From Blastococcus sp. TF02A-35 (GTDB lineage: Bacteria > Actinomycetota > Actinomycetes > Mycobacteriales > Geodermatophilaceae): DNA of 64,000 nucleotides. The notes under the pieces were generated by a model. The model saw nothing but the letters and a program-made list of their open reading frames with translations. It made no database searches and was not told the DNA's origin. This document shows, in pieces, positions 1 to 64,000 of the stretch. Every line of letters starts with the position of its first letter. Positions within the stretch are counted from its first letter, which is position 1. The stretch spans positions 1 through 64,000 of the forward strand of contig NZ_SPQP01000006.1 of the NCBI RefSeq assembly GCF_004571075.1, read 5' to 3'. The translations under genes and the position numbers were made by a program.

Positions 1-997
1 TGCCGTCCTCGCCGCCGTGGGCGCGGCGGTCCTGGCGGCCGTCCCGGCTCTCGCCCGGTCCGCCGGGGGGCTGCTGCCGCCCGACCTTCCCGGGGTGCCG
101 CCGTCCGCGGCCCTCGTCCTCCTGGCCGCAGCGGTGGTCCTCGTGCTCCTCGCCGACCGGGGTCTCGGCCGCATCGGCGCCGGGTCGCTGCGCTCGACCG
201 GTGCGACGGCGTCCTACGCCTCGGCCTCCGCGGTGTCCATGGACTTCCGGGACCTCGGCCGGGCACTCGGTGGCCGGCCCCGGGCCCCGCGGCGCCCGCG
301 CCGCTTCACCCGGGTCGTCGGCCCCTCGCAGGCCGTCGTCGCGGCCGACCTGCTGCTGCTCGCGCGCAGCCCCTGGCAGCTCGGCCAGCTCGTGGCGGCC
401 GTCGCCCTCCCGGTCCTCGCGGTGCGCACGGAGGGGCTGGACCGGCTGCCGGTCGCCGGCGCCGTCGGCCTCCTGCTGGGGTGGCTGGCCGCGGCGGTGG
501 CGGTCGGGCACCCGGCGCGGCAGGCGCAGGCCGCGCCCGCGCTCGACCGGCTCCTCCCGCTCTCCCCCGCGCGCGTGGTGGCCGCCCGGTGCGTCGTGCC
601 GGCGCTCGCGCTGGCCGTCGTCTGCGGCTGCGGCGGCCTGCTCATCGGGCAGGGCAGCGGTGACGCCGCCGCCTGGGCGCTGCTGGCCCTCGGCACCGTC
701 CCGGCCTGGACCGCGGCCTCGCTGCGCGGCGCCTACCGGCCCGAGCTGGACTGGGCCGGGCCGGTGGTCTCGACGCCCATGGGCATCATCCCGGCGGGCG
801 CCGCCGCGACGACCGTGCAGGGCGTCGACGTGGGCCTGCTGGGCAGCCTGCCGCTCGTCGCCGCGCTGCTGCTCGGCGGGCACCCCGGACCGGGACTGCT
901 CGCCGCGCAGTGGGGGTGGGCGGCCGCGCTGTGCGGGCTCGCGCTCACCGCGCTGGCGCGACGGCGGGCGAAGGCCTGGGACCGAGGTTCCGTTTGA
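1..997 (+). CDS. Polytopic membrane protein, DUF6297-like (5' end outside window)
   Basis: The reading frame is open from the first base, so the gene starts upstream of the window. The visible 331 residues contain about eight hydrophobic segments rich in Ala, Leu and Val, separated by short Arg-rich loops, which fits a permease-like integral membrane protein. The layout resembles DUF6297 proteins of Actinobacteria, thought to be ABC-exporter membrane partners; I base this on general resemblance only. No catalytic motif is visible. It ends in an Arg-rich cytoplasmic tail, and its TGA stop lies inside an inverted repeat that probably belongs to the next transcription unit. Confidence 0.6.
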   Translation, partial: AVLAAVGAAVLAAVPALARSAGGLLPPDLPGVPPSAALVLLAAAVVLVLLADRGLGRIGAGSLRSTGATASYASASAVSMDFRDLGRALGGRPRAPRRPRRFTRVVGPSQAVVAADLLLLARSPWQLGQLVAAVALPVLAVRTEGLDRLPVAGAVGLLLGWLAAAVAVGHPARQAQAAPALDRLLPLSPARVVAARCVVPALALAVVCGCGGLLIGQGSGDAAAWALLALGTVPAWTAASLRGAYRPELDWAGPVVSTPMGIIPAGAAATTVQGVDVGLLGSLPLVAALLLGGHPGPGLLAAQWGWAAALCGLALTALARRRAKAWDRGSV

Positions 998-1020
998 CAC
1001 CGTGTCACCGCCCGGTGTCA
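994..1020. promoter_or_regulatory. Inverted-repeat operator at a TTGACA box
   Basis: A TTGACA hexamer at 994-999 is embedded in TGACACCG (995-1002), which is repeated in inverse orientation as CGGTGTCA (1013-1020). A third half-site, GTGTCA, lies between them at 1002-1007. The arrangement looks like a repressor or MerR operator on the promoter of the small gene that follows. The octamer TGTCACCG (1003-1010) recurs at 2055-2062 in the other flank of the merR gene, which suggests one regulator acting at both sites. Confidence 0.4.
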
Positions 1021-1053
1021 CATGGGTGGATGCCTGGCTACGACGTGCTCGCC

Positions 1054-1248
1054 ATGGACGGCCTGAGCATCATCGGGACCGTCGGCTTCTTCGTGCCCGC
1101 GGCGATCCTCATCGCCGTCGTCGCCGGGGCGGTGGTCCGCGACCGGCGCCTCAGCGCGCGGGAGGCCGCCGAGGAGGCCACCCGTGAGGGCCTGGCGCGC
1201 GAGGCGCTGCCCGACGGAGACGCGCCTACTCCTCCTCGAGCTGACTGA
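1054..1248 (+). CDS. Small single-span membrane protein, unknown function
   Basis: This 64-residue ORF has one hydrophobic segment (about residues 4-29, with a GFFVPAAILIAVVAGAVV core) followed by a charged tail rich in Arg, Glu and Ala. I do not recognise the family. The start is uncertain: in-frame ATG 1030 and GTG 1045 are alternatives, and none has a convincing ribosome binding site. Its 3' end overlaps the merR gene on the other strand by 23 bases (convergent). A promoter-like inverted repeat lies just upstream. Confidence 0.5.
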   Translation: MDGLSIIGTVGFFVPAAILIAVVAGAVVRDRRLSAREAAEEATREGLAREALPDGDAPTPPRAD

Positions 1249-1993
1249 GCGCGGTCTCGACCGCCGCCTCCACCTCGGTCGCCATCTCGGTGCGGAAGGC
1301 CGCGAGCATGGCCTGGGCCGCGACCGGCTGCAGCCGGGTGACCGTGGCCAGGATCTCGTCGAGCCGCTCCCGCGGGGCGCCGGCCTCGACGAACGCGCGC
1401 CACCCGGTGTCGACGAACATCTGCACGTAGGTGCGCGCGATCGCCCGCACGTGCTCGTTGACCTGCGCCTGGGCGGCGATGAGCGCCGCCGGCGGCACCC
1501 CCAGCCCGACCACCTGCAGCCCGGCCATCAGCAGCGCCGGGTCAAGCACCCGCAGCCGGCCGTCGTCCAGGCGCTGGACCAGCCCCAGCTCGACCAGCTG
1601 GTCGACCACCTCGGGCTGCTCCGGCACGCCCGCCCGGGCGGCGAGCTCGGCGCCCGTGGTGATCTCCGGCTCCGGTGGCAGCCACGGGGCCAGCAGCGCG
1701 CGGTGCAGCGCCAGGGTCGCGGAGCTGGCGGTCGGGGGCGCGCTGGCCAGCGTCCGCTCGATCATCGCCAGCGAGTAGCCCTCGGCCAGCATCTCGCGGA
1801 CCAGCAGCAGGCGGGCGACGTGCTCCCGGCCGTAGTAGCCGGTGCGCCCGACCATGCGCGGCGGCGGGAGCAGCCCCCGGGCGGAGTAGGCGCGCACGTT
1901 GCGCACGGTGACGCCGACCCGGGCGGCGAGCTCGTCGACCGTCAGCTGCGGCTCGGACGTCTCTCGCGCCGGGTCGATCTGCGGTGCACTCAC
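1226..1993 (-). CDS. MerR-family transcriptional regulator
   Basis: A 255-residue protein with an N-terminal MerR helix-turn-helix (about residues 16-85): LTVDELAARVGVTVRNVRAY followed by the wing and the GYYGREHVARLLLVREMLAEGYSL segment. The C-terminal 170 residues are helical and Ala/Leu-rich and carry no cysteine cluster, so a metal-thiolate sensor of the CueR type is not indicated. The GTG start at 1993 is preceded by a strong AAGGAGGAG site. It is divergent from the 2,102 operon and convergent with the small membrane protein, so it may control either through the shared TGTCACCG motif. Confidence 0.88.
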   Translation of the reverse strand: MSAPQIDPARETSEPQLTVDELAARVGVTVRNVRAYSARGLLPPPRMVGRTGYYGREHVARLLLVREMLAEGYSLAMIERTLASAPPTASSATLALHRALLAPWLPPEPEITTGAELAARAGVPEQPEVVDQLVELGLVQRLDDGRLRVLDPALLMAGLQVVGLGVPPAALIAAQAQVNEHVRAIARTYVQMFVDTGWRAFVEAGAPRERLDEILATVTRLQPVAAQAMLAAFRTEMATEVEAAVETALSQLEEE

Positions 1994-2101
1994 CCGCTCC
2001 TCCTTCCCGTCGTGACCACACGGTAAGCCGCTCGTTCTATGTATCAGTTGTCGATGTCACCGTGATGGGTGTTCCATAGCCCCATGCCTCGAGGGGATGC
2101 C

Positions 2102-3937
2102 ATGCCACTGGCCGCAGAAACCCGACCCGCCGGCGGAGCCGCCATCGGCGAGGTCCTCCTCGCCACCGGGATCGGCCTCGGTCTCACCGCGGTCCTGCTC
2201 GCGCTGGTCTGGATGCACCGGACCCGCCGCTCGGCGGTGCTCACCCGGGTGGGTGACCGCCTCGGCTCCGCCACCGGCGTCCCGGCCTGGGTGGCGCTCC
2301 CGACCGTCCTCACGACGATCTCGCTGCTGGTGGCCCTGCTCGGGATGCTGTGGGACATCAGCCTGCACATCGGCGTGGGCCGCGACGAGGGGCCGCTGGC
2401 CAACCCGGCGCACTTCCTCATCCTCTTCGGGCTCTTCGGCGTCTTCGCCGGAGGCCTCCTGGCGTGCGCGATGCCGCTGGACGAGAAGCCCGGCCCGGCG
2501 GCGGTGCACTTCCTGCGCGGCTGGGACGTCCCCGTCGGCGGGGTCATCCTCACGGCGGCCGGCTTCTACGCCCTCCTCGGCTTCCCGCTCGACGACGTCT
2601 GGCACCGGCTGTTCGGCCAGGACGTCACGCTCTGGGGCCCGACCCACCTGATGCTCATCGGTGGCGCCGGCCTGTCGATCATCGGCCTGCTGCTCCTGGA
2701 GCAGGAGGGCCACGGCGGGCTCTCCACCGACGACGGTGACCGCAAGGTCGGCCAGACCGCGCGCTTCATCCGCCAGGCGTCGGCCATGGGCGGCCTGCTC
2801 CTGGGCCTGTCGGTGTTCCAGGGCGAGTACGACTTCGACGTCCCCCAGTTCCGGCTGGTGCTCGAGCCGCTGATGATCGCCGGCGCCGCCGGTCTCGCGC
2901 TGGTCGCCGCGCGGCTGTTCATGGGCCGCGGCGGGGCGCTGGCGGCCGTCGCCTTCTTCCTCGTGATCCGCGGCGGCATCTCGCTGATCGTCGGCGTCGG
3001 CTTCGGCGAGATCACGCCGTCGTTCCCGCTCTACCTGGGCTCGGCGATCATCGTGGAGCTGCTCGCCCTGTCGGTGTCGCTGGCCCGCCGCCCGCTGGTC
3101 TTCGGCGCCGTCGCCGGCGTCCTGGTCGGCACCGTCGGGCACGCGACCGAGGCCGGCTGGACCCAGTTCACCCAGACCCTCGGGTGGACCAGCGACATCC
3201 TGGTCGAGGGCACGCTGATGGCGGTCGTCGGCGGTGTCGTCGGCGGTCTGCTGGGCGCGCTGCTCGCCTCCGGCCTGCGCCGCCGCCTCCCCCGCCCCGC
3301 CGTCGCCCGCACCGTCGTCGTCGGCTCGCTGGTCGTGCTGGCGGCCGCCGTCGCCAACGGGCTGGTGGCCACGGTGCCCGACGACGTCGAGGCCACGTTC
3401 GGCATCGAGGACGTCGAGACCGACCCGCGGACGGCGAACGTCACCGTGGAGATCGACCCGGCCGACTTCGTCGACGACCCCGCGTGGGTGCAGATCACCG
3501 CGTGGCAGGGCAACGGCCTGGTCGTGACCCCGCTGGAGCGCACCGGCGAGGGCACGTACCGGACCACCGAGCCGGTCCCGCTGCACGGCACCTGGAAGAC
3601 GCTGCTGCGCATCCACGACGGCCGCACCCTGACCGCGGTGCCGATCTACCTGCCGGCCGACGAGGCCATCGGCGAGGACGAGCTGCCGGCCGAGGACGGC
3701 ATGACCCGCTCGGCCATCCCGGAGATCGAGATCCTGCAGCGCGAGCTGAAGGACGCCACGGGCAGCCTGTGGACGATCTCGAACCTGGTCGTGCTCGCCT
3801 GCACCCTCGCCCTCATCGCCGCCATCTCCTGGGGCGTCGGGCGCTACGCCCGCCGGGCCAGCGTGCGGGAGCCCTACGCCGACGCACCGGCCGACAGCCC
3901 TGCCGAGGGCACGACGCAGGGCAGCGTGGGCCGATGA
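2102..3937 (+). CDS. Large polytopic membrane protein with an extracytoplasmic beta-rich domain
   Basis: About 611 residues. Roughly twelve hydrophobic segments occupy residues 15-430. A soluble domain of about 130 residues follows (motifs such as VTVEIDPADFVDDPAWVQI and PVPLHGTWKTLLRIHDGRT), then one last membrane span and a cytoplasmic tail. The soluble part resembles the periplasmic modules of CopD/YtkA-type proteins, but I cannot assign a family. I chose ATG 2102 because GAGGGG sits 6-7 bases upstream; ATG 2084 is an alternative. Its stop overlaps the start of the next gene (ATGA), so the three genes to 5,669 form a coupled operon, possibly for copper or another metal. Confidence 0.75.
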   Translation: MPLAAETRPAGGAAIGEVLLATGIGLGLTAVLLALVWMHRTRRSAVLTRVGDRLGSATGVPAWVALPTVLTTISLLVALLGMLWDISLHIGVGRDEGPLANPAHFLILFGLFGVFAGGLLACAMPLDEKPGPAAVHFLRGWDVPVGGVILTAAGFYALLGFPLDDVWHRLFGQDVTLWGPTHLMLIGGAGLSIIGLLLLEQEGHGGLSTDDGDRKVGQTARFIRQASAMGGLLLGLSVFQGEYDFDVPQFRLVLEPLMIAGAAGLALVAARLFMGRGGALAAVAFFLVIRGGISLIVGVGFGEITPSFPLYLGSAIIVELLALSVSLARRPLVFGAVAGVLVGTVGHATEAGWTQFTQTLGWTSDILVEGTLMAVVGGVVGGLLGALLASGLRRRLPRPAVARTVVVGSLVVLAAAVANGLVATVPDDVEATFGIEDVETDPRTANVTVEIDPADFVDDPAWVQITAWQGNGLVVTPLERTGEGTYRTTEPVPLHGTWKTLLRIHDGRTLTAVPIYLPADEAIGEDELPAEDGMTRSAIPEIEILQRELKDATGSLWTISNLVVLACTLALIAAISWGVGRYARRASVREPYADAPADSPAEGTTQGSVGR

Positions 3938-4368
3938 GCCGGCGGTCCCTCGCCGTCCCGCTGCTCGCCCTCCCCCTGCTGCTCGCCGGCTGCGCCGGCA
4001 CGGAGGCCCCCGAGGCCGCCGAGCCGAGCGCGGCCACGAGCAGCGCGCCGGAGAGCAGCGCGCCGGACAGCACCAGCGCGGCCCCCACCACCCCGGCCGA
4101 GGCCGCCGGGACGGCTCTGGAGGTCCAGGTCGCCGGTGGCCAGGTCACCGGCGACACCGGACGAGTGCCGGTCCCGCTCGGGGACCGGGTGACCGTCACG
4201 ATCACCAGCGACGCCGCTGACGAGGCCCACCTGCACGGCTACGACGTGCTGGCCGACCTCGCCCCGGGCGCGCCGGCGGAGCTGGTCTTCGACGCCACGA
4301 TCCCCGGGGTGTTCGAGCTGGAGCTGCACGACGCCGGGACGGTGCTGCTCACGCTGCAGGTCTCGTGA
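3934..4368 (+). CDS. Cupredoxin-like lipoprotein
   Basis: A 144-residue exported lipoprotein. Residues 1-20 form a signal peptide ending in a LLAGC lipobox, followed by a Ser/Pro/Ala/Thr linker (about 21-60). The C-terminal 85 residues look like a small cupredoxin/plastocyanin fold: GDRVTVTITSDAADEAHLHGYDV, a Pro/Gly turn, then a FELELHDAG strand. The His residues could bind copper, but the usual C-terminal Cys/Met ligand pair is not obvious, so it may be a binding-dead or alternative-ligand variant. It overlaps both neighbours by four bases (ATGA and GTGA), which indicates translational coupling. Confidence 0.75.
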   Translation: MSRRSLAVPLLALPLLLAGCAGTEAPEAAEPSAATSSAPESSAPDSTSAAPTTPAEAAGTALEVQVAGGQVTGDTGRVPVPLGDRVTVTITSDAADEAHLHGYDVLADLAPGAPAELVFDATIPGVFELELHDAGTVLLTLQVS

Positions 4369-5669
4369 CCCTGCTGGCACACGGGGTCGGGTCGCGCACC
4401 GATCTCCCGATCCCGCTCGGCCTGGCCCTGTACGGGGCCGGCGCCGCGATCCTGATCAGCTTCGCCGCGCTGCTCCTCTTCTGGCGCACGCCCAGGCTGG
4501 GCGGGCCGGACGGCGGGCGGCCGCTGCCGGGGGGCGTCCAGCGGTTCGTGGACAGCGCCGCCACCCGCCGCCTGCTGCAGGCGGTGGCGCTGGCCCTGCT
4601 GGTGCTGGTCGTGGCCGCGGCGGTCGCCGGGCCGGCGGAGACCCGGCGCAACCTCGCCCCGTGGGTTCTCTACGTGACCTTCTGGGTGGGGCTGGTGCCG
4701 GCCAGCCTCCTGCTGGGGCCGGTCTGGCGGGTGGTCAACCCCCTGCGCCTGCTGCACGCGGTCCTGCGCCCCGTCGTCCGCACCGCCCCGGGCGCCGACC
4801 GCCTCCCGGCCCTCGGGCTCTGGCCGGCCGCGGTGTCCCTGGTGGTCTTCCTGTGGTTCGAGCTGGTCTTCCCCGGCCGCGCGGAGCCCGGGACCGTCGC
4901 CGCCTTCCTGGTCGGCTACACGGTCGTGCACACCGCGCTGGCCCTGTGGTTCGGCGAGGGCTGGTTCGCCCGGGGCGACGGCTTCGAGGTCTACTCCGCG
5001 CTGGTCGCGCGGCTGTCCCCCTGGGCCCGGCGGGCCGACGGCCGGCTGGTGGCGCGCAACCCGCTGGCCAACGCCTCCGCGACGCCGGAGACGCCCGGGC
5101 TCGCCGCGGTGGTCGTCGTGCTCCTGGGGTCGACGGCGTTCGACGGCCTCTCCCGGACCGCGTGGTGGCAGAGCGGCCCCGGGGCGGCGAACGACTCGCT
5201 CTCCGGCACGGTCGGGCTGGCCGGGAGCATCGCCCTGGTCGCCGCCCTGTACCTCGTCGGCACCCGGCTCTCCGGCCGCCTCGCCGGCCAGCCGGTGGCC
5301 GTGCAGCCGGCCCGGTACGCGGCGAGCGTCATCCCCATCGCGCTGGGCTACACCGTCGCCCACTACTTCAGCCTGCTGCTCCTGGACGGCCAGACGACGT
5401 GGATCCTGGCCAGCAACCCCTTCGGCACGCCCGGGGTCGACCTCTTCGGCACCTACGGCAACGTCGTGGACCTGACCGCCGTCAGCCCCGACACCATCGC
5501 CTACGTGCAGGTGGGCGGGGTGGTCGCCGGCCACGTCGCGGGCGTGACCCTGGCGCACGAGCGCGCGCTGCTCTCGGAGCGGCACGCACGGGCCTCCGAC
5601 CAGCTGCCCCTCGTGGTGGTCATGGTGCTCTTCACGGTGGGCGGTCTCGGCCTGCTGTTCGGTTTCTGA
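4365..5669 (+). CDS. Polytopic membrane protein (FedB-like, 'fenitrothion hydrolase' annotation group)
   Basis: A 434-residue protein with about nine or ten membrane segments and conserved polar motifs between them (PVWRVVNPLR, WFGEGWFARGDGFEVYS, YTVAHYFSLLLLDGQ). The N-terminus, TLLAHGVGSRTDLPIPL, is very like actinobacterial membrane proteins often labelled FedB/fenitrothion hydrolase. That label rests on distant homology and says little about the real role. His and Tyr residues in predicted helices could bind metal or heme. It starts at GTG 4365, overlapping the lipoprotein stop, and is the last gene of the three-gene operon. I infer a membrane or metal function linked to the cupredoxin-like lipoprotein. 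Confidence 0.6.
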   Translation: MTLLAHGVGSRTDLPIPLGLALYGAGAAILISFAALLLFWRTPRLGGPDGGRPLPGGVQRFVDSAATRRLLQAVALALLVLVVAAAVAGPAETRRNLAPWVLYVTFWVGLVPASLLLGPVWRVVNPLRLLHAVLRPVVRTAPGADRLPALGLWPAAVSLVVFLWFELVFPGRAEPGTVAAFLVGYTVVHTALALWFGEGWFARGDGFEVYSALVARLSPWARRADGRLVARNPLANASATPETPGLAAVVVVLLGSTAFDGLSRTAWWQSGPGAANDSLSGTVGLAGSIALVAALYLVGTRLSGRLAGQPVAVQPARYAASVIPIALGYTVAHYFSLLLLDGQTTWILASNPFGTPGVDLFGTYGNVVDLTAVSPDTIAYVQVGGVVAGHVAGVTLAHERALLSERHARASDQLPLVVVMVLFTVGGLGLLFGF

Positions 5670-5803
5670 CCTGCGGCGACGACCTCCCCGGACGGGTGAT
5701 GCCGCTCGGCGGGGGCTACAGCCGCGCCGCCGGACGCCCGATGTCCTCGATGACCCACCGGCGTCCCGCCGGCCCTGCCCGTCGAGTCCAGAGGAGCGCT
5801 CCC

Positions 5804-6073
5804 GTGATCGCTGTCACCTGCCGCAACGGCGAGCACTTCTCCGTCGACCCGGACACCATCGAGCGCATCGAGAAGCGCGCCGACACCCTCGTCGTCCTCG
5901 TGGACGGCACCCACTTCGTGACCGAGACCGACTTCGACGAGCTGCTGCACACCATCAGCGCCCACCGCGCCGGGGCGCTGGTGACCCGGGCGCGGCTGGT
6001 CAACGGGTACGCCGCGATGCCGAACGCCAGCCGGCTGGCCCGGCGGCACGGCTCGGGCACCGCCGGCAGCTGA
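5804..6073 (+). CDS. FlbD-family small protein (orphan)
   Basis: An 89-residue protein. The first 50 residues match the flagellar FlbD/SwrD pattern: I-x-V-T-C-R-N-G with a following D-P-D-T-I-E-R-I-E, then DTLVVLVDGTHFVTETDFDE. FlbD normally sits in flagellar gene clusters and affects motor power or motility, but no flagellar gene is near here. The GTG 5804 start has GAGGAG seven bases upstream. The C-terminal 35 residues are basic and look disordered. It lies alone between the membrane-protein operon and the afsA-like gene. Confidence 0.7.
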   Translation: MIAVTCRNGEHFSVDPDTIERIEKRADTLVVLVDGTHFVTETDFDELLHTISAHRAGALVTRARLVNGYAAMPNASRLARRHGSGTAGS

Positions 6074-6111
6074 GGGCGCCGCGGCGCGCCCCGGGCAGCG
6101 CTGGGCCACGA

Positions 6112-6124
6112 ACCGACCGGTCGG
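6112..6124. promoter_or_regulatory. TetR-type operator (ACCGACCGGTCGG) upstream of the afsA-like gene
   Basis: The 12-base core CCGACCGGTCGG is a perfect palindrome and lies about 45 bases before the afsA-like start. ACCGACCGGTCGGT-type sequences are common operators of actinobacterial TetR proteins. The obvious candidate to bind it is the TetR-type receptor encoded at 7,075-7,767. No matching copy was found at that gene's own promoter, so binding is a hypothesis. Confidence 0.5.
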
Positions 6125-6169
6125 CCGGTAAGCTCCGCCGACCCCATCGGCGCTGCCTGGAGATGCCCG

Positions 6170-7135
6170 TTGATCGAGCCGCTGACGAAGGCCCCGCTCC
6201 CGCCCGCCCTGCTCGGCCCGGAGGAGGCCGTGGACCTCGCCGGCACGCTCACGACCTGGCGCACCGTCGACCGGCGCCTGGTGCACAAGACGGCGCTCAC
6301 CGAGGTGCTGGTCACCGACCTGCGGCCGCTGGGCGAGGACCTGTTCGCCCTCGCCTCGCAGTGGCCGAGGCAGCACGCCCTCTTCCAGCCCTCGCCGGAC
6401 GAGGCGCCGAACCCGCTGCTGTTCGTCGAGACCCTCCGGCAGGCCGGCATCTACCTCAGCCACGAGCGCCTCGGGGTCCCGCTGGACCACCAGTTCGTCT
6501 TCGAGTCGATCTCGGCCGAGTACCTGCGGCCCGGCCCGCGCCCCCGCACCGACCGCGAGACCGTCGTCGTGCTGGCCGTCCGCACCGACGTCCGGCGCCG
6601 GGCGGGCCGTGCCAGCGGTGCCCGCCTGGAGATCGAGGCCTGGGCCGGCCCGGAGCGCATCGCCACCGCCGTCGCGGCGTACCGCTGCCTCCCTCCGCAG
6701 GTCTACGGCCGGCTGAGGTGGTCGTCGCTCGCGACCACGCCTCCCCCGGCGCTCCCCGCCCCCCGGCGCTCCGCCGAGTCCGTCGCGCAGCCGCAGGCGA
6801 CCTCCGCGCTGCTCGACGTCGACACCCGCCACCCGACGTTCTTCGACCACGGCGGTGACCACCTGCCCGGCATGCTGCTGATCGACGCAGCGCTGAGCGC
6901 GGCCCGGCCCGCCCACGTCGCCTCGGACCGGCCGTGGGGGTTCGACCTGCGCTTCGAGCGGTTCGCCGAGCTGGGCGTGCCCACCACGGTCACGACCCGC
7001 CCGACGCCTGCCGGTGTCGCGGTCGCGCTGACCCAGCCGGCCGGCGTGGTCGCCGCCGGGACGGTCTCCGGTGGCTACCCGGCGGCGGGAGAGCCGGCGT
7101 CGGCCGGTCCCGTGGCCGCCGTCGGGCGCAGCTGA
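6170..7135 (+). CDS. AfsA-family gamma-butyrolactone synthase
   Basis: A 321-residue protein of the AfsA/ScbA/BarX family, which condenses an acyl-ACP beta-ketoacid with dihydroxyacetone phosphate in the first committed step of gamma-butyrolactone signal synthesis. Two AfsA hot-dog repeats are visible. The first holds the diagnostic VDRRLVHKTALTEVLVTD (residues 33-50); the second starts near DVDTRHPTFFDHGGDHLPGM. Length matches the family (about 300). The start is TTG 6170 with GGAG seven bases upstream; no ATG or GTG gives a better fit. It is convergent with, and overlaps by 61 bases, a receptor-type tetR gene, and a TetR palindrome sits in its promoter. The signal molecule cannot be predicted. 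Confidence 0.88.
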   Translation: MIEPLTKAPLPPALLGPEEAVDLAGTLTTWRTVDRRLVHKTALTEVLVTDLRPLGEDLFALASQWPRQHALFQPSPDEAPNPLLFVETLRQAGIYLSHERLGVPLDHQFVFESISAEYLRPGPRPRTDRETVVVLAVRTDVRRRAGRASGARLEIEAWAGPERIATAVAAYRCLPPQVYGRLRWSSLATTPPPALPAPRRSAESVAQPQATSALLDVDTRHPTFFDHGGDHLPGMLLIDAALSAARPAHVASDRPWGFDLRFERFAELGVPTTVTTRPTPAGVAVALTQPAGVVAAGTVSGGYPAAGEPASAGPVAAVGRS

Positions 7136-7767
7136 GGCAGGACCAGCTTCCAGAAGTTCTCGAGCCGCGCGAGCAGGTCGCGCCGGTTGGTGAGCTCCCA
7201 CGAGACCTGCTGCATGCCGAAGAAGCTGGCCACGATCGCCTGCGCGGTCCCCTCGGGGTCCACGGCCGGGTTGACCTGGCCGCGCCGCTGCCCCTCGGTG
7301 ATCAGCGAGCAGAGGGCGCCCTGCCAGCCGACGTAGGGCTGCGGCAGCTTGGCCAGGGCGTCGGGCGGGAGCTCGGCGAGCAGCCGCTTCGCCGCCTGCG
7401 TGGTGAGGTCGGTGCTGAACTGCTCCGCCGCCTTGTAGGTGACGGCGACGAGCGCGTCGAGGGCGTCGTCGTGGGCGGCGATGACGGCACCGAGCATCGG
7501 CGGCCAGCTGGCGTACATCTGGCGCACGATGTCGAGGGCGATCTCCTCCTTGGAGGGGAAGTGCCAGTAGACCGCGCCCTTGGTCATCCCTGTGCCGGCG
7601 ACGATGTCGGTCAGCGAGGCGCTGGCGTAGCCCCGCTCGCTGAAGAGCGCCGCGGCGGCGTCGACGATGAGGCGGCGGGTGGCGGCGCTGTCGCTCGCCC
7701 GCCCGCGGGGTCGACGCCGGGCGGTCGCAGCGCCGGGCTGCGACGTGTCCACCGGCTCGACCACCAC
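7075..7767 (-). CDS. TetR-family regulator, gamma-butyrolactone receptor type (ArpA/ScbR-like)
   Basis: About 230 residues. The N-terminal TetR helix-turn-helix reads SLTDIVAGTGMTKGAVYWHF with the preceding helix ALFSERGYASA; this wording is typical of ArpA/ScbR/TylP receptors. The C-terminal domain (HDDALDALVAVTYKAAEQF...) is the ligand pocket and dimer part. I place the start at GTG 7767 because GGAGG (7774-7778) lies six bases before it; GTG 7770, GTG 7764 and a longer ATG at 7791 are possible. It faces the afsA-like gene, and the two reading frames overlap by 61 bases at their 3' ends. In Streptomyces such pairs are usually divergent. Likely target: the palindrome at 6,112. Confidence 0.85.
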   Translation of the reverse strand: MVVEPVDTSQPGAATARRRPRGRASDSAATRRLIVDAAAALFSERGYASASLTDIVAGTGMTKGAVYWHFPSKEEIALDIVRQMYASWPPMLGAVIAAHDDALDALVAVTYKAAEQFSTDLTTQAAKRLLAELPPDALAKLPQPYVGWQGALCSLITEGQRRGQVNPAVDPEGTAQAIVASFFGMQQVSWELTNRRDLLARLENFWKLVLPQLRPTAATGPADAGSPAAG

Positions 7768-7869
7768 CACATGCCTCCATCGGTACCGCATCCTCGCGAT
7801 GGGCGAGCGTAGCGGTACGAGCTGTGAAAACCGGCCTCCTTCTCATCTCGCGGGGTGAGAAAGGCGACA

Positions 7870-7904
7870 GGCCCCGTCCCCTCGGCGCCGCGGGGACGGG
7901 GGCC
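7870..7904. terminator. Terminator hairpin after the SGNH hydrolase gene
   Basis: GGCCCCGTCCCC (7870-7881) pairs with GGGGACGGGGGCC (7892-7904) around a ten-base loop. It lies about 20 bases past the stop codon of the minus-strand SGNH gene and before the tetR promoter. Confidence 0.65.
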
Positions 7905-7924
7905 GGTCGACCGGGGTGACCGGA

Positions 7925-8815
7925 TCAGCGGCGGCGCGGCTTCTCCCCGAGCCCCAGCACCTCCATCGTCCGGGCCGCCATGCCGGCCTCGCCGAGGGCG
8001 TTGGGGTGCACGATCACCGGGTTGGTGCCCTGCAGCACCGGCTCGACCCAGCGGGTGCCGATCGGCTGGCAGGCGTCCCGGCCCTCGGAGACCTGCGACA
8101 GGTCCACGTAGACGGCGCCGGTCTCGGCCGCCGCCCGCCGCACGACGTCGTTCAGCGTGGCCTGCAGGTCGCGCAGGTAGGGCACGTCCCCCTCGGCCAC
8201 CGGCATCTTGTCGAAGCAGCCCTTCTCCTTCGGGAGGATCCAGGGGTAGCCCAGGATCGCGACCTCGGCGTCCTCCGGGATCCGTGCGCGGACGTCCGTC
8301 AGGGCCTGGACGAGGGCGGGGTACGTGGTCGTCAGCACCGTGTTCTTGTACGAGTCCCCGTACTTGTCCTTGCACGGGCTGCCCTTGCCGAGGGTGGAGA
8401 GCCCGGCGACGCCGCAGGACAGGATCGAGTTGATGAAGACGCTGCTGTCGTTGCCGCCGATCGTCATGGTGACCAGCTGGGTGCCCTGGCCGAGCGCCTC
8501 GAGCTGCGGGGCGACGCCGGGGTACTGCGAGCCGGCGAAGTCGCCGGTGTCGGCGCCGCCGCAGGTGACGTCGGTCAGCGTGGCGCCGATCTGCGCCGCG
8601 ATGACGTTCGGGTAGTTGCGGATCGAGCGCAGGCACTGCGGCGGGGCCGTCGGGTCGGGCGGGAGGACGCCGGAGGCCGCGCTGTAGGAGTCACCGAGGG
8701 CGACGTACTGCAGGGGCGCCGGCGGCGCCTTGGGCTTCGCCTGCGCCGCGGGGGCGACGAGCAGGCTCAGCAGGACCGCGGCGACGGCGAGAACACAAGC
8801 GGCGAGACGGCGCAC
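7925..8815 (-). CDS. Secreted SGNH/GDSL-type hydrolase (esterase/lipase)
   Basis: A 296-residue precursor with a Sec signal peptide (residues 1-26, ending APAAQA). Block I is ALGDSYSAASG with the nucleophile Ser43. Block III is TIGGNDSS (oxyanion Asn), and a late IVHPNALGEAGM carries the catalytic His of the SGNH fold. Paired cysteines suggest the disulfides usual in actinobacterial secreted lipases of the Rv0518/SCO1725 type. The start GTG 8815 has GGAGGAG directly upstream, which excludes the longer ORF. It is the gene naturally downstream of tRNA-Ala at the chromosomal integration site. Confidence 0.9.
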   Translation of the reverse strand: MRRLAACVLAVAAVLLSLLVAPAAQAKPKAPPAPLQYVALGDSYSAASGVLPPDPTAPPQCLRSIRNYPNVIAAQIGATLTDVTCGGADTGDFAGSQYPGVAPQLEALGQGTQLVTMTIGGNDSSVFINSILSCGVAGLSTLGKGSPCKDKYGDSYKNTVLTTTYPALVQALTDVRARIPEDAEVAILGYPWILPKEKGCFDKMPVAEGDVPYLRDLQATLNDVVRRAAAETGAVYVDLSQVSEGRDACQPIGTRWVEPVLQGTNPVIVHPNALGEAGMAARTMEVLGLGEKPRRR

Positions 8816-8909
8816 GTCTCCTCCAGTCGAGTGGGGGGCACTGTGCGCGGAACAACGGCCGAGACGGTTGATGGTTACGCGCGTCACAGGTAGTTGCCGC
8901 CGGAAACGC

Positions 8910-8943
8910 AGCAGGCCGCCCTCCGGACGGAGGACGGCCTGCT
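8910..8943. terminator. Original tRNA-Ala terminator (chromosomal side of attL)
   Basis: AGCAGGCCG (from 8910) pairs with CGGCCTGCT (to 8943), with an inner CCTCC/GGAGG stem. It stands immediately beyond the tRNA 3' half left at attL, so it would have ended tRNA-Ala transcription before the element inserted. A related hairpin lies at 35,678-35,708. Confidence 0.6.
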
Positions 8944-8948
8944 CGATC

Positions 8949-8993
8949 GGGTGGAGCTGAGGGGACTCGAACCCCTGACCCCCACACTGCCAG
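8949..8993. repeat. attL: 45-bp copy of the tRNA-Ala 3' half
   Basis: Forty-five bases, from GGGTGGAGCT to ACTGCCAG, are identical to 35,716-35,760 in the same orientation. They comprise the tRNA-Ala acceptor 3' strand, T arm and anticodon arm up to the anticodon loop. Right of 8,993 the tRNA sequence stops (GGCGG in place of TGTGG), so this is a half tRNA left by site-specific integration and not a second gene. Confidence 0.92.
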
Positions 8994-9245
8994 GGCGGCT
9001 GAGTGGGGTCCAGGGCGGTACGCCAGAGTTCATTTGCGCAGGTCAGAAGGTTGCGTTGTCATCTGCGGACTCCTGCGGACGACCATGAATACCGTCGTCA
9101 GGCCACCATGGTGGCACCACACGGCAGCCGCCTGACCGACCGTTGAGCGCCGCCTGAGCAGCTGACGATCGGACGGCCTCCTCACCTCGGGGCTCGTGAT
9201 GCGCTCACCTGGACGATGCACGGCTATTTGGTCATACTTCCGACC

Positions 9246-9530
9246 ATGACGACTCTGTCGCTCGCGGACGCCAAGGCGCACCTGTCGGCCCTTGTGGCCC
9301 GGGTCAGCGGCCAGCACGAGCGGGTCTACGTGACGGTCCACGGCAAGCCGTCGGCCGTCCTGGTGGCGACGGAGGATCTCGAGTCGCTTGAGGAGACGAT
9401 CGAGATCCTGGCCGATGCCGAGACGATGCGGCGATTGCACGCCTCGGATACCGAGCTGGCCCGTGGCGATGTGGAGACGCGCGAGGAGCTGGACGCGGCC
9501 ATGCGTCGGCGCCTCGGCTCCGGTTCGTGA
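9246..9530 (+). CDS. Phd/YefM-type antitoxin
   Basis: A 94-residue protein. TTLSLADAKAHLSALVARV and the following VYVTVHGKPSAVLVATEDLESLEETI are the N-terminal dimerisation/DNA-binding fold of Phd/YefM antitoxins; the acidic C-terminus would wrap the toxin. The ATG at 9,246 has no Shine-Dalgarno site and sits 12 bases past a CATACT -10-like box, so translation may be leaderless. The toxin gene overlaps its stop (GTGA). It is the first gene inside the left end of the integrated element. Confidence 0.88.
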   Translation: MTTLSLADAKAHLSALVARVSGQHERVYVTVHGKPSAVLVATEDLESLEETIEILADAETMRRLHASDTELARGDVETREELDAAMRRRLGSGS

Positions 9531-9814
9531 CCGAGGAGCGGGCGGACTACGACCTAGCGATCACGCCGACCGCCCGCCGCCAGCTCGCCGAGAACCTGCC
9601 CGAGGCGGTCGCCGCGGCCGCATATAAGTTCATCACCGGCCCGCTGCTGGACAACCCCCATCGGGTCGGCAAGCGGCTTCGTCCCCCGCTCGAGGACCGG
9701 CACAGCGCGCGCCGCGGCACCTACCGGGTCATCTACCGCATTGACGAGGACATCCACACGGTGACCGTCGTCGATGTCGCCCATCGTCGAGATGCGTATC
9801 GCTCCGGCCATTGA
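9527..9814 (+). CDS. RelE-family toxin
   Basis: A 95-residue protein with the RelE/ParE fold: ITPTARRQLAENLPEAVAAAAYKFI, then RVGKRLRPPLEDRHSARRGTYRVIYRID and VTVVDVAHRRDAY. The basic RGTYRVIYRI strand and the C-terminal HRRDAY are the usual mRNA-interferase motifs. The GTG start overlaps the antitoxin stop, so the pair is coupled. It probably stabilises the element against loss from the attL side. Confidence 0.88.
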   Translation: MTEERADYDLAITPTARRQLAENLPEAVAAAAYKFITGPLLDNPHRVGKRLRPPLEDRHSARRGTYRVIYRIDEDIHTVTVVDVAHRRDAYRSGH

Positions 9815-9918
9815 CCACCTGTCGCTACGTTACTGCCGAGGACAGAATCACCAACCGCCAGATTGCGAGTTCGCTGGTGTGCGGTTCGCGGTTGTCCGCC
9901 CCCGTACGGATGTGCAGG

Positions 9919-10341
9919 TCAACGAGGCAGGCCGGTCGGGGGCGAACGGTGCTGGATGACCGTGAACGCCATGCTGTGGCACACACGCTGGCACACAACA
10001 CCACCAGTCGAGGCGATTGGCTGCCCTCCGCCCGGTCCGCGCCCTCGCCGTCTTTCCAGCCTGAGGCGGAAAAGCTCGTCAAGCCGATCGGCCAACCAGG
10101 CGAGCCGGGCCCGAATGGAGCGAGCCTGCAATCCCGCGCCGGCCGCGGTGAGGATCAGCGCGGTTCTTCGAGCGTCAAGCGTGGACGGAACACGCAGGAG
10201 ACCGGTCGATTGGGCTCGGTCGACGAGCCGACTGGCCGTGGAGGGCGCCACGTCGGCCACGCGGGCGACGTCGCCGATGGTGACTTCCTGGCTGGCGGCG
10301 GCCCCCCGAGCGCATGCCTCGACCACGAGCAGGCTCGACAT
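9919..10341 (-). CDS. MarR-type winged-helix regulator, possibly N-terminally truncated
   Basis: The core QEVTIGDVARVADVAPSTASRLVDRAQSTGLLRV with a following LDARRTALILTAAGAGL is the MarR winged helix and wing. The frame stays open upstream to about 10,430 (PDLWVWSAPSYKIITEDDAPVEM) without an ATG or GTG, so either ATG 10341 is used or the N-terminal dimerisation helices have been lost. The last 50 residues look like run-on into non-homologous DNA. No partner gene is evident. It lies between the left toxin-antitoxin pair and the fused zwf fragment. Confidence 0.55.
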   Translation of the reverse strand: MSSLLVVEACARGAAASQEVTIGDVARVADVAPSTASRLVDRAQSTGLLRVPSTLDARRTALILTAAGAGLQARSIRARLAWLADRLDELFRLRLERRRGRGPGGGQPIASTGGVVCQRVCHSMAFTVIQHRSPPTGLPR

Positions 10342-10431
10342 CTCGACCGGAGCGTCGTCCTCCGTGATGATTTTGTAACTGGGTGCGCTCCAGACCCACA
10401 GGTCCGGTGGACGGCCTTGCTCACCTAACAG

Positions 10432-10992
10432 TCAGACCACAGCGCCGTCCTCGCGACGCGGACTGGAGGTCCGCCGCCCGGCGGCGACCGGAGCCTCGGG
10501 CCGCGGCGGCCAGCGTCGGTCCAAAGCCACGGTGAGCGGGACGGCGACCGACACCGTGGAGATGGTGCCGGCGATGGTGCCGAGGATCAGAGCGAGGGCG
10601 AAGCCGGTCAACGAGTCGCCGCCGAGGGCGAGCAGGGCTGTGACGGTGGCCGCGAAGAGCGTGTGCGGGAGCGCGAGGTAGACGAGGACTGGCCCGTCGG
10701 CGCACCGCACGATCGGCCGCAGGTCCTCGGCGGAGGTGACGTCGGCGGCCACATACCGCAGCTGGCGGCACAACGCCGCCCGATGGGCGAAGTCGACCTC
10801 GGCGGCGTGCTCGGCGAGTGCAGCGGCAGCCTGCTGCCTGAAGGCGTCATCGTCCCCATCCTCACGGCCGACGCCGATGATGGTGAGGGCGTCGGGCAGT
10901 CGGCCCGCGCGCTGCAGATGCGCGAGGGCCGGCAGAAGGTAGCGCCTGCTCAGGTCACCGCCGGCACCGAGGAGCAACAGGGTCGAGGGCAC
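10432..10992 (-). pseudogene. zwf N-terminal fragment fused in frame to a SecF-like C-terminal tail
   Basis: Residues 1-120 match the NADP-binding half of glucose-6-phosphate dehydrogenase: LLLLGAGGDLSRRYLLPAL, IIGVGRED, YLALPHTLFAATVTALLA, parallel to the intact zwf at 23,332. The similarity then stops before the catalytic EKPFG and DH motifs. It continues in frame as GGDSLTGFALALILGTIAG and a further Pro/Arg tail, which looks like the last transmembrane helices of SecF/RND-type proteins. The start GTG 10992 has an AGGTAGGA site. The product cannot be an active dehydrogenase. I read this as a deletion-fusion pseudogene ending the minus-strand operon; translation may still occur. Confidence 0.7.
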
Positions 10993-11035
10993 CGGTCCTA
11001 CCTCTCCGCGTCTTGGTCCGCTGCGCCGGGGCCGC

Positions 11036-11125
11036 TCAATTCTGGATGGCAGCAAACGCCAGGCAGGCCAGGGTCAACAGCAGGCCGGCGCCGAGGGTGA
11101 TGCGAGCCATGTAGGCGTGGCGCAT
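11036..11125 (-). CDS. 29-residue single-span membrane peptide
   Basis: A very short ORF with an excellent GGAGGAA site five bases before ATG 11125. After a basic MRHAYMAR start it consists of one hydrophobic helix (TLGAGLLLTLACLAFAAI). It sits between the ferric-reductase-like gene and the fused zwf fragment in the same operon. It could be a small subunit of the membrane flavoprotein. The strong ribosome binding site is the main evidence that it is real. Confidence 0.55.
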   Translation of the reverse strand: MRHAYMARITLGAGLLLTLACLAFAAIQN

Positions 11126-11148
11126 GGTCGTTCCTCCGTCGTAAGCGT

Positions 11149-12459
11149 TCAGACCCAGGCGAACCGTTCGGTGTGGATGCGGTCGGCGGGCACGCCGATC
11201 GTGGGAAGAGCGGCTTCCATCGCGTCGAGCATCGGGTTGGGGCCGCAGGCGAAAAACTGGAACCGCCGGTACCCGGAAGGCAGGTGGCGGCGCAGCACGT
11301 CGACGGTGACGTACCCGGTTTCCCCAGTCCAATCCGAAGGTGGCTGCTCGAGCACGTGCACGACCCGCAGGTTCATCCGGTCGGTCAGCTCGTCGAGTTC
11401 CGCACGGAACGGGATACTGTCCCAGTCCCTGTTGGCGGCGAAGAGCACCACGGGCCGGACGTCGCCGCGATCGGCCAGCGTCCGAACCATGCTCATCGCC
11501 GGGGCGAGACCGACGCCGCCGGCGATCAGGACGTACCCGGCACCCTCGTACTGGTCGATCGAGAACGCCCCATGCGGGCCATCGACGTAGACGGTGGTGC
11601 CCGGTGCCACCCCGCCCACGGTGGAGGTGAAGTCGCCGGCGGCCTTGATGGCGACGGCGATCGTGCCGCCGTCCTCGGCGCTGGAGGCCAGGGAGAAGGG
11701 GTGGGAGGTGACGGTGAACGGGGACCGGCCGACGGTGATCCAGGCGAACTGCCCCGGGGCGAACTGCAGTCCGTCGTGCCCCTCGGCGCGGAGGGCGAGG
11801 ACGGTGGTGCCTCCGGGCTCGGGGACGACCCGGTCCACGGTCCAGGGCCGGCGGCGCAGCCGCAACGGCCGCAAGATCCGCACCCAGATCAGCAGCCCGA
11901 CGAACGTCGCCGACATCAGGCCCCAGAGCACCTGCTTCCCAACGCTGTCGACGTAATAATTGACCAGCAACACATGAATCAGGGCGGCGAGGACCGCAAC
12001 GACCGCCAGGACGGCGTGCGTCAGCTGCCAGGCCTCGTAGGACAGCCACAGCCGCCGGCGCCACACCGACGTCGCTACCAGGACGAGCAGGGCGAGCGCC
12101 GCCGCCACCCCGAACCGGACCCGCCACGGCGTGTCCGGAGAGAACAGGGCGGCGACCAGGCCCCAGTCCGCCGACAGCGCCACATGGACCATGACGAAGG
12201 TCAGTCCGATGTAGCCGATGTGCCGGTGGAACTGGACCACCGCGTCGGTGCCGAACGGCTCAGCCACCGCGCGGATGCGGGCGACGAGCGCGAACTCCAC
12301 CCCCATCAGCGCCAGCCCGACAAAGCCGAGCGCGACGGAGAAGTCGGTCCAAAAGCCCTGTCCCGCCCGGTTGGTGCCCACCAGCGCGAACACCAGCGGA
12401 GCCAGGCAGATCCCGACGAACACCGCCAGCCAGACGATCCCGCGGGCGACCGGCCTCAT
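11149..12459 (-). CDS. Ferric-reductase-like membrane flavoprotein (FRE/NOX type)
   Basis: A 436-residue protein. Residues 1-210 form about six membrane helices with paired His (FHRHIGYIG, HVALS, QLTHAVLAV, ALIHVLL) expected to hold two hemes, as in the ferric reductase/NADPH oxidase superfamily. The C-terminal half is a ferredoxin-NADP reductase module: the FAD motif HPFSLASS, the NAD-binding GGVGLAPAMSMVRTL and the terminal FFACGPNPMLDAME. It would pass electrons from NAD(P)H across the membrane to iron, oxygen or quinone. It overlaps the upstream flippase-like gene by ATGA in the operon running from 16,057 to 10,432. Confidence 0.85.
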   Translation of the reverse strand: MRPVARGIVWLAVFVGICLAPLVFALVGTNRAGQGFWTDFSVALGFVGLALMGVEFALVARIRAVAEPFGTDAVVQFHRHIGYIGLTFVMVHVALSADWGLVAALFSPDTPWRVRFGVAAALALLVLVATSVWRRRLWLSYEAWQLTHAVLAVVAVLAALIHVLLVNYYVDSVGKQVLWGLMSATFVGLLIWVRILRPLRLRRRPWTVDRVVPEPGGTTVLALRAEGHDGLQFAPGQFAWITVGRSPFTVTSHPFSLASSAEDGGTIAVAIKAAGDFTSTVGGVAPGTTVYVDGPHGAFSIDQYEGAGYVLIAGGVGLAPAMSMVRTLADRGDVRPVVLFAANRDWDSIPFRAELDELTDRMNLRVVHVLEQPPSDWTGETGYVTVDVLRRHLPSGYRRFQFFACGPNPMLDAMEAALPTIGVPADRIHTERFAWV

Positions 12460-13526
12460 GCCGCGCTCCCTGGCGTGCTACCGGCGAGCCCACCGGCCTT
12501 CCGGCGGGGTCCGTATCGGGAGCGGAAGAGCAGGTAGGCGACCGGCCCGGCGAGGATGGGCAGCCAGTAGGAGGCCAACCTATACATCAGCGTGGCCAGG
12601 ACCGCCTGACCGGTGGCCACGCCGGCGAGCGTGAGGGTTCCGTACAGGCCGGCCTCGACGAAGCCGAGCCCGCCAGGGGTGATGGGGATCATCCCCAACA
12701 GCAGGGCGGAGGCGAAGACCAGCAGCACCAGCGAGGGGTGCGGACGGCTGCTGCTGGCGGCCAGGGCCGCCAGCAAGGACAGGTAGTCGAAGCCGAGCTT
12801 GCCGGCCACGGCCAGCAGCGCCTTCCACCAGCCGGCGCCGAGTACCGCGCGCACGGCGTTGCGCTCCTGCAGCAACCGCTGCGGCAGCCCCGTTGACGGC
12901 GGACGGCGGCGGACCAGCCGGTTGCGCAGGGACTGCACGGCTCCGGCCGCGGCGACCAGCGGCCGGTCGGCGACCAGCACGGCCGCGCTGAGAGCGGCGA
13001 CCAGCACGAAGACGGCCCCACCGAGGATGGCTGACTGGAGCAGGGTGCGGGGTACGTAGACGCCGGTGAGCACCGCGGGCAGGGCCAGCACCGGCAGGAA
13101 GAGGACGCTGGCGGTCTGCAACACGGAGAAGGCGGTCAGCCCGGTGACCGCGGTGGCCGGTTCGATGCCGGCGCGGCCGAGCATGCGGAACTGCAGCGCC
13201 GCGCCGGCGGCCGCGCCGCCGGGCACGACCCGGCTGAACGCGTTACCCGACAGCTGGGCGGTCGCCACCGGGAACCAGGCGGTGGTGCGCAGCGCCATCC
13301 GCTGCAGCACGAGCAGGCAGCAGACGCTGGCGACCTGCCCGGTGACGACGGCGGCGAACCACCCTGGGGCGATGTCGGACAGCTTCGGCCAGGACGCGAA
13401 GACCTCGGTGACTTGCGGCGCGAACAGGTACAGCGCTACCCCCATCACCGTGAGCAGGAGCACCCGCCCGACGCGGATCCGCCCGACCGGCGTCCGGGTG
13501 ATCCGCTCAGCTCGCGTAGCCCCCAC
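12456..13526 (-). CDS. UPF0104 / LPG-synthase-type transmembrane protein (flippase-like)
   Basis: A 356-residue protein with seven to eight hydrophobic segments. It carries the family motifs GNAFSRVVPGGAAAGAALQF and MIPITPGGLGFVEAGLYG, which define the lysylphosphatidylglycerol-synthase transmembrane/UPF0104 family. It lacks the C-terminal aminoacyl-transferase domain of MprF, so it is a stand-alone membrane module, perhaps moving lipids or glycolipids. The GTG start at 13526 lies in a C-rich stretch and is not strongly supported; a slightly shorter start is possible. It overlaps the next gene (ATGA). Confidence 0.8.
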   Translation of the reverse strand: MGATRAERITRTPVGRIRVGRVLLLTVMGVALYLFAPQVTEVFASWPKLSDIAPGWFAAVVTGQVASVCCLLVLQRMALRTTAWFPVATAQLSGNAFSRVVPGGAAAGAALQFRMLGRAGIEPATAVTGLTAFSVLQTASVLFLPVLALPAVLTGVYVPRTLLQSAILGGAVFVLVAALSAAVLVADRPLVAAAGAVQSLRNRLVRRRPPSTGLPQRLLQERNAVRAVLGAGWWKALLAVAGKLGFDYLSLLAALAASSSRPHPSLVLLVFASALLLGMIPITPGGLGFVEAGLYGTLTLAGVATGQAVLATLMYRLASYWLPILAGPVAYLLFRSRYGPRRKAGGLAGSTPGSAA

Positions 13527-13547
13527 CCCCCCAGTCGGCCGGCCCGC

Positions 13548-15479
13548 TCACGGGCGACCGCGCCGGCCAATGGGGCTGAAGCGGCCGGGGGCGGCCCCGC
13601 CGGCCCGGATCAGGTGCATGACGGCGTTGATCAGCGCCAGGTGAGAGAATGCCTGCGGGGTGTTGCCCAAATGCCGGCCGCTGTGCGCGTCCAGCTCCTC
13701 GGCGAGCAGCCCCAGGTCGTTGGCGTGGTGCAGCAGCAGCCGGCACAGGTCGTCGGCGCGGGCGGTCTCGCCGATCTCCACCAGCGCGGAGACCAGCCAG
13801 AACGAGCAGATGACGAAGGTGCCCTCCTCGCCGGACAGGCCGTCGTCGGTCTCCTCGACCCGGTAGCGCAGCACCATCTCGTCCTCGGTGAGCTCGTCGG
13901 CGATCGCCAGCACGGTGGCCCGCGCCCGCGGGTCCTCGGGCGGCAGGAAGCCCATCAGCGGAATTAGCAGCGCCGAGGCGTCCAGCGCGGTGCTGCCGTA
14001 GAACTGGGTGAACACGCCGCGTTCATCGACGCCGGAGGCGCAGACGTCGGCGTGGATCTCCTCGGCGGCCGCGCGCCAGCGCGCGGCCTGCTCAGTGGCG
14101 CCGCAGAGGTCAGCCAGCTTGGCGCCGCGGTCGGCGGCCACCCAGCAGAGCACCTTCGAGGAGGTGAAGTGCTGCAGCGCGCCGCGGACCTCCCAGATGC
14201 CGGAATCGGGATGCCGCCAGTGCACCAGCGCCTGCTCGACCTGCCGTTCCACCAGCGGCCACAGCCGGTCGGGCAGGGCGCCCACGGCGGTGGTGTGCAG
14301 GTAGATGGAGTCCAGCAGCATACCCCAAACGTCGTGCTGGGCCTGATCGTAGGCGCCGTTGCCGATCCGCACCGGACGGGAGCCGGCGTAGCCGGACAGG
14401 TGCTCGAGCTCGACCTCGGTCAGCGTCCGCTCGCCGCCGATGCCGTACATGATCTGCAGTCGGTCGGTCTCCCCGCCGGCGACCTCGGCGATGAAGTCGA
14501 AGAAGTCGCCCGCCTCCGCGGTGAACCCGAGCGTGTGCAGGCCCCACAGCGTGAAGGCGGCGTCGCGGATCCAGGTGTAGCGGTAGTCCCAGTTGCGCTG
14601 CCCGCCGAGCTCCTCGGGCAGGGAGGTGGTCGCTGCGGCGACCATCGCGCCGGTGGGCGCGTACACCAGCCCCTTAAGCGTCAGGGCGCTGCGCTGCATG
14701 TGCGCCCGCCAGGGATGGTCGGGAAAGGTGCCGCCGGCCAGCCAGTCTCGCCAGTACGTGCCCGTGTACTCAAGCCGCTCGTGTGCCTCGGCCACCGAGC
14801 CAGGTGGTGCGGCGCCGGCCCAGGACAGGGCAACGACGGCCTCCTCACCGGCGGTCAGGACGGTGCGCCAGCCCACGCGGGCGCCCTCCGCCAGTAGCGG
14901 CCGGTCACTGGTCAGACGCAGCGAGAGCCCTGAAACGGGGTCGCTCGCCGACGCCTGTCCTTGCGTGGCGGGATCCAGCTGCCAGGCCGGCGCATGGCGG
15001 CCGTAGTCGAAGGCGGGGGTGCAGTCCACGCTCAGCTCGACACTGCCATGTTCGCAGCGGGCGGTGCGCAGCAGGACGTGCGCGGCCCGCTGGCCTGAGG
15101 CCTCGCGGCGGTAGGGCGGCAGGTCGCCGCAGGCGTCGTCGTCCCAGGGGGCGACCAGCAGCGCGTCGGTCACCGTCAACCAGCCGGAGCTTGTCATGTA
15201 CGTCGTCTCTAGCACGAGCGTGCCCGGCAGGTAGCGTCGGGTGACTGGTACCGAGGTCTCCGTGGGGGCCAGCGTGAAGGTGCCGGCGTCGCGGTCGAGG
15301 ACTGCGGCGAACAGGCTCGGCGAGTCCATCCGCGGCGCGCACAGCCACTCCACCGCACCGCGGGAGGTCACCAGGGCGATGGTCTCCCCGTCGGCGAGAA
15401 GCGCGTAGTCCTCGATCGGCGGAAAGCCCTGGGTGCGGTCGACATGTGTGTCCCGGGGCGAAGAGTCCGGACGGCTCAT
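13548..15479 (-). CDS. GH15-family glycoside hydrolase (glucoamylase/trehalase-like), copy A
   Basis: A 643-residue protein. An N-terminal beta-sandwich (about 1-255) precedes the (alpha/alpha)6 barrel. Family motifs: NWDYRYTWIRDAAF (296-309), GNGAYDQAQHDVWG, the general acid in HPDSGIWEVRG (Glu430) and the general base in SGEEGTFVICSFWLV (Glu551/552). No signal peptide, so it acts in the cytoplasm, releasing glucose from trehalose or maltodextrin. It overlaps the PCuAC gene upstream by ATGA. A diverged paralogue lies at 24,699-26,525 in the same genetic context. Substrate is not predictable from sequence alone. Confidence 0.88.
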   Translation of the reverse strand: MSRPDSSPRDTHVDRTQGFPPIEDYALLADGETIALVTSRGAVEWLCAPRMDSPSLFAAVLDRDAGTFTLAPTETSVPVTRRYLPGTLVLETTYMTSSGWLTVTDALLVAPWDDDACGDLPPYRREASGQRAAHVLLRTARCEHGSVELSVDCTPAFDYGRHAPAWQLDPATQGQASASDPVSGLSLRLTSDRPLLAEGARVGWRTVLTAGEEAVVALSWAGAAPPGSVAEAHERLEYTGTYWRDWLAGGTFPDHPWRAHMQRSALTLKGLVYAPTGAMVAAATTSLPEELGGQRNWDYRYTWIRDAAFTLWGLHTLGFTAEAGDFFDFIAEVAGGETDRLQIMYGIGGERTLTEVELEHLSGYAGSRPVRIGNGAYDQAQHDVWGMLLDSIYLHTTAVGALPDRLWPLVERQVEQALVHWRHPDSGIWEVRGALQHFTSSKVLCWVAADRGAKLADLCGATEQAARWRAAAEEIHADVCASGVDERGVFTQFYGSTALDASALLIPLMGFLPPEDPRARATVLAIADELTEDEMVLRYRVEETDDGLSGEEGTFVICSFWLVSALVEIGETARADDLCRLLLHHANDLGLLAEELDAHSGRHLGNTPQAFSHLALINAVMHLIRAGGAAPGRFSPIGRRGRP

Positions 15480-16057
15480 GACGGGTCGGCCGGCGAGCTG
15501 GAGACCGCCGCCGGGTCGTAGGTCGCCACCGGCACCTGCAGCGTCACCGACCCGGCGCCGGTGAAGGTGAAGGTGATCTCCACGCTGGTCCCGCTGCGCA
15601 GCTCCTCTCTGAGCCCGGTCAGCTCCAGGTGCGGGCCGGCCACGTCCTGCAGGTCCGCCACCCCGCCGGCCGGCACCGGCACGTCGATCGACGACGTCGC
15701 GGCCTCCCCGCCCTGGCGGAGGACGACCTCGGCGGCCTCCTCGCTGCTGACAGCGGATAGCGTGTCGTCGGCGTCGCCGTCGTTGGCCACCGTCAGCAGC
15801 AGCTCCGCGCCGCCTTCGGGCGTGTGGGTGCTGCCCCGCTCACCCGGCGAGGCGATGTACACGTGCAGCAGCCGCAGGTCACCGACCTGCCCCTCGACGC
15901 TGTCGAGATCCGGACGGCCCACGCTCGGACTCAACGGCGAGCCGTGCTCGGCCTCGTCCTCGCCGCACCCTGCCCCCACCAGTCCGACGATCAGCAGCAG
16001 CAACAGCAGAGGAGCGGCGGTGGGAACCCAGCCCGTGCCGCGATCGACATGGAGCAT
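15476..16057 (-). CDS. PCuAC-like (DUF461) secreted/lipoprotein copper-chaperone homologue, copy A
   Basis: A 193-residue protein with a hydrophobic export signal and a VGAGC lipobox at about residue 31. The core follows the PCuAC fold: RLLHVYIASPGERGSTHT, ELLLTVANDGDADDTLSAVSS, VPVPAGGVADLQDVAGPHLEL and a final ITFTFTGAGSVTLQVPV. The copper ligands His and Met of the family are mostly gone (HLEL in place of HLML, no upstream Met), so copper binding is doubtful. Start ATG 16057 has GGAGGGG upstream. It is the first gene of a six-gene minus-strand operon. Confidence 0.8.
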   Translation of the reverse strand: MLHVDRGTGWVPTAAPLLLLLLIVGLVGAGCGEDEAEHGSPLSPSVGRPDLDSVEGQVGDLRLLHVYIASPGERGSTHTPEGGAELLLTVANDGDADDTLSAVSSEEAAEVVLRQGGEAATSSIDVPVPAGGVADLQDVAGPHLELTGLREELRSGTSVEITFTFTGAGSVTLQVPVATYDPAAVSSSPADPS

Positions 16058-16576
16058 TACGCCCCTCCCAACGCATCTCGCCTGACCGACGGACGAGCTC
16101 AAACGGTGCGGTCGGTTGCTCGACCCCGGAGCCTCTTACCCTGGTGACACCGTCGGAACCCTCGTTCGAACACCGTCCTCGTCGCCGGGTATGTCCACGT
16201 ATTCGGCGGGTACCAGTCGCAGGGGCCGAGCAGACGGCGCTGCAGGACGGTCCCGGCAGAGCCGGTCGACGTGACTCGGATCCGCGCAGCGCGCCGGGCC
16301 CATGAGTTGTTCCACTGGGTGCCTGCGGGGTAGACGTCGTCGAGCGAAATGGGGGGAGACAGCGCGTGTCTCACTTTTGTGCTTAGCGTGTCGACGTCAC
16401 GTCCGCGGACCCCACGGGGCACGTGCCCGCAGATGCAGCGATCAGTCCTTTACTCGGCTCGAACCCGCACGCCCTCGCCACGCATTGAATGAGTGAGAAC
16501 GCCTCGACCAAGCGCGAAAGGCGTGTCAGGTCCCCTGCCTTCAGTTCCGGCCAACCCACGCCCGGAGGTACTGACA
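16058..16576. other. Intergenic region between divergent units
   Basis: About 520 bases with no convincing gene. It must hold the promoter of the minus-strand PCuAC operon and that of the plus-strand amine oxidase. A perfect 12-base palindrome GGGCACGTGCCC lies at 16,417-16,428 and may be an operator. A 107-codon minus-strand frame (16,099-16,422) lacks a ribosome site and family features. Base composition is less GC-rich than in neighbouring genes. Confidence 0.5.
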
Positions 16577-18067
16577 ATGGCGGCACACGTGTTCGAGCAA
16601 CTGAACAGACTCGTCGGTTCAGCGGTATCGGGATCGAGTCTCGCGGATCTGTCCAGATCGAAGCGGCAGGCCCTGCGGGACTCCTTCTTGATGCCCGACG
16701 CTCTCGACCTCGAGGCCGTGCACTCCAGCGAGGAATTGCAAGACATCAATGTCGTCGTCGTGGGCGGTGGGTTCGCCGGACTTTCCGCGGCCTGGTACCT
16801 GAACCGCTGTGGGGTGCTGGTCGCCGTACTCGAGGCCTCGGAGCGGCTCGGCGGTCGGGTGCGCACCGACCGGGACTTTGTTGCGAACAGGACTGTCGAG
16901 GCGGGCGCCGAGCTGATCGGGGCGAACCATCCCATGTGGAACGACCTGGCCGACACCTTCGGATTGCAGCTCATCGAGGTTAGCGAGTCCGACCCCCGAG
17001 TACGGATCGGAGACCACGACCTCACCCACGATGAAAAGAAGCAGGTGTACGACGAACTGTTGGACGTCATCGACGTGATCGGTCAGGACGCGAAGGACAT
17101 CGACCCAGTACATCCGTGGCTCTCGCCAGGCGCCGCCGCCTTCGACGCGATGACCGTCGCCGAGCGGCTCGACGAGTTACTCGGGGCCGCCGGCTCGCTG
17201 ACTCGCTCGGTCATTGACTTTCAACTAGGCAACGACAACTGCGCGCCACCCTCGCAGCAGAGCTACCTCGGGCTGCTCGCGCTCGTAAGCGCGGGCCGCG
17301 TCGATGATTGCGACGAGACGACGAGCTTGCGCGGCTACTGGGACTACACCGAAACTTTCCGCTGCAGCGGCGGCAACGATCAGCTGGCAGCCATGCTGGT
17401 CGGCGACATCGACGCGGACAACGTGACCCTGAACGATCCAGTCACCGACATCGCGGTCCGGGAGGACCGAGTCGACTTCACCACCGCATCGGGCACCGGG
17501 ACGTGCGACTATCTCGTGCTTGCGGTGCCGCCGACGGCATGGCCGTCCATCACCTCCCACCTCGAGTGGGATCCCGCCGAACGCACTATGACCCACGGGC
17601 CGGCCGTGAAGTACCTCAACAGCTTCGTCACCGCGTTCTGGGACGACTCAGGACTCACACCCAATGCGCTCGTGGACGGCATCGGGTCAGTGTGGGAGGG
17701 CACTGATAGTCAGCCTGTTGCGCCTGACGCGGAGTTCGCGCTGTCGGTCTACTCCGGCGGCACATTTATCCGTGACCGAAGCAGCTACCCGACGCAGCTC
17801 GCCTCGATCTTTCCGGGCTACGCGCCGGTCGATGAACGATTCGTGGACTGGCCGAATACGCCGGGCGTGCTGACCGGGTACTCGGTGCCCGCTCCGGGCG
17901 AGGTCACCACGGTTGGGCAGGCCCTGGCTGAGCCGCACGGCCGCATGTACCTGGCGGGCGAGCAGACCTGGATGCCGTTCTTCGGGTACATGGAGGGCGC
18001 GCTGCAGTCCGGGGCCCGCGCCGCCCGGGAAATCATCCGGCTCGAATGTCCGGAGGCGATGCCGTGA
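16577..18067 (+). CDS. FAD-dependent amine oxidase family protein
   Basis: A 496-residue protein. After a 55-residue N-terminal extension comes the dinucleotide motif VVVGGGFAGLSAAWYLNR with EASERLGGRVRTD, the signature of flavin monoamine oxidases. The C-terminal FAD contact YLAGEQTWMPFFGYMEGALQSG includes the aromatic pair that frames the active site. Likely substrates are amines or amino acids; none can be named. I start at ATG 16577 because GGAGG lies eight bases before it; a GTG 84 bases upstream has no site. There is no export signal. Codon use (GTA, TCG, AAC/GAT mix) looks looser than in neighbours, so a different origin is likely. Confidence 0.85.
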   Translation: MAAHVFEQLNRLVGSAVSGSSLADLSRSKRQALRDSFLMPDALDLEAVHSSEELQDINVVVVGGGFAGLSAAWYLNRCGVLVAVLEASERLGGRVRTDRDFVANRTVEAGAELIGANHPMWNDLADTFGLQLIEVSESDPRVRIGDHDLTHDEKKQVYDELLDVIDVIGQDAKDIDPVHPWLSPGAAAFDAMTVAERLDELLGAAGSLTRSVIDFQLGNDNCAPPSQQSYLGLLALVSAGRVDDCDETTSLRGYWDYTETFRCSGGNDQLAAMLVGDIDADNVTLNDPVTDIAVREDRVDFTTASGTGTCDYLVLAVPPTAWPSITSHLEWDPAERTMTHGPAVKYLNSFVTAFWDDSGLTPNALVDGIGSVWEGTDSQPVAPDAEFALSVYSGGTFIRDRSSYPTQLASIFPGYAPVDERFVDWPNTPGVLTGYSVPAPGEVTTVGQALAEPHGRMYLAGEQTWMPFFGYMEGALQSGARAAREIIRLECPEAMP

Positions 18068-18300
18068 TCGGCGCTGAAGCGGACGGCGAAGACCCCGGCG
18101 ATCACCTCCTTGCCGCCGCGCACGGCGATCGCCATGGCCAGCGCGGTCTACGCCAGCTGCGCGTCGTGGGCTCACCGGGGCGAACCCTGTTTGACCTCAG
18201 CTCCTTGGGCCTCCTGTGCGTTCAGCTTGCCGGTCTCGAACACCAGCCGGACCGCGCCGGACTTGAAGTCCTCGTCGAGCTTCTGGTACTGCCTCGTCAT
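18068..18300 (-). pseudogene. IS3-family transposase remnant
   Basis: Reading leftward from ATG 18300, which has a GAGGAGGG site, the peptide starts MTRQYQKLDEDFKSGAVRLV, the typical start of an IS3-type OrfA, and stops after 42 codons. Next to it (18,135-18,090) is TALAMAIAVRGGKEVIAGV, which looks like an internal OrfB block normally followed by FHSDRGSQYT; that continuation is missing. A large internal deletion has joined the two. The following 284 bases up to 18,584 hold no gene, only the leader of the DUF1269 gene. Confidence 0.6.
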
Positions 18301-18584
18301 CGCTGCCCTCCTCACAGACGCGATGTCTTCACGCTATGGGGGGAAGCTCAGCGCTGTCTCCATCGATTTGAGGGAGGAGCGCTGAGGCTCGCTGTCGGTG
18401 CGGACGGAGCCGAAGGACTCATTGTCGGGTGAATGCTCTCCGTCGCGCCGGGTATGGCCCGTGGCGGTTGAGCAGTCAGCCTCAAGCATGTGGCGTCCTT
18501 GGCAAGACTTCCGCTGGAGAGTTCGGACGGCGCCCATGGAGGGCTCTGGCCTCGGAGCGGGGTCACGGGACGAGGAGAAGGCGC

Positions 18585-19127
18585 ATGAGTCAGTTGCTCG
18601 TGTTTGGGGTGGACAGCCCGCAGACCGCTGAGAAGGTCTTCGAGCTCGCCGGGGAACTCGATCGGCAGCAGTTGCTGGAGCTGGCCGACGCCGCCTGGGT
18701 GGAGCGGACTCCCGACGGGAAGATCAAGCTGCACCAGTCGGTCAACCTGACCGCGGCTGGAGCCAGCTACGGAGCGGCCAGCGGCGCGCTGTGGGGGTCG
18801 CTGATCGGACTGCTGTTGCTCAACCCGCTCGCCGGCGCCCTGGTGGGGGCGGGGGTGGGTGCCGGGTCGGGAGCCCTGGGTGGGTCGCTGGCCGATGTCG
18901 GCATCCCCGATGACCTGATCCGTGAGATCGGGCAGACCCTGCAGCCCGGTGGGGCGGCAGTGTTCTTCCTGGCCCGCAACGCCACCGTCGACCGGGTCGT
19001 TGAGGCGATCCGGCCCTACAACCCGACGGTGATCCAGACCAACTTGAGCCGCGACTCCGAGCGTGAGCTGGTCGCGCTTCTACAGCAGAACCACCCCGTC
19101 GGTGCCTCGGCGGCAACCGGGTTGTGA
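18585..19127 (+). CDS. DUF1269-family membrane-associated stress protein
   Basis: A 180-residue protein. SQLLVFGVDSPQTAEKVFEL and the DGKIKLHQSVNLTA strand are the family start. A Gly/Ala-rich double hairpin follows (residues 62-108, GSLIGLLLLNPLAGALVGAGVG), then a C-terminal domain VFFLARNATVDRVVEAIRPY. The family is common in acid- and envelope-stress clusters but has no proven activity. Start ATG 18585 is set by GAGGAGAAG. The htrA-like gene begins four bases after its stop, so they are co-transcribed. Confidence 0.85.
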   Translation: MSQLLVFGVDSPQTAEKVFELAGELDRQQLLELADAAWVERTPDGKIKLHQSVNLTAAGASYGAASGALWGSLIGLLLLNPLAGALVGAGVGAGSGALGGSLADVGIPDDLIREIGQTLQPGGAAVFFLARNATVDRVVEAIRPYNPTVIQTNLSRDSERELVALLQQNHPVGASAATGL

Positions 19128-19131
19128 CCCC

Positions 19132-20250
19132 ATGTCGTCCCCGCGTACCACTCGAGACGGGGCGCCGTCTGCGGGTGTGTGCCGCCACGTGGTGGCCCGA
19201 CCGCGGTCAGCAGTTGCGGCAGGCGTAGTCGCGGCTGCACTGCTCACCGGCGGCTGTACCGGCTCCGACTCCTCGGCTGACCAGCAGGCGTCCAGCGCCA
19301 CGACGACCGCTCAGCAGCCTGCCGAGGCGGCCGCCGGAGGCCTGGAACAGGTGCCGCAGGTCCTCGCGCGGGCGCAGCCCAGCGTGGTGACCGTGCTGGT
19401 TGCCGGCGGAAACGGCAGCGGGGTCGTCTACACCGCCGACGGGCTCATCCTCACCAACGAACACGTCGTGCGCGGCGCCTCGGACGTGGAGGTGGCCTTC
19501 GCCGACGGGCGGCGCGTCCCGGGCACCGTCACCGCCACCGACCCGGTCACCGACCTCGCCCTGGTGCAGCCCGACCGGCGCGACCTGCCACCGGCGGAGT
19601 TCCGCACCGACCTGCCCCAGGTGGGCACCCTCGCGGTCGTCGTGGGCAGCCCGCTGGGCTTTGCGAACACCGTCACCGCCGGCATCATCTCCGGCCTGCA
19701 CCGGGAGATCCCTGGCAGCGCAGTGCAGTCCCAGGCGCTGGTCGACCTCATCCAGACCGACGCCCCCATCAGCCCGGGCAACTCCGGTGGCGCCCTGCTC
19801 AACGCTGCCGGTGAGGTGATCGGCATCAACGTCGCCTACATCCCACCCCAGGCCGGCGCGGTCGCCCTCGGCTTCGCCATCCCGGCGGCAACCGCCGTCG
19901 ACATCGCCGACCAGCTGCAACGTTCCGGTCGCGCCCAGCACGCCTATGCCGGGCTCGTGCCCGTGCCGATCACCCCGGAGATCGCCGCGCAGCTGGGGCT
20001 CGGCGACCTGGAGGGGGTCATCGTCGCCGCTGTCGCCGCCAGCGGCCCGGCCGAGCAGGCGGGCTTGGCCCCCGGCGACGTCGTCACCGCAGTGGACGGG
20101 GAGCCGACGCCCACGCCTGAGGACTTCCTCGCCGCGCTGCGCCCGCACAGCCCCAGCGACGTCCTGACCCTGACGGTCACCCGCCCCGGTCAGAGAGAAC
20201 GCGAGGTCGAACTCACGCTCGTGGACCGACCCGTCACCAGCAACCCCTGA
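19132..20250 (+). CDS. HtrA/DegP-type trypsin-like serine protease, lipoprotein with PDZ domain
   Basis: A 372-residue precursor with an N-terminal membrane signal and a TGGC lipobox (Cys42), so it should be anchored outside the membrane. The protease domain has the triad His111 (LTNEHVV), Asp141 (TDLALV) and Ser218 (SPGNSGGALLN). A single PDZ domain follows (about 280-368), with GLAPGDVVTAVDGEPTPTPEDF. It would degrade or refold damaged secreted proteins. ATG 19132 gives a proper signal sequence; an upstream GTG in the DUF1269 frame is unlikely. It lies four bases after the DUF1269 gene and about 100 bases before terC. Confidence 0.9.
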   Translation: MSSPRTTRDGAPSAGVCRHVVARPRSAVAAGVVAAALLTGGCTGSDSSADQQASSATTTAQQPAEAAAGGLEQVPQVLARAQPSVVTVLVAGGNGSGVVYTADGLILTNEHVVRGASDVEVAFADGRRVPGTVTATDPVTDLALVQPDRRDLPPAEFRTDLPQVGTLAVVVGSPLGFANTVTAGIISGLHREIPGSAVQSQALVDLIQTDAPISPGNSGGALLNAAGEVIGINVAYIPPQAGAVALGFAIPAATAVDIADQLQRSGRAQHAYAGLVPVPITPEIAAQLGLGDLEGVIVAAVAASGPAEQAGLAPGDVVTAVDGEPTPTPEDFLAALRPHSPSDVLTLTVTRPGQREREVELTLVDRPVTSNP

Positions 20251-20353
20251 GGGCACTGCCGCCCTCGGCACAGTCGCCGCCCGACGCAGTCTCGTTGGCC
20301 GGCGCGGGAGCCTCCGCCCACAGGTCGGGAGCGGAGCCGATCAAGGAGACAGC

Positions 20354-21397
20354 GTGACCGACATCAGTAGCCTGACCTGGACGCTGACCATCGTGCTCGT
20401 CCTCGCCCTGCTGGCCGTGGACCTCGTCCTGGCCGCGGTCCGTCCGCACCGGGTCGGCTTCCGCGAGGCCACCGCCTGGTCGATCTTCTACATCGCCGTC
20501 GCGATCGCCTTCGGGATCTGGTTCACCACGCAGTACGGCGGCGGACCGGGCACCGAGTACTTCGCCGGCTACATCGTCGAGAAGAGCCTGTCGGTCGACA
20601 ACCTGTTCGTCTTCGTGATCATCATGACGACGTTCGCCGTCCCCGAGGAGCACCAGCACAAGGTGCTCACCTTCGGCATTGTGCTGGCGCTGGTCATGCG
20701 GGCCATCTTCATCGCGCTCGGCGCCACGCTGATCTCGCTGTTCTCCTTCATGTTCCTGCTGTTCGGCCTGCTGTTGATCTGGACCGCCGTCCAGCTGTTC
20801 CGGCACCGTGACGCGGACCCCGACATCGAGAGCAACGCGATGGTCAAGGCCGCCCGCCGCTTGCTGCCGGTGACCCCCGACTACGTCGGCGGCAAGCTGA
20901 CCACCCGCGTCGACGGCCGGCGCATGGTCACCCCGCTGTTCATCGTGCTGATCGCGATCGGCAGCGTGGACCTGCTGTTCGCTCTCGACTCCATCCCCGC
21001 GGTGTTCGGGGTGACCGATGAGCCCTACATCGTCTTCACCGCCAACGCCTTCGCCCTGCTCGGCCTGCGCGCGCTGTTCTTCCTCGTCAAGGGACTGCTC
21101 GACCGGCTGGTCTACCTGTCCGCTGGGCTGGCGTTCATCCTGGCGTTCATCGGCGTGAAGCTGATCCTGCACTGGGCCCACGTCGACATCGACCCCAGCG
21201 TGCCCGAGATCCCCACCCCGCTCAGCCTCGGCGTGATCGTCGTGGTCCTGGCCGTCGTCACGGTGGCCAGCCTGCTCAAGACCCGCCGCGACCCCACCGC
21301 CAAGGCCCACCCCGGATCACTGCGCGCAACCGGAACCAAGGACCGGCACGCCCGTCCCGGGTCCACCGGCGAGGGAATCGGTGCCCACGGCTCCTGA
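20354..21397 (+). CDS. terC: TerC/Alx-family membrane protein
   Basis: A 347-residue integral membrane protein with about nine helices. Family signatures: VEKSLSVDNLFVFVIIMTTF (conserved acidic residue in helix 3) and GSVDLLFALDSIPAVFGVT, the duplicated acidic motif thought to bind metal ions. TerC/Alx proteins are linked to manganese export, high-pH and tellurite stress, and metalation of secreted proteins. GTG 20354 has AAGGAG eight bases upstream. The C-terminal 45 residues are a basic disordered tail. It continues the stress-gene series of the element. Confidence 0.88.
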   Translation: MTDISSLTWTLTIVLVLALLAVDLVLAAVRPHRVGFREATAWSIFYIAVAIAFGIWFTTQYGGGPGTEYFAGYIVEKSLSVDNLFVFVIIMTTFAVPEEHQHKVLTFGIVLALVMRAIFIALGATLISLFSFMFLLFGLLLIWTAVQLFRHRDADPDIESNAMVKAARRLLPVTPDYVGGKLTTRVDGRRMVTPLFIVLIAIGSVDLLFALDSIPAVFGVTDEPYIVFTANAFALLGLRALFFLVKGLLDRLVYLSAGLAFILAFIGVKLILHWAHVDIDPSVPEIPTPLSLGVIVVVLAVVTVASLLKTRRDPTAKAHPGSLRATGTKDRHARPGSTGEGIGAHGS

Positions 21398-21509
21398 CGC
21401 ACCAGCCCCCTGCGCGACCCTCCATGGGCGGTCCTGGTGGAGACCGGCGCCGATGCGCAGCCCTTGATCCATGCTGACGGGGACTCGTGAACGGTCTCGA
21501 GATCAGGTC

Positions 21510-21677
21510 TTACCTCGTCGGGCTGTACAGCGGCAGGTCGCCGATCAGAATCTCGGTGGACCGCAAGTCCGCAGGTGCGAGACGGATCAGCGAGCGGGAC
21601 AAAATCCGGTTGATCGACGCGGAGAAAAGGCTCCCCACGAAGTAGCCCACCTCGTACGTGGTCTTCGGCTGTGACAT
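21510..21677 (-). pseudogene. Truncated NADPH-dependent FMN reductase (N-terminal 55 residues)
   Basis: From ATG 21677, with GGAGGACC upstream, the peptide YEVGYFVGSLFSASINRILS is the flavodoxin-like phosphate-binding start of NAD(P)H-dependent FMN reductases, followed by LIRLAPADLRSTEI and DLPLYSP. The frame then stops at 21,510, after about 55 of the usual 185 residues. The rest of the fold is not present downstream, so the gene has been cut off, probably by a rearrangement within the element. Confidence 0.65.
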
Positions 21678-21792
21678 CTCGGTCCTCCGTGACCATCGGG
21701 TGCTCCTACGGCCTTGACTGGCGTGTCCGGCTCTGCAAGGTGTGCGATGGGGAAGACACCGCCCCGTCGTCGACCGGCAGGAGCACGACGCC

Positions 21793-22260
21793 ATGAGCAC
21801 TCCGGGCACCGATCCGCAGTCCGGTTCCGGCCGCATCGTCGTGGGAGTGGACGGCTCGTCGCACTCGGAGGAGGCGTTGCGCTGGGCGCTCGGCCAAGCG
21901 CGGCTCACCGGCCAGCCGGTCGAGGCGGTCATCTCCTGGAGGATCCCGGCGGTCGGGGTCGATGGGGCCGGTGCCCTCATGGCCATCGACTGGGAAGGCG
22001 ATGCGACCAGCATGCTGGAGAACACGGTCGCGAGGGCGGTGGACTCGTCGGATGCCGACCGGGTGTCCCAGCGCGCGGTCATGGGTCATCCGGGGCAGGT
22101 CCTGGTCGACGCGGCGGCAGATGCGGCTCTGCTCGTCGTCGGCAGTCGTGGCCGTGGCGGGTTCACGGGGATGCTGCTGGGCTCGGTCAGCCAGCACGTC
22201 ATCGCCCGCGCCGCCTGCCCGGTCGTCGTCGTCCGCGGCCCCGTCGACCCACCGGAGTGA
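21793..22260 (+). CDS. Universal stress protein (UspA family)
   Basis: A 155-residue single-domain protein. IVVGVDGSSHSEEALRWAL is the first strand and nucleotide-binding start. The ATP-binding motif GSRGRGGFTGMLLGSVS (G-2x-G-9x-G-S/T) is intact, followed by the AACPVVVVRG strand. It should therefore be of the ATP-binding type. AGGAG lies nine bases before ATG 21793. It is the last gene before the IS5-type element and fits the stress theme of the region. Confidence 0.9.
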   Translation: MSTPGTDPQSGSGRIVVGVDGSSHSEEALRWALGQARLTGQPVEAVISWRIPAVGVDGAGALMAIDWEGDATSMLENTVARAVDSSDADRVSQRAVMGHPGQVLVDAAADAALLVVGSRGRGGFTGMLLGSVSQHVIARAACPVVVVRGPVDPPE

Positions 22261-22353
22261 CCGGACCGCGCGGGCGGACGGCCGGGTCGACGGCGACCTG
22301 GCCGTGCCGGTCTGCGGCCCGTTGGCCGATCGACGCCGACGTCAGACTGCTAA

Positions 22354-23321
22354 GGGCGTCCGCCAGTAGGGATGATCACCACGTTCGGCGTGGCTGGTCG
22401 TCGGGGGCAGGCACGAGGGCCACGCTCGCGAAGGTGCTGACGCTCCGTGAGCTGTGGACCGCTCGTGCCTGCCGTCCCATCGTGCATCCTTGACCCGCTG
22501 CGCGAGCAGTTCCTCGCGCTGCTGCCCACGCGTGTCGATGAGCACCCGCTGGGCTGTCACCGGCCGCGCATCGCCGACGCCGTGGTGTTCGACCACCTGG
22601 TCGCCGCGCTGGTGTTCGGCGCCGGCTACGACCGGATCGCCGACGCCGACTGCTCGGCCACCACCATGCGCCGCCGCCGGGACGAATGGATCAGGCTGGG
22701 CATCTTCGACCGGCTACGGCTGGCCTGCCTGGACGCCTACGACACGATGATCGGCCTGGACCTGGCCGACCTGGCCGTGGACGGCTGCACCACCAAGGCG
22801 CCCTGCGGTGGACAGTGCGCCGGTCGCAGCCCGGTAGACCGCGGCAAGGGCGGCATGAAGCGGTCCCAGCTGTGCGACGGCGCCGGCGTGCCGATGGCCA
22901 CGGTGTCCGCGCCGGCCAACACCCGCGACGACGCTCTGCTCGGGGAGACCCTGGACGCGCTCAAGGACTTCCAACCCCTGCCAGCGGACGTGACCGTGCA
23001 CCTGGACGCCGGCTATGACTACCGGCCCTGCCGGGAAGCCCTTGACGAGCGAGGCCTCGCCGGGCAGATCGCCGCGCGCGGTACACCCGCGCCGATCCAG
23101 GTCGGCCGGCGGTGGGTTGTCGAGCGGACCAACTCCTGGCTCAACGACTTCGGCCGGCTGCGTCGCTGCACCGAACGCCGCCAGGTCTGTGTTGACGCCT
23201 TCCTTGCCCTCGCTACCGCGATCGTCACAATCCGTGCGTTGCTGCGGGCCGCCTGGTACCGCTATCGATGGGACACCCGTCCAAGATCACCACGGATCCG
23301 CTGACCTAATGGCGGAGGCCC
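22354..23321 (+). mobile_element. IS5-type insertion sequence, 968 bp, with TAA target duplication
   Basis: The terminal inverted repeats are GGGCGTCCGCCAGTAGG (22,354-22,370) and, as its complement at the right end, GGGCCTCCGCCATTAGG (23,305-23,321), matching at 15 of 17 positions. TAA is repeated directly at 22,351-22,353 and 23,322-23,324. One transposase gene fills the element. Intact ends, an intact gene and a clean target duplication point to a recent insertion, between the universal stress gene and zwf. Confidence 0.85.
22447..23304 (+). CDS. IS5-family DDE transposase
   Basis: A 285-residue protein. The N-terminal part has the DUF4096-like insertion-element domain (HRPRIADAVVFDHLVAALVFGAGYDRIA). 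The catalytic domain has LAVDGCTTKAPCGG (first Asp), VHLDAGYDYRPCREAL (second Asp) and GRRWVVERTNSWLNDFGRLR (Glu of the Y-(2)-R-(3)-E block). It is unbroken, so it is probably active. The start is GTG 22447; a GTG at 22,465 is possible. The gene lies within the inverted repeats at 22,354 and 23,321. Confidence 0.88.
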   Translation: MSCGPLVPAVPSCILDPLREQFLALLPTRVDEHPLGCHRPRIADAVVFDHLVAALVFGAGYDRIADADCSATTMRRRRDEWIRLGIFDRLRLACLDAYDTMIGLDLADLAVDGCTTKAPCGGQCAGRSPVDRGKGGMKRSQLCDGAGVPMATVSAPANTRDDALLGETLDALKDFQPLPADVTVHLDAGYDYRPCREALDERGLAGQIAARGTPAPIQVGRRWVVERTNSWLNDFGRLRRCTERRQVCVDAFLALATAIVTIRALLRAAWYRYRWDTRPRSPRIR

Positions 23322-23331
23322 TAAGCGCAGT

Positions 23332-24702
23332 TCAGCGCTCGCGCTGATCGAACGGCCCGTCCGATCCGGCGGGGTACTCCTGGAGCGGAACCAGGTCCTT
23401 GGCCCATGCGTCGAGCACGGGTGTAACGACGCGCCAGGATTCCTCCGCTTCGTCACCGCGGATCGACAGGGCAGGGTCACGGTGGAACACGTCCAGCAAC
23501 AGCCGACCGTAGGCGGGTAGTTCGGCCGGTTCGAGTTCAGCGGCGAGGGTCAGCGGGACCAGCGTGTGCGCGCGGGCGCCGACGCCGGACATCTCGACGA
23601 CGACGCTCTCGGGCTGGAGCCCGAAGCGCAGCACGTTGGGTTGCGGGTCGCCGCGCATGCCACGGGGCAGGTGCGGCACCGGCCGGAAGTGCACCGCCAC
23701 CTCCATCCGGTTCCGCCCGAGCGCCTTGCCGGTCCGGAGCCGGAACACGGTGCCGCGCCAGCGCCAGTTGTCCAACCGGAGTTCCAGCTCGGCGAACGTC
23801 TCCGTCCGGTGGGCCGGGTCGACGCCGTCCTCCTCCACGTACGCAGGAACGGATACGCCGTCGACGAGCCCGCTCGTGTAGCGGGCCCGACGTGTGTGAC
23901 GGACGACGTCGTCGGCGCTCAGCGGGCGGATCGAGCGCAGCACGTCCACCTTGCGGTCCCGCAGGTCTCGGGCGTCGAGACTGATCGGCGGCTCCATCGC
24001 CACCAGGCAGAGCAACTGCAGCAGGTGGTTCTGCAGCATGTCCTTCAGCGCGCCGACGCCGTCGTAGTATCCGGCCCTACCCTCCAGGGCGAGCGTCTCG
24101 TCCCAGACGACGTCGATCTCCGCGATGTGCGCGCTGTTCCAGATTGGCTCCAGCACCCGGTTGGCCAACCTGGTGCCGAGGACGTTCTGCACGGTCGTCA
24201 TGGCCAGGAAGTGGTCGACGCGGAACACCGATTCCTCAGGGACGACCCGGGCGAGCAGGGCGTTCAGCTCGACCGCCTGGGCGAGATCCTCACCGAACGG
24301 CTTCTCCAGCACGATCGAGCTCCCCTCCGGCAGCCCGGCACCGTGCAGCGCCGAGACGGTGGGGGCGAACAGGAACGGCGGAAGGGCGAGGTAGGCCGCG
24401 ATCGGCTCGGCACCCCGGACTACGGCGCGCAGGGCGGCCGGGTCGGTGACGTCGGCCCGGTGGTACTCGGCCGCCGACACGATCGCGTCCCGGTCAGCGG
24501 CCGGGAACTGCCCCCCGTGCTGACCGAGCTGGGCACGCGCCCACCCGCGGAACTGCTCGTTCCCCCAGTCCTCCCGGCCCACGCCGATCAGCCGGAACCC
24601 GTCGCCGAGGTGCCCGCCGTTGCCCAGCGCCGCAAGCCCGGGCAGGAGGTATCGCGCCGTCAGGTCGCCGGTGGCCCCGAGGAGGACGAAGCGCTCGATC
24701 AC
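23332..24702 (-). CDS. zwf: Glucose-6-phosphate dehydrogenase (diverged form)
   Basis: A 456-residue protein that oxidises glucose-6-phosphate and makes NADPH. The nucleotide site reads FVLLGATGDLTARYLLPGL, the substrate lysine is in EKPFG (133-137), and RVDHFLAM (161-168) holds the catalytic His. The usual RIDHYLGK is changed: the Lys that helps bind the phosphate is a Met here, so kinetics may differ. GTG 24702 overlaps the stop of the upstream GH15 gene. The same PCuAC-GH15-zwf order occurs in copy A, where zwf is broken. Glucose from GH15 would need a kinase before use. Confidence 0.85.
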   Translation of the reverse strand: MIERFVLLGATGDLTARYLLPGLAALGNGGHLGDGFRLIGVGREDWGNEQFRGWARAQLGQHGGQFPAADRDAIVSAAEYHRADVTDPAALRAVVRGAEPIAAYLALPPFLFAPTVSALHGAGLPEGSSIVLEKPFGEDLAQAVELNALLARVVPEESVFRVDHFLAMTTVQNVLGTRLANRVLEPIWNSAHIAEIDVVWDETLALEGRAGYYDGVGALKDMLQNHLLQLLCLVAMEPPISLDARDLRDRKVDVLRSIRPLSADDVVRHTRRARYTSGLVDGVSVPAYVEEDGVDPAHRTETFAELELRLDNWRWRGTVFRLRTGKALGRNRMEVAVHFRPVPHLPRGMRGDPQPNVLRFGLQPESVVVEMSGVGARAHTLVPLTLAAELEPAELPAYGRLLLDVFHRDPALSIRGDEAEESWRVVTPVLDAWAKDLVPLQEYPAGSDGPFDQRER

Positions 24703-26525
24703 CTCCCCCTCCTCATCGCCCTGGCCAGGTTCACCCCGCTGGCGATCACTCCGATGTGGCTGAACGCCTGGGGAAAGTTCCCGGTGAGTTCACCGCTCGA
24801 CGGGTCGATCTGCTCCGACAGGAGGCCGAGCGGGCTCGCCCTGGCGCACAGCGACGCGTACAGCCCCTCGGCCTCATCCAGCTTCCCCTGGAGTACCAGG
24901 TTGTCGACGAGCCAGAAGCTGCACAGCAGGAACGCACCTTCGTCACCGGCGAGCCCGTCCGGGGACTCGTCGTGCCGGTAGCGGTAGAGCAGGCCGTCGC
25001 CGGCCGACAGTCGCTCGGCGATCGCGGCGGTCGTGGCGACCATCCTCGGGTGATCGGCCGGGATCACGCCGCGCAGCGGGAGCGCCAGCAGGCTGGCATC
25101 TAGGCTGTCGCCACCGTCGAGGTGCTCGGACAGGGTTTTCGCGTCCTCGTTCCACGCCCGCGTCAGGATGGTCTCCCGGAGATCGGCGGCCTCCCTCCGC
25201 CAGCGCGCGAGGGGTCCGGCGAGACCGAGTTGCTCACCTGTCGCCGCGGCCCGGTCCAGCGCCACCTGGCACATGGCGGCGGAGTAGGTGAACACCCGGC
25301 CGCTGCTGCGCACCTCCCAGATGCCCTGGTCCGGCTGCCGCCACGCCCGGCCGGCGGCGTCGGCGATGCCGCTCAGCCCACCCCACAGGGCGGGGTCGAG
25401 CCGGCCGCCCGCCTTGACCCACTGGTCCGCGCAGTCGAGGACCTCGCCGTAGACGTCGTGCTGGCGCTGGTCGGCCGCGCCGTTGCCCCAACGCACCGGC
25501 GCCGAGCCGCGATATCCCTCGAGCTCGACGTCCTCCCATTCGTCGGGGATCGGGTCGCCGGCGATGGTGTACATGATCCTCGGCTGCCGGCTCCGCTCGA
25601 ACGCGTCGAGGACCCAGCCGAGGTAGGCATCGGCCTCGTTGACGAAACCGATCCGGCGCAGCGCGAAGACGGCGTAGGCGGCATCGCGGACCCACGTGTA
25701 GCGGTAGTCCCAGTTGCGGATCCCCCCGACGGGCGCCGGCAGGGACGACGTCGGCGCCGCGACGAGCGACCCGTGCGCCCAGTGGTCGCAGAGCTTGAGC
25801 GTGATCGCCGCCCGCCGGACCATGTCCGGCTGCGGGCCGTCGTAGGAGAAGCCGGTCATCCACCGCCGCCACCCGTCGGCCGTCTCGGCGAGCCTCGCCT
25901 CGGCGTCGAGCGGGTGGTGCCGATGCAAGCGGCCCCACGAGAGGACCAGGTCGAGCCGATCGCCCTGCTGCAGGTCGTGGGTGCTCAGCAACCCGGGAAG
26001 CGGGCGATTGGACCGCAGGTGCAGCCGCAGTCCCGGCTGGCGGGCGCACTCGACGGCCAGGCCGTTGAACGCCGGGCGGGGCTGCGCGCCGCCGCGCGGC
26101 TGCACGGCGACGCGGAGCCGGACGTACCCGGAGAGCACCACCGCTGAGCGGACGAGTTCACCGCGGTCGGCGGGGGCATCGTCGGTGAGATCGGCCCCGG
26201 AGCGCAACGCCAGGGCGTCCGTGAGTCGCACGAGCCCGGTGTCGCTGCGCAGCTCGGTGATCAGGACGCCGGTGTCCGGCTCGTATCGCTGCCGCGCCTC
26301 GACCAGCCGTTCCGGTACCACGATGAACGAGCCGCCGCGAGCAGAGTCCAGCAGTGAGCAGAACAGCGGTTCGGAGTCGAAGTCGGGGACGCACATCCAC
26401 CGGATAACACCGTCGAGTCCGACCAACGCCGCGGTCGCTCCGTCGCCGATCAGGCCGAGGTCGGCCAGTGGCGGGTAGCCGTCGTGGAGCCGGATCGGCC
26501 GGAAGCCGGGATCGAGGTCGAGCAC
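24699..26525 (-). CDS. GH15-family glycoside hydrolase (glucoamylase/trehalase-like), copy B
   Basis: A 608-residue cytoplasmic protein with the N-terminal beta-sandwich and (alpha/alpha)6 barrel. Motifs: NWDYRYTWVRDAAY (271-284), GNGAADQRQHDVYG, general acid region QGIWEVRSSG, and general base region AGDEGAFLLCSFWLV. It is a clear paralogue of the copy at 13,548 but well diverged, so the duplication is old. GTG 26525 has AGGAGG upstream. Translationally coupled to zwf downstream; 74 bases separate it from the PCuAC gene upstream. Confidence 0.88.
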   Translation of the reverse strand: MLDLDPGFRPIRLHDGYPPLADLGLIGDGATAALVGLDGVIRWMCVPDFDSEPLFCSLLDSARGGSFIVVPERLVEARQRYEPDTGVLITELRSDTGLVRLTDALALRSGADLTDDAPADRGELVRSAVVLSGYVRLRVAVQPRGGAQPRPAFNGLAVECARQPGLRLHLRSNRPLPGLLSTHDLQQGDRLDLVLSWGRLHRHHPLDAEARLAETADGWRRWMTGFSYDGPQPDMVRRAAITLKLCDHWAHGSLVAAPTSSLPAPVGGIRNWDYRYTWVRDAAYAVFALRRIGFVNEADAYLGWVLDAFERSRQPRIMYTIAGDPIPDEWEDVELEGYRGSAPVRWGNGAADQRQHDVYGEVLDCADQWVKAGGRLDPALWGGLSGIADAAGRAWRQPDQGIWEVRSSGRVFTYSAAMCQVALDRAAATGEQLGLAGPLARWRREAADLRETILTRAWNEDAKTLSEHLDGGDSLDASLLALPLRGVIPADHPRMVATTAAIAERLSAGDGLLYRYRHDESPDGLAGDEGAFLLCSFWLVDNLVLQGKLDEAEGLYASLCARASPLGLLSEQIDPSSGELTGNFPQAFSHIGVIASGVNLARAMRRGR

Positions 26526-26599
26526 CGCGGACCCTCCTAGAACTTGATGAGCACCTTGACCACGTCGTCGAGTTTTGTCTTCCAGGGGTGACAGCCCGG

Positions 26600-27151
26600 T
26601 CAGCGGCCGACCGCGTCGGCGGGTTCCGTGAACCTGTCCGGCCGGACGTCGGTGTAAGTGCGGATCGGCACGGAGAGGGTTACCGAGCCGGCGTCGCGGA
26701 ACTCGAAGGTGACCGGGACGCTGAAGCCGCTGCGCAGGGCCCCACGGAGCCCGGTCAGCTCCAGGTGGAGGCCGCTCACCTCGCGGAGGGCCGCGACCCC
26801 GCCGGCGGGCACGGGCACCTCCAGGCGCGGTTCCGCCTCCTGGTCGCCGTCCCGGAGGACGACCGCCTCGGCGACCTCGGCCGAGGCCCCGGTGAGTTCA
26901 TCGTCGGCCTCGCCGCCGTTCGCGATCGTCAGCAGGAGAGCGGCGCCGTCCCCGGCGATGTGCAGGCTGCCGCGGGTCCCGGGGGACGCGACGGACACGC
27001 CGAGCAGCCGGAGGTCTCCTACCCGCCCGTCGACGCTGTCGAGCCCGATCCTGGCCCGGTCGAGGTTCGGCGGGTCGGCGCGCGCCGACGTGCAGCCGGC
27101 CAGCACCAGCAGGGTGAGCAGGGCCGCCACGGCGACTCCGGTGCGGTTCAT
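26600..27151 (-). CDS. PCuAC-like (DUF461) lipoprotein, copy B
   Basis: A 183-residue lipoprotein (signal with LVLAGC). The fold matches copy A: LRLLGVSVASPGTRGS, ALLLTIANGGEADDELTGAS, VPVPAGGVAALREVSGLHLE and TFEFRDAGSVTLSVPI. Again the His/Met copper ligands are missing or replaced (HLEL for HLML). Start ATG 27151 has GGAGGAGCTG upstream; the longer frame is excluded by this site. It follows the arginine antiporter gene by 17 bases. Confidence 0.82.
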   Translation of the reverse strand: MNRTGVAVAALLTLLVLAGCTSARADPPNLDRARIGLDSVDGRVGDLRLLGVSVASPGTRGSLHIAGDGAALLLTIANGGEADDELTGASAEVAEAVVLRDGDQEAEPRLEVPVPAGGVAALREVSGLHLELTGLRGALRSGFSVPVTFEFRDAGSVTLSVPIRTYTDVRPDRFTEPADAVGR

Positions 27152-27168
27152 GTCAGCTCCTCCGGGGC

Positions 27169-28644
27169 TCAGGTGGTGATGAAGCCGGTCCACAAGCCGA
27201 CGACGCCGGTGATGCCGGCGGCCACGATCACGGCGCAGAGCACCATCTCGGTGGGGCTGAACAGCCGGCGGCTGTGCTCGCTGCGCGCCTTGACGTACAG
27301 TAGGGTGGCCGGGGCGAGAATCACCGTGGCCAGCAGCAGGAACTTCAGGCCGGCGGCCTCGAAGAGGAACAGCGTGTAGGCGGTGGCGATCCCCGCGATG
27401 ATCGCCTCCTTCCGACGCGTCCTGGCGGTCACGTCCTCGTAGCCCTCCCCCGTGAGGCCGAGCTTCAGCGCGTACGCGGCGGTCAGGAAGTAGGGGATCA
27501 GCGCCAAACAGGTGGACAGATCGAGCATGAAGTTCAGCGCATCGGTCAGGACCAGCGTCGCGGCGAGGAGGCCCTGGACCGCCAGCGAGCTGACGACGAG
27601 TGCCGTGATCGGCGTGGCCTTGTCGTTCTCCCTACCCAGGAAGGCCGGGAGGTCCTCATTGCGGGCCGGGATGTACATCACCTCGGCCGCCATCAAGCTC
27701 CAGGCGAGGTAGGCGCCGAGGACGGAGACGATGACGGCCGCGCTGATGAACCAGCGGCCCCAGTCGCCGACGACGGACTCGAAGAGGCCGATCATCGACG
27801 GCTGGCGGGTCGCGGCAATCTCCGGCTGCGGCATCACCCCGTAGCTCGACAGCGTCACCAGGGCGAAGATCGACAGCACGCTCAGGAAGCCCAGGACGGT
27901 CGCCCTGCCGACGTCTTGGCGCCGCTTGGCGTAGCGCGAGTAGACGCTGGCGCCCTCGATGCCGATGAAGACGAACGTCGTGATGATCATGGTGTTGCGG
28001 ATCTGCTCGTCGAGCGAGCCCAGGTCGCCGTAGCCGGTGGCGATCCAGTTGTCGGCGAAGACGCCGGCGTCGAACGCCACGAACAGCACGACGATGAAGG
28101 TGAGGATCGGCAGAATCTTGAACACCGTCACGATGCGGTTGACGATGGCGGCGTCACGAACGCCCCGCGCGATCAGGTAGTGGAAGAGCCAGACACCGAC
28201 CGTGCCGAGCGCCACCGCGAGGACCGTGTCGCCGTCACCGAACACTGGGAAGAACGCGCCGATGGTCGCCGTGATGAAGATCCAGTAGAAGGCGTTGCCG
28301 GAGACCGTGCTGGCCCAGAAGCCGATCGCCGAGTTGAACCCGACGTAGTCGCCGAACCCGGCCTTGGCGTAGATGAAGACCCCGGAGTCCAGCTGGGGCT
28401 TGCGGATCGCGAGGTTCTGGAACACGAAGGCGAGCATCAGCATGCCCGTCCCCGCGATCGTCCAGGCGATCAGCGATCCGAGGACGCCGGTTGCCACGCC
28501 GAAGCGCGCCGGCAGCGAGAAGACGCCCGCGCCGACCATGCTGCCGACCACCATCGCGGTGAGGGTGGGCAGCGACATCTTTCCCGGCGTCGCGACCGGG
28601 GCGTCGGCAACCGCGCCGGCAGCCCGTGGGGCCGTGTCGACCAT
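27169..28644 (-). CDS. arcD: Arginine/ornithine-type amino-acid antiporter (APC family)
   Basis: A 491-residue protein with about twelve membrane segments. The N-terminal SLPTLTAMVVGSMVGAGVFS has the GSMVGAG substrate-carboxylate motif of basic amino-acid antiporters, and helix 6 has FVFIGIEGASVYSRYAKRR, the arginine/ornithine or agmatine antiporter pattern. With arginine deiminase two genes upstream it would exchange arginine for ornithine or citrulline. I start at ATG 28644 (AGGAG upstream), not at the longer frame. Operon: STAS, arcA, NhaC-like fragment, this gene, PCuAC. Confidence 0.82.
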   Translation of the reverse strand: MVDTAPRAAGAVADAPVATPGKMSLPTLTAMVVGSMVGAGVFSLPARFGVATGVLGSLIAWTIAGTGMLMLAFVFQNLAIRKPQLDSGVFIYAKAGFGDYVGFNSAIGFWASTVSGNAFYWIFITATIGAFFPVFGDGDTVLAVALGTVGVWLFHYLIARGVRDAAIVNRIVTVFKILPILTFIVVLFVAFDAGVFADNWIATGYGDLGSLDEQIRNTMIITTFVFIGIEGASVYSRYAKRRQDVGRATVLGFLSVLSIFALVTLSSYGVMPQPEIAATRQPSMIGLFESVVGDWGRWFISAAVIVSVLGAYLAWSLMAAEVMYIPARNEDLPAFLGRENDKATPITALVVSSLAVQGLLAATLVLTDALNFMLDLSTCLALIPYFLTAAYALKLGLTGEGYEDVTARTRRKEAIIAGIATAYTLFLFEAAGLKFLLLATVILAPATLLYVKARSEHSRRLFSPTEMVLCAVIVAAGITGVVGLWTGFITT

Positions 28645-28649
28645 CGCAG

Positions 28650-28904
28650 TCACTCCTGTCCTGGGGCTCGGCCGAGCGCCACCGGCTCGACCTTTTCGAT
28701 CTTGAAGCCGACGACTCCGTACAGAACGCATAGCGCCGCGATCGCGGCGCATCCCACCAGAGCCACCTGAAGTGGTCCGTCCAGCGCGTCGAAACCGAAC
28801 AGCACGAGGGAACTTGCAATCAGGACCGCCAGGGCGACGAGGTCCAGCAGAGCATCGACGAGCAACGTCGGCCGTCGCGCCGTCAGGACATCTCGCTCTT
28901 CCAT
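28650..28904 (-). CDS. Short two-span membrane protein resembling the N-terminus of NhaC
   Basis: An 84-residue ORF with a GAGAGGG site before ATG 28904. PTLLVDALLDLVALAVLIAS and the following GPLQVALVGCAAIAALCVLYG resemble the first two helices of NhaC-type Na+/H+ antiporters, which normally continue for about 400 more residues. It stops six bases before the start of the antiporter gene. It may be a truncated remnant or a genuine small membrane protein kept in the arginine operon. Confidence 0.5.
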   Translation of the reverse strand: MEERDVLTARRPTLLVDALLDLVALAVLIASSLVLFGFDALDGPLQVALVGCAAIAALCVLYGVVGFKIEKVEPVALGRAPGQE

Positions 28905-29029
28905 GGCGTCCCTCTCAATCGGGCAGCCGAGGCCCCGGACGCCAGGCTCGGTGACGGACTCACCGACTGGTCTGACCGGAGCTCTCCTCAGTAGCAGCCG
29001 GACGGTGCCCGGCTCGACGAGCGATCGGC

Positions 29030-30304
29030 TCAGACGTCGACGGGGTCGCGGATGATCGGGCAGGTCATGCAGTGCCCGCCGCCACGACCCCGGCCCAACT
29101 CCGCGCCGACGATTGTGATCACTTCGATGCCGGCCTTGCGCAGCACGGTGTTGGTGTAGGTGTTGCGGTCGTAGGCGAAGACCACCCCTGGGGCGACGGC
29201 GACGACGTTGTTGCCGCTGTCCCACTGCTGGCGCTCGTTGGCGTACTCGTCACCCCCGGTCTCCAGCACCCGCAGCTCGGACAGACCCAGCGCGTCGGCG
29301 ACGACGTCGGGAAAGGTCCGCTTCTCCTCGGTGACCTCGACCGGTTCCTTGTCGCCGGGCCGGAGGCTGAAGGTATGGATGCCGTCGACGATCTCCCGGT
29401 AGGCGGTGGCGACGTCACGGTCGGCGAAGGTGAACACCGTGTCCAGGTGCATGGCGGCCCGCATCTTGGGCATGCCGGCGACGATCACTCGGGTGGCGGC
29501 GCCGTGCTCGAACAGCGCTGCAGCGAGCTGGGTGATGGCCTGCCGGGAAGTGCGCTCGCTCATGCCGATGGCCACCGCGCCGTTGCCGATCGGCATGACG
29601 TCGCCGCCCTCGATGGTGGCCAGGCCCCAGTCCCGCTCGGGATCGCCCCACCACACCGTGGCGCCGGCGAAGTCGGGGTGGAAGGTGTAGATGGCCTTGT
29701 AGAGCAGCGTCTCGTCGTGCCGGGCCGGCCAGTACAGCGGGTTGAGCGTGAGCCCGCCGTAGATCCAGCAGGTGGTGTCGCGGGTGTAGAGGGTGTTCGG
29801 CAACGGCGGCATCAGGTACTCGCGGACGCCGAGCTGCTCCCGGGCGAGCGCCAGGTACCCGGACCGGAAGTCGGCGGGCAGGTCGACCGTGGCCAGCCCA
29901 CCGATGAGGAGCTCTGCCAGCCGGCGGTCGTCCAGGGACTCGAGGAATGCCCGCGTCCCGTCGACGAGCCCGAGGCCGACCTCGTTGGCCGTGACCTTGC
30001 GGTCCAGCAGCCACGCCTTCGCCCCGGGGATGGCCATCGTCTCGGTCAGCAGGTCGTGCAACTCCACGACCTCGACACCGCGACTGCGCAGCTTGGCGAC
30101 GAAGTCGAAGTGGTCCCGGCGGGCATTGTCGACCCAAAGGACGTCGTCGAACAGCAGGTCGTCGCAGTTGCGTGGTGTGAGTCGGGAATGGGCCAGACCC
30201 GGTGCGCAGACTAGGACCTTGCGAAGCACGCCGACCTCGGAGTGCACGCCGTAGGCGGCGACCGGCACGTCTGCGCCCGTCCTGGGAATAGTCGTATCGG
30301 TCAT
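29030..30304 (-). CDS. arcA: Arginine deiminase
   Basis: A 424-residue enzyme turning arginine into citrulline and ammonia, which raises pH and feeds ATP synthesis by carbamate kinase. Motifs: [12 protein letters not shown], the Asp/His pair in [11 protein letters not shown], and [17 protein letters not shown]. The catalytic Cys412 is in the C-terminal [15 protein letters not shown] 30304 is chosen because it overlaps the STAS gene stop (ATGA) and follows AGGAG. No ornithine carbamoyltransferase (arcB) or carbamate kinase (arcC) is present in the window, so either they are elsewhere or the pathway serves deimination only. Confidence 0.92.
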
Positions 30305-30768
30305 CGTCCGCGCGCTCCTCGCTTGAGAGAGGACCGGTGGCCACCGGACCAAGGCGGGACGAGGTGCCCCCACGGGAGGAGAGCTAGTTCGACGAGTCGC
30401 TCGACAGCCGCGGCTGTCGGAGGTAGATCGCCCTCAATAGGCTCGGACGCGCCGGCCGCCTTCGGTATTAGCGGGAGATGAGGCGTGGGGTTGACCAGCC
30501 GTATTCGGCACGCACGCGTGGTGGCAAGCGTCTGTGCGCAGACGGAAACCCGCAGCCCTTCATCATCGCAGAACGAGATCGCGGAGCCGTCCACCGCGAC
30601 GGTTGAATTGCCTGTGAGAGGCAGTACAGCCAGTGCATCAAACAGCCAACTGGCGCGACGGCGGTCGAGATCGCCAATGGGTCCGACCCACCCCGCGAGT
30701 GCATCCACCCACAAGACGCGGTGATCAAAGGTCTCGGCGGTGGGCGGCTGAGCAGTAACCAGACGCAT
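30301..30768 (-). CDS. STAS-domain protein (anti-sigma-factor-antagonist-like)
   Basis: A 155-residue protein. The fold strands [40 protein letters not shown] and [19 protein letters not shown] follow the STAS pattern. At the site where anti-anti-sigma factors carry a phosphorylated Ser (DSSG), this protein has DDEG, so it cannot be phosphorylated there and may mimic the phosphorylated form. ATG 30768 has GGAGG seven bases upstream. It is the first gene of the arginine operon, which suggests a regulatory input for the operon or for sigma-factor control. Confidence 0.7.
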
Positions 30769-31485
30769 GAACTTGCCTCCGGGTGCCGGAGGCCTAAGCC
30801 CTATCCGGGCGCTCCCGCACACAATGTATGTGCTGAACGGCCCGATGCTCGACCGATTTCACGGTAGAGCGGCAACCCCCGACGCGCAACTGGACGCGGC
30901 CAGCAGGTACCTGCCGCAACGCGTCCGATGATCAAGGCAGGACCGCGAGGGCAACCCCATACGTGCGATGACGTCGTGAACGCCAGCCCGCGACCGTGGA
31001 CAGGATCACGACAGTGCCCGTGTGGCGGATCGACGGCAATCGCCTCCGCCTACACGCCACGCCACGCCATCAGCCATCAGTGGCGTCCGGTGAGCAAGGT
31101 CCCCTCACGTATGTCATCGGTTCCCATGCTCAGCCGCTGCCCGTAGGGGACGGCCGTCCTTCTCATTCATCACACGGTGAACCGCCCCGGGGCGGGACAG
31201 GCAGCGGGAATGCGGCTGCGGCGATCCAGCGGCAAGAGCCTCAACGACGACCTTGCCGAGGGGGGGCCACAGGCGGACACCCCTCCCAGGGGCTCCCACC
31301 GAGGCCTTCCACCGAACCGTCAGCAGCTCGCCATCCAACCCGTCACTCGCCCCCTACCCGACCGATCGACCAGCACTGGAGATCTCCCCTCCCAATCAAG
31401 ATCACGAGCCGACACACCTCATGCACTTGCGGTCCTGGAACTCGTGGTGACGAGTTACTGCAGGGTCGTCTGCCGACTCTGTGCC
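30769..31485. other. Long non-coding stretch upstream of the arginine operon
   Basis: About 700 bases without a supportable gene. It should hold the promoter of the minus-strand STAS-arcA operon at its left end. Its right end contains one arm (31,399-31,459) of an imperfect inverted repeat whose other arm lies at 32,151-32,212. Open frames here lack ribosome sites and recognisable domains. Confidence 0.5.
31399..31459 (-). repeat. Left arm of a long imperfect inverted repeat
   Basis: The sequence ATCACGAGCCGACACACC (within 31,399-31,419) recurs in inverse orientation at 32,192-32,212. A second conserved block, GTGACGAG (31,447-31,454), lies 27 bases away, exactly as CTCGTCAC does in the right arm. 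Between the blocks, TGCA and TTC/ACG positions also match. The arms enclose the zinc-ribbon gene at 31,486. Confidence 0.7.
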
Positions 31486-31974
31486 ATGGGAACCATCGGA
31501 ACCCCCGAGCACCGGGCCCGCCGCCGAGCTCGTGAGCAGCAACGGCGGCAACACGTCGCCCAGGCACCGACCGTGTCCGCCGATGCAGAACAGACCGGCG
31601 CTTCGGCGGAAGGGCGCGAACGGCGCACCGCCGCGACGACCTGCGGATGGTGTGCTGGGCCGATCACGCCGCGCGGCCGGGGGCCGATCCCCAAGTGGTG
31701 CTCGGCCACCTGCCGACACCGAGCCTGGGAGCAGACCCGCGCGGCGGCCTCCGGCCGATCCGCGGTGCAGGTGGTCGAACGGCGGGTGCAAGTCGGCGTC
31801 CCCCTGGAGCCGACCCGGCGGGACTGGCCGGCACTGCTCGGCGAGCTGACCCGGCAGTTGGACGACGGCCGCATTTACGACCGTGACCTGCCCGGCCTCA
31901 GTCGGTCACTACAGCCCGTACTGGAGGCCTACCGCTGGCGGGCCGGCCGGACCGGCGCCCCCGACGTGCGCTGA
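31486..31974 (+). CDS. Small zinc-ribbon-like protein of integrative elements
   Basis: A 162-residue basic protein. The centre holds CGWCAGPI and, 13 residues further, WCSATCRHRAWEQTRA, a four-Cys zinc-binding pattern seen in small proteins near actinobacterial integrases. The N-terminal 45 residues are Arg/Gln-rich; the C-terminal part, DWPALLGELTRQLDDGRIYD, is helical. Function unknown; DNA binding is likely. The start ATG 31486 lacks a clear ribosome site; an upstream GTG in the same frame is possible. It lies within the inverted repeat, two genes before the integrase. Confidence 0.6.
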   Translation: MGTIGTPEHRARRRAREQQRRQHVAQAPTVSADAEQTGASAEGRERRTAATTCGWCAGPITPRGRGPIPKWCSATCRHRAWEQTRAAASGRSAVQVVERRVQVGVPLEPTRRDWPALLGELTRQLDDGRIYDRDLPGLSRSLQPVLEAYRWRAGRTGAPDVR

Positions 31975-32150
31975 GCCGCGAACCTCCAGTTTTTCTCCAG
32001 TAGTAGCAGAAGACGACTGCGCCGGAGCACGTGCCCTGGAGAGCCGGTGCACCGAACCGCGGACCGATCGCACCGGCGTCGTCCGAGGTCGACGACGCAC
32101 ACAGACGTCATCCCATCTCCTGCTCGCTCAGCGAACCGCCCGAACCCAGC

Positions 32151-32212
32151 GCAGTTCTCGTCACAACGGATTCGCTCGGCCTGGATGCACCAGGTGTGTC
32201 GGCTCGTGATCT
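32151..32212 (+). repeat. Right arm of the long imperfect inverted repeat
   Basis: GCAGT, CTCGTCAC (32,157-32,164) and GGTGTGTCGGCTCGTGAT (within 32,192-32,212) are the inverse of the left arm at 31,399-31,459, with the same 27-base distance between the two main blocks. Identity is about 65 percent overall by eye, but perfect over 21 bases in the main block. Confidence 0.7.
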
Positions 32213-32660
32213 GGCTGCGCGGCTCGGGCGGACGGGATAGGGGGAGGCAGCAGCACGGGCCTAGCAGAAGCGCTGCTCGGCCGGCGACCGTGGCGAGCGG
32301 CGCGGCCGGGAAAGCGAGCCAGCCTGCGGCACTGCAGTCCCATCCAGACGCCTGCACGGCCGCGTCCGTGGAGCCGGCCGCAGGCGAGGAGCCGAGCGGC
32401 CGGTGCGAAGCGCCCCGGGATAGCCGGTGCGCGAGCACGACCTGCACACGGTCTGGAGCGCCGATGCAGCTCTGCTCTTGCGACGCCCGGCCTGGGCGCT
32501 GTCGACAGACCTGCTCCGCGAGTTCGTCCGGACGCTTGGCGACCGGGGCGTCCGATGCCCGGCCACCGCAGCCCCCCGCAGGCGCGACGCCGTGCTGGCA
32601 AATAGCAGCCCATGGCGCCACGACCCCGCCCGAGCAGGCGCCGGTTCATGCCTTGGACGG

Positions 32661-32725
32661 GGTGACGCCCACCGCCCTCCGGGGTGACACCGGGCGGTCA
32701 CCTGCGTTCTGCCATGTCACCCCGG
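32661..32725. promoter_or_regulatory. Cluster of GGTGAC direct and inverted repeats upstream of xis-int
   Basis: GGTGAC occurs at 32,661 and 32,683 (22 bases apart), and its complement GTCACC at 32,697 and 32,716. The outer pair forms a perfect 11-base inverted repeat, CCGGGGTGACA (32,679-32,689) and TGTCACCCCGG (32,715-32,725). Two helical turns between copies suggest cooperative protein binding: repressor operators or integrase/excisionase arm sites. Confidence 0.5.
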
Positions 32726-32911
32726 GCCGTCCCGCTGTCGCGGCCGGCCTAGCGGCCGCACGGAGGCCGCGGCCCCTGGCACACGAAGAAAACCGGAGAA
32801 AATCAGGAGATTGCCGCGGCAGTGTCACCAATCGGCCGAAAATGGCGCCTTCTCCAGGTGGGTTGCCGCGCCGAATGCCGGCGCACGAGGCCAGCCGACG
32901 AGGAGGGCGAC

Positions 32912-33217
32912 ATGGGCCACGCGCAGCGACCTCGGGAGCCGGCGCCCAGCGAGCCGCTGCTGCTCACCCCCGAGGAGGCCGCTGAGCTGCTCCGCGTCGG
33001 CCGCACCACGATCTACACCCTCATGAAGGCCGGCGACCTGCGCCCGGTGCACATCGGACGCAGTTGCCGCCTCCCCCGGGCTGAGCTCGAGCGCTACGTC
33101 CGAGGGCTCGAGGCTCCCGCGCCGAGCGCGCCGGCTCACCCGCGCCGGCACCGGCGAACCAGCACGAGTCAGCGCGGCTTGTTCGAGCTCACCTCCGACC
33201 CGGTGGAACGAGCCTGA
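32912..33217 (+). CDS. Excisionase / helix-turn-helix DNA-binding protein
   Basis: A 101-residue protein. LLLTPEEAAELLRVGRTTIYTLMKAGDL and RPVHIGRSCRLPRAELERYV form a MerR-like HTH_17 domain typical of excisionases and recombination directionality factors. The tail is basic. ATG 32912 has AGGAGGG six bases upstream. It lies 82 bases before the integrase gene in the same direction, the standard xis-int order. Confidence 0.85.
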   Translation: MGHAQRPREPAPSEPLLLTPEEAAELLRVGRTTIYTLMKAGDLRPVHIGRSCRLPRAELERYVRGLEAPAPSAPAHPRRHRRTSTSQRGLFELTSDPVERA

Positions 33218-33299
33218 CCTGTGGATTCCCAGCACCACAGGTCAGCGCGCACCACGACACTCGACGCCGAGTCTGAACCAGCGACGCAGGGAGCGACCG

Positions 33300-34499
33300 A
33301 TGACGGACGCCAAGGAACCAGACAGCACGCCCGCGCGGCGTCGACGAACGTTGGAGCAGAGGAAGCGTGCCAGCGGCGAGTCCTCCATCTACCAGGACGA
33401 GGACGGCCGATGGCACGGCTTTGTCTCCATGGGGAAGAAGGAGAACGGCCGGCGCGACCGACGCCACGCCTCCGGCGCCAAGCGCGCCGACGTGGTGTCC
33501 AAGGTCCGTGCCCTCGAGGCCAAGCGGGACGCTGGGATGGTGGACGCGGCCGGCCGCGCACCCACGGTCGGTGAGTGGCTGGACCACTGGCTGGACAACA
33601 TCGCGGCGCGGAAGGTCCGCGCGCGGACTCTAGAGAGCTACCGCAGCACCGTGCGGCTGCACCTGCGCCCGGGCATCGGGCACCACCGGCTGGACCGGCT
33701 GCAGCCAGAGCACCTGGAGCGTCTCTATGCCGCGCTCAGCGACAAGGGCCTGGGCCCGGCCTCGATCCTGCGCGCCCATCGGGTCCTGTCCCGCGCCCTG
33801 CGTATCGCCTCTCAGCGCGGCAAGGTCGCGCGCAACGTTGCCACCCTCGTCGATCCGCCTGCGGTCAGGCGACCCGAAACCGCCCTGCCGCTGACCGCGC
33901 CGGAGGTCAAGCAGGTCATGGCCGCCGCGCTGACCCACCGCAACGCGGCCCGGTGGACCGTGGCGCTGGCCGTCGGGTTGCGTCAGTCCGAAGCCCTCGC
34001 GCTGCGATGGAGCGACGTGGACCTGGACAACGGCACGCTGAGCGTCCGACGCGGACTGCACCGGGTCAGCGGGCGGGGGCTGATCTATGAGGAACCGAAG
34101 GCCGACCGCAGCCGCCGCAACCTGGCGCTGCCCACACCACTCGTGCAGGCGTTGAGGGCGCACCGGGCGGCCCAACTCGAGGAGCGGATCGCCGCCGGCT
34201 CGTTGTGGGAGGACCACGACCTTGTCTTCGGGCAGCCCAACGGCCGGCCAATCGAACGCAAATCGGACTGGCGAGCCTGGAAAGCCCTCCTCCAGGAGGC
34301 GGGCGTGCGCGAGGTCCGCCTGCACGACGGGCGGCACACGGCGGCGACCCTGCTGCTGTCCGAGGGCGTGCATCCGCGGGTCGTCATGGAGGTGCTTGGC
34401 CACGCACAGATGCGCACGACGACGGACACCTACAGCCACGTCATGCCGGCCCTCGGCCGGGACGCCGCGGACCGCATGGGCCAGGCGCTGTGGGACTGA
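33300..34499 (+). CDS. int: Site-specific tyrosine recombinase (integrase)
   Basis: A 399-residue phage-type integrase. An N-terminal arm-binding part (about 27-85, SSIYQDEDGRWHGFVSMG) precedes the core-binding SAM-like domain (90-185) and the catalytic domain. Catalytic residues: Arg228 (VGLRQSEALALRW), His342 and Arg345 (LHDGRH), His368 (LGHAQM) and Tyr378 (TYSHV). All are intact, so it should be active. It catalyses integration into, and with the excisionase excision from, the tRNA-Ala 45-bp core that lies 1.2 kb to the right. Confidence 0.95.
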   Translation: MTDAKEPDSTPARRRRTLEQRKRASGESSIYQDEDGRWHGFVSMGKKENGRRDRRHASGAKRADVVSKVRALEAKRDAGMVDAAGRAPTVGEWLDHWLDNIAARKVRARTLESYRSTVRLHLRPGIGHHRLDRLQPEHLERLYAALSDKGLGPASILRAHRVLSRALRIASQRGKVARNVATLVDPPAVRRPETALPLTAPEVKQVMAAALTHRNAARWTVALAVGLRQSEALALRWSDVDLDNGTLSVRRGLHRVSGRGLIYEEPKADRSRRNLALPTPLVQALRAHRAAQLEERIAAGSLWEDHDLVFGQPNGRPIERKSDWRAWKALLQEAGVREVRLHDGRHTAATLLLSEGVHPRVVMEVLGHAQMRTTTDTYSHVMPALGRDAADRMGQALWD

Positions 34500-34677
34500 C
34501 GTGGTGCACTGCGTGTGCTCCGGTGGTTGCCACGCTGGCTTAGCGGCGGCGCTTCGCCTTGCCGATAAGCGCATCAGACTCGCGAATCAGGCATCTCGAG
34601 TGGGCGAGTTGGCGGCTCGACGGTCGTAGAGGGCGTTTTCGACTTGCGCCCCCGCGGCAACCCGGCACAGCGCGCGC

Positions 34678-35034
34678 TCACCCGACAAGGTTGGCCAAGT
34701 CCAATTCGATGTCTTGACCATCCACCGTCACGACGATGCGTGGATGGTCGCCAGCGGCCGTCAAGTACTGCGTCAGCGTGGATAGGAGCATGTCGTGCTG
34801 ACGCTCCAGGCGACTGATGACCGTCTGGGCCACCCCCATCTGCGTAGCCAGTGCGACCTGCGTCAGATCGGCGGCCTTCCGGATCTCTGCGAGACCTGCT
34901 GCGTGGACTCGGTCAGTATCGACCATCTCGGCCCGGACCTGTGCGGAGCGCTCCGCCACACCGGGGATGGAACGGGCCCGCGCCATCTTCTCCGCAGCGC
35001 GCTCGGCCCCGACGAACGTGGCCTGTTCACTCAT
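34678..35034 (-). CDS. XRE-family antitoxin (HigA-like)
   Basis: A 118-residue protein whose C-terminal half has a helix-turn-helix: LTQVALATQMGVAQTVISRLE. The last 30 residues (PRIVVTVDGQDIELDLANL) form a beta extension. ATG 35034 has GGGAG upstream and overlaps the toxin gene end by eight bases. Toxin-first order is typical of higBA systems. It would repress its operon through the palindrome at 35,455. Confidence 0.82.
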   Translation of the reverse strand: MSEQATFVGAERAAEKMARARSIPGVAERSAQVRAEMVDTDRVHAAGLAEIRKAADLTQVALATQMGVAQTVISRLERQHDMLLSTLTQYLTAAGDHPRIVVTVDGQDIELDLANLVG

Positions 35035-35437
35035 CACTGTCTCCCTCGGTACGGGTGCGAAGCAGGTAGCTCTCGATAGCGGCGTCGGCCCGCGGCCCAA
35101 CGCTGTCGTAGAAGACATCGCCCATGCGGGCCTTGTCGGCGCCGAACAACACCAGGACGACCTCGCCGGGGCGATCGGGCGGAAACCAGACGATCAAGCG
35201 GATCGCGGTACCAGGGCTGAAGGGATGGGCCACCCGCCAGACCTGGTGGCGGCGCGACTGGTGAACCCGGCGCAGCGTCGGCGTGTCCGCATCCGGTACA
35301 GCTGTGAGTTCCTGCAGGACGCCGAGCTCGGCGTCGACGAGTGCGAGCTGCTCGAACGAACGTCGATCACCACCTTCGGCGCGCTCGATCAACTGGTCGT
35401 ACCAGCGATCGAATTCGCCGGTCCAGTCGATCAACAC
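35027..35437 (-). CDS. HigB/RelE-type toxin
   Basis: A 136-residue protein: IDWTGEFDRWYDQLIERA at the start, then VHQSRRHQVWRVAHPFS and TAIRLIVWFPPDRPGEVVLVLF, a pattern of phage-derived Gp49/HigB-type ribonuclease toxins. The start is GTG 35437 (TTG 35434 is next). There is no Shine-Dalgarno site, but a TATATT -10 box lies six bases before the GTG, so the mRNA is probably leaderless. First gene of the pair at the right end of the element. Confidence 0.75.
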   Translation of the reverse strand: MLIDWTGEFDRWYDQLIERAEGGDRRSFEQLALVDAELGVLQELTAVPDADTPTLRRVHQSRRHQVWRVAHPFSPGTAIRLIVWFPPDRPGEVVLVLFGADKARMGDVFYDSVGPRADAAIESYLLRTRTEGDSDE

Positions 35438-35443
35438 GACATG

Positions 35444-35470
35444 AATATAACACAGGAGTACTAGTACTCC
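35444..35470 (-). promoter_or_regulatory. higBA promoter and 16-bp palindromic operator
   Basis: GGAGTACTAGTACTCC (35,455-35,470) is a perfect 16-base palindrome. It overlaps the spacer/-35 region upstream of a TATATT -10 box (35,449-35,444), which is six bases before the GTG start of the toxin gene. The HigA-like antitoxin is the likely ligand. Confidence 0.65.
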
Positions 35471-35677
35471 AGCATACTCAGCGGGCGCCCTGGACCCTCG
35501 CAGCCGACAAGCCGGCTAATGACGGCCGCCGTCTCACCCCACGACCGGGTTCCCTCCCGCGCGAGGTGGGCGGGCCGAGCGCCGGGTGCGCACGGCGGAC
35601 CGGGTGGGACGCGCTGTCCGCCTGACCCTGGCACCGCATCTGCACCGGTGGCCACCACGCTGGCACCAAACACGACT

Positions 35678-35708
35678 CAGGCCGCCCCTCCGGAGGAGGA
35701 ACGGCCTG
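35678..35708. terminator. Element-borne tRNA-Ala terminator
   Basis: CAGGCCG (35,678) pairs with CGGCCTG (to 35,708) with an inner CCTCC/GGAGG stem. It follows the intact tRNA-Ala (read leftward) and has clear sequence similarity to the chromosomal hairpin at 8,910-8,943. The element thus supplies a replacement terminator together with the tRNA 3' half. Confidence 0.6.
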
Positions 35709-35715
35709 GTCATCG

Positions 35716-35760
35716 GGGTGGAGCTGAGGGGACTCGAACCCCTGACCCCCACACTGCCAG
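35716..35760. repeat. attR: 45-bp repeat within the intact tRNA-Ala
   Basis: Identical over 45 bases to 8,949-8,993 and in the same orientation. It covers the tRNA 3' end through the anticodon loop. Here the sequence continues into the rest of the tRNA (TGTGG...), whereas the left copy does not. Confidence 0.92.
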
Positions 35761-35791
35761 TGTGGTGCGCTACCAGCTGCGCCACAGCCCC
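35719..35791 (-). tRNA. tRNA-Ala, anticodon GGC
   Basis: A 73-base cloverleaf on the minus strand: acceptor GGGGCTG/CAGCTCC with discriminator A, D arm GCGC/GCGC, anticodon stem CCACA/TGTGG with loop CTGGCAG giving anticodon GGC, and T arm AGGGG TTCGAGT CCCCT. CCA is not encoded. Its 3' half is the integration core of the element; function is kept because the element carries the same 3' half. Confidence 0.97.
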
Positions 35792-35877
35792 GATCCTGGC
35801 CCGGTCTGGTGCGTCCGAGCCGGGACAAACTGTACAGGAGGCGATCCGCACCCCTGCGCAGGGGTGGCCCGGGCGGG

Positions 35878-36651
35878 TCAGACCTCGACACCCCTGGCCG
35901 CCAGCCACGGCACCGGGTCGACCTTCTTCCCGTCAAGCCCGCCCTGGTGCACCTCGAAGTGCAGGTGCGGCCCGGTCGACTGCCCCCGGTTGCCGAGCAG
36001 GGCGATCGTCTCCCCCGCCTCCACGTACTGGCCCGGCTTCACCAGGATCTTGTCCATGTGGCCGTAGACGGTGACGTCGCCGTTCTCGTGGAGGATGTAG
36101 ACGGCCAGGCCGAAGCCGCTGGCCGAGCCCGCCCGCAGCACGACGCCGTCCATCGCGGCGTACTCCGGCGTCCGCATGGGCGCGGCCAGGTCGATGCCGT
36201 AGTGGAAGGTGCCCCAGCGGCCGCCGTAGCCGCTGGTGAAGCGGGCGCCCGCCACCGGGAGGACGGCCTTGGGCCGTGCGGCCTCCGCCGCCGCGGCCGC
36301 CGCAGCGGCCTCCCGCTCGTCGCGGGCGGCACGGGAGGCGGCGACCTCCTGGAGGCGGGCCTGCGCCTCGGCGACGGTGATCGACGCCTGCGGCAGCATC
36401 TCGACGTCCTCGTCCGCCGCGAGCAGCGCGTCCTGCGCGGCCACGACGGAGGTGGCGTCGGCCGAGGCCGCGGGGGCGCCGGGCAGGCTCAGCAGGGACG
36501 CGGCGACACCGCCGGCGAGCAGCGCGCCGAGGAGGAGCGCCGGACGACGCCGCTCGTGCGGGACGGGGGCGCGCCGGGCACCCCGGGCACCGCGCCGCCC
36601 GGTAGCCGGGGCCGTGGCCTCGAGCAGCGCCGTGCCGAGCTTCGCGTCCAT
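35878..36651 (-). CDS. Secreted M23-family peptidoglycan endopeptidase (LytM-like)
   Basis: A 257-residue precursor. A basic N-terminus precedes a hydrophobic signal (about 37-64, ending ASA). A short helical coiled-coil linker (65-125, Ala/Glu/Arg-rich) leads to the M23 domain. Zinc and catalytic residues: His150 and Asp154 (HYGIDLA), His198 (YGHMD), His229 and His231 (GPHLHFEV). It would cut peptide crosslinks in the wall. ATG 36651 gives a proper signal peptide; the longer frame has no ribosome site. A single-gene unit at the right side of the tRNA. Confidence 0.88.
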   Translation of the reverse strand: MDAKLGTALLEATAPATGRRGARGARRAPVPHERRRPALLLGALLAGGVAASLLSLPGAPAASADATSVVAAQDALLAADEDVEMLPQASITVAEAQARLQEVAASRAARDEREAAAAAAAAEAARPKAVLPVAGARFTSGYGGRWGTFHYGIDLAAPMRTPEYAAMDGVVLRAGSASGFGLAVYILHENGDVTVYGHMDKILVKPGQYVEAGETIALLGNRGQSTGPHLHFEVHQGGLDGKKVDPVPWLAARGVEV

Positions 36652-37071
36652 GCACCGTCCGTCTCGCGTGTCCCCGCGGCCCCCATCGGACCGCGCACAT
36701 CGAAACATTCCGTGACCCGTTCGTGACCAGGCGTCCGGCGCGTCTCGCGAGACACGCCGAGGTGAGGTGCACCACAGGCCCCACGCGCCACAGGAGTGAC
36801 TTGCACCGATGGGATTTGGAGTCCCGCCCGGGCATCGGTGATCATGGACACCCGACGGTCGCCGGCCTGCGGGTTTGCGGAGCGCACGGCTCGGGCACAC
36901 CGGTTCTCCGGCGTGAAACATCCCGCGCCGCTCGGCGCATCACGTGTCTGCAACGTGACGCCGGACGTCATTGCGCGGCGCCCAGCGCACCCGTGTACTG
37001 CTGGTCCACCCGTACCCGGAACGGGTCGGATCGGATCCGCCGTGCGCCAGGAAACAAGAAGGAGGGATGCG
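36652..37071. other. Divergent intergenic region, M23 gene / polyol cluster
   Basis: About 420 bases serving two divergent units. GTCTCGCGAGAC (within 36,738-36,755) is a 12-base palindrome with extended GGCG/CGCC-type flanks, a possible operator. The M23 leader is long (over 150 bases) and GC-rich with several stems. Cell-wall hydrolase genes of Actinobacteria often carry a c-di-AMP riboswitch, but I could not fit its conserved core with confidence. Confidence 0.4.
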
Positions 37072-38682
37072 ATGACGCAGGCAGAGCTCCTGCCCCTCCC
37101 GGCAACGGCCGGACCCGCCGCAACCGTTCTTCCCCCCGGAGTCGCACCCACGGCTCCGCAGGCCGCCCCCGCCCCCAACGTGGTCGCGGCGGCCGAGGTC
37201 CTCCCCCTGAGCGACGCCACGCTGCCGCACCACGGCGGGCAGCTCGAGGTCCCGACGTACGACCGGTCCGCGCTCACTCCCGCGGTCGTGCACTTCAGCG
37301 TCGGCGGCTTCCACCGCGCTCACCAGCTCCTGTACTTCGACGAGCTCGCCGAGCGGCGCATCAGCACCGACTGGGGCGTCGTCGGGGTCGGGCTGCGCAG
37401 CCGCACGATGAAGGACGCCCTGGCGCCGCAGGACCACCTCTACACGGTCGTCGAGCGGAGCCCGGACGGCGAGCGGGCCCGCGTCGTGGGCGTCATGGTC
37501 GGCTACCACTTCGCCCCGGACGACCCCACCGCGGTCCTGGACCTGCTCACCGACGCCCGCACCCGCATGGTGTCGCTGACCATCACCGACAGCGGCTACC
37601 GCCTGGACGCCCGCACCGGCCTCTTCGACTCCGACGACCCCGACATCCGGTGGGACGTCCGCGAGCCGTCCCGGCCGCGCACGGTCTTCGGGTTCATCGT
37701 CGAGGCCCTCGACCGCCGTCGCCGGGCCGGGATCCCCCCGTTCTCGGTGGTCTCCTGCGACAACATGCACCGCAACGGGCAGGCCGCCCGGGCCGCCGTC
37801 GTCGGCTTCGCCCGCCTGCGCGACGAGGTGCTCGCCCGCTGGATCTCCGACCGCGTCGCCTTCCCGAGCAGCATGGTCGACCGGATCACGCCGCACACCT
37901 CGCCCGAGGAGCGCGAGGCCGTGGCCCAGCGCTACGGCGTCGACGACCGGTGGCCGGTGATCACCGAGCCGTTCTCGCAGTGGGTCATCGAGGACACCTT
38001 CTGCGACGGCCGCCCGCCGCTGGACGAGGTCGGCGTGCGGTTCGTGCCCGACGTCGGGCGCTACGAGCTGATGAAGACGCGGCTGCTGAACGCCAGCCAC
38101 TGCGCCCTGGGCTACCTGGGCTCGCTGGCCGGCCACACCAGCCTCGACCAGGTCATGGCCGACCCGGTGTTCGCCGCCTACGTCACGCGACTCATGGACG
38201 TCGAGGTGACGCCGCTGCTGCCGCCGCCGGGCGGCATCGACCTCGCCGACTACAAGCGCTCGCTCCTGCAGCGCTTCGCGAACCCGGCGATCGCCGACGG
38301 CCTGGCCCGCCTGTGCCGCCGCGGCTCGACCAAGCTGCCGCACCACCTGCTGCCCTCGCTGCGCCAGGCGCTCGAGGAGGACCGGCCGCACGAGCTGCTC
38401 ACCCTCGCCGTCGCCGGGTGGGTGCGGTACCTGCGCGGCACGGACGACGCCGGCCGGCCGCTCCCGCTCGAGGACGCGCTCGGCGACCGGCTGCGGGCCC
38501 TGGCCCGCAGCGGCGGCACCGACCCCCGGCCCCTGCTGGGCGAGACGTCCGTCTTCGGTGACCTGGGGGACCTCCCCGGCTTCGCCGACGAGCTCGAGCA
38601 GGCCCTCGTGGCCCTCGAGCGGGACGGCGCCCGGGCCACCGTCGCCACGCGTTCCCTGCTCCCGACAGCACTTCCGCGGTGA
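37072..38682 (+). CDS. Mannitol/polyol dehydrogenase family protein
   Basis: A 536-residue long-chain polyol dehydrogenase. After a Pro/Ala-rich N-terminal extension (about 1-60) comes the nucleotide-binding domain (VVHFSVGGFHRAHQLLYFDEL), then the C-terminal domain with the catalytic K-x4-N-x2-H motif in KTRLLNASHCALGYLG. The family interconverts ketoses and polyols such as mannitol, arabinitol or their phosphates. ATG 37072 has AAGGAGGG upstream. It is the first gene of a four-gene coupled operon with a phosphatase, a glycerophosphotransferase-type enzyme and a nucleotidyltransferase, pointing to activated polyol synthesis. Confidence 0.85.
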   Translation: MTQAELLPLPATAGPAATVLPPGVAPTAPQAAPAPNVVAAAEVLPLSDATLPHHGGQLEVPTYDRSALTPAVVHFSVGGFHRAHQLLYFDELAERRISTDWGVVGVGLRSRTMKDALAPQDHLYTVVERSPDGERARVVGVMVGYHFAPDDPTAVLDLLTDARTRMVSLTITDSGYRLDARTGLFDSDDPDIRWDVREPSRPRTVFGFIVEALDRRRRAGIPPFSVVSCDNMHRNGQAARAAVVGFARLRDEVLARWISDRVAFPSSMVDRITPHTSPEEREAVAQRYGVDDRWPVITEPFSQWVIEDTFCDGRPPLDEVGVRFVPDVGRYELMKTRLLNASHCALGYLGSLAGHTSLDQVMADPVFAAYVTRLMDVEVTPLLPPPGGIDLADYKRSLLQRFANPAIADGLARLCRRGSTKLPHHLLPSLRQALEEDRPHELLTLAVAGWVRYLRGTDDAGRPLPLEDALGDRLRALARSGGTDPRPLLGETSVFGDLGDLPGFADELEQALVALERDGARATVATRSLLPTALPR

Positions 38683-39509
38683 GCGCCACCCCGCCCACCC
38701 GACCGACCCCGAAGGGAGCCCACCCGGTGCCGACCGTTCCGCCGACGCTGATCGAGCGGGTCACGTACCTGCTCTGCGACGCCGACGGCAACCTCTTCCC
38801 GTCCGAGGAGCCGGCGTTCGACGCGTCGGCCGAGGTGACCAACACCTTCCTCGCCTCCGTCGGCATCGACCGCCGGTACACCGCCGACGAGCTCCGGCAC
38901 GTCGCGACCGGCATGAACTTCCGGACGACGGCGCTGACCCTCGCCGCCGACGCCGGCGTCACCGACGTCGACATCGAGCCCTGGGTCGCCGAGGAGCGCC
39001 GGGCGGTGACCGCCCACCTGGGCGCCACCCTCACGCCCCACCAGCCGACCATCGACGCCCTCGCCGCGCTCTCCGGGGAGCTGGAGCTGGCCGTGGTCAG
39101 CTCCAGCGCGCTCTCCCGGCTCGCGGCGTGCTTCACCGCCACGGGCCTGGACGACCTGCTCCCGCCCGAGCGGCGGTACAGCGCCGAGGACTCGCTGCCG
39201 GTGCCGACCAGCAAGCCCGACCCGGCGGTCTACACGCACGCCTGCGCGGACCTGGGCATCGAGCCGGAGCAGGGGCTGGCCGTCGAGGACGCCGTCGCCG
39301 GCGTGCGCTCGGCCGTCGGTGCCGGGTGCCCGGTGGTCGGCAACCTGCTGTTCGTGCTGCCCGCCGAGCGGGCCGAGCGTCGCGAGGCCCTGCTGGCGGC
39401 CGGCGCGCTGGCCGTCGTCGAGTCCTGGCAGGAGCTGGCCGACCTGGTGCTGCCGGTCGTCTCCGGCCGTCCCGGCGCCGGCGAGGCGCTGGCGGGGGCC
39501 GCCCGGTGA
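38679..39509 (+). CDS. HAD-superfamily hydrolase (phosphatase)
   Basis: A 276-residue HAD-IA protein. Motif I is LLCDADGNLFP with the two Asp residues, motif II AVVSSSALSRL, motif III the Lys in TSKPDPAVYTHA, and motif IV VEDAVAGVRSAVGAGC. Helices between motif I and II form a C1 cap. It probably removes phosphate from a sugar or polyol phosphate. GTG 38679 overlaps the dehydrogenase stop (GTGA), and its own stop overlaps the next start. A true start further in (GTG 38728) is possible. Confidence 0.85.
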   Translation: MSATPPTRPTPKGAHPVPTVPPTLIERVTYLLCDADGNLFPSEEPAFDASAEVTNTFLASVGIDRRYTADELRHVATGMNFRTTALTLAADAGVTDVDIEPWVAEERRAVTAHLGATLTPHQPTIDALAALSGELELAVVSSSALSRLAACFTATGLDDLLPPERRYSAEDSLPVPTSKPDPAVYTHACADLGIEPEQGLAVEDAVAGVRSAVGAGCPVVGNLLFVLPAERAERREALLAAGALAVVESWQELADLVLPVVSGRPGAGEALAGAAR

Positions 39510-40636
39510 ACATCGTCTTCGTGGCCTTCCGCGGCCACTTCTCCGACAGCCCGCGGGCGATCTACGAGGCCCTGCTCGAGCGGGGCACCGACGCCACCTG
39601 CACCTGGCTGTCGGCTCCGCACACCCAGGCGACGTTCCCGGCCGGGGTGGACACCGTGACCTTCGGCTCCCCCGAGTGCATCGCCGCGCTCGAGGCCGCG
39701 GACCTGGTCGTCTCCAACGACCACATCCCGCTGGACTGGGAGAAGAAGGCGGGCGCGACCTACCTGCAGACCTGGCACGGCACGATGCTCAAGCGCATCC
39801 ACAACGACGTGCTGTGGGCGCCGGAGGGCCGGCTGGCCTACCTGGACCAGGACATCGCCCGCTGGGACCTGCTCCTCTCCCCCAACGCGGTCACCACCGA
39901 GCGGCTGCGGAAGTCCTTCGGGTTCACCGGGCCGGTCCACGAGACGGGACTGCCGCGCAACGACCTGCTCTCCAGCCCGCGGCGCGACGAGGTGCGCGCC
40001 CAGGTGCGCGCCGACCTGGGCATCGGGCCCGGCCAGACGGCGGTGCTCTACACGCCGACCTGGCGCGACAAGCTGGTCTTCGAGAAGGCGGGCTCCCAGG
40101 ACTTCGAGTTCGCCATCGACCTCGAGGACTTCTCCGCCCGGCTCGGTGACGACCACGTGCTCCTGCTGCGGCTGCACAACATGGTCATGGACCGGCTGGA
40201 GGTCGTCGACGGCTCTGCGGTGCGCGACGTGTGCAGCCACCCCGACATCCGGGACCTGTACCTGGCGGCGGACCTCATGGTGACCGACTACTCGTCGACG
40301 ATGTTCGACTTCGCGATCACCGGCCGGCCGCTGCTCTTCTACACCTACGACCTGGAGAGCTATCGCGACGAGCAGCGCGGCTTCTACTTCGACCTGGAGG
40401 ACGTCGCCCCCGGCCCGCTGGTGCGCGACAGCTCCGAGCTGGTGTCCGCGATCGCCGACGTCGACCGGCTCCGGTCGGAGTACGCGGAGCCCTACGCCCG
40501 CTTCCAGGAGACGTTCTGCCACCTCGAGGACGGCCACGCCACCGAGCGCGTCCTCGACCTGATCCTCCCGTCCGCATCCGCGTCCGGGCAGTCCACCAGC
40601 ATTTCCGAGGGAGATGATGTCCGTGCGGACCGGTGA
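39506..40636 (+). CDS. CDP-glycerol glycerophosphotransferase family protein (TagB/TagF-like)
   Basis: A 376-residue GT-B-like enzyme. Conserved stretches: YLQTWHGTMLKRIHND (the catalytic His region), TGLPRNDLL, VLYTPTWRDKLVFE, and MVTDYSSTMFDFAITGRPLLFY (substrate-binding Asp/Ser). The family transfers polyol-phosphate from a CDP-polyol to a lipid carrier or growing chain in teichoic-acid synthesis. It is short, without the N-terminal glycosyltransferase domain of full TagF. GTG 39506 overlaps the HAD gene stop. It stands between the HAD phosphatase and the nucleotidyltransferase. Confidence 0.88.
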   Translation: MNIVFVAFRGHFSDSPRAIYEALLERGTDATCTWLSAPHTQATFPAGVDTVTFGSPECIAALEAADLVVSNDHIPLDWEKKAGATYLQTWHGTMLKRIHNDVLWAPEGRLAYLDQDIARWDLLLSPNAVTTERLRKSFGFTGPVHETGLPRNDLLSSPRRDEVRAQVRADLGIGPGQTAVLYTPTWRDKLVFEKAGSQDFEFAIDLEDFSARLGDDHVLLLRLHNMVMDRLEVVDGSAVRDVCSHPDIRDLYLAADLMVTDYSSTMFDFAITGRPLLFYTYDLESYRDEQRGFYFDLEDVAPGPLVRDSSELVSAIADVDRLRSEYAEPYARFQETFCHLEDGHATERVLDLILPSASASGQSTSISEGDDVRADR

Positions 40637-41438
40637 CCACGTCCTCAACCCCATTCGTCGGGGTGGATCCCCCTCGTCGGCCCGCACGGCGAGCCGACGG
40701 ACCCCGTCCCAGTCGGTCCAGGTCGTCATCCTGGCCGCCGGGATGGGCACCCGGCTGGGGCGCAAGGACCCCAAGCCGCTGACCCAGCTCAACGACGGCC
40801 GCAGCATCATGCAGCGCCAGCTGGACGGGCTGCGCTCCGTCTTCGGCGCCGAGGTCTGCGTGACCGCGGTGGTGGGCTACCGCAGCAAGCGGATCATGAA
40901 GGCCGCCCCCGAGCTGCTCTTCACGTACAACCCCGACTTCGCCGTGACCAACACGTCGAAGAGCCTGCTCCGGGGCCTCCGCACCACCCGCGAGGGCGGC
41001 GTCCTCTGGCTCAACGGCGACGTGGTCTTCGACCCGGCCGTGCTCGAGGTGGCCCAGCCCTACATCGCCGCCGACCAGAGCTTCGTCTGCGTCGACACCA
41101 GCACGGTCGCCGAGGAGGAGGTCAAGTACACCCTCGACGGCGACGGGTACATCCGCGAGCTGTCGAAGATCGTCCGCGGCGGGCTCGGCGAGGCGGTGGG
41201 CATCAACTACATCTCCTCCGCCGACAAGGCCACGCTCATCGAGCACCTCGAGCAGTGCTCCCACGAGGACTACTTCGAGCGCGGCATCGAGACCGCGATC
41301 GCCGAGCGAGGCCTGCGCGTGCTGCCGGTGGACATCTCGCAGTACTCCGCGGTCGAGGTCGACTTCGACGGCGACCTGCAGCGGGCCAACTCGCTGTTCG
41401 GCGGCGACGCCCCGAACATCGTGGCCGAGCTGAGCTGA
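40614..41438 (+). CDS. Sugar/polyol-phosphate nucleotidyltransferase
   Basis: A 274-residue protein of the MobA/IspD-like nucleotidyltransferase group. After a basic 35-residue extension the nucleotide motif VVILAAGMGTRLGRKDPKPLTQL appears, then LWLNGDVVFDPAVL with the metal-binding Asp. It would activate a polyol or sugar phosphate with CTP or another NTP. ATG 40614 (or ATG 40617) overlaps the previous gene by 23 bases. It ends the operon, followed by a strong terminator. Confidence 0.85.
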   Translation: MMSVRTGDHVLNPIRRGGSPSSARTASRRTPSQSVQVVILAAGMGTRLGRKDPKPLTQLNDGRSIMQRQLDGLRSVFGAEVCVTAVVGYRSKRIMKAAPELLFTYNPDFAVTNTSKSLLRGLRTTREGGVLWLNGDVVFDPAVLEVAQPYIAADQSFVCVDTSTVAEEEVKYTLDGDGYIRELSKIVRGGLGEAVGINYISSADKATLIEHLEQCSHEDYFERGIETAIAERGLRVLPVDISQYSAVEVDFDGDLQRANSLFGGDAPNIVAELS

Positions 41439-41456
41439 CCACCCGCCCCGACCGGC

Positions 41457-41489
41457 GAGGCGCGCGTCCCCCTCAGGGGCGCGCGCCTC
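41457..41489. terminator. Bidirectional terminator
   Basis: GAGGCGCGCG (41,457-41,466) pairs perfectly with CGCGCGCCTC (41,480-41,489), and the loop has a further CCCC/GGGG pairing. It lies between the convergent nucleotidyltransferase and copper-operon ends. Confidence 0.8.
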
Positions 41490-41495
41490 GTGCGT

Positions 41496-42560
41496 TCAGG
41501 GGACGGGGACGGCGTGGCCCGCGGCCGGCTCGCCGGCCTCGCGGAAGCGGCGGGCCGCCGCGATCCCGCCGACCACCAGCCCCACGCCGAGCGCCGCGAG
41601 CAGCGTGACCGCCGCGCGGGCGAGCAGCTGCGGGCCGGCCGAGGCGACGTTGGCCGACCAGAGGACGTCGACGTCCGGCAGCCCCTGCACCAGCAGCAGC
41701 CAGCCGCCCACGACGGCGAGCAGCCCGGTCATCGCACCCCGGCCGCGCCAGGCCGCCCGGACGCCCAGGACCGCGCAGAGCAGCGCCGCCGAGGCCGGCA
41801 TCAGCGCCGAGACCACCGCGCCGACGTGCGAGCCGGTCGTGACCGACGGCTCGGGGGTCGCCACGGCGTGCCAGAGCGCGGCGACCGCGCCGACGGCGAG
41901 CAGCGCGCCGAGCGGACGCGGGGAGCGGGCCACCAGCCCCGCCGCGGCGGCGGCCACCACGAGGGCGGCCACGAGCGGCCAGGACAGCCAGGGCGAGGGC
42001 GGCGGGCTCCAGGTGAGCACCCCGGCGACCTCGGCCTCCGTGCTCCCCTGGCGCAGCGGCACGACCCACTCCGAGACGACGTGCTCACGGGTGGGGTCCT
42101 CGGCCACCCGCGGCGGGAGGACGCCCTCGCTCATCCAGTGCGTGCGGTGGTCGTGCCAGACGTACTCCGACCGGGTGGAGACCTGCTCCCAGTCCGGCGC
42201 CGCGGCGGGGTCGGCGGAGCCGGGGATCGGCGTCCGGCCGTAGCGGTCCAGGTTGATCCAGGTCGCCGGGCTGTTCGCGTTGCGCCAGACGCCGTCGGGG
42301 CCGATGCGCAGGTAGGGCTCGTCCGAGTAGCCCGGCACCAGGACCTCGGTGCCCGAGTCGTTGACCAGCTCGAGCTCGTCGCCGAACTGCAGGATCCGCA
42401 CGGTCACGCCGGGCAGCGCCGGCGTGACCGAGACGATCCGGCCGTCGAAGTCGCTGCCGGCCGCCTCTCCCCCGACGTGCGCCGACGCCGGCCCGGCCAG
42501 CGCCAGCAGCGCCAGGACCCCCGCCAGGACGACCAGCAGCCGAGCCGGCGCGCGGCTCAC
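41496..42560 (-). CDS. Exported/membrane protein of the copper operon
   Basis: A 354-residue protein. A signal peptide ending GPASAHVGG leaves an N-terminal His, reminiscent of the copper-binding N-termini of CopC/YcnI. A beta-rich extracytoplasmic domain (about 30-185: ELVNDSGTEVLVPGYSDEPYLRI, YVWHDHRTHWMS with three His) precedes five to six membrane helices. I do not recognise the family name. His-rich motifs and operon position suggest copper handling at the outer face. GTG 42560 overlaps the SCO1 gene stop; last gene of the operon. Confidence 0.75.
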   Translation of the reverse strand: MSRAPARLLVVLAGVLALLALAGPASAHVGGEAAGSDFDGRIVSVTPALPGVTVRILQFGDELELVNDSGTEVLVPGYSDEPYLRIGPDGVWRNANSPATWINLDRYGRTPIPGSADPAAAPDWEQVSTRSEYVWHDHRTHWMSEGVLPPRVAEDPTREHVVSEWVVPLRQGSTEAEVAGVLTWSPPPSPWLSWPLVAALVVAAAAAGLVARSPRPLGALLAVGAVAALWHAVATPEPSVTTGSHVGAVVSALMPASAALLCAVLGVRAAWRGRGAMTGLLAVVGGWLLLVQGLPDVDVLWSANVASAGPQLLARAAVTLLAALGVGLVVGGIAAARRFREAGEPAAGHAVPVP

Positions 42561-43228
42561 GCGCCCGCCACCCGCCGGAGGTCGTCGGCGATGTCGCGGG
42601 CGCTGTTCTCGCCGTCGAAGGCCACGCGCGCCTCGTCGTCCTCGCCGTACAGCAGCAGCAGCGTGGAGTGCAGCCGGCCCTCGTCCTCGGCCTGCGGCAC
42701 CCCGGCGGCGAGCTGCGCCTGGTCGATGGCGTCCTGGTCGCCGGTGAGGCCGATGAACGAGGTCGGCAGGCCCGAGTCGAAGCGCCCCAGGTACTCGCCG
42801 AGGACCTCGGGGGTGTCGGTCGCGGGGTCGGTGGTCACGAACACCACCTGCACCTGCTCGGCCAGCTCCCGCTCCAGCCCGCTGAGGGCCACCATGACGT
42901 CGGCCATCGTGGTCGGGCAGATGTCGGGGCAGTCGGTGTAGCCGAAGAACAGCAGCGTCGGCCGGCCCGCCGTCTCGGCCGCGAAGTCGTACGTGGCACC
43001 GGTGGTGTCGGTGAGCGTGAACTTCGGCCGGCGGTAGGGCTCGTTGAGGTCGATCCCCGCGTAGACGTCGTCGGGCCCCTCGACCGTGGCCGGGGCGTTG
43101 CCCGAGTGGTCGTGCCCGCCGCTGCTGCCGCCGTCCTCCGACGTCCCGCACCCGGTGGCGAGCAGAGCCGCCGCGAGGAGGAACGCCGGGAGCGTTCGGG
43201 AGGGACGTCGGCGGACGGCGGAGCTCAC
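42557..43228 (-). CDS. SCO1/SenC-family copper chaperone lipoprotein
   Basis: A 223-residue lipoprotein (lipobox Cys27). A His-rich linker GGHDHSG follows. The thioredoxin-like domain holds the copper motif GYTDCPDICP (Cys100, Cys104) and the distal His187 (GRLHST), all three ligands expected for CuA maturation of cytochrome c oxidase. Starts at GTG 43228, overlapping the YcnI gene stop, and is followed by the His-rich membrane protein with another overlap. Confidence 0.92.
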   Translation of the reverse strand: MSSAVRRRPSRTLPAFLLAAALLATGCGTSEDGGSSGGHDHSGNAPATVEGPDDVYAGIDLNEPYRRPKFTLTDTTGATYDFAAETAGRPTLLFFGYTDCPDICPTTMADVMVALSGLERELAEQVQVVFVTTDPATDTPEVLGEYLGRFDSGLPTSFIGLTGDQDAIDQAQLAAGVPQAEDEGRLHSTLLLLYGEDDEARVAFDGENSARDIADDLRRVAGA

Positions 43229-43971
43229 GAGGACACGGTACGTCGGTTGGCCCGCACGCCGAGGACCACACCGGCGAGCGCCGTGAGGAACGCGAGGATG
43301 GCGAAGAACAGCGCGAGCGCGCCCGGGTCGTCGGTGTGACCGCCCTCGTGGGCGGCCTCCTCGGCAGTGGCGCCGTCGGTGGTGGCGTCGTCGGCGGCGG
43401 CGTCGCCGTGGCCCCCGGCCGCGGCGGTCAGCGTCAGCACCGGCGCGGGGCGCTCGGGCTCCTCCTGGCCCTCGACGGTCGGCTCGATCCAGGCCGACTC
43501 GCTACCGTCGCTGTAGGTCTGCACCGCCGGGAAGCTGAGCTGGTCGACGTCGGGGAACTGGCCGCCGGAGAGCGCGAACTCCTGGAACTGGCCCGGGGCG
43601 ATGCCCACGCCGTCGGTCGCCCGGAACTCGACGACGGAGACGTAGGCGGTGATCTCCTGCCCGTGCACCTCCAGCGGCTCGTCCAGGTCGGCCGTGGTCA
43701 TGGAGACCGTCCACCCGGGGACCGGCTGCGCGCGCAGCGAGCCCATGGCGGCGTCCTCGGGGATCTGGATGCGCAGCGCCACCGTGCTGGCCGTGTCGCT
43801 CTCGTTCGGCACCCGGAACGTCAGCTTCCCATAGCCGCCGGGGGCGGCGTCGGCGGAGGAGACGGTCACGTGGGCCGAGGCGGTGGCGGAGAGCACCACG
43901 GTGGCGGCGAGGGCGCTCACGACGGCCGTCAGGAGGACGGCGAGGCGGGTGAGCGGGCGGGGCAGGGACAC
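43225..43971 (-). CDS. YcnI-family (DUF1775) copper-binding membrane protein
   Basis: A 248-residue protein. Signal peptide ends ATASA and the mature chain starts HVTVSS; in YcnI this N-terminal His with a Trp forms the monohistidine brace for Cu(II). A Trp is present in PGWTVSMTTADLDEP. The beta-sandwich runs to about residue 175, then a His/Gly/Ala linker and a C-terminal membrane anchor (ALALFFAILAFLTALAGVVLG). GTG 43971 has AGGAG upstream. Fits between CopC-CopD and SCO1 in the same operon. Confidence 0.88.
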   Translation of the reverse strand: MSLPRPLTRLAVLLTAVVSALAATVVLSATASAHVTVSSADAAPGGYGKLTFRVPNESDTASTVALRIQIPEDAAMGSLRAQPVPGWTVSMTTADLDEPLEVHGQEITAYVSVVEFRATDGVGIAPGQFQEFALSGGQFPDVDQLSFPAVQTYSDGSESAWIEPTVEGQEEPERPAPVLTLTAAAGGHGDAAADDATTDGATAEEAAHEGGHTDDPGALALFFAILAFLTALAGVVLGVRANRRTVSS

Positions 43972-44024
43972 AGGGCTCCTGTTCGTGGACGGGGACGTGC
44001 AGGTCGGGGTGGTGCGGACGGGGG

Positions 44025-45800
44025 TCACCGCACCGGGAAGTCGGTGGCTGCGGTGAGGGCGGTGAACTCGTCGAGCCGGACGGTGACCGTGAGGGTCCAG
44101 GTCCCGGCGCCGGGGATGGCCATGCCGTCGCCGACGAAGTGGCCGGGCCCCGCGGGCTCGAGGTCGACGTCGAGCGGTCCGATCTCCTGGCTCCGCTCGG
44201 TGAGCGTCACGCGGATCTCCGCGGGCTGGGTGAGCCGGCCGGCGTCGTCGAACAGGTAGACGTGCAGCGAGTTCTCCCCCGGGCGCGCCGGGTCGACCGA
44301 CACCTGCACCGTCCCGGAGGCGGCAGCGGTCCCACCCTGCAGCGGCAGCACCGTGTCGACCGGCTGCGCGACCGACGACCGGGCCGGCGGCGTGCCGACG
44401 AGCACCGCGGTCAGCGCGAGCACGACGGCGGCCAGCCCGGCCTCCACCAGCAGCGAGCGCCGCAGCGAGGGCAGGTGCGCGACGGCGTTCTCCGCCTGCA
44501 CCCGGTCCCGGTCGGCCGCGGCGGCGAGCTCCTGCGGGCCCGGCTCGGCCGAGGTCGTCGCGGAGAAGGCGTGCACGGTCAGCGTTCGGCGCCGGCGGGG
44601 CGGGCGGATGCCGAGCCGCTGCTGCACCCACACCCGCGAGACCCCCGCGGCCGCCAGGGCGACCACCACCAGCAGCAGCTTGCCCATGAGCAGCTGGCCG
44701 TAGCCGGTCGCGGCGAGGGCCGTGGGCGAGCCGACCTCGCGCACCGACTGGACGATGCCGGAGATGACCAGGACGCCGACGGCGCCGAAGGCCAGCCGCG
44801 AGAAGGCGGGCAGCGCCGTCGCCACCTCCGACGGCGGCGTGCCCGGCCGGACCAGGGCCAGCAGCAGGCCCGCCAGGCCGCCGAGCCAGACGCACATCGC
44901 CGCGGCGTGGACCGAGGCCATGAGGACCGCCAGCGCCGGCCACGGGCCGGCCACCGGGTGCCCCGTGGCGGCGGTCGCGACGACGAGCCCGACCGCGACG
45001 CCACCACCCACCGCCAGCAGGGCGCGCGGCGGCTGCTCGGCCCTCCGGGGCACGCGGCGCAGGACGAGCAGCAGCGCCACCGCGAGAACCGCGCGGGCCA
45101 GCGCGGCCCACCCGGCCTCCGAGCGCAGCGTGGCGCCCAGCAGCGACGGGTCGGCCACGGACGCCGGCCCGGAGCCGGCGGCGTAGGGGCCCTGCAGCAC
45201 GAACGTGGCCAGCGCGCCGACCACGACGGCGACCGCACCCGCCGACGCCGCCCGCCGGAGCCGGGCCGACGCCCAGCCGGCCGGCCAGCAGGCCGCGGCC
45301 AGCACCGGCGCACCGACCGCGAGCGCCAGCCCGGCGAAGCCGAGCCACCGGGCGGCGGGCAGCACGGTGGCGACGACGGGGTCGGTGTCGTCCTCCACCG
45401 CTCCGCCACCGGCCGACAGCAGCTCGCCGTCGCCGACCGCGAAGGAGAACGCGCCGGCGACGGGGTGCGAGTCGGCCGAGATGACCCGGTAGGTCACGAG
45501 GTAGCCCCCGTCGGGCAGCTCCCCGCGCAGCGGGACGGTCAGCACCGCGCCGTCGACCTCGGGCGCCCCGGCGTCCACCCGCTGCTGGTCGCCGTCGAGC
45601 ACCCGGGCGTACCCGGCCCCCAGCGACACGCCCTCGCTGAACGTCAGCGTGACCTGGTCGGGGGCGGCGTCGAGGCGCGCCCCCTCCCCCGGCTCGGTGG
45701 ACACCAGCGTGGCGTGCGCGGACGCCGGCGCCGCGGTCACGATGCCGGCGCCGAGCCAGCCGGTGAGCAGCAGCGCGAGCAGGAGGGCGGCGCGCCTCAC
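44025..45800 (-). CDS. CopC-CopD fusion protein (copper import/resistance)
   Basis: A 591-residue protein. The signal peptide ends ASA, and the mature N-terminus HATLVSTEPGEGARL is the CopC domain (to about 120) with its N-terminal Cu(II) His; VISADSHPVAGAFSF supplies the second His. A CopD region with about eight helices follows (HPVAGPWPALAVLMASVHAAAM has conserved His). A C-terminal YtkA-like beta domain (LHVYLFDDAGRLTQP...) closes the protein. It would bind copper outside and move it inward. GTG 45800 overlaps the anti-sigma gene stop; a 53-base gap separates the YcnI gene. Confidence 0.88.
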   Translation of the reverse strand: MRRAALLLALLLTGWLGAGIVTAAPASAHATLVSTEPGEGARLDAAPDQVTLTFSEGVSLGAGYARVLDGDQQRVDAGAPEVDGAVLTVPLRGELPDGGYLVTYRVISADSHPVAGAFSFAVGDGELLSAGGGAVEDDTDPVVATVLPAARWLGFAGLALAVGAPVLAAACWPAGWASARLRRAASAGAVAVVVGALATFVLQGPYAAGSGPASVADPSLLGATLRSEAGWAALARAVLAVALLLVLRRVPRRAEQPPRALLAVGGGVAVGLVVATAATGHPVAGPWPALAVLMASVHAAAMCVWLGGLAGLLLALVRPGTPPSEVATALPAFSRLAFGAVGVLVISGIVQSVREVGSPTALAATGYGQLLMGKLLLVVVALAAAGVSRVWVQQRLGIRPPRRRRTLTVHAFSATTSAEPGPQELAAAADRDRVQAENAVAHLPSLRRSLLVEAGLAAVVLALTAVLVGTPPARSSVAQPVDTVLPLQGGTAAASGTVQVSVDPARPGENSLHVYLFDDAGRLTQPAEIRVTLTERSQEIGPLDVDLEPAGPGHFVGDGMAIPGAGTWTLTVTVRLDEFTALTAATDFPVR

Positions 45801-46441
45801 GCGGTCACCGGCTGCGCGGCCACGGCCGGGAGGTCGCGGCGGCGCCGTCCGCGCCAGGCCACGGCCGCCACGGCGGCCACCCCGACGAGCAGCACGAGGT
45901 GCGCCCCGGCCCGGTCGGCGTGCACGTGCCCGGCGCCGAGGTCGGCCACGGTGACCGAGACGAGCAGGGCGGTGAAGGAGAGGAGGAACGGCAGGGCGCC
46001 GGCGGCGAGCCGGGGAGCGGCGGCGACGGCGAGGAAGGAGGCGGCCAGGGCGACGTTCCAGGCCCCGGTCTCGTGCGCCAGGTGGACCGGCGCGCTCATC
46101 GCGCCGGCGCCGTGCACCAGGACCGGCCAGGCGAGCGCGGCCTGGGCGACGCCCACGACCAGGAGCAGCAGCCGCAGGCCGGTGCCGGTGAGGCGGGCAC
46201 GCGCGGCGGCGCGCGCGCCGGGGAGCTCGCCGGGCAGCGCGCCCAGGACGGTCGCGGTGAGGTCGGGGACCGGCGGCGCAGCGGCCAGCCGCGCACGACG
46301 GGTCACCCGCTCGGCGTCCACGGCCCAGACGGAGCACGAGGCACACGCGCCGAGGTGGCCGTCGAGCTCGGCGACGGGCATGCCGAGGGGCTCTCCGTCG
46401 AGGCGCGCCGACAGCGCCTCGCGGTACATCTGGCAGGACAT
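45797..46441 (-). CDS. Membrane anti-sigma factor with zinc-finger (zf-HC2)
   Basis: A 214-residue protein. The N-terminal HLGACASC (His29, Cys33, Cys36) is the zf-HC2 zinc site of ZAS-type anti-sigma factors. Four to five membrane helices follow, with His residues in extracytoplasmic loops (VHLAHETGAWN, GAGHVHADRAGAH), which could sense a metal. It would hold the ECF sigma factor encoded divergently at 46,516. First gene of the copper operon, coupled to the CopC-CopD gene. Confidence 0.85.
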   Translation of the reverse strand: MSCQMYREALSARLDGEPLGMPVAELDGHLGACASCSVWAVDAERVTRRARLAAAPPVPDLTATVLGALPGELPGARAAARARLTGTGLRLLLLVVGVAQAALAWPVLVHGAGAMSAPVHLAHETGAWNVALAASFLAVAAAPRLAAGALPFLLSFTALLVSVTVADLGAGHVHADRAGAHLVLLVGVAAVAAVAWRGRRRRDLPAVAAQPVTA

Positions 46442-46450
46442 GGTTCATTG

Positions 46451-46476
46451 GTCGTCATCGGACGCCGTCCGGTTCC
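46451..46476 (-). promoter_or_regulatory. ECF-type promoter of the copper operon
   Basis: On the minus strand GGAACC (46,476-46,471) is followed after 16 bases by CGAC (46,454-46,451), an arrangement typical of ECF sigma promoters. The predicted start of transcription is only a few bases before the anti-sigma ATG (46,441), so the mRNA would be nearly leaderless. This suggests that the ECF factor activates the operon containing its own inhibitor. Confidence 0.5.
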
Positions 46477-46480
46477 CGCC

Positions 46481-46502
46481 GTGCGGGACTTTCTTCCCGC
46501 AC
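46481..46502. promoter_or_regulatory. Inverted repeat before the ECF sigma gene
   Basis: GTGCGGGA (46,481-46,488) and TCCCGCAC (46,495-46,502) form a perfect 8-base inverted repeat with a six-base loop, 13 bases before the sigma start codon. It may be an operator for a dimeric repressor or an RNA hairpin in the 5' leader. Confidence 0.45.
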
Positions 46503-46515
46503 CGAGGGCGAGGGC

Positions 46516-47067
46516 ATGGACGACCTGGCGCGCACCGCCGCGGGCGACCCGCTGGCCGCCGCCACCCTGGTCCGCGAGACGCAGTCCGACGTCTGGCGGC
46601 TGTGCGCGGCGCTCGGCGACCGCGACACCGCCGACGACCTGACGCAGGAGACCTACCTGCGGGCCTTCGCCGCGCTCCACCGGTTCGAGGGCCGCTCGTC
46701 CGTGCGCACCTGGCTGCTCTCGATCGCCCGCCGCGTGTGCGCCGACGCCGTGCGTTCCCGCCGCCGGCGGCGGCTCACCCTGGTCCGGGAGACGACGGAC
46801 CTCGAGCTCCTGGCGACCGAGGCGACGGCGGACGACGTGGGCGAGGGCGCCGCCGTCTCCGACCTCCTGGCCCGCCTGGACACCGAGCGGCGGGAGGCGT
46901 TCGTGCTCACCCAGCTGCTGGGCCTGTCCTACGCCGAGGCCGCGGAGGTCGCCGGCTGCCCGGTGGGCACGATCCGCTCGCGGGTGGCGCGCGCCCGCGC
47001 CGACCTCGTGGCGTCCCTCGCCAGGGTGAGCGAGGACGCCGACCGGGGCGATGCGGCTCACAGCTGA
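46516..47067 (+). CDS. ECF-family RNA polymerase sigma factor
   Basis: A 183-residue sigma-70 protein with regions 2 and 4 only. Region 2: DVWRLCAALGDRDTADDLTQETYLRAFAALHRFEGRSSVRTWLLSIARRVCADAVR. Region 4: RREAFVLTQLLGLSYAEAAEVAGCPVGTIRSRVARAR. It resembles SigC-type ECF factors, which control copper and cytochrome functions in mycobacteria; the copper operon opposite supports this. ATG 46516 has GAGGGCGAGG upstream. Confidence 0.9.
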   Translation: MDDLARTAAGDPLAAATLVRETQSDVWRLCAALGDRDTADDLTQETYLRAFAALHRFEGRSSVRTWLLSIARRVCADAVRSRRRRRLTLVRETTDLELLATEATADDVGEGAAVSDLLARLDTERREAFVLTQLLGLSYAEAAEVAGCPVGTIRSRVARARADLVASLARVSEDADRGDAAHS

Positions 47068-47177
47068 CGCCCCGGTGAACGACGGGTGACGGTTGGGCGA
47101 CCTATGCTGCCCGACGGCCGTGCGTCCGCCCCCGGCGACCGCGGTCCGTGCCCTCACCCGAGACGGAGCCCACCCGC

Positions 47178-47795
47178 GTGCCCTTCAGCCTGTCGCCCAA
47201 GGACTCGAGCTTCTACCCGTTGTTCACCGCCTCCGCGGAGAACCTGGTGGCGGCCACCGACGTCCTGAGCGAGTTCATCCACGACCACGCGCGCCGCGAG
47301 GAGCTGGCCGGCCGCCTGCGCGACCTCGAGCACGCCGGTGACCAGACGACCCACGCGATCTTCCGCCAGCTCAACACCAGCTTCGTCACGCCGTTCGACC
47401 GCGAGGACATCTACTCGCTGGCCAGCAACCTCGACGACGTCATGGACTACGTCGAGGCCGCCGCCGACCTGGTCATCCTGACGGGGCTGGGCACCCTGCC
47501 CGCCGAGATGAGCCAGCAGGTCGCGCTGCTGCAGCGCTGCGCGCAGACGACCGCCGAGGCGATGCCGCGGCTGAGGACCCTGAAGGACCTCTCCGACTAC
47601 TGGATCGAGGTCAACCGGATCGAGAACGAGGCCGACAAGCTCTACCGGCGGCTGCTGTCCCGGCTCTACAGCGGGGAGTTCGACGCGCTGGAGATCCTCA
47701 AGCTCAAGGAGGTGGCCGACCAGCTGGAGGAGGCCGCCGACGCCTTCGAGCACCTGGCCAACGTGGTCGAGACGATCGCCGTCAAGGAGTCCTGA
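47178..47795 (+). CDS. DUF47/PhoU-like Pit accessory protein
   Basis: A 205-residue all-helical protein of the DUF47 (PhoU-like) family: FYPLFTASAENLVAATDVL, LEHAGDQTTHAIFRQLN, FDREDIYSLASNLDDVMDYVEAA and ENEADKLYRRLL, with the E/D-rich metal-binding helices. It acts with the Pit transporter encoded 20 bases downstream, limiting phosphate flux. The start is GTG 47178 with GGAG upstream; an upstream start 30 bases earlier is less likely. Confidence 0.9.
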   Translation: MPFSLSPKDSSFYPLFTASAENLVAATDVLSEFIHDHARREELAGRLRDLEHAGDQTTHAIFRQLNTSFVTPFDREDIYSLASNLDDVMDYVEAAADLVILTGLGTLPAEMSQQVALLQRCAQTTAEAMPRLRTLKDLSDYWIEVNRIENEADKLYRRLLSRLYSGEFDALEILKLKEVADQLEEAADAFEHLANVVETIAVKES

Positions 47796-47815
47796 GCCAG
47801 CATGGACAGCTTCTG

Positions 47816-48814
47816 ATGGACGCGGCCTTCATCGGTCTGGTCATCATCGTCCTGGTCGCCCTGGCCTTCGACTACACCAACGGCTTCCACGACGCCGCCA
47901 ACGCCATCGCGGTCGCGGTCTCCACCAAGGCGCTCACCCCCCGCGTGGCGCTCGCCCTCGCCGCGGTGATGAACCTGATCGGGGCACTGCTCTCCACCGA
48001 GGTCGCCAAGACCGTCGGCGCCGGGATCATCGACCCGCCCGAGGGCAGCGGCGGCCTGGAGATCGTCTTCGCGGCGCTCATCGGCGCGATCACCTGGAAC
48101 ATGATCACCTGGTGGTACGGGCTGCCCTCGTCGTCGTCCCACGCGCTGATCGGCGGCCTCGTCGGCGCAGCGCTGGCCGCCGCCCACTCGGTGCAGTGGA
48201 TGGGCGTCCTCGAGAAGGTCATCATCCCGATGATCGTCTCGCCGCTCGTCGGGTTCGGCCTCGGCTACCTGTTCATGCTGGTCCTGCTGTGGACCTTCCG
48301 GCGGGCCAACGTGTCCCGCGCCAACCGCAACTTCCGGTACGCGCAGATCGTCAGCTCGGCGACCATGGCCCTGGGCCACGGCATGCAGGACGCGCAGAAG
48401 ACGATGGGCATCATCACGCTGGCGCTCTTCACCGCGGGCGAGATCGACAGCTTCGAGGTCCCGTTCTGGGTGGTGCTCGCCGCGGCCGCGGCCATCAGCG
48501 CCGGTACCTACGCGGGCGGCTTCCGGATCATGCGGACGATGGGGCGCCGGATCATCCAGCTCACCCCGGCCGGCGGGTTCGCCGCCCAGACGGTGGCCTC
48601 CAGCGTCATGGTCACCACCGCCACCGTGTTCGCCGTCCCGGTCTCCACGACCCACATCACGACCACCTCGATCATGGGGGTCGGCTCCACGCGGCGGCTG
48701 TCCGCGGTGCGCTGGGGCGTCGCGGGCAACATCGTGGTCGCCTGGGTCGTCACCCTGCCGGCCGCCGCGGCGGTGGCCGCGGTGGCGTACTTCCTCACCG
48801 AGCTGGTCGTCTGA
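47816..48814 (+). CDS. pit: Low-affinity inorganic phosphate transporter (Pit family)
   Basis: A 332-residue membrane protein with about ten helices. The Pit signatures are duplicated: FDYTNGFHDAANAIAVAVST near the N-terminus and SSATMALGHGMQDAQKTMG in the second half, the two inverted repeats that carry phosphate/cation. It takes up metal phosphate with protons. In an operon with the DUF47 gene and followed by a strong terminator. Confidence 0.93.
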   Translation: MDAAFIGLVIIVLVALAFDYTNGFHDAANAIAVAVSTKALTPRVALALAAVMNLIGALLSTEVAKTVGAGIIDPPEGSGGLEIVFAALIGAITWNMITWWYGLPSSSSHALIGGLVGAALAAAHSVQWMGVLEKVIIPMIVSPLVGFGLGYLFMLVLLWTFRRANVSRANRNFRYAQIVSSATMALGHGMQDAQKTMGIITLALFTAGEIDSFEVPFWVVLAAAAAISAGTYAGGFRIMRTMGRRIIQLTPAGGFAAQTVASSVMVTTATVFAVPVSTTHITTTSIMGVGSTRRLSAVRWGVAGNIVVAWVVTLPAAAAVAAVAYFLTELVV

Positions 48815-48831
48815 CGCAGCCGGCTCCCCGA

Positions 48832-48865
48832 CGGCCCCCCTCCGCAGCAGTGCGGAGGGGGGCCG
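48832..48865. terminator. Terminator after pit
   Basis: A 15-base perfect stem, CGGCCCCCCTCCGCA / TGCGGAGGGGGGCCG, with a four-base loop, 18 bases past the pit stop codon, followed by GTCGTCGTC. Confidence 0.85.
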
Positions 48866-48910
48866 TCGTCGTCTCGTGGGAAGCCTCGTCCCACTGGCTG
48901 GACGGCCGCA

Positions 48911-48941
48911 TTGACGCATAAGTGCATCGATCTGGTAGACA
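48911..48941 (+). promoter_or_regulatory. Promoter of the leader peptide and TauE/SafE gene
   Basis: TTGACG (48,911-48,916) and TAGACA (48,936-48,941) are spaced by 19 bases, longer than the ideal 17. The GTG of the leader peptide begins seven bases after the -10 box, so the transcript would be leaderless, as is usual for these peptides. Confidence 0.5.
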
Positions 48942-48948
48942 TTCACCC

Positions 48949-49038
48949 GTGACCGCGCGCCCGACGATGCTGCTCCTCGTGAGCCGCCTGCACGTCGACC
49001 TGCTGCGCGTCTGCACCGCCGCCTGTCGAGGCTGCTGA
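48949..49038 (+). CDS. Cysteine-rich regulatory leader peptide
   Basis: A 29-residue ORF too short for ordinary gene calling. It contains SRLHVDLLRVCTAACRGC at the end: the RLHVDLLRV core is shared by actinobacterial leader peptides that precede sulfur genes, and three Cys fall within the last eight codons. Such peptides are thought to act by ribosome stalling or translation attenuation when cysteine is scarce. Stop codon 49,036-49,038. It lies 98 bases before the TauE/SafE gene, and GC-rich hairpins follow its stop. ATG 48967 is an alternative, inner start. Confidence 0.85.
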   Translation: MTARPTMLLLVSRLHVDLLRVCTAACRGC

Positions 49039-49136
49039 TTCCCGCGCCCTCCGGCGCGCCCCCGTCTCACCCTCCCCCGCTGTTCTTCCGCGTGCGCCCG
49101 TGCGCGCCGCGTTCCTGAGACCCGGAGTCAGTACAC

Positions 49137-50126
49137 GTGAAGACCCTCATCCTGATCGCCCTCGCCGGCCTGGGTGCCCAGCTCGTCGACGGCAGCCTCG
49201 GCATGGCGTACGGCGTCACCTCGACGACGCTGCTGCTGGCCCTGGGCACCAACCCCGCCGCCGCGTCGGCCACGATCCACCTCGCCGAGATCGGCACCAC
49301 GCTGGCCTCGGGCCTGTCGCACTGGAAGTTCGGCAACGTCGACTGGAAGGTCGTCGCCAAGATCGGTGTGCCGGGCGCGGTCGGCGCCTTCGCCGGGGCC
49401 ACGTTCCTGTCCAACCTGTCGACCGAGGTCGCCGCCCCGGTCATGTCGCTGATCCTGCTCACCCTGGGCGCGTACATCCTCGTCCGGTTCACCCTGCGCG
49501 GCATCGACCGGCGCAACCTGGGCAAGCCGGTCCGCAAGCGCTTCCTCAGCCCGCTCGGCCTGGTCGCCGGCTTCGTCGACGCCACCGGCGGTGGCGGCTG
49601 GGGCCCCGTGGGCACCCCGGCGCTCCTGGCCAGCGGCCGGATGGAGCCGCGCAAGGTCATCGGCTCGATCGACACCTCGGAGTTCCTCGTCGCGCTGGCG
49701 GCAAGCCTCGGCTTCCTCTTCGCGCTGGGCTCGCAGGGCATCAACATGCTCTGGGTGGTCGGCCTCCTCGGCGGCGGGCTGGTCGCGGCGCCGATCGCCG
49801 CCTGGCTGGTCCGGCACATCCCGCCGCGGCTGCTCGGCTCCCTGGTCGGTGGTCTCATCGTGGTCACCAACACCCGCACCATGCTCCGCAGCGACTGGAT
49901 CGACGCGGGCGACGCCACCCGCTACACGGTCTACGCCGTCCTGTACGCCGTCTGGGCGCTGGCCGTCGTCCACTCCTTCCGCCAGTACCGCAAGGACAAG
50001 GCGCTGGAGTCGGCCGACGCCATCGCCGAGGTGGCCGAGCGCAACGTCGTCGCCGAGGCGGACGAGGCGCCGGTCACCGGCGGGGAGCCGGTCGGCGCCG
50101 GCCGCCCCAGCGACCCGCGCGACTGA
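49137..50126 (+). CDS. TauE/SafE-family sulfite/organosulfonate transporter
   Basis: A 329-residue membrane protein with about eight helices and the family's duplicated motif: GAQLVDGSLGMAYGVTSTTL at the start and FVDATGGGGWGPVGTPALL in the middle. The family exports or imports sulfite, sulfoacetate and related anions. The cysteine-rich leader peptide just upstream supports a sulfur role. GTG 49137; a cytoplasmic Glu/Ala-rich tail ends the protein. Single-gene unit closed by a strong terminator. Confidence 0.88.
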   Translation: MKTLILIALAGLGAQLVDGSLGMAYGVTSTTLLLALGTNPAAASATIHLAEIGTTLASGLSHWKFGNVDWKVVAKIGVPGAVGAFAGATFLSNLSTEVAAPVMSLILLTLGAYILVRFTLRGIDRRNLGKPVRKRFLSPLGLVAGFVDATGGGGWGPVGTPALLASGRMEPRKVIGSIDTSEFLVALAASLGFLFALGSQGINMLWVVGLLGGGLVAAPIAAWLVRHIPPRLLGSLVGGLIVVTNTRTMLRSDWIDAGDATRYTVYAVLYAVWALAVVHSFRQYRKDKALESADAIAEVAERNVVAEADEAPVTGGEPVGAGRPSDPRD

Positions 50127-50182
50127 AGCACTACCCCGTTCCCCTCACCCCTCGCGCGCTCGGGACGAGCCTCCGAACGGGG

Positions 50183-50212
50183 CGGCCCCGCCCGGCAGCT
50201 GCCGGGCGGGGC
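50183..50212. terminator. Bidirectional terminator
   Basis: A perfect 30-base palindrome (GGCCCCGCCCGGCAG and its complement) between the convergent TauE/SafE and epimerase genes. Confidence 0.85.
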
Positions 50213-50223
50213 CTCTCTCCCTG

Positions 50224-51207
50224 TCACCGGCCGGCGGCGAGGAGCCGCTGCTCGAGCTCGTCGGGCAGCCCGGGCGCGGGACGGTGGGCCGGCACCGGCG
50301 GGCGCTCCGAGGACCGCATCCACGCCCAGGTGTCGGCGACCGTCGCCTCCAGCTCACGGCTGCCCAGGCCCAGCCGGCGGGCGCGGGTGGTGTCGACGTC
50401 CCAGGCGGTGCGCGCCTCCTCCTGCCGCAGCCAGAGCGGCAGGTGCACCCACTCCTGCACCCCGACGGCGAGGAGCTCCTCCTCGGGCACCGGGACCCAC
50501 TCCGCGTCGCTGCCGGTGACCGCCCGGCACACCTCCAGCAACCCGCCGTAGGTGGTCATGCCCACGGGGCCCGTGGCGTTGACCGCGCCGCCCTGGCCGC
50601 GCTCGGCCATCCCCACCAGCCACCGGGCGAGGTCGCGCGCGTCGACGAGCGAGATCGGCTGGTCCAGCCCCTCGGCGGGAACGACGACGCGGCCGCCGCG
50701 GGCGATGCGGTCCAGCCACCAGCCGAGGCGGTACACCGGGTCGTGCGGGCCCACGATCAGCCCCGCCCGTGCGGTCACGAACGTCGGGCCCACGGCAGCG
50801 GACAGCACCCGCTCGGCGTGCGCCTTGTTCGGCCCGTAGTCGTCGTCCCCGGTGTCCCACGTCGGCTCGGCGTCCTCCTGCCCGACCGGTCCCGGTGGCC
50901 AGTTCCGGTAGGCGTTCAGGCTGGAGACGAAGGCGTAACCGTGCACGCCGGCCAGTACCGCGGCCGCATGCTCCGCTGCCGCCCGCGTCTGGCACGAGGT
51001 GTCGACGACGAGCTCGGGCTGCCAGCCGTCGAGCGCCTCGCCGAGCGCCGCCGGGTCGTCGCGGTCGCCGTGCAGCGCGCGGGCACCCTCGGGGGGCTGC
51101 CCGGTCAGCCCGCGCGTCAACGTGGCGACGTCGTGGCCGCGGTCGAGCGCCGCCGCTACCACGTGCCGGCCGAGGAAGTGGGTGCCGCCGAGGACGAGGA
51201 GTCTCAT
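50224..51207 (-). CDS. NAD-dependent epimerase/dehydratase (extended SDR)
   Basis: A 327-residue protein. The nucleotide motif LLVLGGTHFLGRHVVAAAL is of the atypical extended-SDR kind; YGPNKAHAERVL carries the catalytic Tyr-x3-Lys. FVSSLNAYRNWPP provides the Ser region. The C-terminal part, VPVPEEELLAVGVQEWVHLPLWL, resembles isoflavone-reductase-like or mRNA-binding SDR homologues. Substrate unknown. ATG 51207 lacks a strong ribosome site, but the nucleotide fold starts right there. Confidence 0.82.
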   Translation of the reverse strand: MRLLVLGGTHFLGRHVVAAALDRGHDVATLTRGLTGQPPEGARALHGDRDDPAALGEALDGWQPELVVDTSCQTRAAAEHAAAVLAGVHGYAFVSSLNAYRNWPPGPVGQEDAEPTWDTGDDDYGPNKAHAERVLSAAVGPTFVTARAGLIVGPHDPVYRLGWWLDRIARGGRVVVPAEGLDQPISLVDARDLARWLVGMAERGQGGAVNATGPVGMTTYGGLLEVCRAVTGSDAEWVPVPEEELLAVGVQEWVHLPLWLRQEEARTAWDVDTTRARRLGLGSRELEATVADTWAWMRSSERPPVPAHRPAPGLPDELEQRLLAAGR

Positions 51208-51283
51208 GGCGGCGACTCCAGCCGACCCGCTCCCCCGCCGTCCAGCGGGTTCGCCCACGGCAGGAACGCTCTGGGCTGAACGG

Positions 51284-51775
51284 CTACACGGCGCGGGAGG
51301 CGGGGACCTGCGGGAGCGGGGTCGACCGGGCGGCGGCGAGCACCATCTGCGGGGACGACGGCAGCCCGCGACGGGTGCACAGCCGCAGCGCCCGGGCGCC
51401 GGTGAGGACGTCGGTCTCCGGCGGGACCACCAGCAGGTCGGCGCGGCGCGTGCCGCCGCCCCAGGTCAGGCACACGACGCCGGGGTCCATGCTGCGGAAG
51501 CCCCCGGTGCGCACGGTGCGGCCCAGCACCTCCAGCTTGCGCGGGGCCGGCTGCCACGCCTCCAGGGCGTAGGTGAATCGCTCGACGCGCACACCGCGCC
51601 GCTCGAGCGCGGCGATCAGCTCCGGGAGCTCCACGGCCAGGTCACGGCTGCGCGGGAACCACGCGCCGTCGAAGGCGGAACGGCCGGCACCGGCGTCGTC
51701 CCGCAGGCTCACCCGGACGTCGATCCCGCCCCGGAAGCCCTCGCTCGCCGCAACCGCACGGGTGATCGTCGTCAT
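51284..51775 (-). CDS. DUF5994-family protein
   Basis: A 163-residue protein with the hallmarks of DUF5994, a family found mostly in Actinobacteria: GAWFPRSRDLAVELPELIAAL, RVERFTYALEAWQPAPRKLE and VRTGGFRSMDPGVVCLTWGGG, then RRADLLVVPPETD. No function is known. No signal peptide or membrane span. It is a single-gene unit between the epimerase and a terminator. ATG 51775 follows a weak GAAGG site. Confidence 0.8.
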   Translation of the reverse strand: MTTITRAVAASEGFRGGIDVRVSLRDDAGAGRSAFDGAWFPRSRDLAVELPELIAALERRGVRVERFTYALEAWQPAPRKLEVLGRTVRTGGFRSMDPGVVCLTWGGGTRRADLLVVPPETDVLTGARALRLCTRRGLPSSPQMVLAAARSTPLPQVPASRAV

Positions 51776-51934
51776 CAGCCTTCGGCCGCCTCTCGTCGCT
51801 CGCCGCGGGGCACGGTGGTACACGGCCCCGAGACGAACGTAGGCCTCCCCGCAGGCCGCGCCCGGCGCGTGCCTCTCCGGCGCGGCGGGCGGTATCGGCA
51901 GGTCATCACGATTCGTGACCTCCCGACCACGACG

Positions 51935-51971
51935 ACGCCCCCGCCCCGCACGATGCGGGACGGGGGCGTCG
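51935..51971. terminator. Terminator after typA
   Basis: GACGCCCCCGCCCCGCA pairs with TGCGGGACGGGGGCGTC around a three-base loop, 40 bases past the typA stop. Confidence 0.85.
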
Positions 51972-52011
51972 GAGCGAGCCGCTGGAACGGCCCGGCGGAA
52001 GCCGGGTCCGG

Positions 52012-53901
52012 TCAGGGCTTGGGCTTGCGGTTCTTCGCCTTGCCGCGCTCGGTCTGGTCCAGCACGACCTTGCGGATGCGGACGCTGCCCGGGGTGACCT
52101 CGACGCACTCGTCCTCGGCGCAGAACTCCAGCGCCTGCTCCAGGTTGAGGATCTTCGGCGGGATCAGCCGCTCCAGCTCCTCGGAGGTGGACTTGCGCAT
52201 GTTGGTGAGCTTCTTCTCCTTGGTGATGTTCACGTCCATGTCGTCGGGACGCGAGTTCTCACCGACGATCATGCCCTCGTACACCTCGGTGCCCGGCTGG
52301 ACCATGAGCTGGCCGCGCTCCTGCAGCGAGAACATCGAGTACGTCGTCGCCACGCCCTGGCGGTCGGCCACGAGGGAGCCGGTGGGACGGGCGCGCATCT
52401 CGCCCAGCCACGGCTCGTAGCCCTCGAGGTTGTGGTTCAGCACGCCGGTGCCGCGGGTCTCGGTGAGGAACTCGGTGCGGAAACCGATCAGGCCGCGGGA
52501 GGGGCAGATGTACTCCATCCGCGCCCAGCCGGTGTCGTGGTGCACCAGGTTCTCCAGGCGCGCCTTGCGGGTGGCCAGCGCCTGCGTGAGCGTGCCGACG
52601 TACTCGCCGGGCGTGTCGATCGTGACCCGCTCGACCGGCTCGTGGAGCTTGCCGTCGATCATCTTGGTGACGACGGTGGGCCGGCCGACGGTGAGCTCGA
52701 ACTCCTCGCGGCGCAGCTGCTCGACGAGGATGGCCAGGGCCAGCTCGCCACGGCCCTGCATCTCCCAGGTGTCGGGACGGTCGGTGGGCAGCATGCGCAC
52801 CGAGACGTTGCCGACGAGCTCCTGGTCGAGGCGGTTCTTGATCAGGCGCGCGGTGAGCTTCTTGCCCGACTTGCCCGACAGCGGCGAGGTGTTGATCCCG
52901 ATGGTGATCGAGATCGACGGCTCGTCCACCGTCAGCGGCGGCAGCGGGCGGGGGTCGTTCGGGTCGGCGAGGGTGTCGCCGATCATGATGTCCTCGATGC
53001 CGGCGATGGCCACGAGGTCGCCGGGGCCGGCGCTCTCGGCCGGGGTGCGGGTGAGGCCCTCGGTGACCAGCAGCTCGGTGATCTTGACGTTCTTGATGGT
53101 GCCGTCGATCTTGCACCAGGCGACCTGCTGGCCGCGCTTCATCTCACCGGAGTGGATGCGCAGCAGGGCGAGACGGCCCAGGAACGGCGAGGCGTCGAGG
53201 TTGGTGACCTGCGCGCGCAGCGGCTCCTCGGCGTCGTAGGACGGCGCCGGGATGGTGTCCAGCAGCGTCTTCACCAGGGGCGCCAGGTCGGGGCTGTCCG
53301 GCACGGTGCCGTTCTCGGGCCGGTTGAGCGAGGCCTGGCCGGTGCGGCCGTTGCAGTAGACGATCGGGAACTCGAGGGCGTCGGCGTCCATGCCGGCGTC
53401 CTCCATGAGCTCCATGAACAGCTCGTAGCACTCGTCGACGACCTCTTCGATGCGGGCGTCGCCACGGTCGGTCTTGTTGACCGCGAGGATGACCGGCATC
53501 CCCTTGCCGAGCGCCTTGCGCAGCACGAAGCGGGTCTGCGGGAGCGGGCCCTCGGAGGCGTCCACCAGCAGGACGACGCCGTCGACCATCGACAGGCCGC
53601 GCTCGACCTCACCGCCGAAGTCGGCGTGGCCGGGGGTGTCGACGATGTTGACGACGACGGGGTTGCCGTGGTCGTCCGCCAGGCGGATCGCGGTGTTCTT
53701 CGCGAGGATGGTGATGCCGCGCTCGCGCTCGAGGTCCATCGAGTCCATCACGCGGTCCTGCGTGGAGTCGTTGTCCGTCCCCTCGCCCTTGGCGCGGCCG
53801 AGCGCGCCGGCCTGGCGGAGGAGGGCGTCGACCAGGGTCGTCTTGCCGTGGTCGACGTGGGCGACGATCGCCACGTTGCGCAGGTCGTTGCGGGTGGGCA
53901 T
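52012..53901 (-). CDS. typA: Ribosome-associated GTPase TypA/BipA
   Basis: A 629-residue translational GTPase. G1 is AHVDHGKTTL (14-23), G2 the RGIT motif in RERGITILAKN, G3 DTPGHADFGGE, G4 NKTD. The elongation-factor domain II, the EF-G-like domains III and V (TWEMQGRGELALAILVEQLR, GLIGFRTEFL) and the BipA C-terminal domain are all present, matching the usual 600-640 residues. It aids 50S assembly and stress or cold growth. ATG 53901 is the first Met before the G1 domain; longer frames lack a site. Core chromosomal gene. Confidence 0.96.
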   Translation of the reverse strand: MPTRNDLRNVAIVAHVDHGKTTLVDALLRQAGALGRAKGEGTDNDSTQDRVMDSMDLERERGITILAKNTAIRLADDHGNPVVVNIVDTPGHADFGGEVERGLSMVDGVVLLVDASEGPLPQTRFVLRKALGKGMPVILAVNKTDRGDARIEEVVDECYELFMELMEDAGMDADALEFPIVYCNGRTGQASLNRPENGTVPDSPDLAPLVKTLLDTIPAPSYDAEEPLRAQVTNLDASPFLGRLALLRIHSGEMKRGQQVAWCKIDGTIKNVKITELLVTEGLTRTPAESAGPGDLVAIAGIEDIMIGDTLADPNDPRPLPPLTVDEPSISITIGINTSPLSGKSGKKLTARLIKNRLDQELVGNVSVRMLPTDRPDTWEMQGRGELALAILVEQLRREEFELTVGRPTVVTKMIDGKLHEPVERVTIDTPGEYVGTLTQALATRKARLENLVHHDTGWARMEYICPSRGLIGFRTEFLTETRGTGVLNHNLEGYEPWLGEMRARPTGSLVADRQGVATTYSMFSLQERGQLMVQPGTEVYEGMIVGENSRPDDMDVNITKEKKLTNMRKSTSEELERLIPPKILNLEQALEFCAEDECVEVTPGSVRIRKVVLDQTERGKAKNRKPKP

Positions 53902-54003
53902 GCGGAAGGGCACCTCGGGAGCTCGGGAACGCGCCGCGCGGACGCGCACGGGCATAGAGGCCAACAGCCGCCGGGGCCGTGACCTTCCCTCCACTCTAGG
54001 TGC

Positions 54004-54345
54004 TCAGCGCGCGGGGACCACCGTCTCCCGCCGGTCGACCACCCCGTAGGTCACCCCTGCGGCGGCAACAGTGACCAGACTCACCGCGAACCAGGCCGGG
54101 AACCCGGCGCCGAGCGCCAGGACGTGGGCGAGGACGAACGCCCCCACGTAGAGCGCGGCCAGCGCCGCGGTGACCGCGGGGCCGCGCCGGCGGGCGGCGA
54201 CCCAGGCCGCGCCGACGCCGCACGCGGCGAACACCGCGCCGCCGAGCGCGCGGATGCCGGTGCCCTGGGCGATGCCGAAGCCGGCGGCCAGCCCGACGGC
54301 GACGAGCAGCGAGGCGGGGATCCGGGCGAGCGCAGAGGTCGACAT
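54004..54345 (-). CDS. Small four-span membrane protein, unknown function
   Basis: A 113-residue hydrophobic protein with four predicted helices (SLLVAVGLAAGFGIA; GGAVFAACGVGAAWVA; AALAALYVGAFVLAHVLAL; FAVSLVTVAAAGVTYGVV). I recognise no family. It lies four bases after the stop of the DUF4232-like gene, so they are co-transcribed, and upstream of typA in the same direction. Confidence 0.7.
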   Translation of the reverse strand: MSTSALARIPASLLVAVGLAAGFGIAQGTGIRALGGAVFAACGVGAAWVAARRRGPAVTAALAALYVGAFVLAHVLALGAGFPAWFAVSLVTVAAAGVTYGVVDRRETVVPAR

Positions 54346-54349
54346 GCGC

Positions 54350-55681
54350 TCAGTCTCCCTCCGCCCGTTCCGACGGCGGCGCCCACGGGGCGACGGCCCA
54401 CGTGCCGCCGTCGGCGATGTCGAACGGCGCCGGCCCGGAGCCCGGGACGATGGGCACGTCCACCGGGTCCCAGGACGGGTCGACGGCGACCGTCACCGCC
54501 TGCGGCGTGCCGGCGTCCGCCCAGCCGGCGTAGGTGCGCCAGGTGAGCAGGGCCAGGGCCGAGCCGCCGGGCGCGACCCCGACCCGCTGCGCCACCGCCG
54601 GGCCGCCGGTCGGCGCGCTGCCCGGCTCGACGGCGAGCCGCAGCGGACGCCCGCCCTGCCAGAGCGTCACCACGGGCACGCCCTCGAGCCAGCAGGGAGC
54701 CGCCCCGACGTTGGTCGCCTGCACGCTCGCGGCACGGGCACCCATGGCCGCGTCGAAGCCCCCCACCTCCAGCCGCAGGTCCGCCGGGGCGCACGGCACG
54801 TCGGCGGTCACCGGCGCCGGCGGGGTGGTGGAGGGGACGGGCGCGGACGGGACCGGCGCGGCCGTCGGAGGTGGGAGCGAGGGCACCTCCGGGGCCACCG
54901 GGACGGGACGCGACGGGGGGCGGGCCAGGACGAGGTCCGGCCGTTGGGAGGCGACCAGCCCGACGAGGACCCCGGCGAGGACGGCGAGGACCGCGGCGGC
55001 ACCGCCCGCACGCACCGGTGCCGCAGGCCGGCGGCCCGTCCAGGGACCGCCGGCGATACGGACCACCAGCACCGCGCCGGCGACCACCGCCCCGTCCGCC
55101 AGCATCACCGGTCCCCAGGAGCCCCAGAGGGAGGGGGCGGCGAACAGGAGCACTGCCACGGCCGCGGTCCCCGCCGCGCTCACGCCGAGCCCGACCAGCC
55201 AGCTGCGGCGCGGGGCGGCCGCAGCTCCCCACGCGTGCAGGGCGGCGACGAGCAGCCCCTGGCCCAGCCACGCCGCCAGCACGAGGCCGGGGAGCAGGTG
55301 CTCGCCGAGGAGCACCAGGAACAGCGCCGGCAGGAGGGCCACGCCGGTGGCCACCGCGGTCGCCAGGCCCGTCACGGCCGCGTGCAGTGCGCCCGGCAGC
55401 ACCCGGAAGGACGGCGGCTCCTCGGGCGACAGGGCGACGGCGACCAGGACGACGCCCAGCAGCACCACCACACCCCCGGCGCCGACCCACCACCAGAGCC
55501 CGCGCAGGGCCGCCTCGAGGTCGGCGGGGCACCCCTGCGGGGTGAAGGCGCACGGAGGGCCGTCGTCCGGGTCGAACCAGCCGGGTCGGTAGCGGCCGGC
55601 CCGCATGCCGGCGGCCAGCATCCACAGGAGGCCCAGGACCACGAGGGCGGTGCCCCAGCCGAGCGCCACCCGTCCTCGCAC
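54350..55681 (-). CDS. Membrane protein with C-terminal DUF4232-like domain
   Basis: A 443-residue protein. About eight membrane helices (5-275) are followed by a Pro/Val/Ser linker and a C-terminal extracytoplasmic domain (about 310-430): CAPADLRLEVGGFDAAMGARAAS, then CWLEGVPVVTLWQ and GGSALALLTWRTYAG, which match the DUF4232 beta-sandwich with its paired Cys. Function unknown. GTG 55681. Co-transcribed with the small membrane gene downstream. Confidence 0.72.
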   Translation of the reverse strand: MRGRVALGWGTALVVLGLLWMLAAGMRAGRYRPGWFDPDDGPPCAFTPQGCPADLEAALRGLWWWVGAGGVVVLLGVVLVAVALSPEEPPSFRVLPGALHAAVTGLATAVATGVALLPALFLVLLGEHLLPGLVLAAWLGQGLLVAALHAWGAAAAPRRSWLVGLGVSAAGTAAVAVLLFAAPSLWGSWGPVMLADGAVVAGAVLVVRIAGGPWTGRRPAAPVRAGGAAAVLAVLAGVLVGLVASQRPDLVLARPPSRPVPVAPEVPSLPPPTAAPVPSAPVPSTTPPAPVTADVPCAPADLRLEVGGFDAAMGARAASVQATNVGAAPCWLEGVPVVTLWQGGRPLRLAVEPGSAPTGGPAVAQRVGVAPGGSALALLTWRTYAGWADAGTPQAVTVAVDPSWDPVDVPIVPGSGPAPFDIADGGTWAVAPWAPPSERAEGD

Positions 55682-55792
55682 CGCGCACCCCCTCCGGAAC
55701 CGGTCGGTCCGACACGCATGGTGCGGTATCGCGGCCGTCGGCCGTGACGCGGCCCGCCGGCAGGGGCGGGGGGACGGCGCCCGGATGCGCGC

Positions 55793-55826
55793 GAGGCCGG
55801 TACCCGCGGTGCGGGGTACCGGCCTC
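55793..55826. terminator. Terminator after the YceI gene
   Basis: GAGGCCGGTACCC (55,793-55,805) pairs perfectly with GGGTACCGGCCTC (55,814-55,826), 37 bases past the YceI stop. Confidence 0.85.
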
Positions 55827-55862
55827 GTGCCGAGCCCGGGGCGCGAGCCCCGGCGTCGTGGG

Positions 55863-56420
55863 TCAGGCGGCGCGGAGCACGGCCTCGATCTCGAGCTCGA
55901 CGGCGATCTTGTCGCCGACGACGACGCCGCCGCCGTCCATCGGCATCTGGATGTCGACGCCGAACTCCGAGCGGGCGATCTCGGTGCGGGCCGAGAAGCC
56001 GGCGCGGGTGCCGCCGTAGGCGTCGGGGCCGAAGCCGTTGAGCTCCAGGGCCAGGGTGACCGGCTTGGTGTTGCCCTTGATGGTCAGCTCACCGTCGACC
56101 AGCCAGTCGGCGCCCTCGGCGCGGACGGCGGTGGAGCGGAAGGTCATCTGCGGGTGGTTCTCGCTGTCGAAGAAGTCGGCGGAGCGGATGTGGGCGTCCC
56201 GCTGCTCCTGGCGGGTGTCGATCGAGCCGAGGTCCACGGTGGCGGTCACGGTCGAGTCGGCCGGGTTCGCGGCGGTGACGATCTCGCCGGAGAACTCGCG
56301 GAAGTAGCCGCGGACCTTGCTGACCATCATGTGGCGGACCGAGAAGCCGACGGTGGAGTGGCTGGCGTCGATGTCCCAGGTGCCGGCGATGTAGCCGGGG
56401 ATCTGAACGGTGCTGGTCAT
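55863..56420 (-). CDS. YceI-family lipid/isoprenoid-binding protein
   Basis: A 185-residue lipocalin-like protein: GTWDIDASHSTVGFSVRHMM at the start, FDSENHPQMTFRST in the middle, VDGELTIKGNTKPVTL and FGVDIQMPMDGGG near the end. These are all standard YceI motifs. No signal peptide, so it is cytoplasmic, unlike E. coli YceI; it probably binds polyisoprenoids or fatty acids. ATG 56420 has GGGAG upstream. Divergent from a MarR gene with only 84 bases between, so MarR control is likely. Confidence 0.9.
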   Translation of the reverse strand: MTSTVQIPGYIAGTWDIDASHSTVGFSVRHMMVSKVRGYFREFSGEIVTAANPADSTVTATVDLGSIDTRQEQRDAHIRSADFFDSENHPQMTFRSTAVRAEGADWLVDGELTIKGNTKPVTLALELNGFGPDAYGGTRAGFSARTEIARSEFGVDIQMPMDGGGVVVGDKIAVELEIEAVLRAA

Positions 56421-56468
56421 GGGAGGGCTCCCTGGTGCTCGGGGGTGTGTCGTCGGGTGCAAGCGTAG

Positions 56469-56498
56469 TTGAGCGTTGAACTATTCCGCCAGTATTGT
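56469..56498 (+). promoter_or_regulatory. Promoter and possible MarR operator between yceI and marR
   Basis: TTGAGC (56,469-56,474) and TATTGT (56,493-56,498), spaced by 18 bases, form a good promoter for marR; ATG 56505 follows six bases after the -10, so the mRNA is leaderless. TTGA repeats (TTGAGCGTTGAAC) overlap the -35 region and may be the MarR binding site. Confidence 0.55.
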
Positions 56499-56504
56499 GA
56501 CCGC

Positions 56505-57005
56505 ATGACGTCGTCCGTGTCGCCCGAGCCCCTCCCCATGGGTGAGCCGCGCTGGCTCGACGCCGAGGAGCAGAAGGCGTGGCGGGCGTGGCTCTACAGC
56601 GCCCAGCTGCTGCTCGACCGGCTCGACCGCGACCTCACCCACCGCACGGGCATCTCGCACGCCTACTACGAGATCCTCGTGGCGCTGTCCGAGGCGCCGG
56701 AGCGGATGATGCGGATGAGCGAGCTGGCCGACCGGTGCCTGTCCTCCCGCAGCCGGCTCTCGCACGCCGTGTCGCGGCTGGAGGAGCGCGGCTGGGTGCG
56801 CCGCCAGGTCTACGCGGAGGACGGCCGCGGGCAGCTCGCCGTCCTCACCGAGGAGGGCTTCGCCGCGCTCGAGGGGGCCGCGCCGATCCACGTCGAGGGC
56901 GTCCGCCGCGAGCTGTTCGACCAGCTCACGCCGGAGCAGGTCGAGGGCATGCGCGCGCTCGGGGAGACCCTGCTGCGCCACCTCGACCCCGACCGCGTGC
57001 CCTGA
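56505..57005 (+). CDS. MarR-family transcriptional regulator
   Basis: A 166-residue protein. DLTHRTGISHAYYEILVALSEAP, MRMSELADRCLSSRSRLSHAVSRLEERGWVRR (recognition helix) and EDGRGQLAVLTEEGFAAL (wing) form the MarR fold. No Cys that would suggest redox sensing. Start chosen at ATG 56505 because of the leaderless promoter; the earlier frame start at 56,469 lies within that promoter. Likely represses yceI and itself. Confidence 0.9.
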   Translation: MTSSVSPEPLPMGEPRWLDAEEQKAWRAWLYSAQLLLDRLDRDLTHRTGISHAYYEILVALSEAPERMMRMSELADRCLSSRSRLSHAVSRLEERGWVRRQVYAEDGRGQLAVLTEEGFAALEGAAPIHVEGVRRELFDQLTPEQVEGMRALGETLLRHLDPDRVP

Positions 57006-57007
57006 CC

Positions 57008-59116
57008 TCACCCCTGGCCGAGCGCCCGGAAGTACTTGTCCGGGGTGATCGGCAGGTCGCGCACCCGCAGGCCGGTGGCGTGCCAGTAGGCGTTGGCGAC
57101 CGCCGCCGCCGCGCCGGTGATGCCGATCTCGCCGATGCCCTTGATGCCCAGCTCGTTGACGTAGGGGTCGTCCTCGTCGAGCCAGTGGATGTCGATGTCG
57201 CCGATGTCGGCGTTGGTCGCCACGTGGTACTCGGCGAGGTCGTGGTTGACGTAGTGACCGAGCCGCTCGTCGGCGATCGTCCCCTCGTGCAGGGCCATCG
57301 AGACGCCCATGCTGAAGCCGCCGAGGAACTGCGACCGCGCGGTGCGCGCGTTCACGATCGTGCCCGCGGCGTAGACGCTGGACGCCCGCGGAAGCCGCAC
57401 CTCGCCGGTGTCGCGGTCCACGCGGACCTCCACGAAGTGCGCGCCGAACGCGTGCATGGAGTACTGCTCCGCGTGCGGTGACGGTCCGGGCACCTCGCCC
57501 TTGACCACGATGCCGTCGGCCGGGAGCTGCCCGCCGTACCGCTCGTCCAGCTGCCGCCGTACCTCGCGCGCGGTCAGCACGATCGCCGACCCCCAGGACG
57601 CCAGGCCGGTGGACCCGCCCGCGCCGCCGGCGAAGGGCAGGTCGCTGTCGCCGATCCTCAGCTCGACCGCACCGAGCCCTACGCCGAGGGCGTCGGCGGA
57701 GATCTGCGTCAGCGCCGTCCACGCGCCCGTGCCGATGTCGGAGCCGTCGATCTCCACCGTCCAGCGCCCGTCGCCGTGCCCGGTGATCCGGCACTCCGCC
57801 TTGCGGCGGCGGGCCGGGTAGGTGGCGGCGGCGACGCCGGTGCCCACCAGCCACCGGCCGTCCTCGCGGACGCCGGGGCGCAGGTCCCGGCCGGCCCAGC
57901 CGAACCGCTCGGCACCGGTCCGCAGGCAGGCCACCAGGTTCCTGCTCGACCACGGGACGTCGCGCTCGGGGTCGCGCTCGGGCTCGTTGCGGACCCGCAG
58001 CTCCACCGGGTCGATGCCGAGGGAGTGCGCCAGCTCGTCCATCGCCGACTCCAGCGCGAACATGCCCGGGGTCTCCCCCGGCGCGCGCATGATCGTCGGC
58101 GGCGGGACGTCGAGGCGGGCCAGCCGGTGCGTGGTGCGCCGGTGCGGTGCGGCGTAGAGCACCCGGGTCGGCGTCGCGGTCTGCTCGGCGAACTCGCTGA
58201 TCCGCGAGGTGTGCTCGACGACCTCGTGGCTGATCGCGGTCAGCCGCCCCTCGGCGTCGGCGCCCAGCCGCACCCGCTGGATGGTCGGCGTCCGGTGCCC
58301 CACGAGGCAGAACATCTGCTGGCGGGTCAGCTCGAACACCACGGTGCGCCCGACGACCTTCGCCGCCATCGCGGCCAGGATCTGGTTGGGGTGGGTGAAG
58401 GCCTTGGAGCCGAACGCGCCGCCCACGTACGGGGAGATGACCCGCACCTGGCCGCGCTCCAGCCCGAACGCCGTCATGAGGTCGTTGACGATGTTGTGCG
58501 GGCCCTGGTTGGCGTCCCACAGCGTCAGCCGGTCGCCGTCCCAGCGGGCCATCGAGGTGTGCATCTCGATCGGGTTGTTGTGCTGGGTCGGGGTCTCGTA
58601 GGTGGCGTCGACCGTGACCGCCGCGGCGGCCAGCGCACCCTCGACGTCACCGATGACGGAGTCGGTCTCGTAGCCGGCCATGAGCTGCGGCGGTGCGTAG
58701 AGGTCGGGCCGGTCGGTGCTCAGCACGACGTCGGGCTCGTGGGCGGCGTACTCGACGGCGACGGCGCCGACCGCGGCCTTGGCGATCTCCGAGCTCTCGG
58801 CGACCACGGCCGCGACGATCTGCCCCTGGTAGTGGACGTCGAGGGACTGCAGCACCGGCAGGTCCGAGGCCAGCCCCTCCCCCAGCCGCGGCGCGTTCGC
58901 CGGCGTCAGCACCGCGAGCACCCCGGGCATCGCCTCGGCCGCCGTCGGGTCCAGACGCGTGATGCGGCCGCGGTTGACCGTGCTCTGCACCACCGCGACG
59001 GAGCAGATCGGCTCGCCCGGGTCCTGCTCGTAGGCGTAGGGCGCGGTCCCGCGCACCTTGGCCGGGCCGTCGATGCGCTCGACGCCGGCGCCGACGAGGC
59101 GGTCCACGGTGGTCAT
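57008..59116 (-). CDS. Aldehyde oxidoreductase, molybdenum cofactor-binding subunit (PaoC-like)
   Basis: A 702-residue xanthine-oxidase-family large subunit. GPAKVRGTAPYAYEQDPGEP starts the first domain. Mo-cofactor motifs: GGAFGSKAFTHPNQILAAMA, RAPGETPGMFALESAMDELA, GSDIGTGAWTALTQISADAL. The catalytic Glu is in KGIGEIGITGAAAAVANAYW. The protein matches the PaoC/YagR type that oxidises aromatic and aliphatic aldehydes. Overlaps the FAD subunit gene by ATGA. No Mo-cofactor insertion chaperone (PaoD/XdhC) is nearby. Confidence 0.9.
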   Translation of the reverse strand: MTTVDRLVGAGVERIDGPAKVRGTAPYAYEQDPGEPICSVAVVQSTVNRGRITRLDPTAAEAMPGVLAVLTPANAPRLGEGLASDLPVLQSLDVHYQGQIVAAVVAESSEIAKAAVGAVAVEYAAHEPDVVLSTDRPDLYAPPQLMAGYETDSVIGDVEGALAAAAVTVDATYETPTQHNNPIEMHTSMARWDGDRLTLWDANQGPHNIVNDLMTAFGLERGQVRVISPYVGGAFGSKAFTHPNQILAAMAAKVVGRTVVFELTRQQMFCLVGHRTPTIQRVRLGADAEGRLTAISHEVVEHTSRISEFAEQTATPTRVLYAAPHRRTTHRLARLDVPPPTIMRAPGETPGMFALESAMDELAHSLGIDPVELRVRNEPERDPERDVPWSSRNLVACLRTGAERFGWAGRDLRPGVREDGRWLVGTGVAAATYPARRRKAECRITGHGDGRWTVEIDGSDIGTGAWTALTQISADALGVGLGAVELRIGDSDLPFAGGAGGSTGLASWGSAIVLTAREVRRQLDERYGGQLPADGIVVKGEVPGPSPHAEQYSMHAFGAHFVEVRVDRDTGEVRLPRASSVYAAGTIVNARTARSQFLGGFSMGVSMALHEGTIADERLGHYVNHDLAEYHVATNADIGDIDIHWLDEDDPYVNELGIKGIGEIGITGAAAAVANAYWHATGLRVRDLPITPDKYFRALGQG

Positions 59117-60108
59117 CGGGCGCCCTCCGTCAGCTGCAGCAGCGTACGGACGACGAGGTTGCGCGCCAGCGGCACCTTGAACGCGTTGTCCCGCAGCGGC
59201 GTGGCGGCCGCCAGCTCGGCGTCGGCGGCCGCGGCGAACGACTCCTCGGTCGCGGGCCGCCCGCGCAGCGCGTCCTCCGCGGTGGTCGCCCGCCACGGCT
59301 TGTGCGCCACTCCCCCGAACGCCAGCCGCACGTCGTCGACCACGCCGTCGGCCACCCGGACCGCCGCCGCGATGCTGACCAGGGCGAAGGCGAACGAGGC
59401 CCGGTCGCGGACCTTGCGGTAGCGCGAGGGCATGCCCAGCGGGGGGAGGTCGATGGCGGTGACCAGCTCACCGTGCCGGAGCGTGGTGTCGCGGGTGGCG
59501 TCGTCGCCGGGGAGCCGGTGCAGCTCGGCCATCGGCACCTCCCGCTCGCCGTCCGGTCCGAGCACCCGGATGACGGCGTCGAGCGCGGCCAGCGCCACGG
59601 CCATGTCCGAGGGGTGCGTGGCCACGCAGGTGGCGGGGCCCTCCAGGGTCTGGCCCAGGACCGCGTGGTTGCGGTGCACGCCCTGCAGCGCCCCGCACCC
59701 GCTCCCGGGGCTGCGCTTGTTGCAGGGCCGGGTGACGTCGGTGAAGTAGCTGCACCGGGTGCGCTGCAGCAGGTTCCCGCCGGTGGTGGCGCGGTTGCGG
59801 AGCTGCCCGGAGGCACCGGCCAGCAGCGCCTGGCTCAGCACGGGGAACCGCTCGCGGACCCGGCGGTCGGCGGCCAGGTCGGCGTTGGGGACGGCGGCGC
59901 CGATGCGCAGCCCGCCGTCGGGGAGCTCGGCGACCTCTGCGGAGGTGAGCCGGCGGACGTCGACGAGCACGTCGGGCGTGGCCACCCCGAGCTTCATCAG
60001 GTCGACCAGGTTGGTGCCGCCGCCGAGGAACGCACCCTCCGGCTCGGCGGCCAGCAGGGCGACGGCGGAGGCGGGGTCGGCAGCCCGCTCGTAGCGGAAC
60101 TCCCTCAC
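59113..60108 (-). CDS. Aldehyde oxidoreductase, FAD-binding subunit (PaoB-like)
   Basis: A 331-residue protein of the CoxM/XdhB type. AFLGGGTNLVDLMKLGV binds FAD pyrophosphate, and RNRATTGGNLLQRTRCSYF is the second FAD site. An insert CNKRSPGSGCGALQGVHRNHA with the preceding Cys matches the extra [4Fe-4S] cluster of E. coli PaoB, which most XdhB proteins lack. GTG 60108 overlaps the 2Fe-2S gene stop. Confidence 0.9.
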   Translation of the reverse strand: MREFRYERAADPASAVALLAAEPEGAFLGGGTNLVDLMKLGVATPDVLVDVRRLTSAEVAELPDGGLRIGAAVPNADLAADRRVRERFPVLSQALLAGASGQLRNRATTGGNLLQRTRCSYFTDVTRPCNKRSPGSGCGALQGVHRNHAVLGQTLEGPATCVATHPSDMAVALAALDAVIRVLGPDGEREVPMAELHRLPGDDATRDTTLRHGELVTAIDLPPLGMPSRYRKVRDRASFAFALVSIAAAVRVADGVVDDVRLAFGGVAHKPWRATTAEDALRGRPATEESFAAAADAELAAATPLRDNAFKVPLARNLVVRTLLQLTEGAR

Positions 60109-60626
60109 CGCCGGACGCCTTCGGCCTCGGCCACGGCGGCGACCGCCAGGACGATGTGCGCGTAGGCGGCGCAGCGGCACAGGTTGCCGCTCATCCGGTC
60201 GCGGATCTCGTCGTCGGTGAGGTCCACCTCGTCGGCGGTGAGGTCGTCGGTCACCGTGCTCGGCCAGCCGGCCCTGGCCTCGGCGAGCACCCCGGCCGCC
60301 GAGCAGACCTGCCCGGGGGTGCAGTAGCCGCACTGGAAGGCGTCGTTGTCCAGGAAGGCCCGGTGCAGCGGGTGCTCCCCGCCGGCCGCGAGACCGTCGG
60401 AGGTGATCACCTCGGCGTCGTCGACGGTCACGGCGAGCACCAGGCAGCTGTTCACCCGCCGGCCGTCGAGCAGGACCGTGCAGGCACCGCACTGCCCGTG
60501 GTCGCAGCCCTTCTTCGGGCTGGTGATGCGCAGCCGCTCGCGCAGGGCGTCGAGCAGCGTCGTGCGGGTGTCGACGGTCAGCGGGTGGTCCGCCCCGTCG
60601 ACCCGCAGCGTGATCTGGGTGTCCAC
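60105..60626 (-). CDS. Aldehyde oxidoreductase, 2Fe-2S subunit (PaoA-like)
   Basis: A 173-residue protein with two [2Fe-2S] domains: Cys41, Cys46, Cys49 and Cys61 in the plant-ferredoxin-type first domain (KKGCDHGQCGACTVLLDGR), and QCGYCTPGQ with a later GNLCRCAAY in the second. It carries electrons from Mo to FAD. No Tat signal is seen, unlike E. coli PaoA, so the complex is cytoplasmic. GTG 60626 has AGGAGCG upstream. First gene of the 2Fe-2S/FAD/Mo operon. Confidence 0.92.
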   Translation of the reverse strand: MDTQITLRVDGADHPLTVDTRTTLLDALRERLRITSPKKGCDHGQCGACTVLLDGRRVNSCLVLAVTVDDAEVITSDGLAAGGEHPLHRAFLDNDAFQCGYCTPGQVCSAAGVLAEARAGWPSTVTDDLTADEVDLTDDEIRDRMSGNLCRCAAYAHIVLAVAAVAEAEGVRR

Positions 60627-60694
60627 GGCGCGCTCCTGCCCGCCGACCCCGTGTGGACAAACGATGCGGCGAGCAACCGTCCGACGGAGACCGG

Positions 60695-61600
60695 TCAGCC
60701 GTCCGTGACGTCGTCCGGGGGCAGCGGCCACGGCGGCACCCCGGCCACCGGCCCCTCGCCCACCCGGCCGGGGAAGCGCGGCGGCCGCTTCTCCAGGAAG
60801 GCGGCCACCCCCTCGGCGGGGTCGGGCCCCTCCCCCAGCTCGACGAGCGCCCGCGACTCGACCCGGTGGGCGTCCCACGGGGAGGCGGCGCCGAGCATCG
60901 ACCACAGCAGCTGCCGGGCAGCGGCGACGGCCACCCCGCTGGTGTTCGCCACGATCTCCTGGGCGAGCGCGTACGCGGTGGGCAGCAGGTCCTCGTCGGA
61001 CACGACGCGGGACACCAGCCCTCCGCGCAGCGCCTCGTCGGCGTCGAACACCCGGCCGGTGGCCACCCACTCCATCGCCTGGCTGATCCCCACGACCCGT
61101 GGCAGGAACCAGGACGACGCCGCCTCGGGCACGATCCCCACCCGGCCGAAGACGAACCCGAACCGGGCGGACTCCGCCGCGATCCGCACGTCCATGGCCA
61201 GCGGGAGCGTCGCCCCGATGCCGACGGCCGGCCCGTTGACCGCGGCGACCACGGGCTTGCGCAGCGCCGCGAACGGCAGGGAGGCCACCCCGCCGGCGTC
61301 GCGCGGGAAGCCTCCGATCGACTCGCGCAGCGGTCCCGCCGGCCGCTCGCGGGTGCGCCGGTCGGAGAAGGTCCCGGGACCGGCGCCGAGGTCGGCGCCC
61401 GCGCAGAACGCCCGCCCGGCGCCGGTCACCACGACGACGCGGACGTCGTCGTCGGCGTCGGCGGCCGCCGCCACCCGGGCCAGCTCGTCGGCCATCGTCA
61501 TCGTGAAGGCGTTCAGCCGCTCGGGCCGGTGCAGGGTCACCGTCGCGACCCGGTCGGCCACCTCGTAGCGGAGCTCGGTCAGCTCCCCGGGGCGCGTCAC
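60695..61600 (-). CDS. Enoyl-CoA hydratase/isomerase family protein
   Basis: A 301-residue crotonase. VATVTLHRPERLNAFTMTMADEL, VVVTGAGRAFCAGADLGAG (oxyanion and CoA site), and NGPAVGIGATLPLAMDVRIA with FGRVGIVPEAASSWFLPRVVG, where Glu is the catalytic base region. GTG 61600 overlaps the acyl-CoA dehydrogenase stop. It is the third gene of a beta-oxidation-like operon and 68 bases before the Mo-enzyme genes, which may belong to the same transcript. Confidence 0.9.
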   Translation of the reverse strand: MTRPGELTELRYEVADRVATVTLHRPERLNAFTMTMADELARVAAAADADDDVRVVVVTGAGRAFCAGADLGAGPGTFSDRRTRERPAGPLRESIGGFPRDAGGVASLPFAALRKPVVAAVNGPAVGIGATLPLAMDVRIAAESARFGFVFGRVGIVPEAASSWFLPRVVGISQAMEWVATGRVFDADEALRGGLVSRVVSDEDLLPTAYALAQEIVANTSGVAVAAARQLLWSMLGAASPWDAHRVESRALVELGEGPDPAEGVAAFLEKRPPRFPGRVGEGPVAGVPPWPLPPDDVTDG

Positions 61601-62589
61601 GCGCCCAGGGCGCCGGAGACGGCGAGCCGTGCCACGGCATCGAGGTGCTCGGCCTCGTCGCCGAGGAGCAGGCGGTCGACCTTCGCCCGCCGCCAGAACA
61701 GGTGGGCGTCGTGCTCCCAGGTGAAGCCGATGCCGCCGTGCACCTGGATCAGCGTGGACGCCGCCCGCTCGAACGTGGCCGCCGCGCAGGCCTTCGCCGC
61801 CGACGCGGCCAGCGGCAGCTCCGCCGGGTTGTTGTCGGCCGCCCACGCCGCCCACCAGACCAGCGAGCGCAGCTGCTCCACGCCCACCCATGCGTCGACG
61901 AGCATGTGCTTGACGGCCTGGTACGAGCCGATGCGCCGCCCGAAGGCCTCCCGCTCCTGGGCGTAGGCCACGCCGACCTGCACGCAGCGGTCGGCGCCCC
62001 CGAGGTCCTCCGCGGCCATGACCACGGCCCCGACCTGCCGGGCGCGGGCCCACAGCTCCGCCGCGTCCTCGACCAGCACCCGGCGCGAGGTCAGCCGCAC
62101 CGAGGCCAGGCCCCGGGTGGCGTCCAGCGGCCGGCCGGGCACGATTTCGCCCTCGCCGACCACCAGCGCGCCGCCGTCCAGGCCCAGGAAGAGCGTGGCG
62201 TCGGCCGCGTCGACCGACGGCGCCGACCTCTCCACCGGACCGTCGAGGACGGCGAAGGCCGTCGACCCGTCCGCCAGCCGGGCGGCCAGCTCCGGCTCCC
62301 CGGCCAGCAGCACGGCCGCTCGCGCCGCGGTCACCAGCGACGGCGCGGCGAGCACCGCGCCGCCCTGCTCCGCGACGACGGCGAGGTCGAGCAGCGGCCG
62401 CCCCGAGCCGCCGGCCTGCTCCGGCACGGTGATGCCGAGGAAGCCCATGTCGGCCAGCGCCTTGCGGCCGGGCTCGAGCGCACCGCCCTCCAGGCCGGCG
62501 CGTGCCGCGGCCGGCGAGGCGTTCCCGCGGAAGAAGTCGCGCGCACCGGCGGCGATGTCGCGCTGGTCGTCGTCGAGGTCGAAGTTCAC
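61597..62589 (-). CDS. Acyl-CoA dehydrogenase (beta-type subunit)
   Basis: A 330-residue acyl-CoA dehydrogenase, shorter than the typical 380. VAYAQEREAFGRRIGSYQAVKHML and IQVHGGIGFTWEHDAHLFWRRAK are family motifs; the middle beta domain is reduced. This and the neighbouring gene look like the unequal partners of alpha2-beta2 FadE pairs used for steroid or branched side chains, in which only one partner holds full FAD and catalytic residues. Overlaps both neighbours. Confidence 0.88.
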   Translation of the reverse strand: MNFDLDDDQRDIAAGARDFFRGNASPAAARAGLEGGALEPGRKALADMGFLGITVPEQAGGSGRPLLDLAVVAEQGGAVLAAPSLVTAARAAVLLAGEPELAARLADGSTAFAVLDGPVERSAPSVDAADATLFLGLDGGALVVGEGEIVPGRPLDATRGLASVRLTSRRVLVEDAAELWARARQVGAVVMAAEDLGGADRCVQVGVAYAQEREAFGRRIGSYQAVKHMLVDAWVGVEQLRSLVWWAAWAADNNPAELPLAASAAKACAAATFERAASTLIQVHGGIGFTWEHDAHLFWRRAKVDRLLLGDEAEHLDAVARLAVSGALGA

Positions 62590-63806
62590 CGCTGTCCTCC
62601 GGAGAAGGGCGCCGTCTTGTCCAGGCGGGGCTCCGGCGGCAGGCCGAGCACCCGTTCGCCGAGGATGTTGCGGAGCACCTGGTCGGTGCCGCCGGCGATG
62701 GAGATGCCGGGGAGCCAGGACTGGGTGCGCTGCCAGCGGTCCTCGCCGTCGGCGGTGGCGGCGTAGACGGCGTCGTCGCCCAGGAGGCGCACACCGGCGT
62801 CGGCCATGAGGTGCGCGGCCTCGGTGCCGGCGAGCTTGCCGGCGCTGGCCTCCGGGCCGGGGATCCCGCCCTGGCTGAGCACGGTGAGCCGTCGGTAGCC
62901 GGTGTAGCGGGCACCGAGCGCGGCGACGACGGCACGGCCGACCGCCTGCCGGGCCAGCACCTGCCGCTCGGGGTCGAGCTGCGGCAGGCGGGCCTTCGCG
63001 TGCTCGGCGAACTCCTCCACCGGGGCGCCGATGGCGGTGCCCGCGCCGCCGATGGTGACCCGCTCGTTCATCAGGGTGGTGAGCGCGACGCGCCAGCCCT
63101 CACCGGGCTCCCCCAGCCGCTCGCTGTCGGGGATCCGGACGTCGTCGAAGAAGACCTCGTTGAAGTCCGACTGCCCGCCCATCTGGCGCAGCGGGCGCAC
63201 GGTGACGCCGGGGGCGTGCATGTCGACGACGAACATCGTCAGGCCGGCGTGCTTGGGCTTCTCCGGGTCGGTGCGGGTGAGCAGGATCCCGTAGTCGGAG
63301 ACGTGGGCCAGCGTCGTCCAGACCTTCTGGCCGTTGACCACCCAGTCCTCGCCGTCGCGGACGGCGGTGGTGCGCAGGGCCGCGAGGTCCGACCCCGAGG
63401 CCGGCTCGCTGAACAGCTGGCACCAGACGTCGTCGGCGCGGAGCAGCCGGGCCAGGTAGCGGTCGCGCTGGTCGGCGCTGCCGTGGGCGATGACGGTCGG
63501 GCCGCACATGCCCATGCCGATGTGGTTGATCAGCGCCGGCACGCGGAACCGCGCCAGCTCCTGCCCGACGATCGCCTGCTGCAGCAGCGTGCCGCCCTGG
63601 CCGCCGTACTCCCGCGGCCACGTCACCCCGACCAGCCCGGCGTCGTGGAGGACGCGCTGGGTGCGGCGCATCTCCGCCTCGTGCGTGCGGGCGTCCACCG
63701 CCTCCTGGCCCGGCGCCAGTCGGAGCAGCTCGTCGGCGTGCTGCTCCAGCGCGGCGCGCACCCGCGCCCGGTACTCGGCCTCGTCGGGGCTGTCGTCGAA
63801 GTCCAC
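62586..63806 (-). CDS. Acyl-CoA dehydrogenase (alpha-type subunit)
   Basis: A 406-residue acyl-CoA dehydrogenase: MDFDDSPDEAEYRARVRAAL, VTWPREYGGQGGT, CQLFSEPASGSDLAALRTTA (FAD motif), GQKVWTTLAHVSDYGILLTR, and the terminal IAGGTDQVLRNILGERVLGLP. First gene of the operon; ATG 63806 has GAGAGGCGC upstream. Likely forms a heteromer with the next gene product. Substrate unknown. Confidence 0.9.
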   Translation of the reverse strand: MDFDDSPDEAEYRARVRAALEQHADELLRLAPGQEAVDARTHEAEMRRTQRVLHDAGLVGVTWPREYGGQGGTLLQQAIVGQELARFRVPALINHIGMGMCGPTVIAHGSADQRDRYLARLLRADDVWCQLFSEPASGSDLAALRTTAVRDGEDWVVNGQKVWTTLAHVSDYGILLTRTDPEKPKHAGLTMFVVDMHAPGVTVRPLRQMGGQSDFNEVFFDDVRIPDSERLGEPGEGWRVALTTLMNERVTIGGAGTAIGAPVEEFAEHAKARLPQLDPERQVLARQAVGRAVVAALGARYTGYRRLTVLSQGGIPGPEASAGKLAGTEAAHLMADAGVRLLGDDAVYAATADGEDRWQRTQSWLPGISIAGGTDQVLRNILGERVLGLPPEPRLDKTAPFSGGQR

Positions 63807-63914
63807 GGGCGGCGCCTCTCGTCGGTGGGCGGGACGGCGGCAGCGTGACAGGGATCACCCCAAACGGTCAACGGTGACTGGTCGGGGTGGGGCGGTCGGC
63901 CTACGCTTCCGCGG

Positions 63915-64000
63915 GTGACCGCCGAGCCCGCGCCCCCGGACGACGTTCCCGGGGCGCCCGCGCCGGGGCCGCGCACCCGCTCCGAGCGCACCGCCGACAG
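63915..64000 (+). CDS. Start of a gene, possibly TetR family (cut by the window end)
   Basis: Only 28 codons are visible from GTG 63915: a Pro/Ala-rich start, then GPRTRSERTAD, which resembles the residues just before the first helix of TetR regulators. Divergent from the acyl-CoA dehydrogenase operon, where a TetR repressor would be common. The family call is tentative. Confidence 0.4.
   Translation, partial: MTAEPAPPDDVPGAPAPGPRTRSERTAD

What the first reader, a model, noticed from the sequence alone, without database searches (positions are those of the whole stretch)
8949..35760. A 26.8 kb integrative element in tRNA-Ala(GGC), loaded with stress and energy genes
A perfect 45-bp repeat of the tRNA 3' half flanks the region; an intact tyrosine integrase and excisionase lie next to the intact tRNA. 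The cargo is not phage or conjugation genes but metabolic and stress functions (PCuAC, GH15, zwf, arginine deiminase, TerC, HtrA, Usp, DUF1269). No transfer gene is visible, so how it moves is open.
Basis: partly seen in the sequence, partly recalled or inferred. Interest (0 to 1): 0.85.

Follow-up and report, generated by a model that had tools for sequence, protein, structure and literature searches.

The report
Mobile stress-gene island crossing bacterial genera
A 26.8-kb block of stress and energy genes sits in a tRNA gene of a stone-dwelling bacterium, and nearly identical copies occur in otherwise quite different relatives, one of them apparently from the same temple wall, although no known machinery for moving between cells was recognised in the block.

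Summary
The finding is confirmed. An exact 45-bp repeat bounds 26.8 kb at tRNA-Ala(GGC), and the relative with the best-matching flank (G005) has the empty site. The genome matches Blastococcus sp. TF02A-35 exactly in size and contig count. The same element, about 99.9% identical outside two short tracts, lies in Blastococcus sp. TF02A-26 (another GTDB genus; same temple wall by PMC9516006) and Geodermatophilus sp. DSM 45219, and most of it in a same-genus genome (G018, contig ends before xis/int). Flanking DNA is about 73-82% identical. Two SNPs and one shared insertion group the copies against genus lines, so it moved recently and more than once. It has an intact-looking integrase, an excisionase and a conserved zinc-finger ORF; no relaxase, FtsK/TraB or Rep was recognised. 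Relatives keep this small backbone with other cargo. Best reading: a relaxase-free mobile genomic island, self-integrating, carried between cells by a helper (inferred). Two candidate cis sites: a 21-bp site flanking the zinc-finger ORF, and a motif upstream of xis shared with 5 of 13 MOBF-relaxase loci but not detected in 13 of 21 relaxase-free relatives. Cargo role (trehalose to NADPH, arginine deimination) is inferred. New variant of a known kind.

The parts
8949..8993 (.). attL: 45-bp copy of the tRNA-Ala 3' half; the native tRNA terminator hairpin (about 8912-8945) stays outside, as in empty-site G005
9246..9530 (+). Phd/YefM-type antitoxin
   Evidence: PF02604 1.8e-18
9527..9814 (+). ParE/RelE-type toxin
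   Evidence: PF05016 1e-7
9919..10341 (-). MarR-like regulator (just below Pfam cut-off)
   Evidence: MarR_2 26.5 bits vs cut-off 27
10432..10992 (-). truncated zwf N-terminus fused in frame to a SecD/SecF C-terminus; relic; only one SNP and no gap there among the copies aligned
11149..12459 (-). ferric-reductase-like flavocytochrome
12456..13463 (-). lysylphosphatidylglycerol-synthase TM-domain protein
13548..15479 (-). GH15, trehalase-like
   Evidence: NF041084 2.7e-108, below its equivalog cut-off
15476..16057 (-). PCuAC copper chaperone
16577..18067 (+). FAD-dependent amine-oxidase-type enzyme
18585..19127 (+). DUF1269 protein
19351..20250 (+). HtrA-like trypsin-PDZ protease (frame open from 19063)
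20354..21397 (+). TerC/Alx-family membrane protein; 20369-20983 is a window-private SNP tract (39 sites)
21793..22260 (+). universal stress protein
22465..23304 (+). IS4/5-type transposase
23332..24702 (-). glucose-6-phosphate dehydrogenase (zwf)
   Evidence: NF009492 525 bits, above cut-off
24699..26525 (-). GH15, trehalase-like
26600..27151 (-). PCuAC copper chaperone
27169..28644 (-). arginine-ornithine-type antiporter (ArcD-like)
   Evidence: TIGR00905 above cut-off; TIGR03810 below its cut-off
28650..28904 (-). small hydrophobic ORF
   Evidence: no family
29030..30268 (-). arginine deiminase (ArcA)
   Evidence: TIGR01078 491.7 bits above cut-off
30301..30822 (-). STAS-domain protein
31399..31419 (+). 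21-bp conserved site, upstream copy (about 67 bp before the zinc-finger ORF)
31486..31974 (+). CxxC zinc-finger ORF of the mobility module (relatives in 73 of 112 family genomes)
32192..32212 (-). 21-bp conserved site, downstream inverted copy
32823..32853 (+). xis-leader motif, shared with elements that encode MOBF relaxases
32912..33217 (+). excisionase (HTH_17)
   Evidence: phrog_66
33300..34499 (+). tyrosine integrase; R, HxxR, GH and Y boxes visible in the alignment to 3nkh (box names recalled)
34678..35034 (-). HTH protein, putative antitoxin
35027..35437 (-). putative toxin partner (no family match; inferred from overlap with the HTH gene)
35354..35685 (.). window-private SNP tract at the right end (37 sites: 76 in both tracts less 39 in terC)
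35678..35715 (-). element-borne replacement terminator hairpin for the tRNA
35716..35760 (.). attR, inside the intact tRNA-Ala(GGC) gene (35717-35791)

Best explanation
A functional, recently active mobile genomic island. Shown by sequence: it sits in the 3' half of tRNA-Ala(GGC), rebuilding the tRNA and supplying a new terminator; it exists as near-identical copies in three GTDB genera against a 73-82% background; it encodes an open integrase with its conserved boxes and an excisionase. Inferred: Int plus Xis excise it as a circle joining 35715 to 8949 with one 45-bp copy; toxin-antitoxin pairs at both ends stop its loss; a resident conjugative or mobilizable element carries the circle between cells by recognising a cis site on the island, because no relaxase, TraB or Rep was recognised on it. 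The cargo is read as a survival kit: trehalase-like GH15 to glucose to G6PDH to NADPH, arginine deimination with an ArcD-type antiporter, copper handling, HtrA, Usp and TerC.
For: Repeat and tRNA. Empty site in G005. Whole copies in G023 (= TF02A-26) and G121 (= DSM 45219): 36 differing sites among three copies outside two tracts, 113 in all, in 26,808 gap-free columns; right flanks 78.8% and 82.2% identical next to the tRNA, 72.6-75.7% further out. Fourth, partial copy in G018: window 8912-32753 at 99.7-99.8%. Two SNPs and an identical 1442-bp insertion split window + G023 from G121 + G018; 0 characters support the genus grouping. No PF01580 match in the element; its genome has two such loci elsewhere. 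No PF08751 match in the element, but three elsewhere in its genome, two of them short. Related elements keep int, xis and zinc-finger ORF with other cargo. The xis-leader motif is in 5 of 13 relaxase loci, the same 5 in which a matching HTH excisionase ORF was found. Precedent: 18-33 kb relaxase-free islands, mainly of Vibrio, with int and RDF and an ICE-like oriT (PMC5704250 section 3.2, read whole).
Against: Excision and transfer were not observed. No oriT was demonstrated; the xis-leader motif is more simply a promoter or operator, is not detected (core, up to 5 mismatches, 250 bp before xis) in 13 of 21 relaxase-free relatives, and the similarity search that led to it was only a little above ten shuffles (best 45.7 bits against 41.0). 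No near-identical shared helper was found: the host's own relaxase region is at most 90% identical elsewhere. In G018 the contig ends before xis/int and no matching integrase was found. Transformation, vesicles or transduction are not excluded. Cargo function is inference; the host showed no good carbamate kinase match (37.8 bits).
Confidence: 0.72

Rival explanations
1. Decayed AICE remnant that no longer transfers by itself and moved only by cis-mobilization, in tandem with a complete element at the same tRNA.
For: The tRNA-Ala site is a hotspot with tandem att copies, e.g. in G007 and G103; in G121 and G018 the element abuts integrase sequence of another element. The best plasmid hit of the integrase is a 14.6-kb Saccharopolyspora endophytica record at 40.8% identity. 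Frankia elements lacking tra or rep are described as remnants or mobilizable integrating elements (PMC3218068 passages).
Against: Int, xis and zinc-finger ORF are open and conserved, and at least two cross-genus moves are recent. In G007, G103 and G121 no FtsK-family match lies near the tRNA-Ala site (G018 was not in that search).
Confidence: 0.13
2. Phage satellite or generalized transduction: the 26.8-kb circle is packaged by a helper phage.
For: Size fits a capsid (recalled); the integrase belongs to the broad phrog_1 family.
Against: No terminase, capsid or other packaging family by Pfam in 26 of 27 ORFs; PHROGs on 10 of 27 ORFs gave integration, regulation and DNA-binding families, a RelE-type toxin, a TerC-like membrane protein, one weak endonuclease match of the integrase and families of unknown function. 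Two viral contigs carry a relative of the integrase (44% and 33%, a search for close relatives only); best phage record 42.9%.
Confidence: 0.1
3. Uptake of free DNA or vesicle DNA followed by integrase-mediated or homologous insertion.
For: No transfer genes recognised; window-private SNP tracts in terC and at the right end suggest homologous recombination with related DNA.
Against: The near-identity starts at attL; at the right end it runs on into the conserved tRNA and about 45-90 bases beyond, so that end is blurred. Competence was not tested.
Confidence: 0.12
4. Assembly artefact or cross-contamination between genomes sequenced in one laboratory (TF02A-35 and TF02A-26 come from one study).
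For: Both are in the same paper.
Against: Both junctions are linked to host-specific flanks in the window and in G023; the two copies differ at 128 alignment positions in 8900-35836; Geodermatophilus DSM 45219 is not among that paper's 11 isolates.
Confidence: 0.03

Closest known systems
Mobilizable genomic islands without relaxase (MGIVflInd1 family)
   Same: 18-33 kb, own tyrosine integrase and RDF, no conjugation proteins (PMC5704250 section 3.2)
   Different: Actinobacterial host, no oriT proven, helper unknown, kinship of the integrases not tested; that section reports relaxase-free IMEs in Firmicutes and Proteobacteria
AICEs and their remnants (pSAM2-like; Frankia Fean1457, Fcci0407, Fcci1144, FeuI5809)
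   Same: tRNA 3' end insertion, tyrosine integrase, plug-in cargo (PMC3218068 passages)
   Different: neither rep nor traB recognised; the Frankia remnants are said to lack either one; the copies here show very recent spread
[quoted passage not shown]
   Same: horizontally moving stress cargo with an HtrA/DegP-type protease (PMC8290217 passages)
   Different: no hsp20-clpG core; tLST is described as generally flanked by transposases or phage-derived genes; Proteobacteria
MOBF-relaxase integrative elements of Geodermatophilaceae (e.g. G023:C51, G121:C5 and C10)
   Same: xis-leader motif in front of an HTH excisionase-like ORF; tyrosine integrase nearby in 4 of the 5
   Different: they encode a 929-1214 aa MOBF protein; integrase only 27-29% identical to this one; no zinc-finger ORF matched

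Membership tests
tRNA-targeted integrative element | direct repeat of tRNA 3' end at both ends, intact tRNA at one end | tested here: met
tRNA-targeted integrative element | empty site in a relative | tested here: met
   G005
tRNA-targeted integrative element | integrase with catalytic boxes, excisionase | tested here: met
   (by sequence; activity not tested)
AICE | FtsK-like TraB | tested here: not met
   no PF01580 match in C68:8949-35760
AICE | replication initiator (Rep) | tested here: not met
   no Rep family among 26 of 27 ORFs scanned with Pfam; an unknown Rep family is not excluded
ICE or canonical IME | relaxase, coupling protein or T4SS on the element | tested here: not met
   Pfam; TrwC search (other relaxase families not searched by name)
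Relaxase-free mobilizable genomic island | integrase plus RDF, no conjugation proteins | tested here: met
Relaxase-free mobilizable genomic island | oriT resembling that of a helper | tested here: inconclusive
   xis-leader motif in 5 of 13 relaxase loci, but its position suits a promoter as well and 13 of 21 relaxase-free relatives do not show the core
Relaxase-free mobilizable genomic island | mobilization by a helper | not testable with these tools
   needs mating
Prophage or phage satellite | packaging or structural genes | tested here: not met
   Pfam on 26 of 27 ORFs; PHROGs on 10 of 27
tLST | dna-hsp20-clpG core | tested here: not met
   no such family

The most novel reading that the evidence does not exclude
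These are relaxase-free mobilizable islands of Actinobacteria with their own parasitic mobilization code: a zinc-finger protein, a paired 21-bp site around its gene, and an xis-leader site shared with MOBF-relaxase elements, so that excision and transfer are triggered and powered by those elements. The island then works as a transmissible desiccation and energy-stress kit exchanged between genera living on the same stone.
Probability: 0.18. Interest if true: 0.82.

Novelty: new variant of a known kind. Interest (0 to 1): 0.62.

Why it matters
Geodermatophilaceae are hardy stone and desert bacteria (recalled; PMC9516006 covers stone isolates). A 26.8-kb stress island about 99.9% identical across GTDB genera, with two carriers reported from one temple wall, would mean that survival traits on bare rock can be exchanged as a package. 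It also gives a concrete system, with three complete copies, a related family and two candidate cis sites, for asking how integrase-only islands cross between cells in Actinobacteria.

Tried and rejected
Structure of the zinc-finger ORF: the model from 6 sequences had mean pLDDT 59.7, too poor for a fold search, so none was made. oriT by direct similarity between 8 non-coding stretches of the element and 13 relaxase loci: the host's own relaxase element (L169) gave nothing above shuffles; three hits, in L174, L181 and L180, exceeded the best of ten shuffles, all at the xis leader. The shuffles moved blocks of two bases only. A shared near-identical helper: not found (one 14.4-kb query in 6 genomes). 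Rfam at gathering threshold: only the tRNA. PADLOC on 10 ORFs: weak matches only (HTH, reverse-transcriptase-protease and desaturase models). Papers: searches listed none that describes this element, judged by title and start of abstract of the rows shown; two found only PMC9516006, in which 'island', 'mobile' and 'horizontal' have 0 occurrences. An error of mine: the zinc-finger ORF was translated one base out of frame (start 31487), so its rows there are not valid; one search repeated it in frame. That G000 equals TF02A-35 rests on exact size and contig count, not on a name given by a tool; G023 and G121 were named through contig length and coordinates. Core scan of the xis leader with up to 5 mismatches: besides the hits in front of xis it gave 13 hits in unrelated places (four of them one and the same place in four copies of the element), the reversed control 1; the claim therefore rests on position in front of xis, not on the match alone. 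A stricter spaced pattern tried matched nothing, not even the window, and was dropped.
Full report
Observation. The window carries an exact 45-bp direct repeat, 8949-8993 and 35716-35760, and no other exact direct repeat of 30 bp or more. The right copy lies in tRNA-Ala(GGC), 35717-35791 minus. Both copies are followed by strong terminator-like hairpins on the tRNA strand (z -5.5 and -6.6): the left one is the native terminator, seen in the same context in the empty site of G005, and the right one came with the element. So integration rebuilds both the tRNA and its terminator. Called ORFs reach third-position GC of 0.94 in 2 of 24 cases inside the repeats and 36 of 37 outside.

Host. The assembly has 3,930,523 bases in 87 contigs, exactly the figures given for Blastococcus sp. 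TF02A-35 in PMC9516006 (tables section read whole, otherwise passages). That strain and TF02A-26 are both listed from 'Temple wall outside', Fort Tiruchirappalli, Tamil Nadu, on granite.

Empty site. G005, the genome with the best-scoring right flank after the window's own, carries the left flank (C89:22191-23555) joined to the right flank (23485-24524) through a single tRNA. In G012, G013 and G002 both flanks are on one contig with about 8, 21 and 10 kb of other DNA between. In genus g1, 18 of 19 integrase matches at E <= 1e-60 (17 genomes) lie within 1.3 kb of a copy of the att core; the exception is G009 (compared by eye). The site is a hotspot, with further att copies in several stretches (G103, G132, G007, G123, G013, G002).

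Recent movement. Of 112 family genomes searched, the integrase is 100% identical by the rounded table in three: the window's, G023 and G121. The last two are TF02A-26 (contig NZ_QOHG01000006.1) and Geodermatophilus sp. DSM 45219, in GTDB genera g2 and g5, the window's being g1 (by NCBI name the first two are both Blastococcus). Aligning the three whole elements gives 26,808 gap-free columns; 36 sites differ outside two tracts (14 window, 13 G023, 9 G121) and 77 inside them, 76 of these private to the window copy. The tracts, set by me, are 20369-20983 in terC and 35354-35700 at the right end; they look like recombination imports. Right flanks are 78.8% (G023) and 82.2% (G121) identical next to the tRNA and 75.7% and 72.6% further out; the left side of G023 has 77.2% further out. 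A fourth copy, found through the zinc-finger ORF (100% identical), is in G018 of genus g1: window 8912-32753 at 99.7-99.8%, its contig ending before xis and int; no matching integrase was found in that genome. G018 and G121 share an identical 1442-bp insertion at 31424-31429 (IS110-type frame, a recalled resemblance, not searched) and two SNPs; over 8949-32700 no character groups the two g1 copies. Window + G023 against G121 + G018 is the only supported split, on three characters. At least two moves across genus lines are needed.

Anatomy. From left: toxin-antitoxin pair, MarR-like regulator, a zwf-SecF fusion relic, ferric-reductase-like enzyme, LPG-synthase TM protein, GH15, PCuAC, FAD oxidase, DUF1269, HtrA-like protease, TerC, Usp, a transposase, zwf, GH15, PCuAC, arginine-ornithine-type antiporter, small ORF, arginine deiminase, STAS protein, zinc-finger ORF, excisionase, integrase, HTH plus putative toxin. 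PCuAC and GH15 occur twice, so the cargo seems to hold two copies of one cassette, one with a broken zwf. The integrase aligns with 3nkh across its R, HxxR, GH and Y boxes (box names recalled).

Family. Six genomes with 83-90% identical integrases (G103, G014, G117, G100, G132, G011) share int and xis. In five the zinc-finger ORF lies 0.6-2.0 kb from that integrase on the same contig; in G011 that contig ends and the ORF is on another. The window's cargo proteins gave no match in the fetched stretches of the first five (E <= 1e-8). Pfam on part of their ORFs shows metal transporters (G014, 10 ORFs), aromatic hydroxylase and amino-acid transporters (G100, 6 ORFs), methyltransferases and a beta-lactamase-family protein (G103, 10 ORFs); only G103 and G132 showed both att copies in the fetched stretch, so the outer ORFs in G014 and G100 may be host genes. 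G011 is the exception in cargo: deiminase and antiporter at 84%, PCuAC at 70%. Relatives of the zinc-finger ORF are in 73 of 112 family genomes at E <= 1e-10.

No transfer genes. PF01580 gave no match inside the element; the window's genome has two such loci elsewhere and each of the other 11 genomes checked has matches elsewhere (that these are FtsK and EccC is my reading of size and domain number). PF08751 gave no match in the element, three in its own genome (two short) and 1 to 12 in the other five genomes. No Rep, T4SS or packaging family appeared in Pfam.

Candidate cis sites. A 21-bp sequence occurs twice, inverted, around the zinc-finger ORF, without mismatch. With one mismatch allowed it gives 47 matches in 30 of 112 genomes; the reversed control gives 0. 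So it is rarer than the ORF itself (73 genomes). 28 of 47 lie within 1 kb of one of the 52 ORF copies that I entered from the longer list, at set distances: 215-403 bp downstream in opposite orientation, or 65-182 bp upstream in the same orientation. The other 19 lie further off or on contigs without an entered copy.

Separately, a motif just upstream of xis (32823-32853) recurs in elements that encode MOBF proteins: in 4 of 13 relaxase loci by the core with up to five mismatches and in a fifth (L175) by eye; these five are also the only ones of the 13 in which a matching HTH excisionase-like ORF was found, and in four of them the motif stands 39-45 bp before it. Among 21 relaxase-free sequences with a relative of the window's xis, 8 show the core within 250 bp upstream and 13 do not; one of the 13, G100, has a diverged form by eye. 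The simplest meaning is a shared promoter or operator for xis; an oriT is possible.

Cargo. The GH15 proteins resemble archaeal trehalase TreH1 (E 2.7e-108 and 1.1e-87) but are below the equivalog cut-off. With zwf next to one of them, trehalose to glucose to NADPH is a reasonable guess (a kinase step is needed). The host has one other G6PD-C locus, while its relative G005 has two without the element. Carbamate kinase: best match in the host 37.8 bits, against 312-340 bits in G011, G121 and G023, all under the 358-bit cut-off; so in this host deimination may serve ammonia production rather than ATP (inference).

Known kinds. It is a tRNA-targeted integrative element. It is not an AICE, ICE or canonical IME by the tests made. 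It works most like the relaxase-free islands reviewed in PMC5704250 (section 3.2 read whole, other passages), which that section reports from Firmicutes and Proteobacteria. Frankia elements lacking tra or rep were called remnants or mobilizable integrating elements (PMC3218068, passages). DAICEs and tandem accretion are discussed in PMC9513070 (passages). tLST (PMC8290217, passages) is a functional analogue only.

Verdict. What is added: empty site, host identity, three further copies (one partial), evidence of repeated recent transfer, a conserved small backbone, and two candidate cis sites. How it crosses between cells remains inferred.

Noticed in passing
10432-10992 (-): An in-frame fusion of a truncated G6PD N-terminus to a SecD/SecF C-terminus, kept in the copies aligned.
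   Followed up: partly
20369-20983 and 35354-35685: Two window-private SNP tracts in an otherwise near-identical element, probably recombination imports.
   Followed up: partly
L132/L133 (G121) and L149 (G018), at window 31424-31429: Identical 1442-bp insertion with an IS110-type frame (recalled resemblance) in two genera, a few bases from the upstream 21-bp site.
   Followed up: partly
L169 (G000:C42) 4137-10590: An integrase next to a 1219-aa MOBF-type relaxase beside a glutamine-synthetase-like gene (recalled from its start, not searched): a possible helper element in the host genome.
   Followed up: partly
family genomes: MOBF-type relaxase matches are numerous in some genomes (12 in G007).
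   Followed up: no
L143 (G011:C26): A Blastococcus xanthinilyticus contig with an att core carries deiminase, antiporter and PCuAC at 70-84% identity: a related cargo set in another element.
   Followed up: partly
34540-35595: The right-hand HTH/toxin pair separates integrase from att in this element; in same-genus relatives the integrase is mostly within about 140 bp of the att region (by eye).
   Followed up: partly
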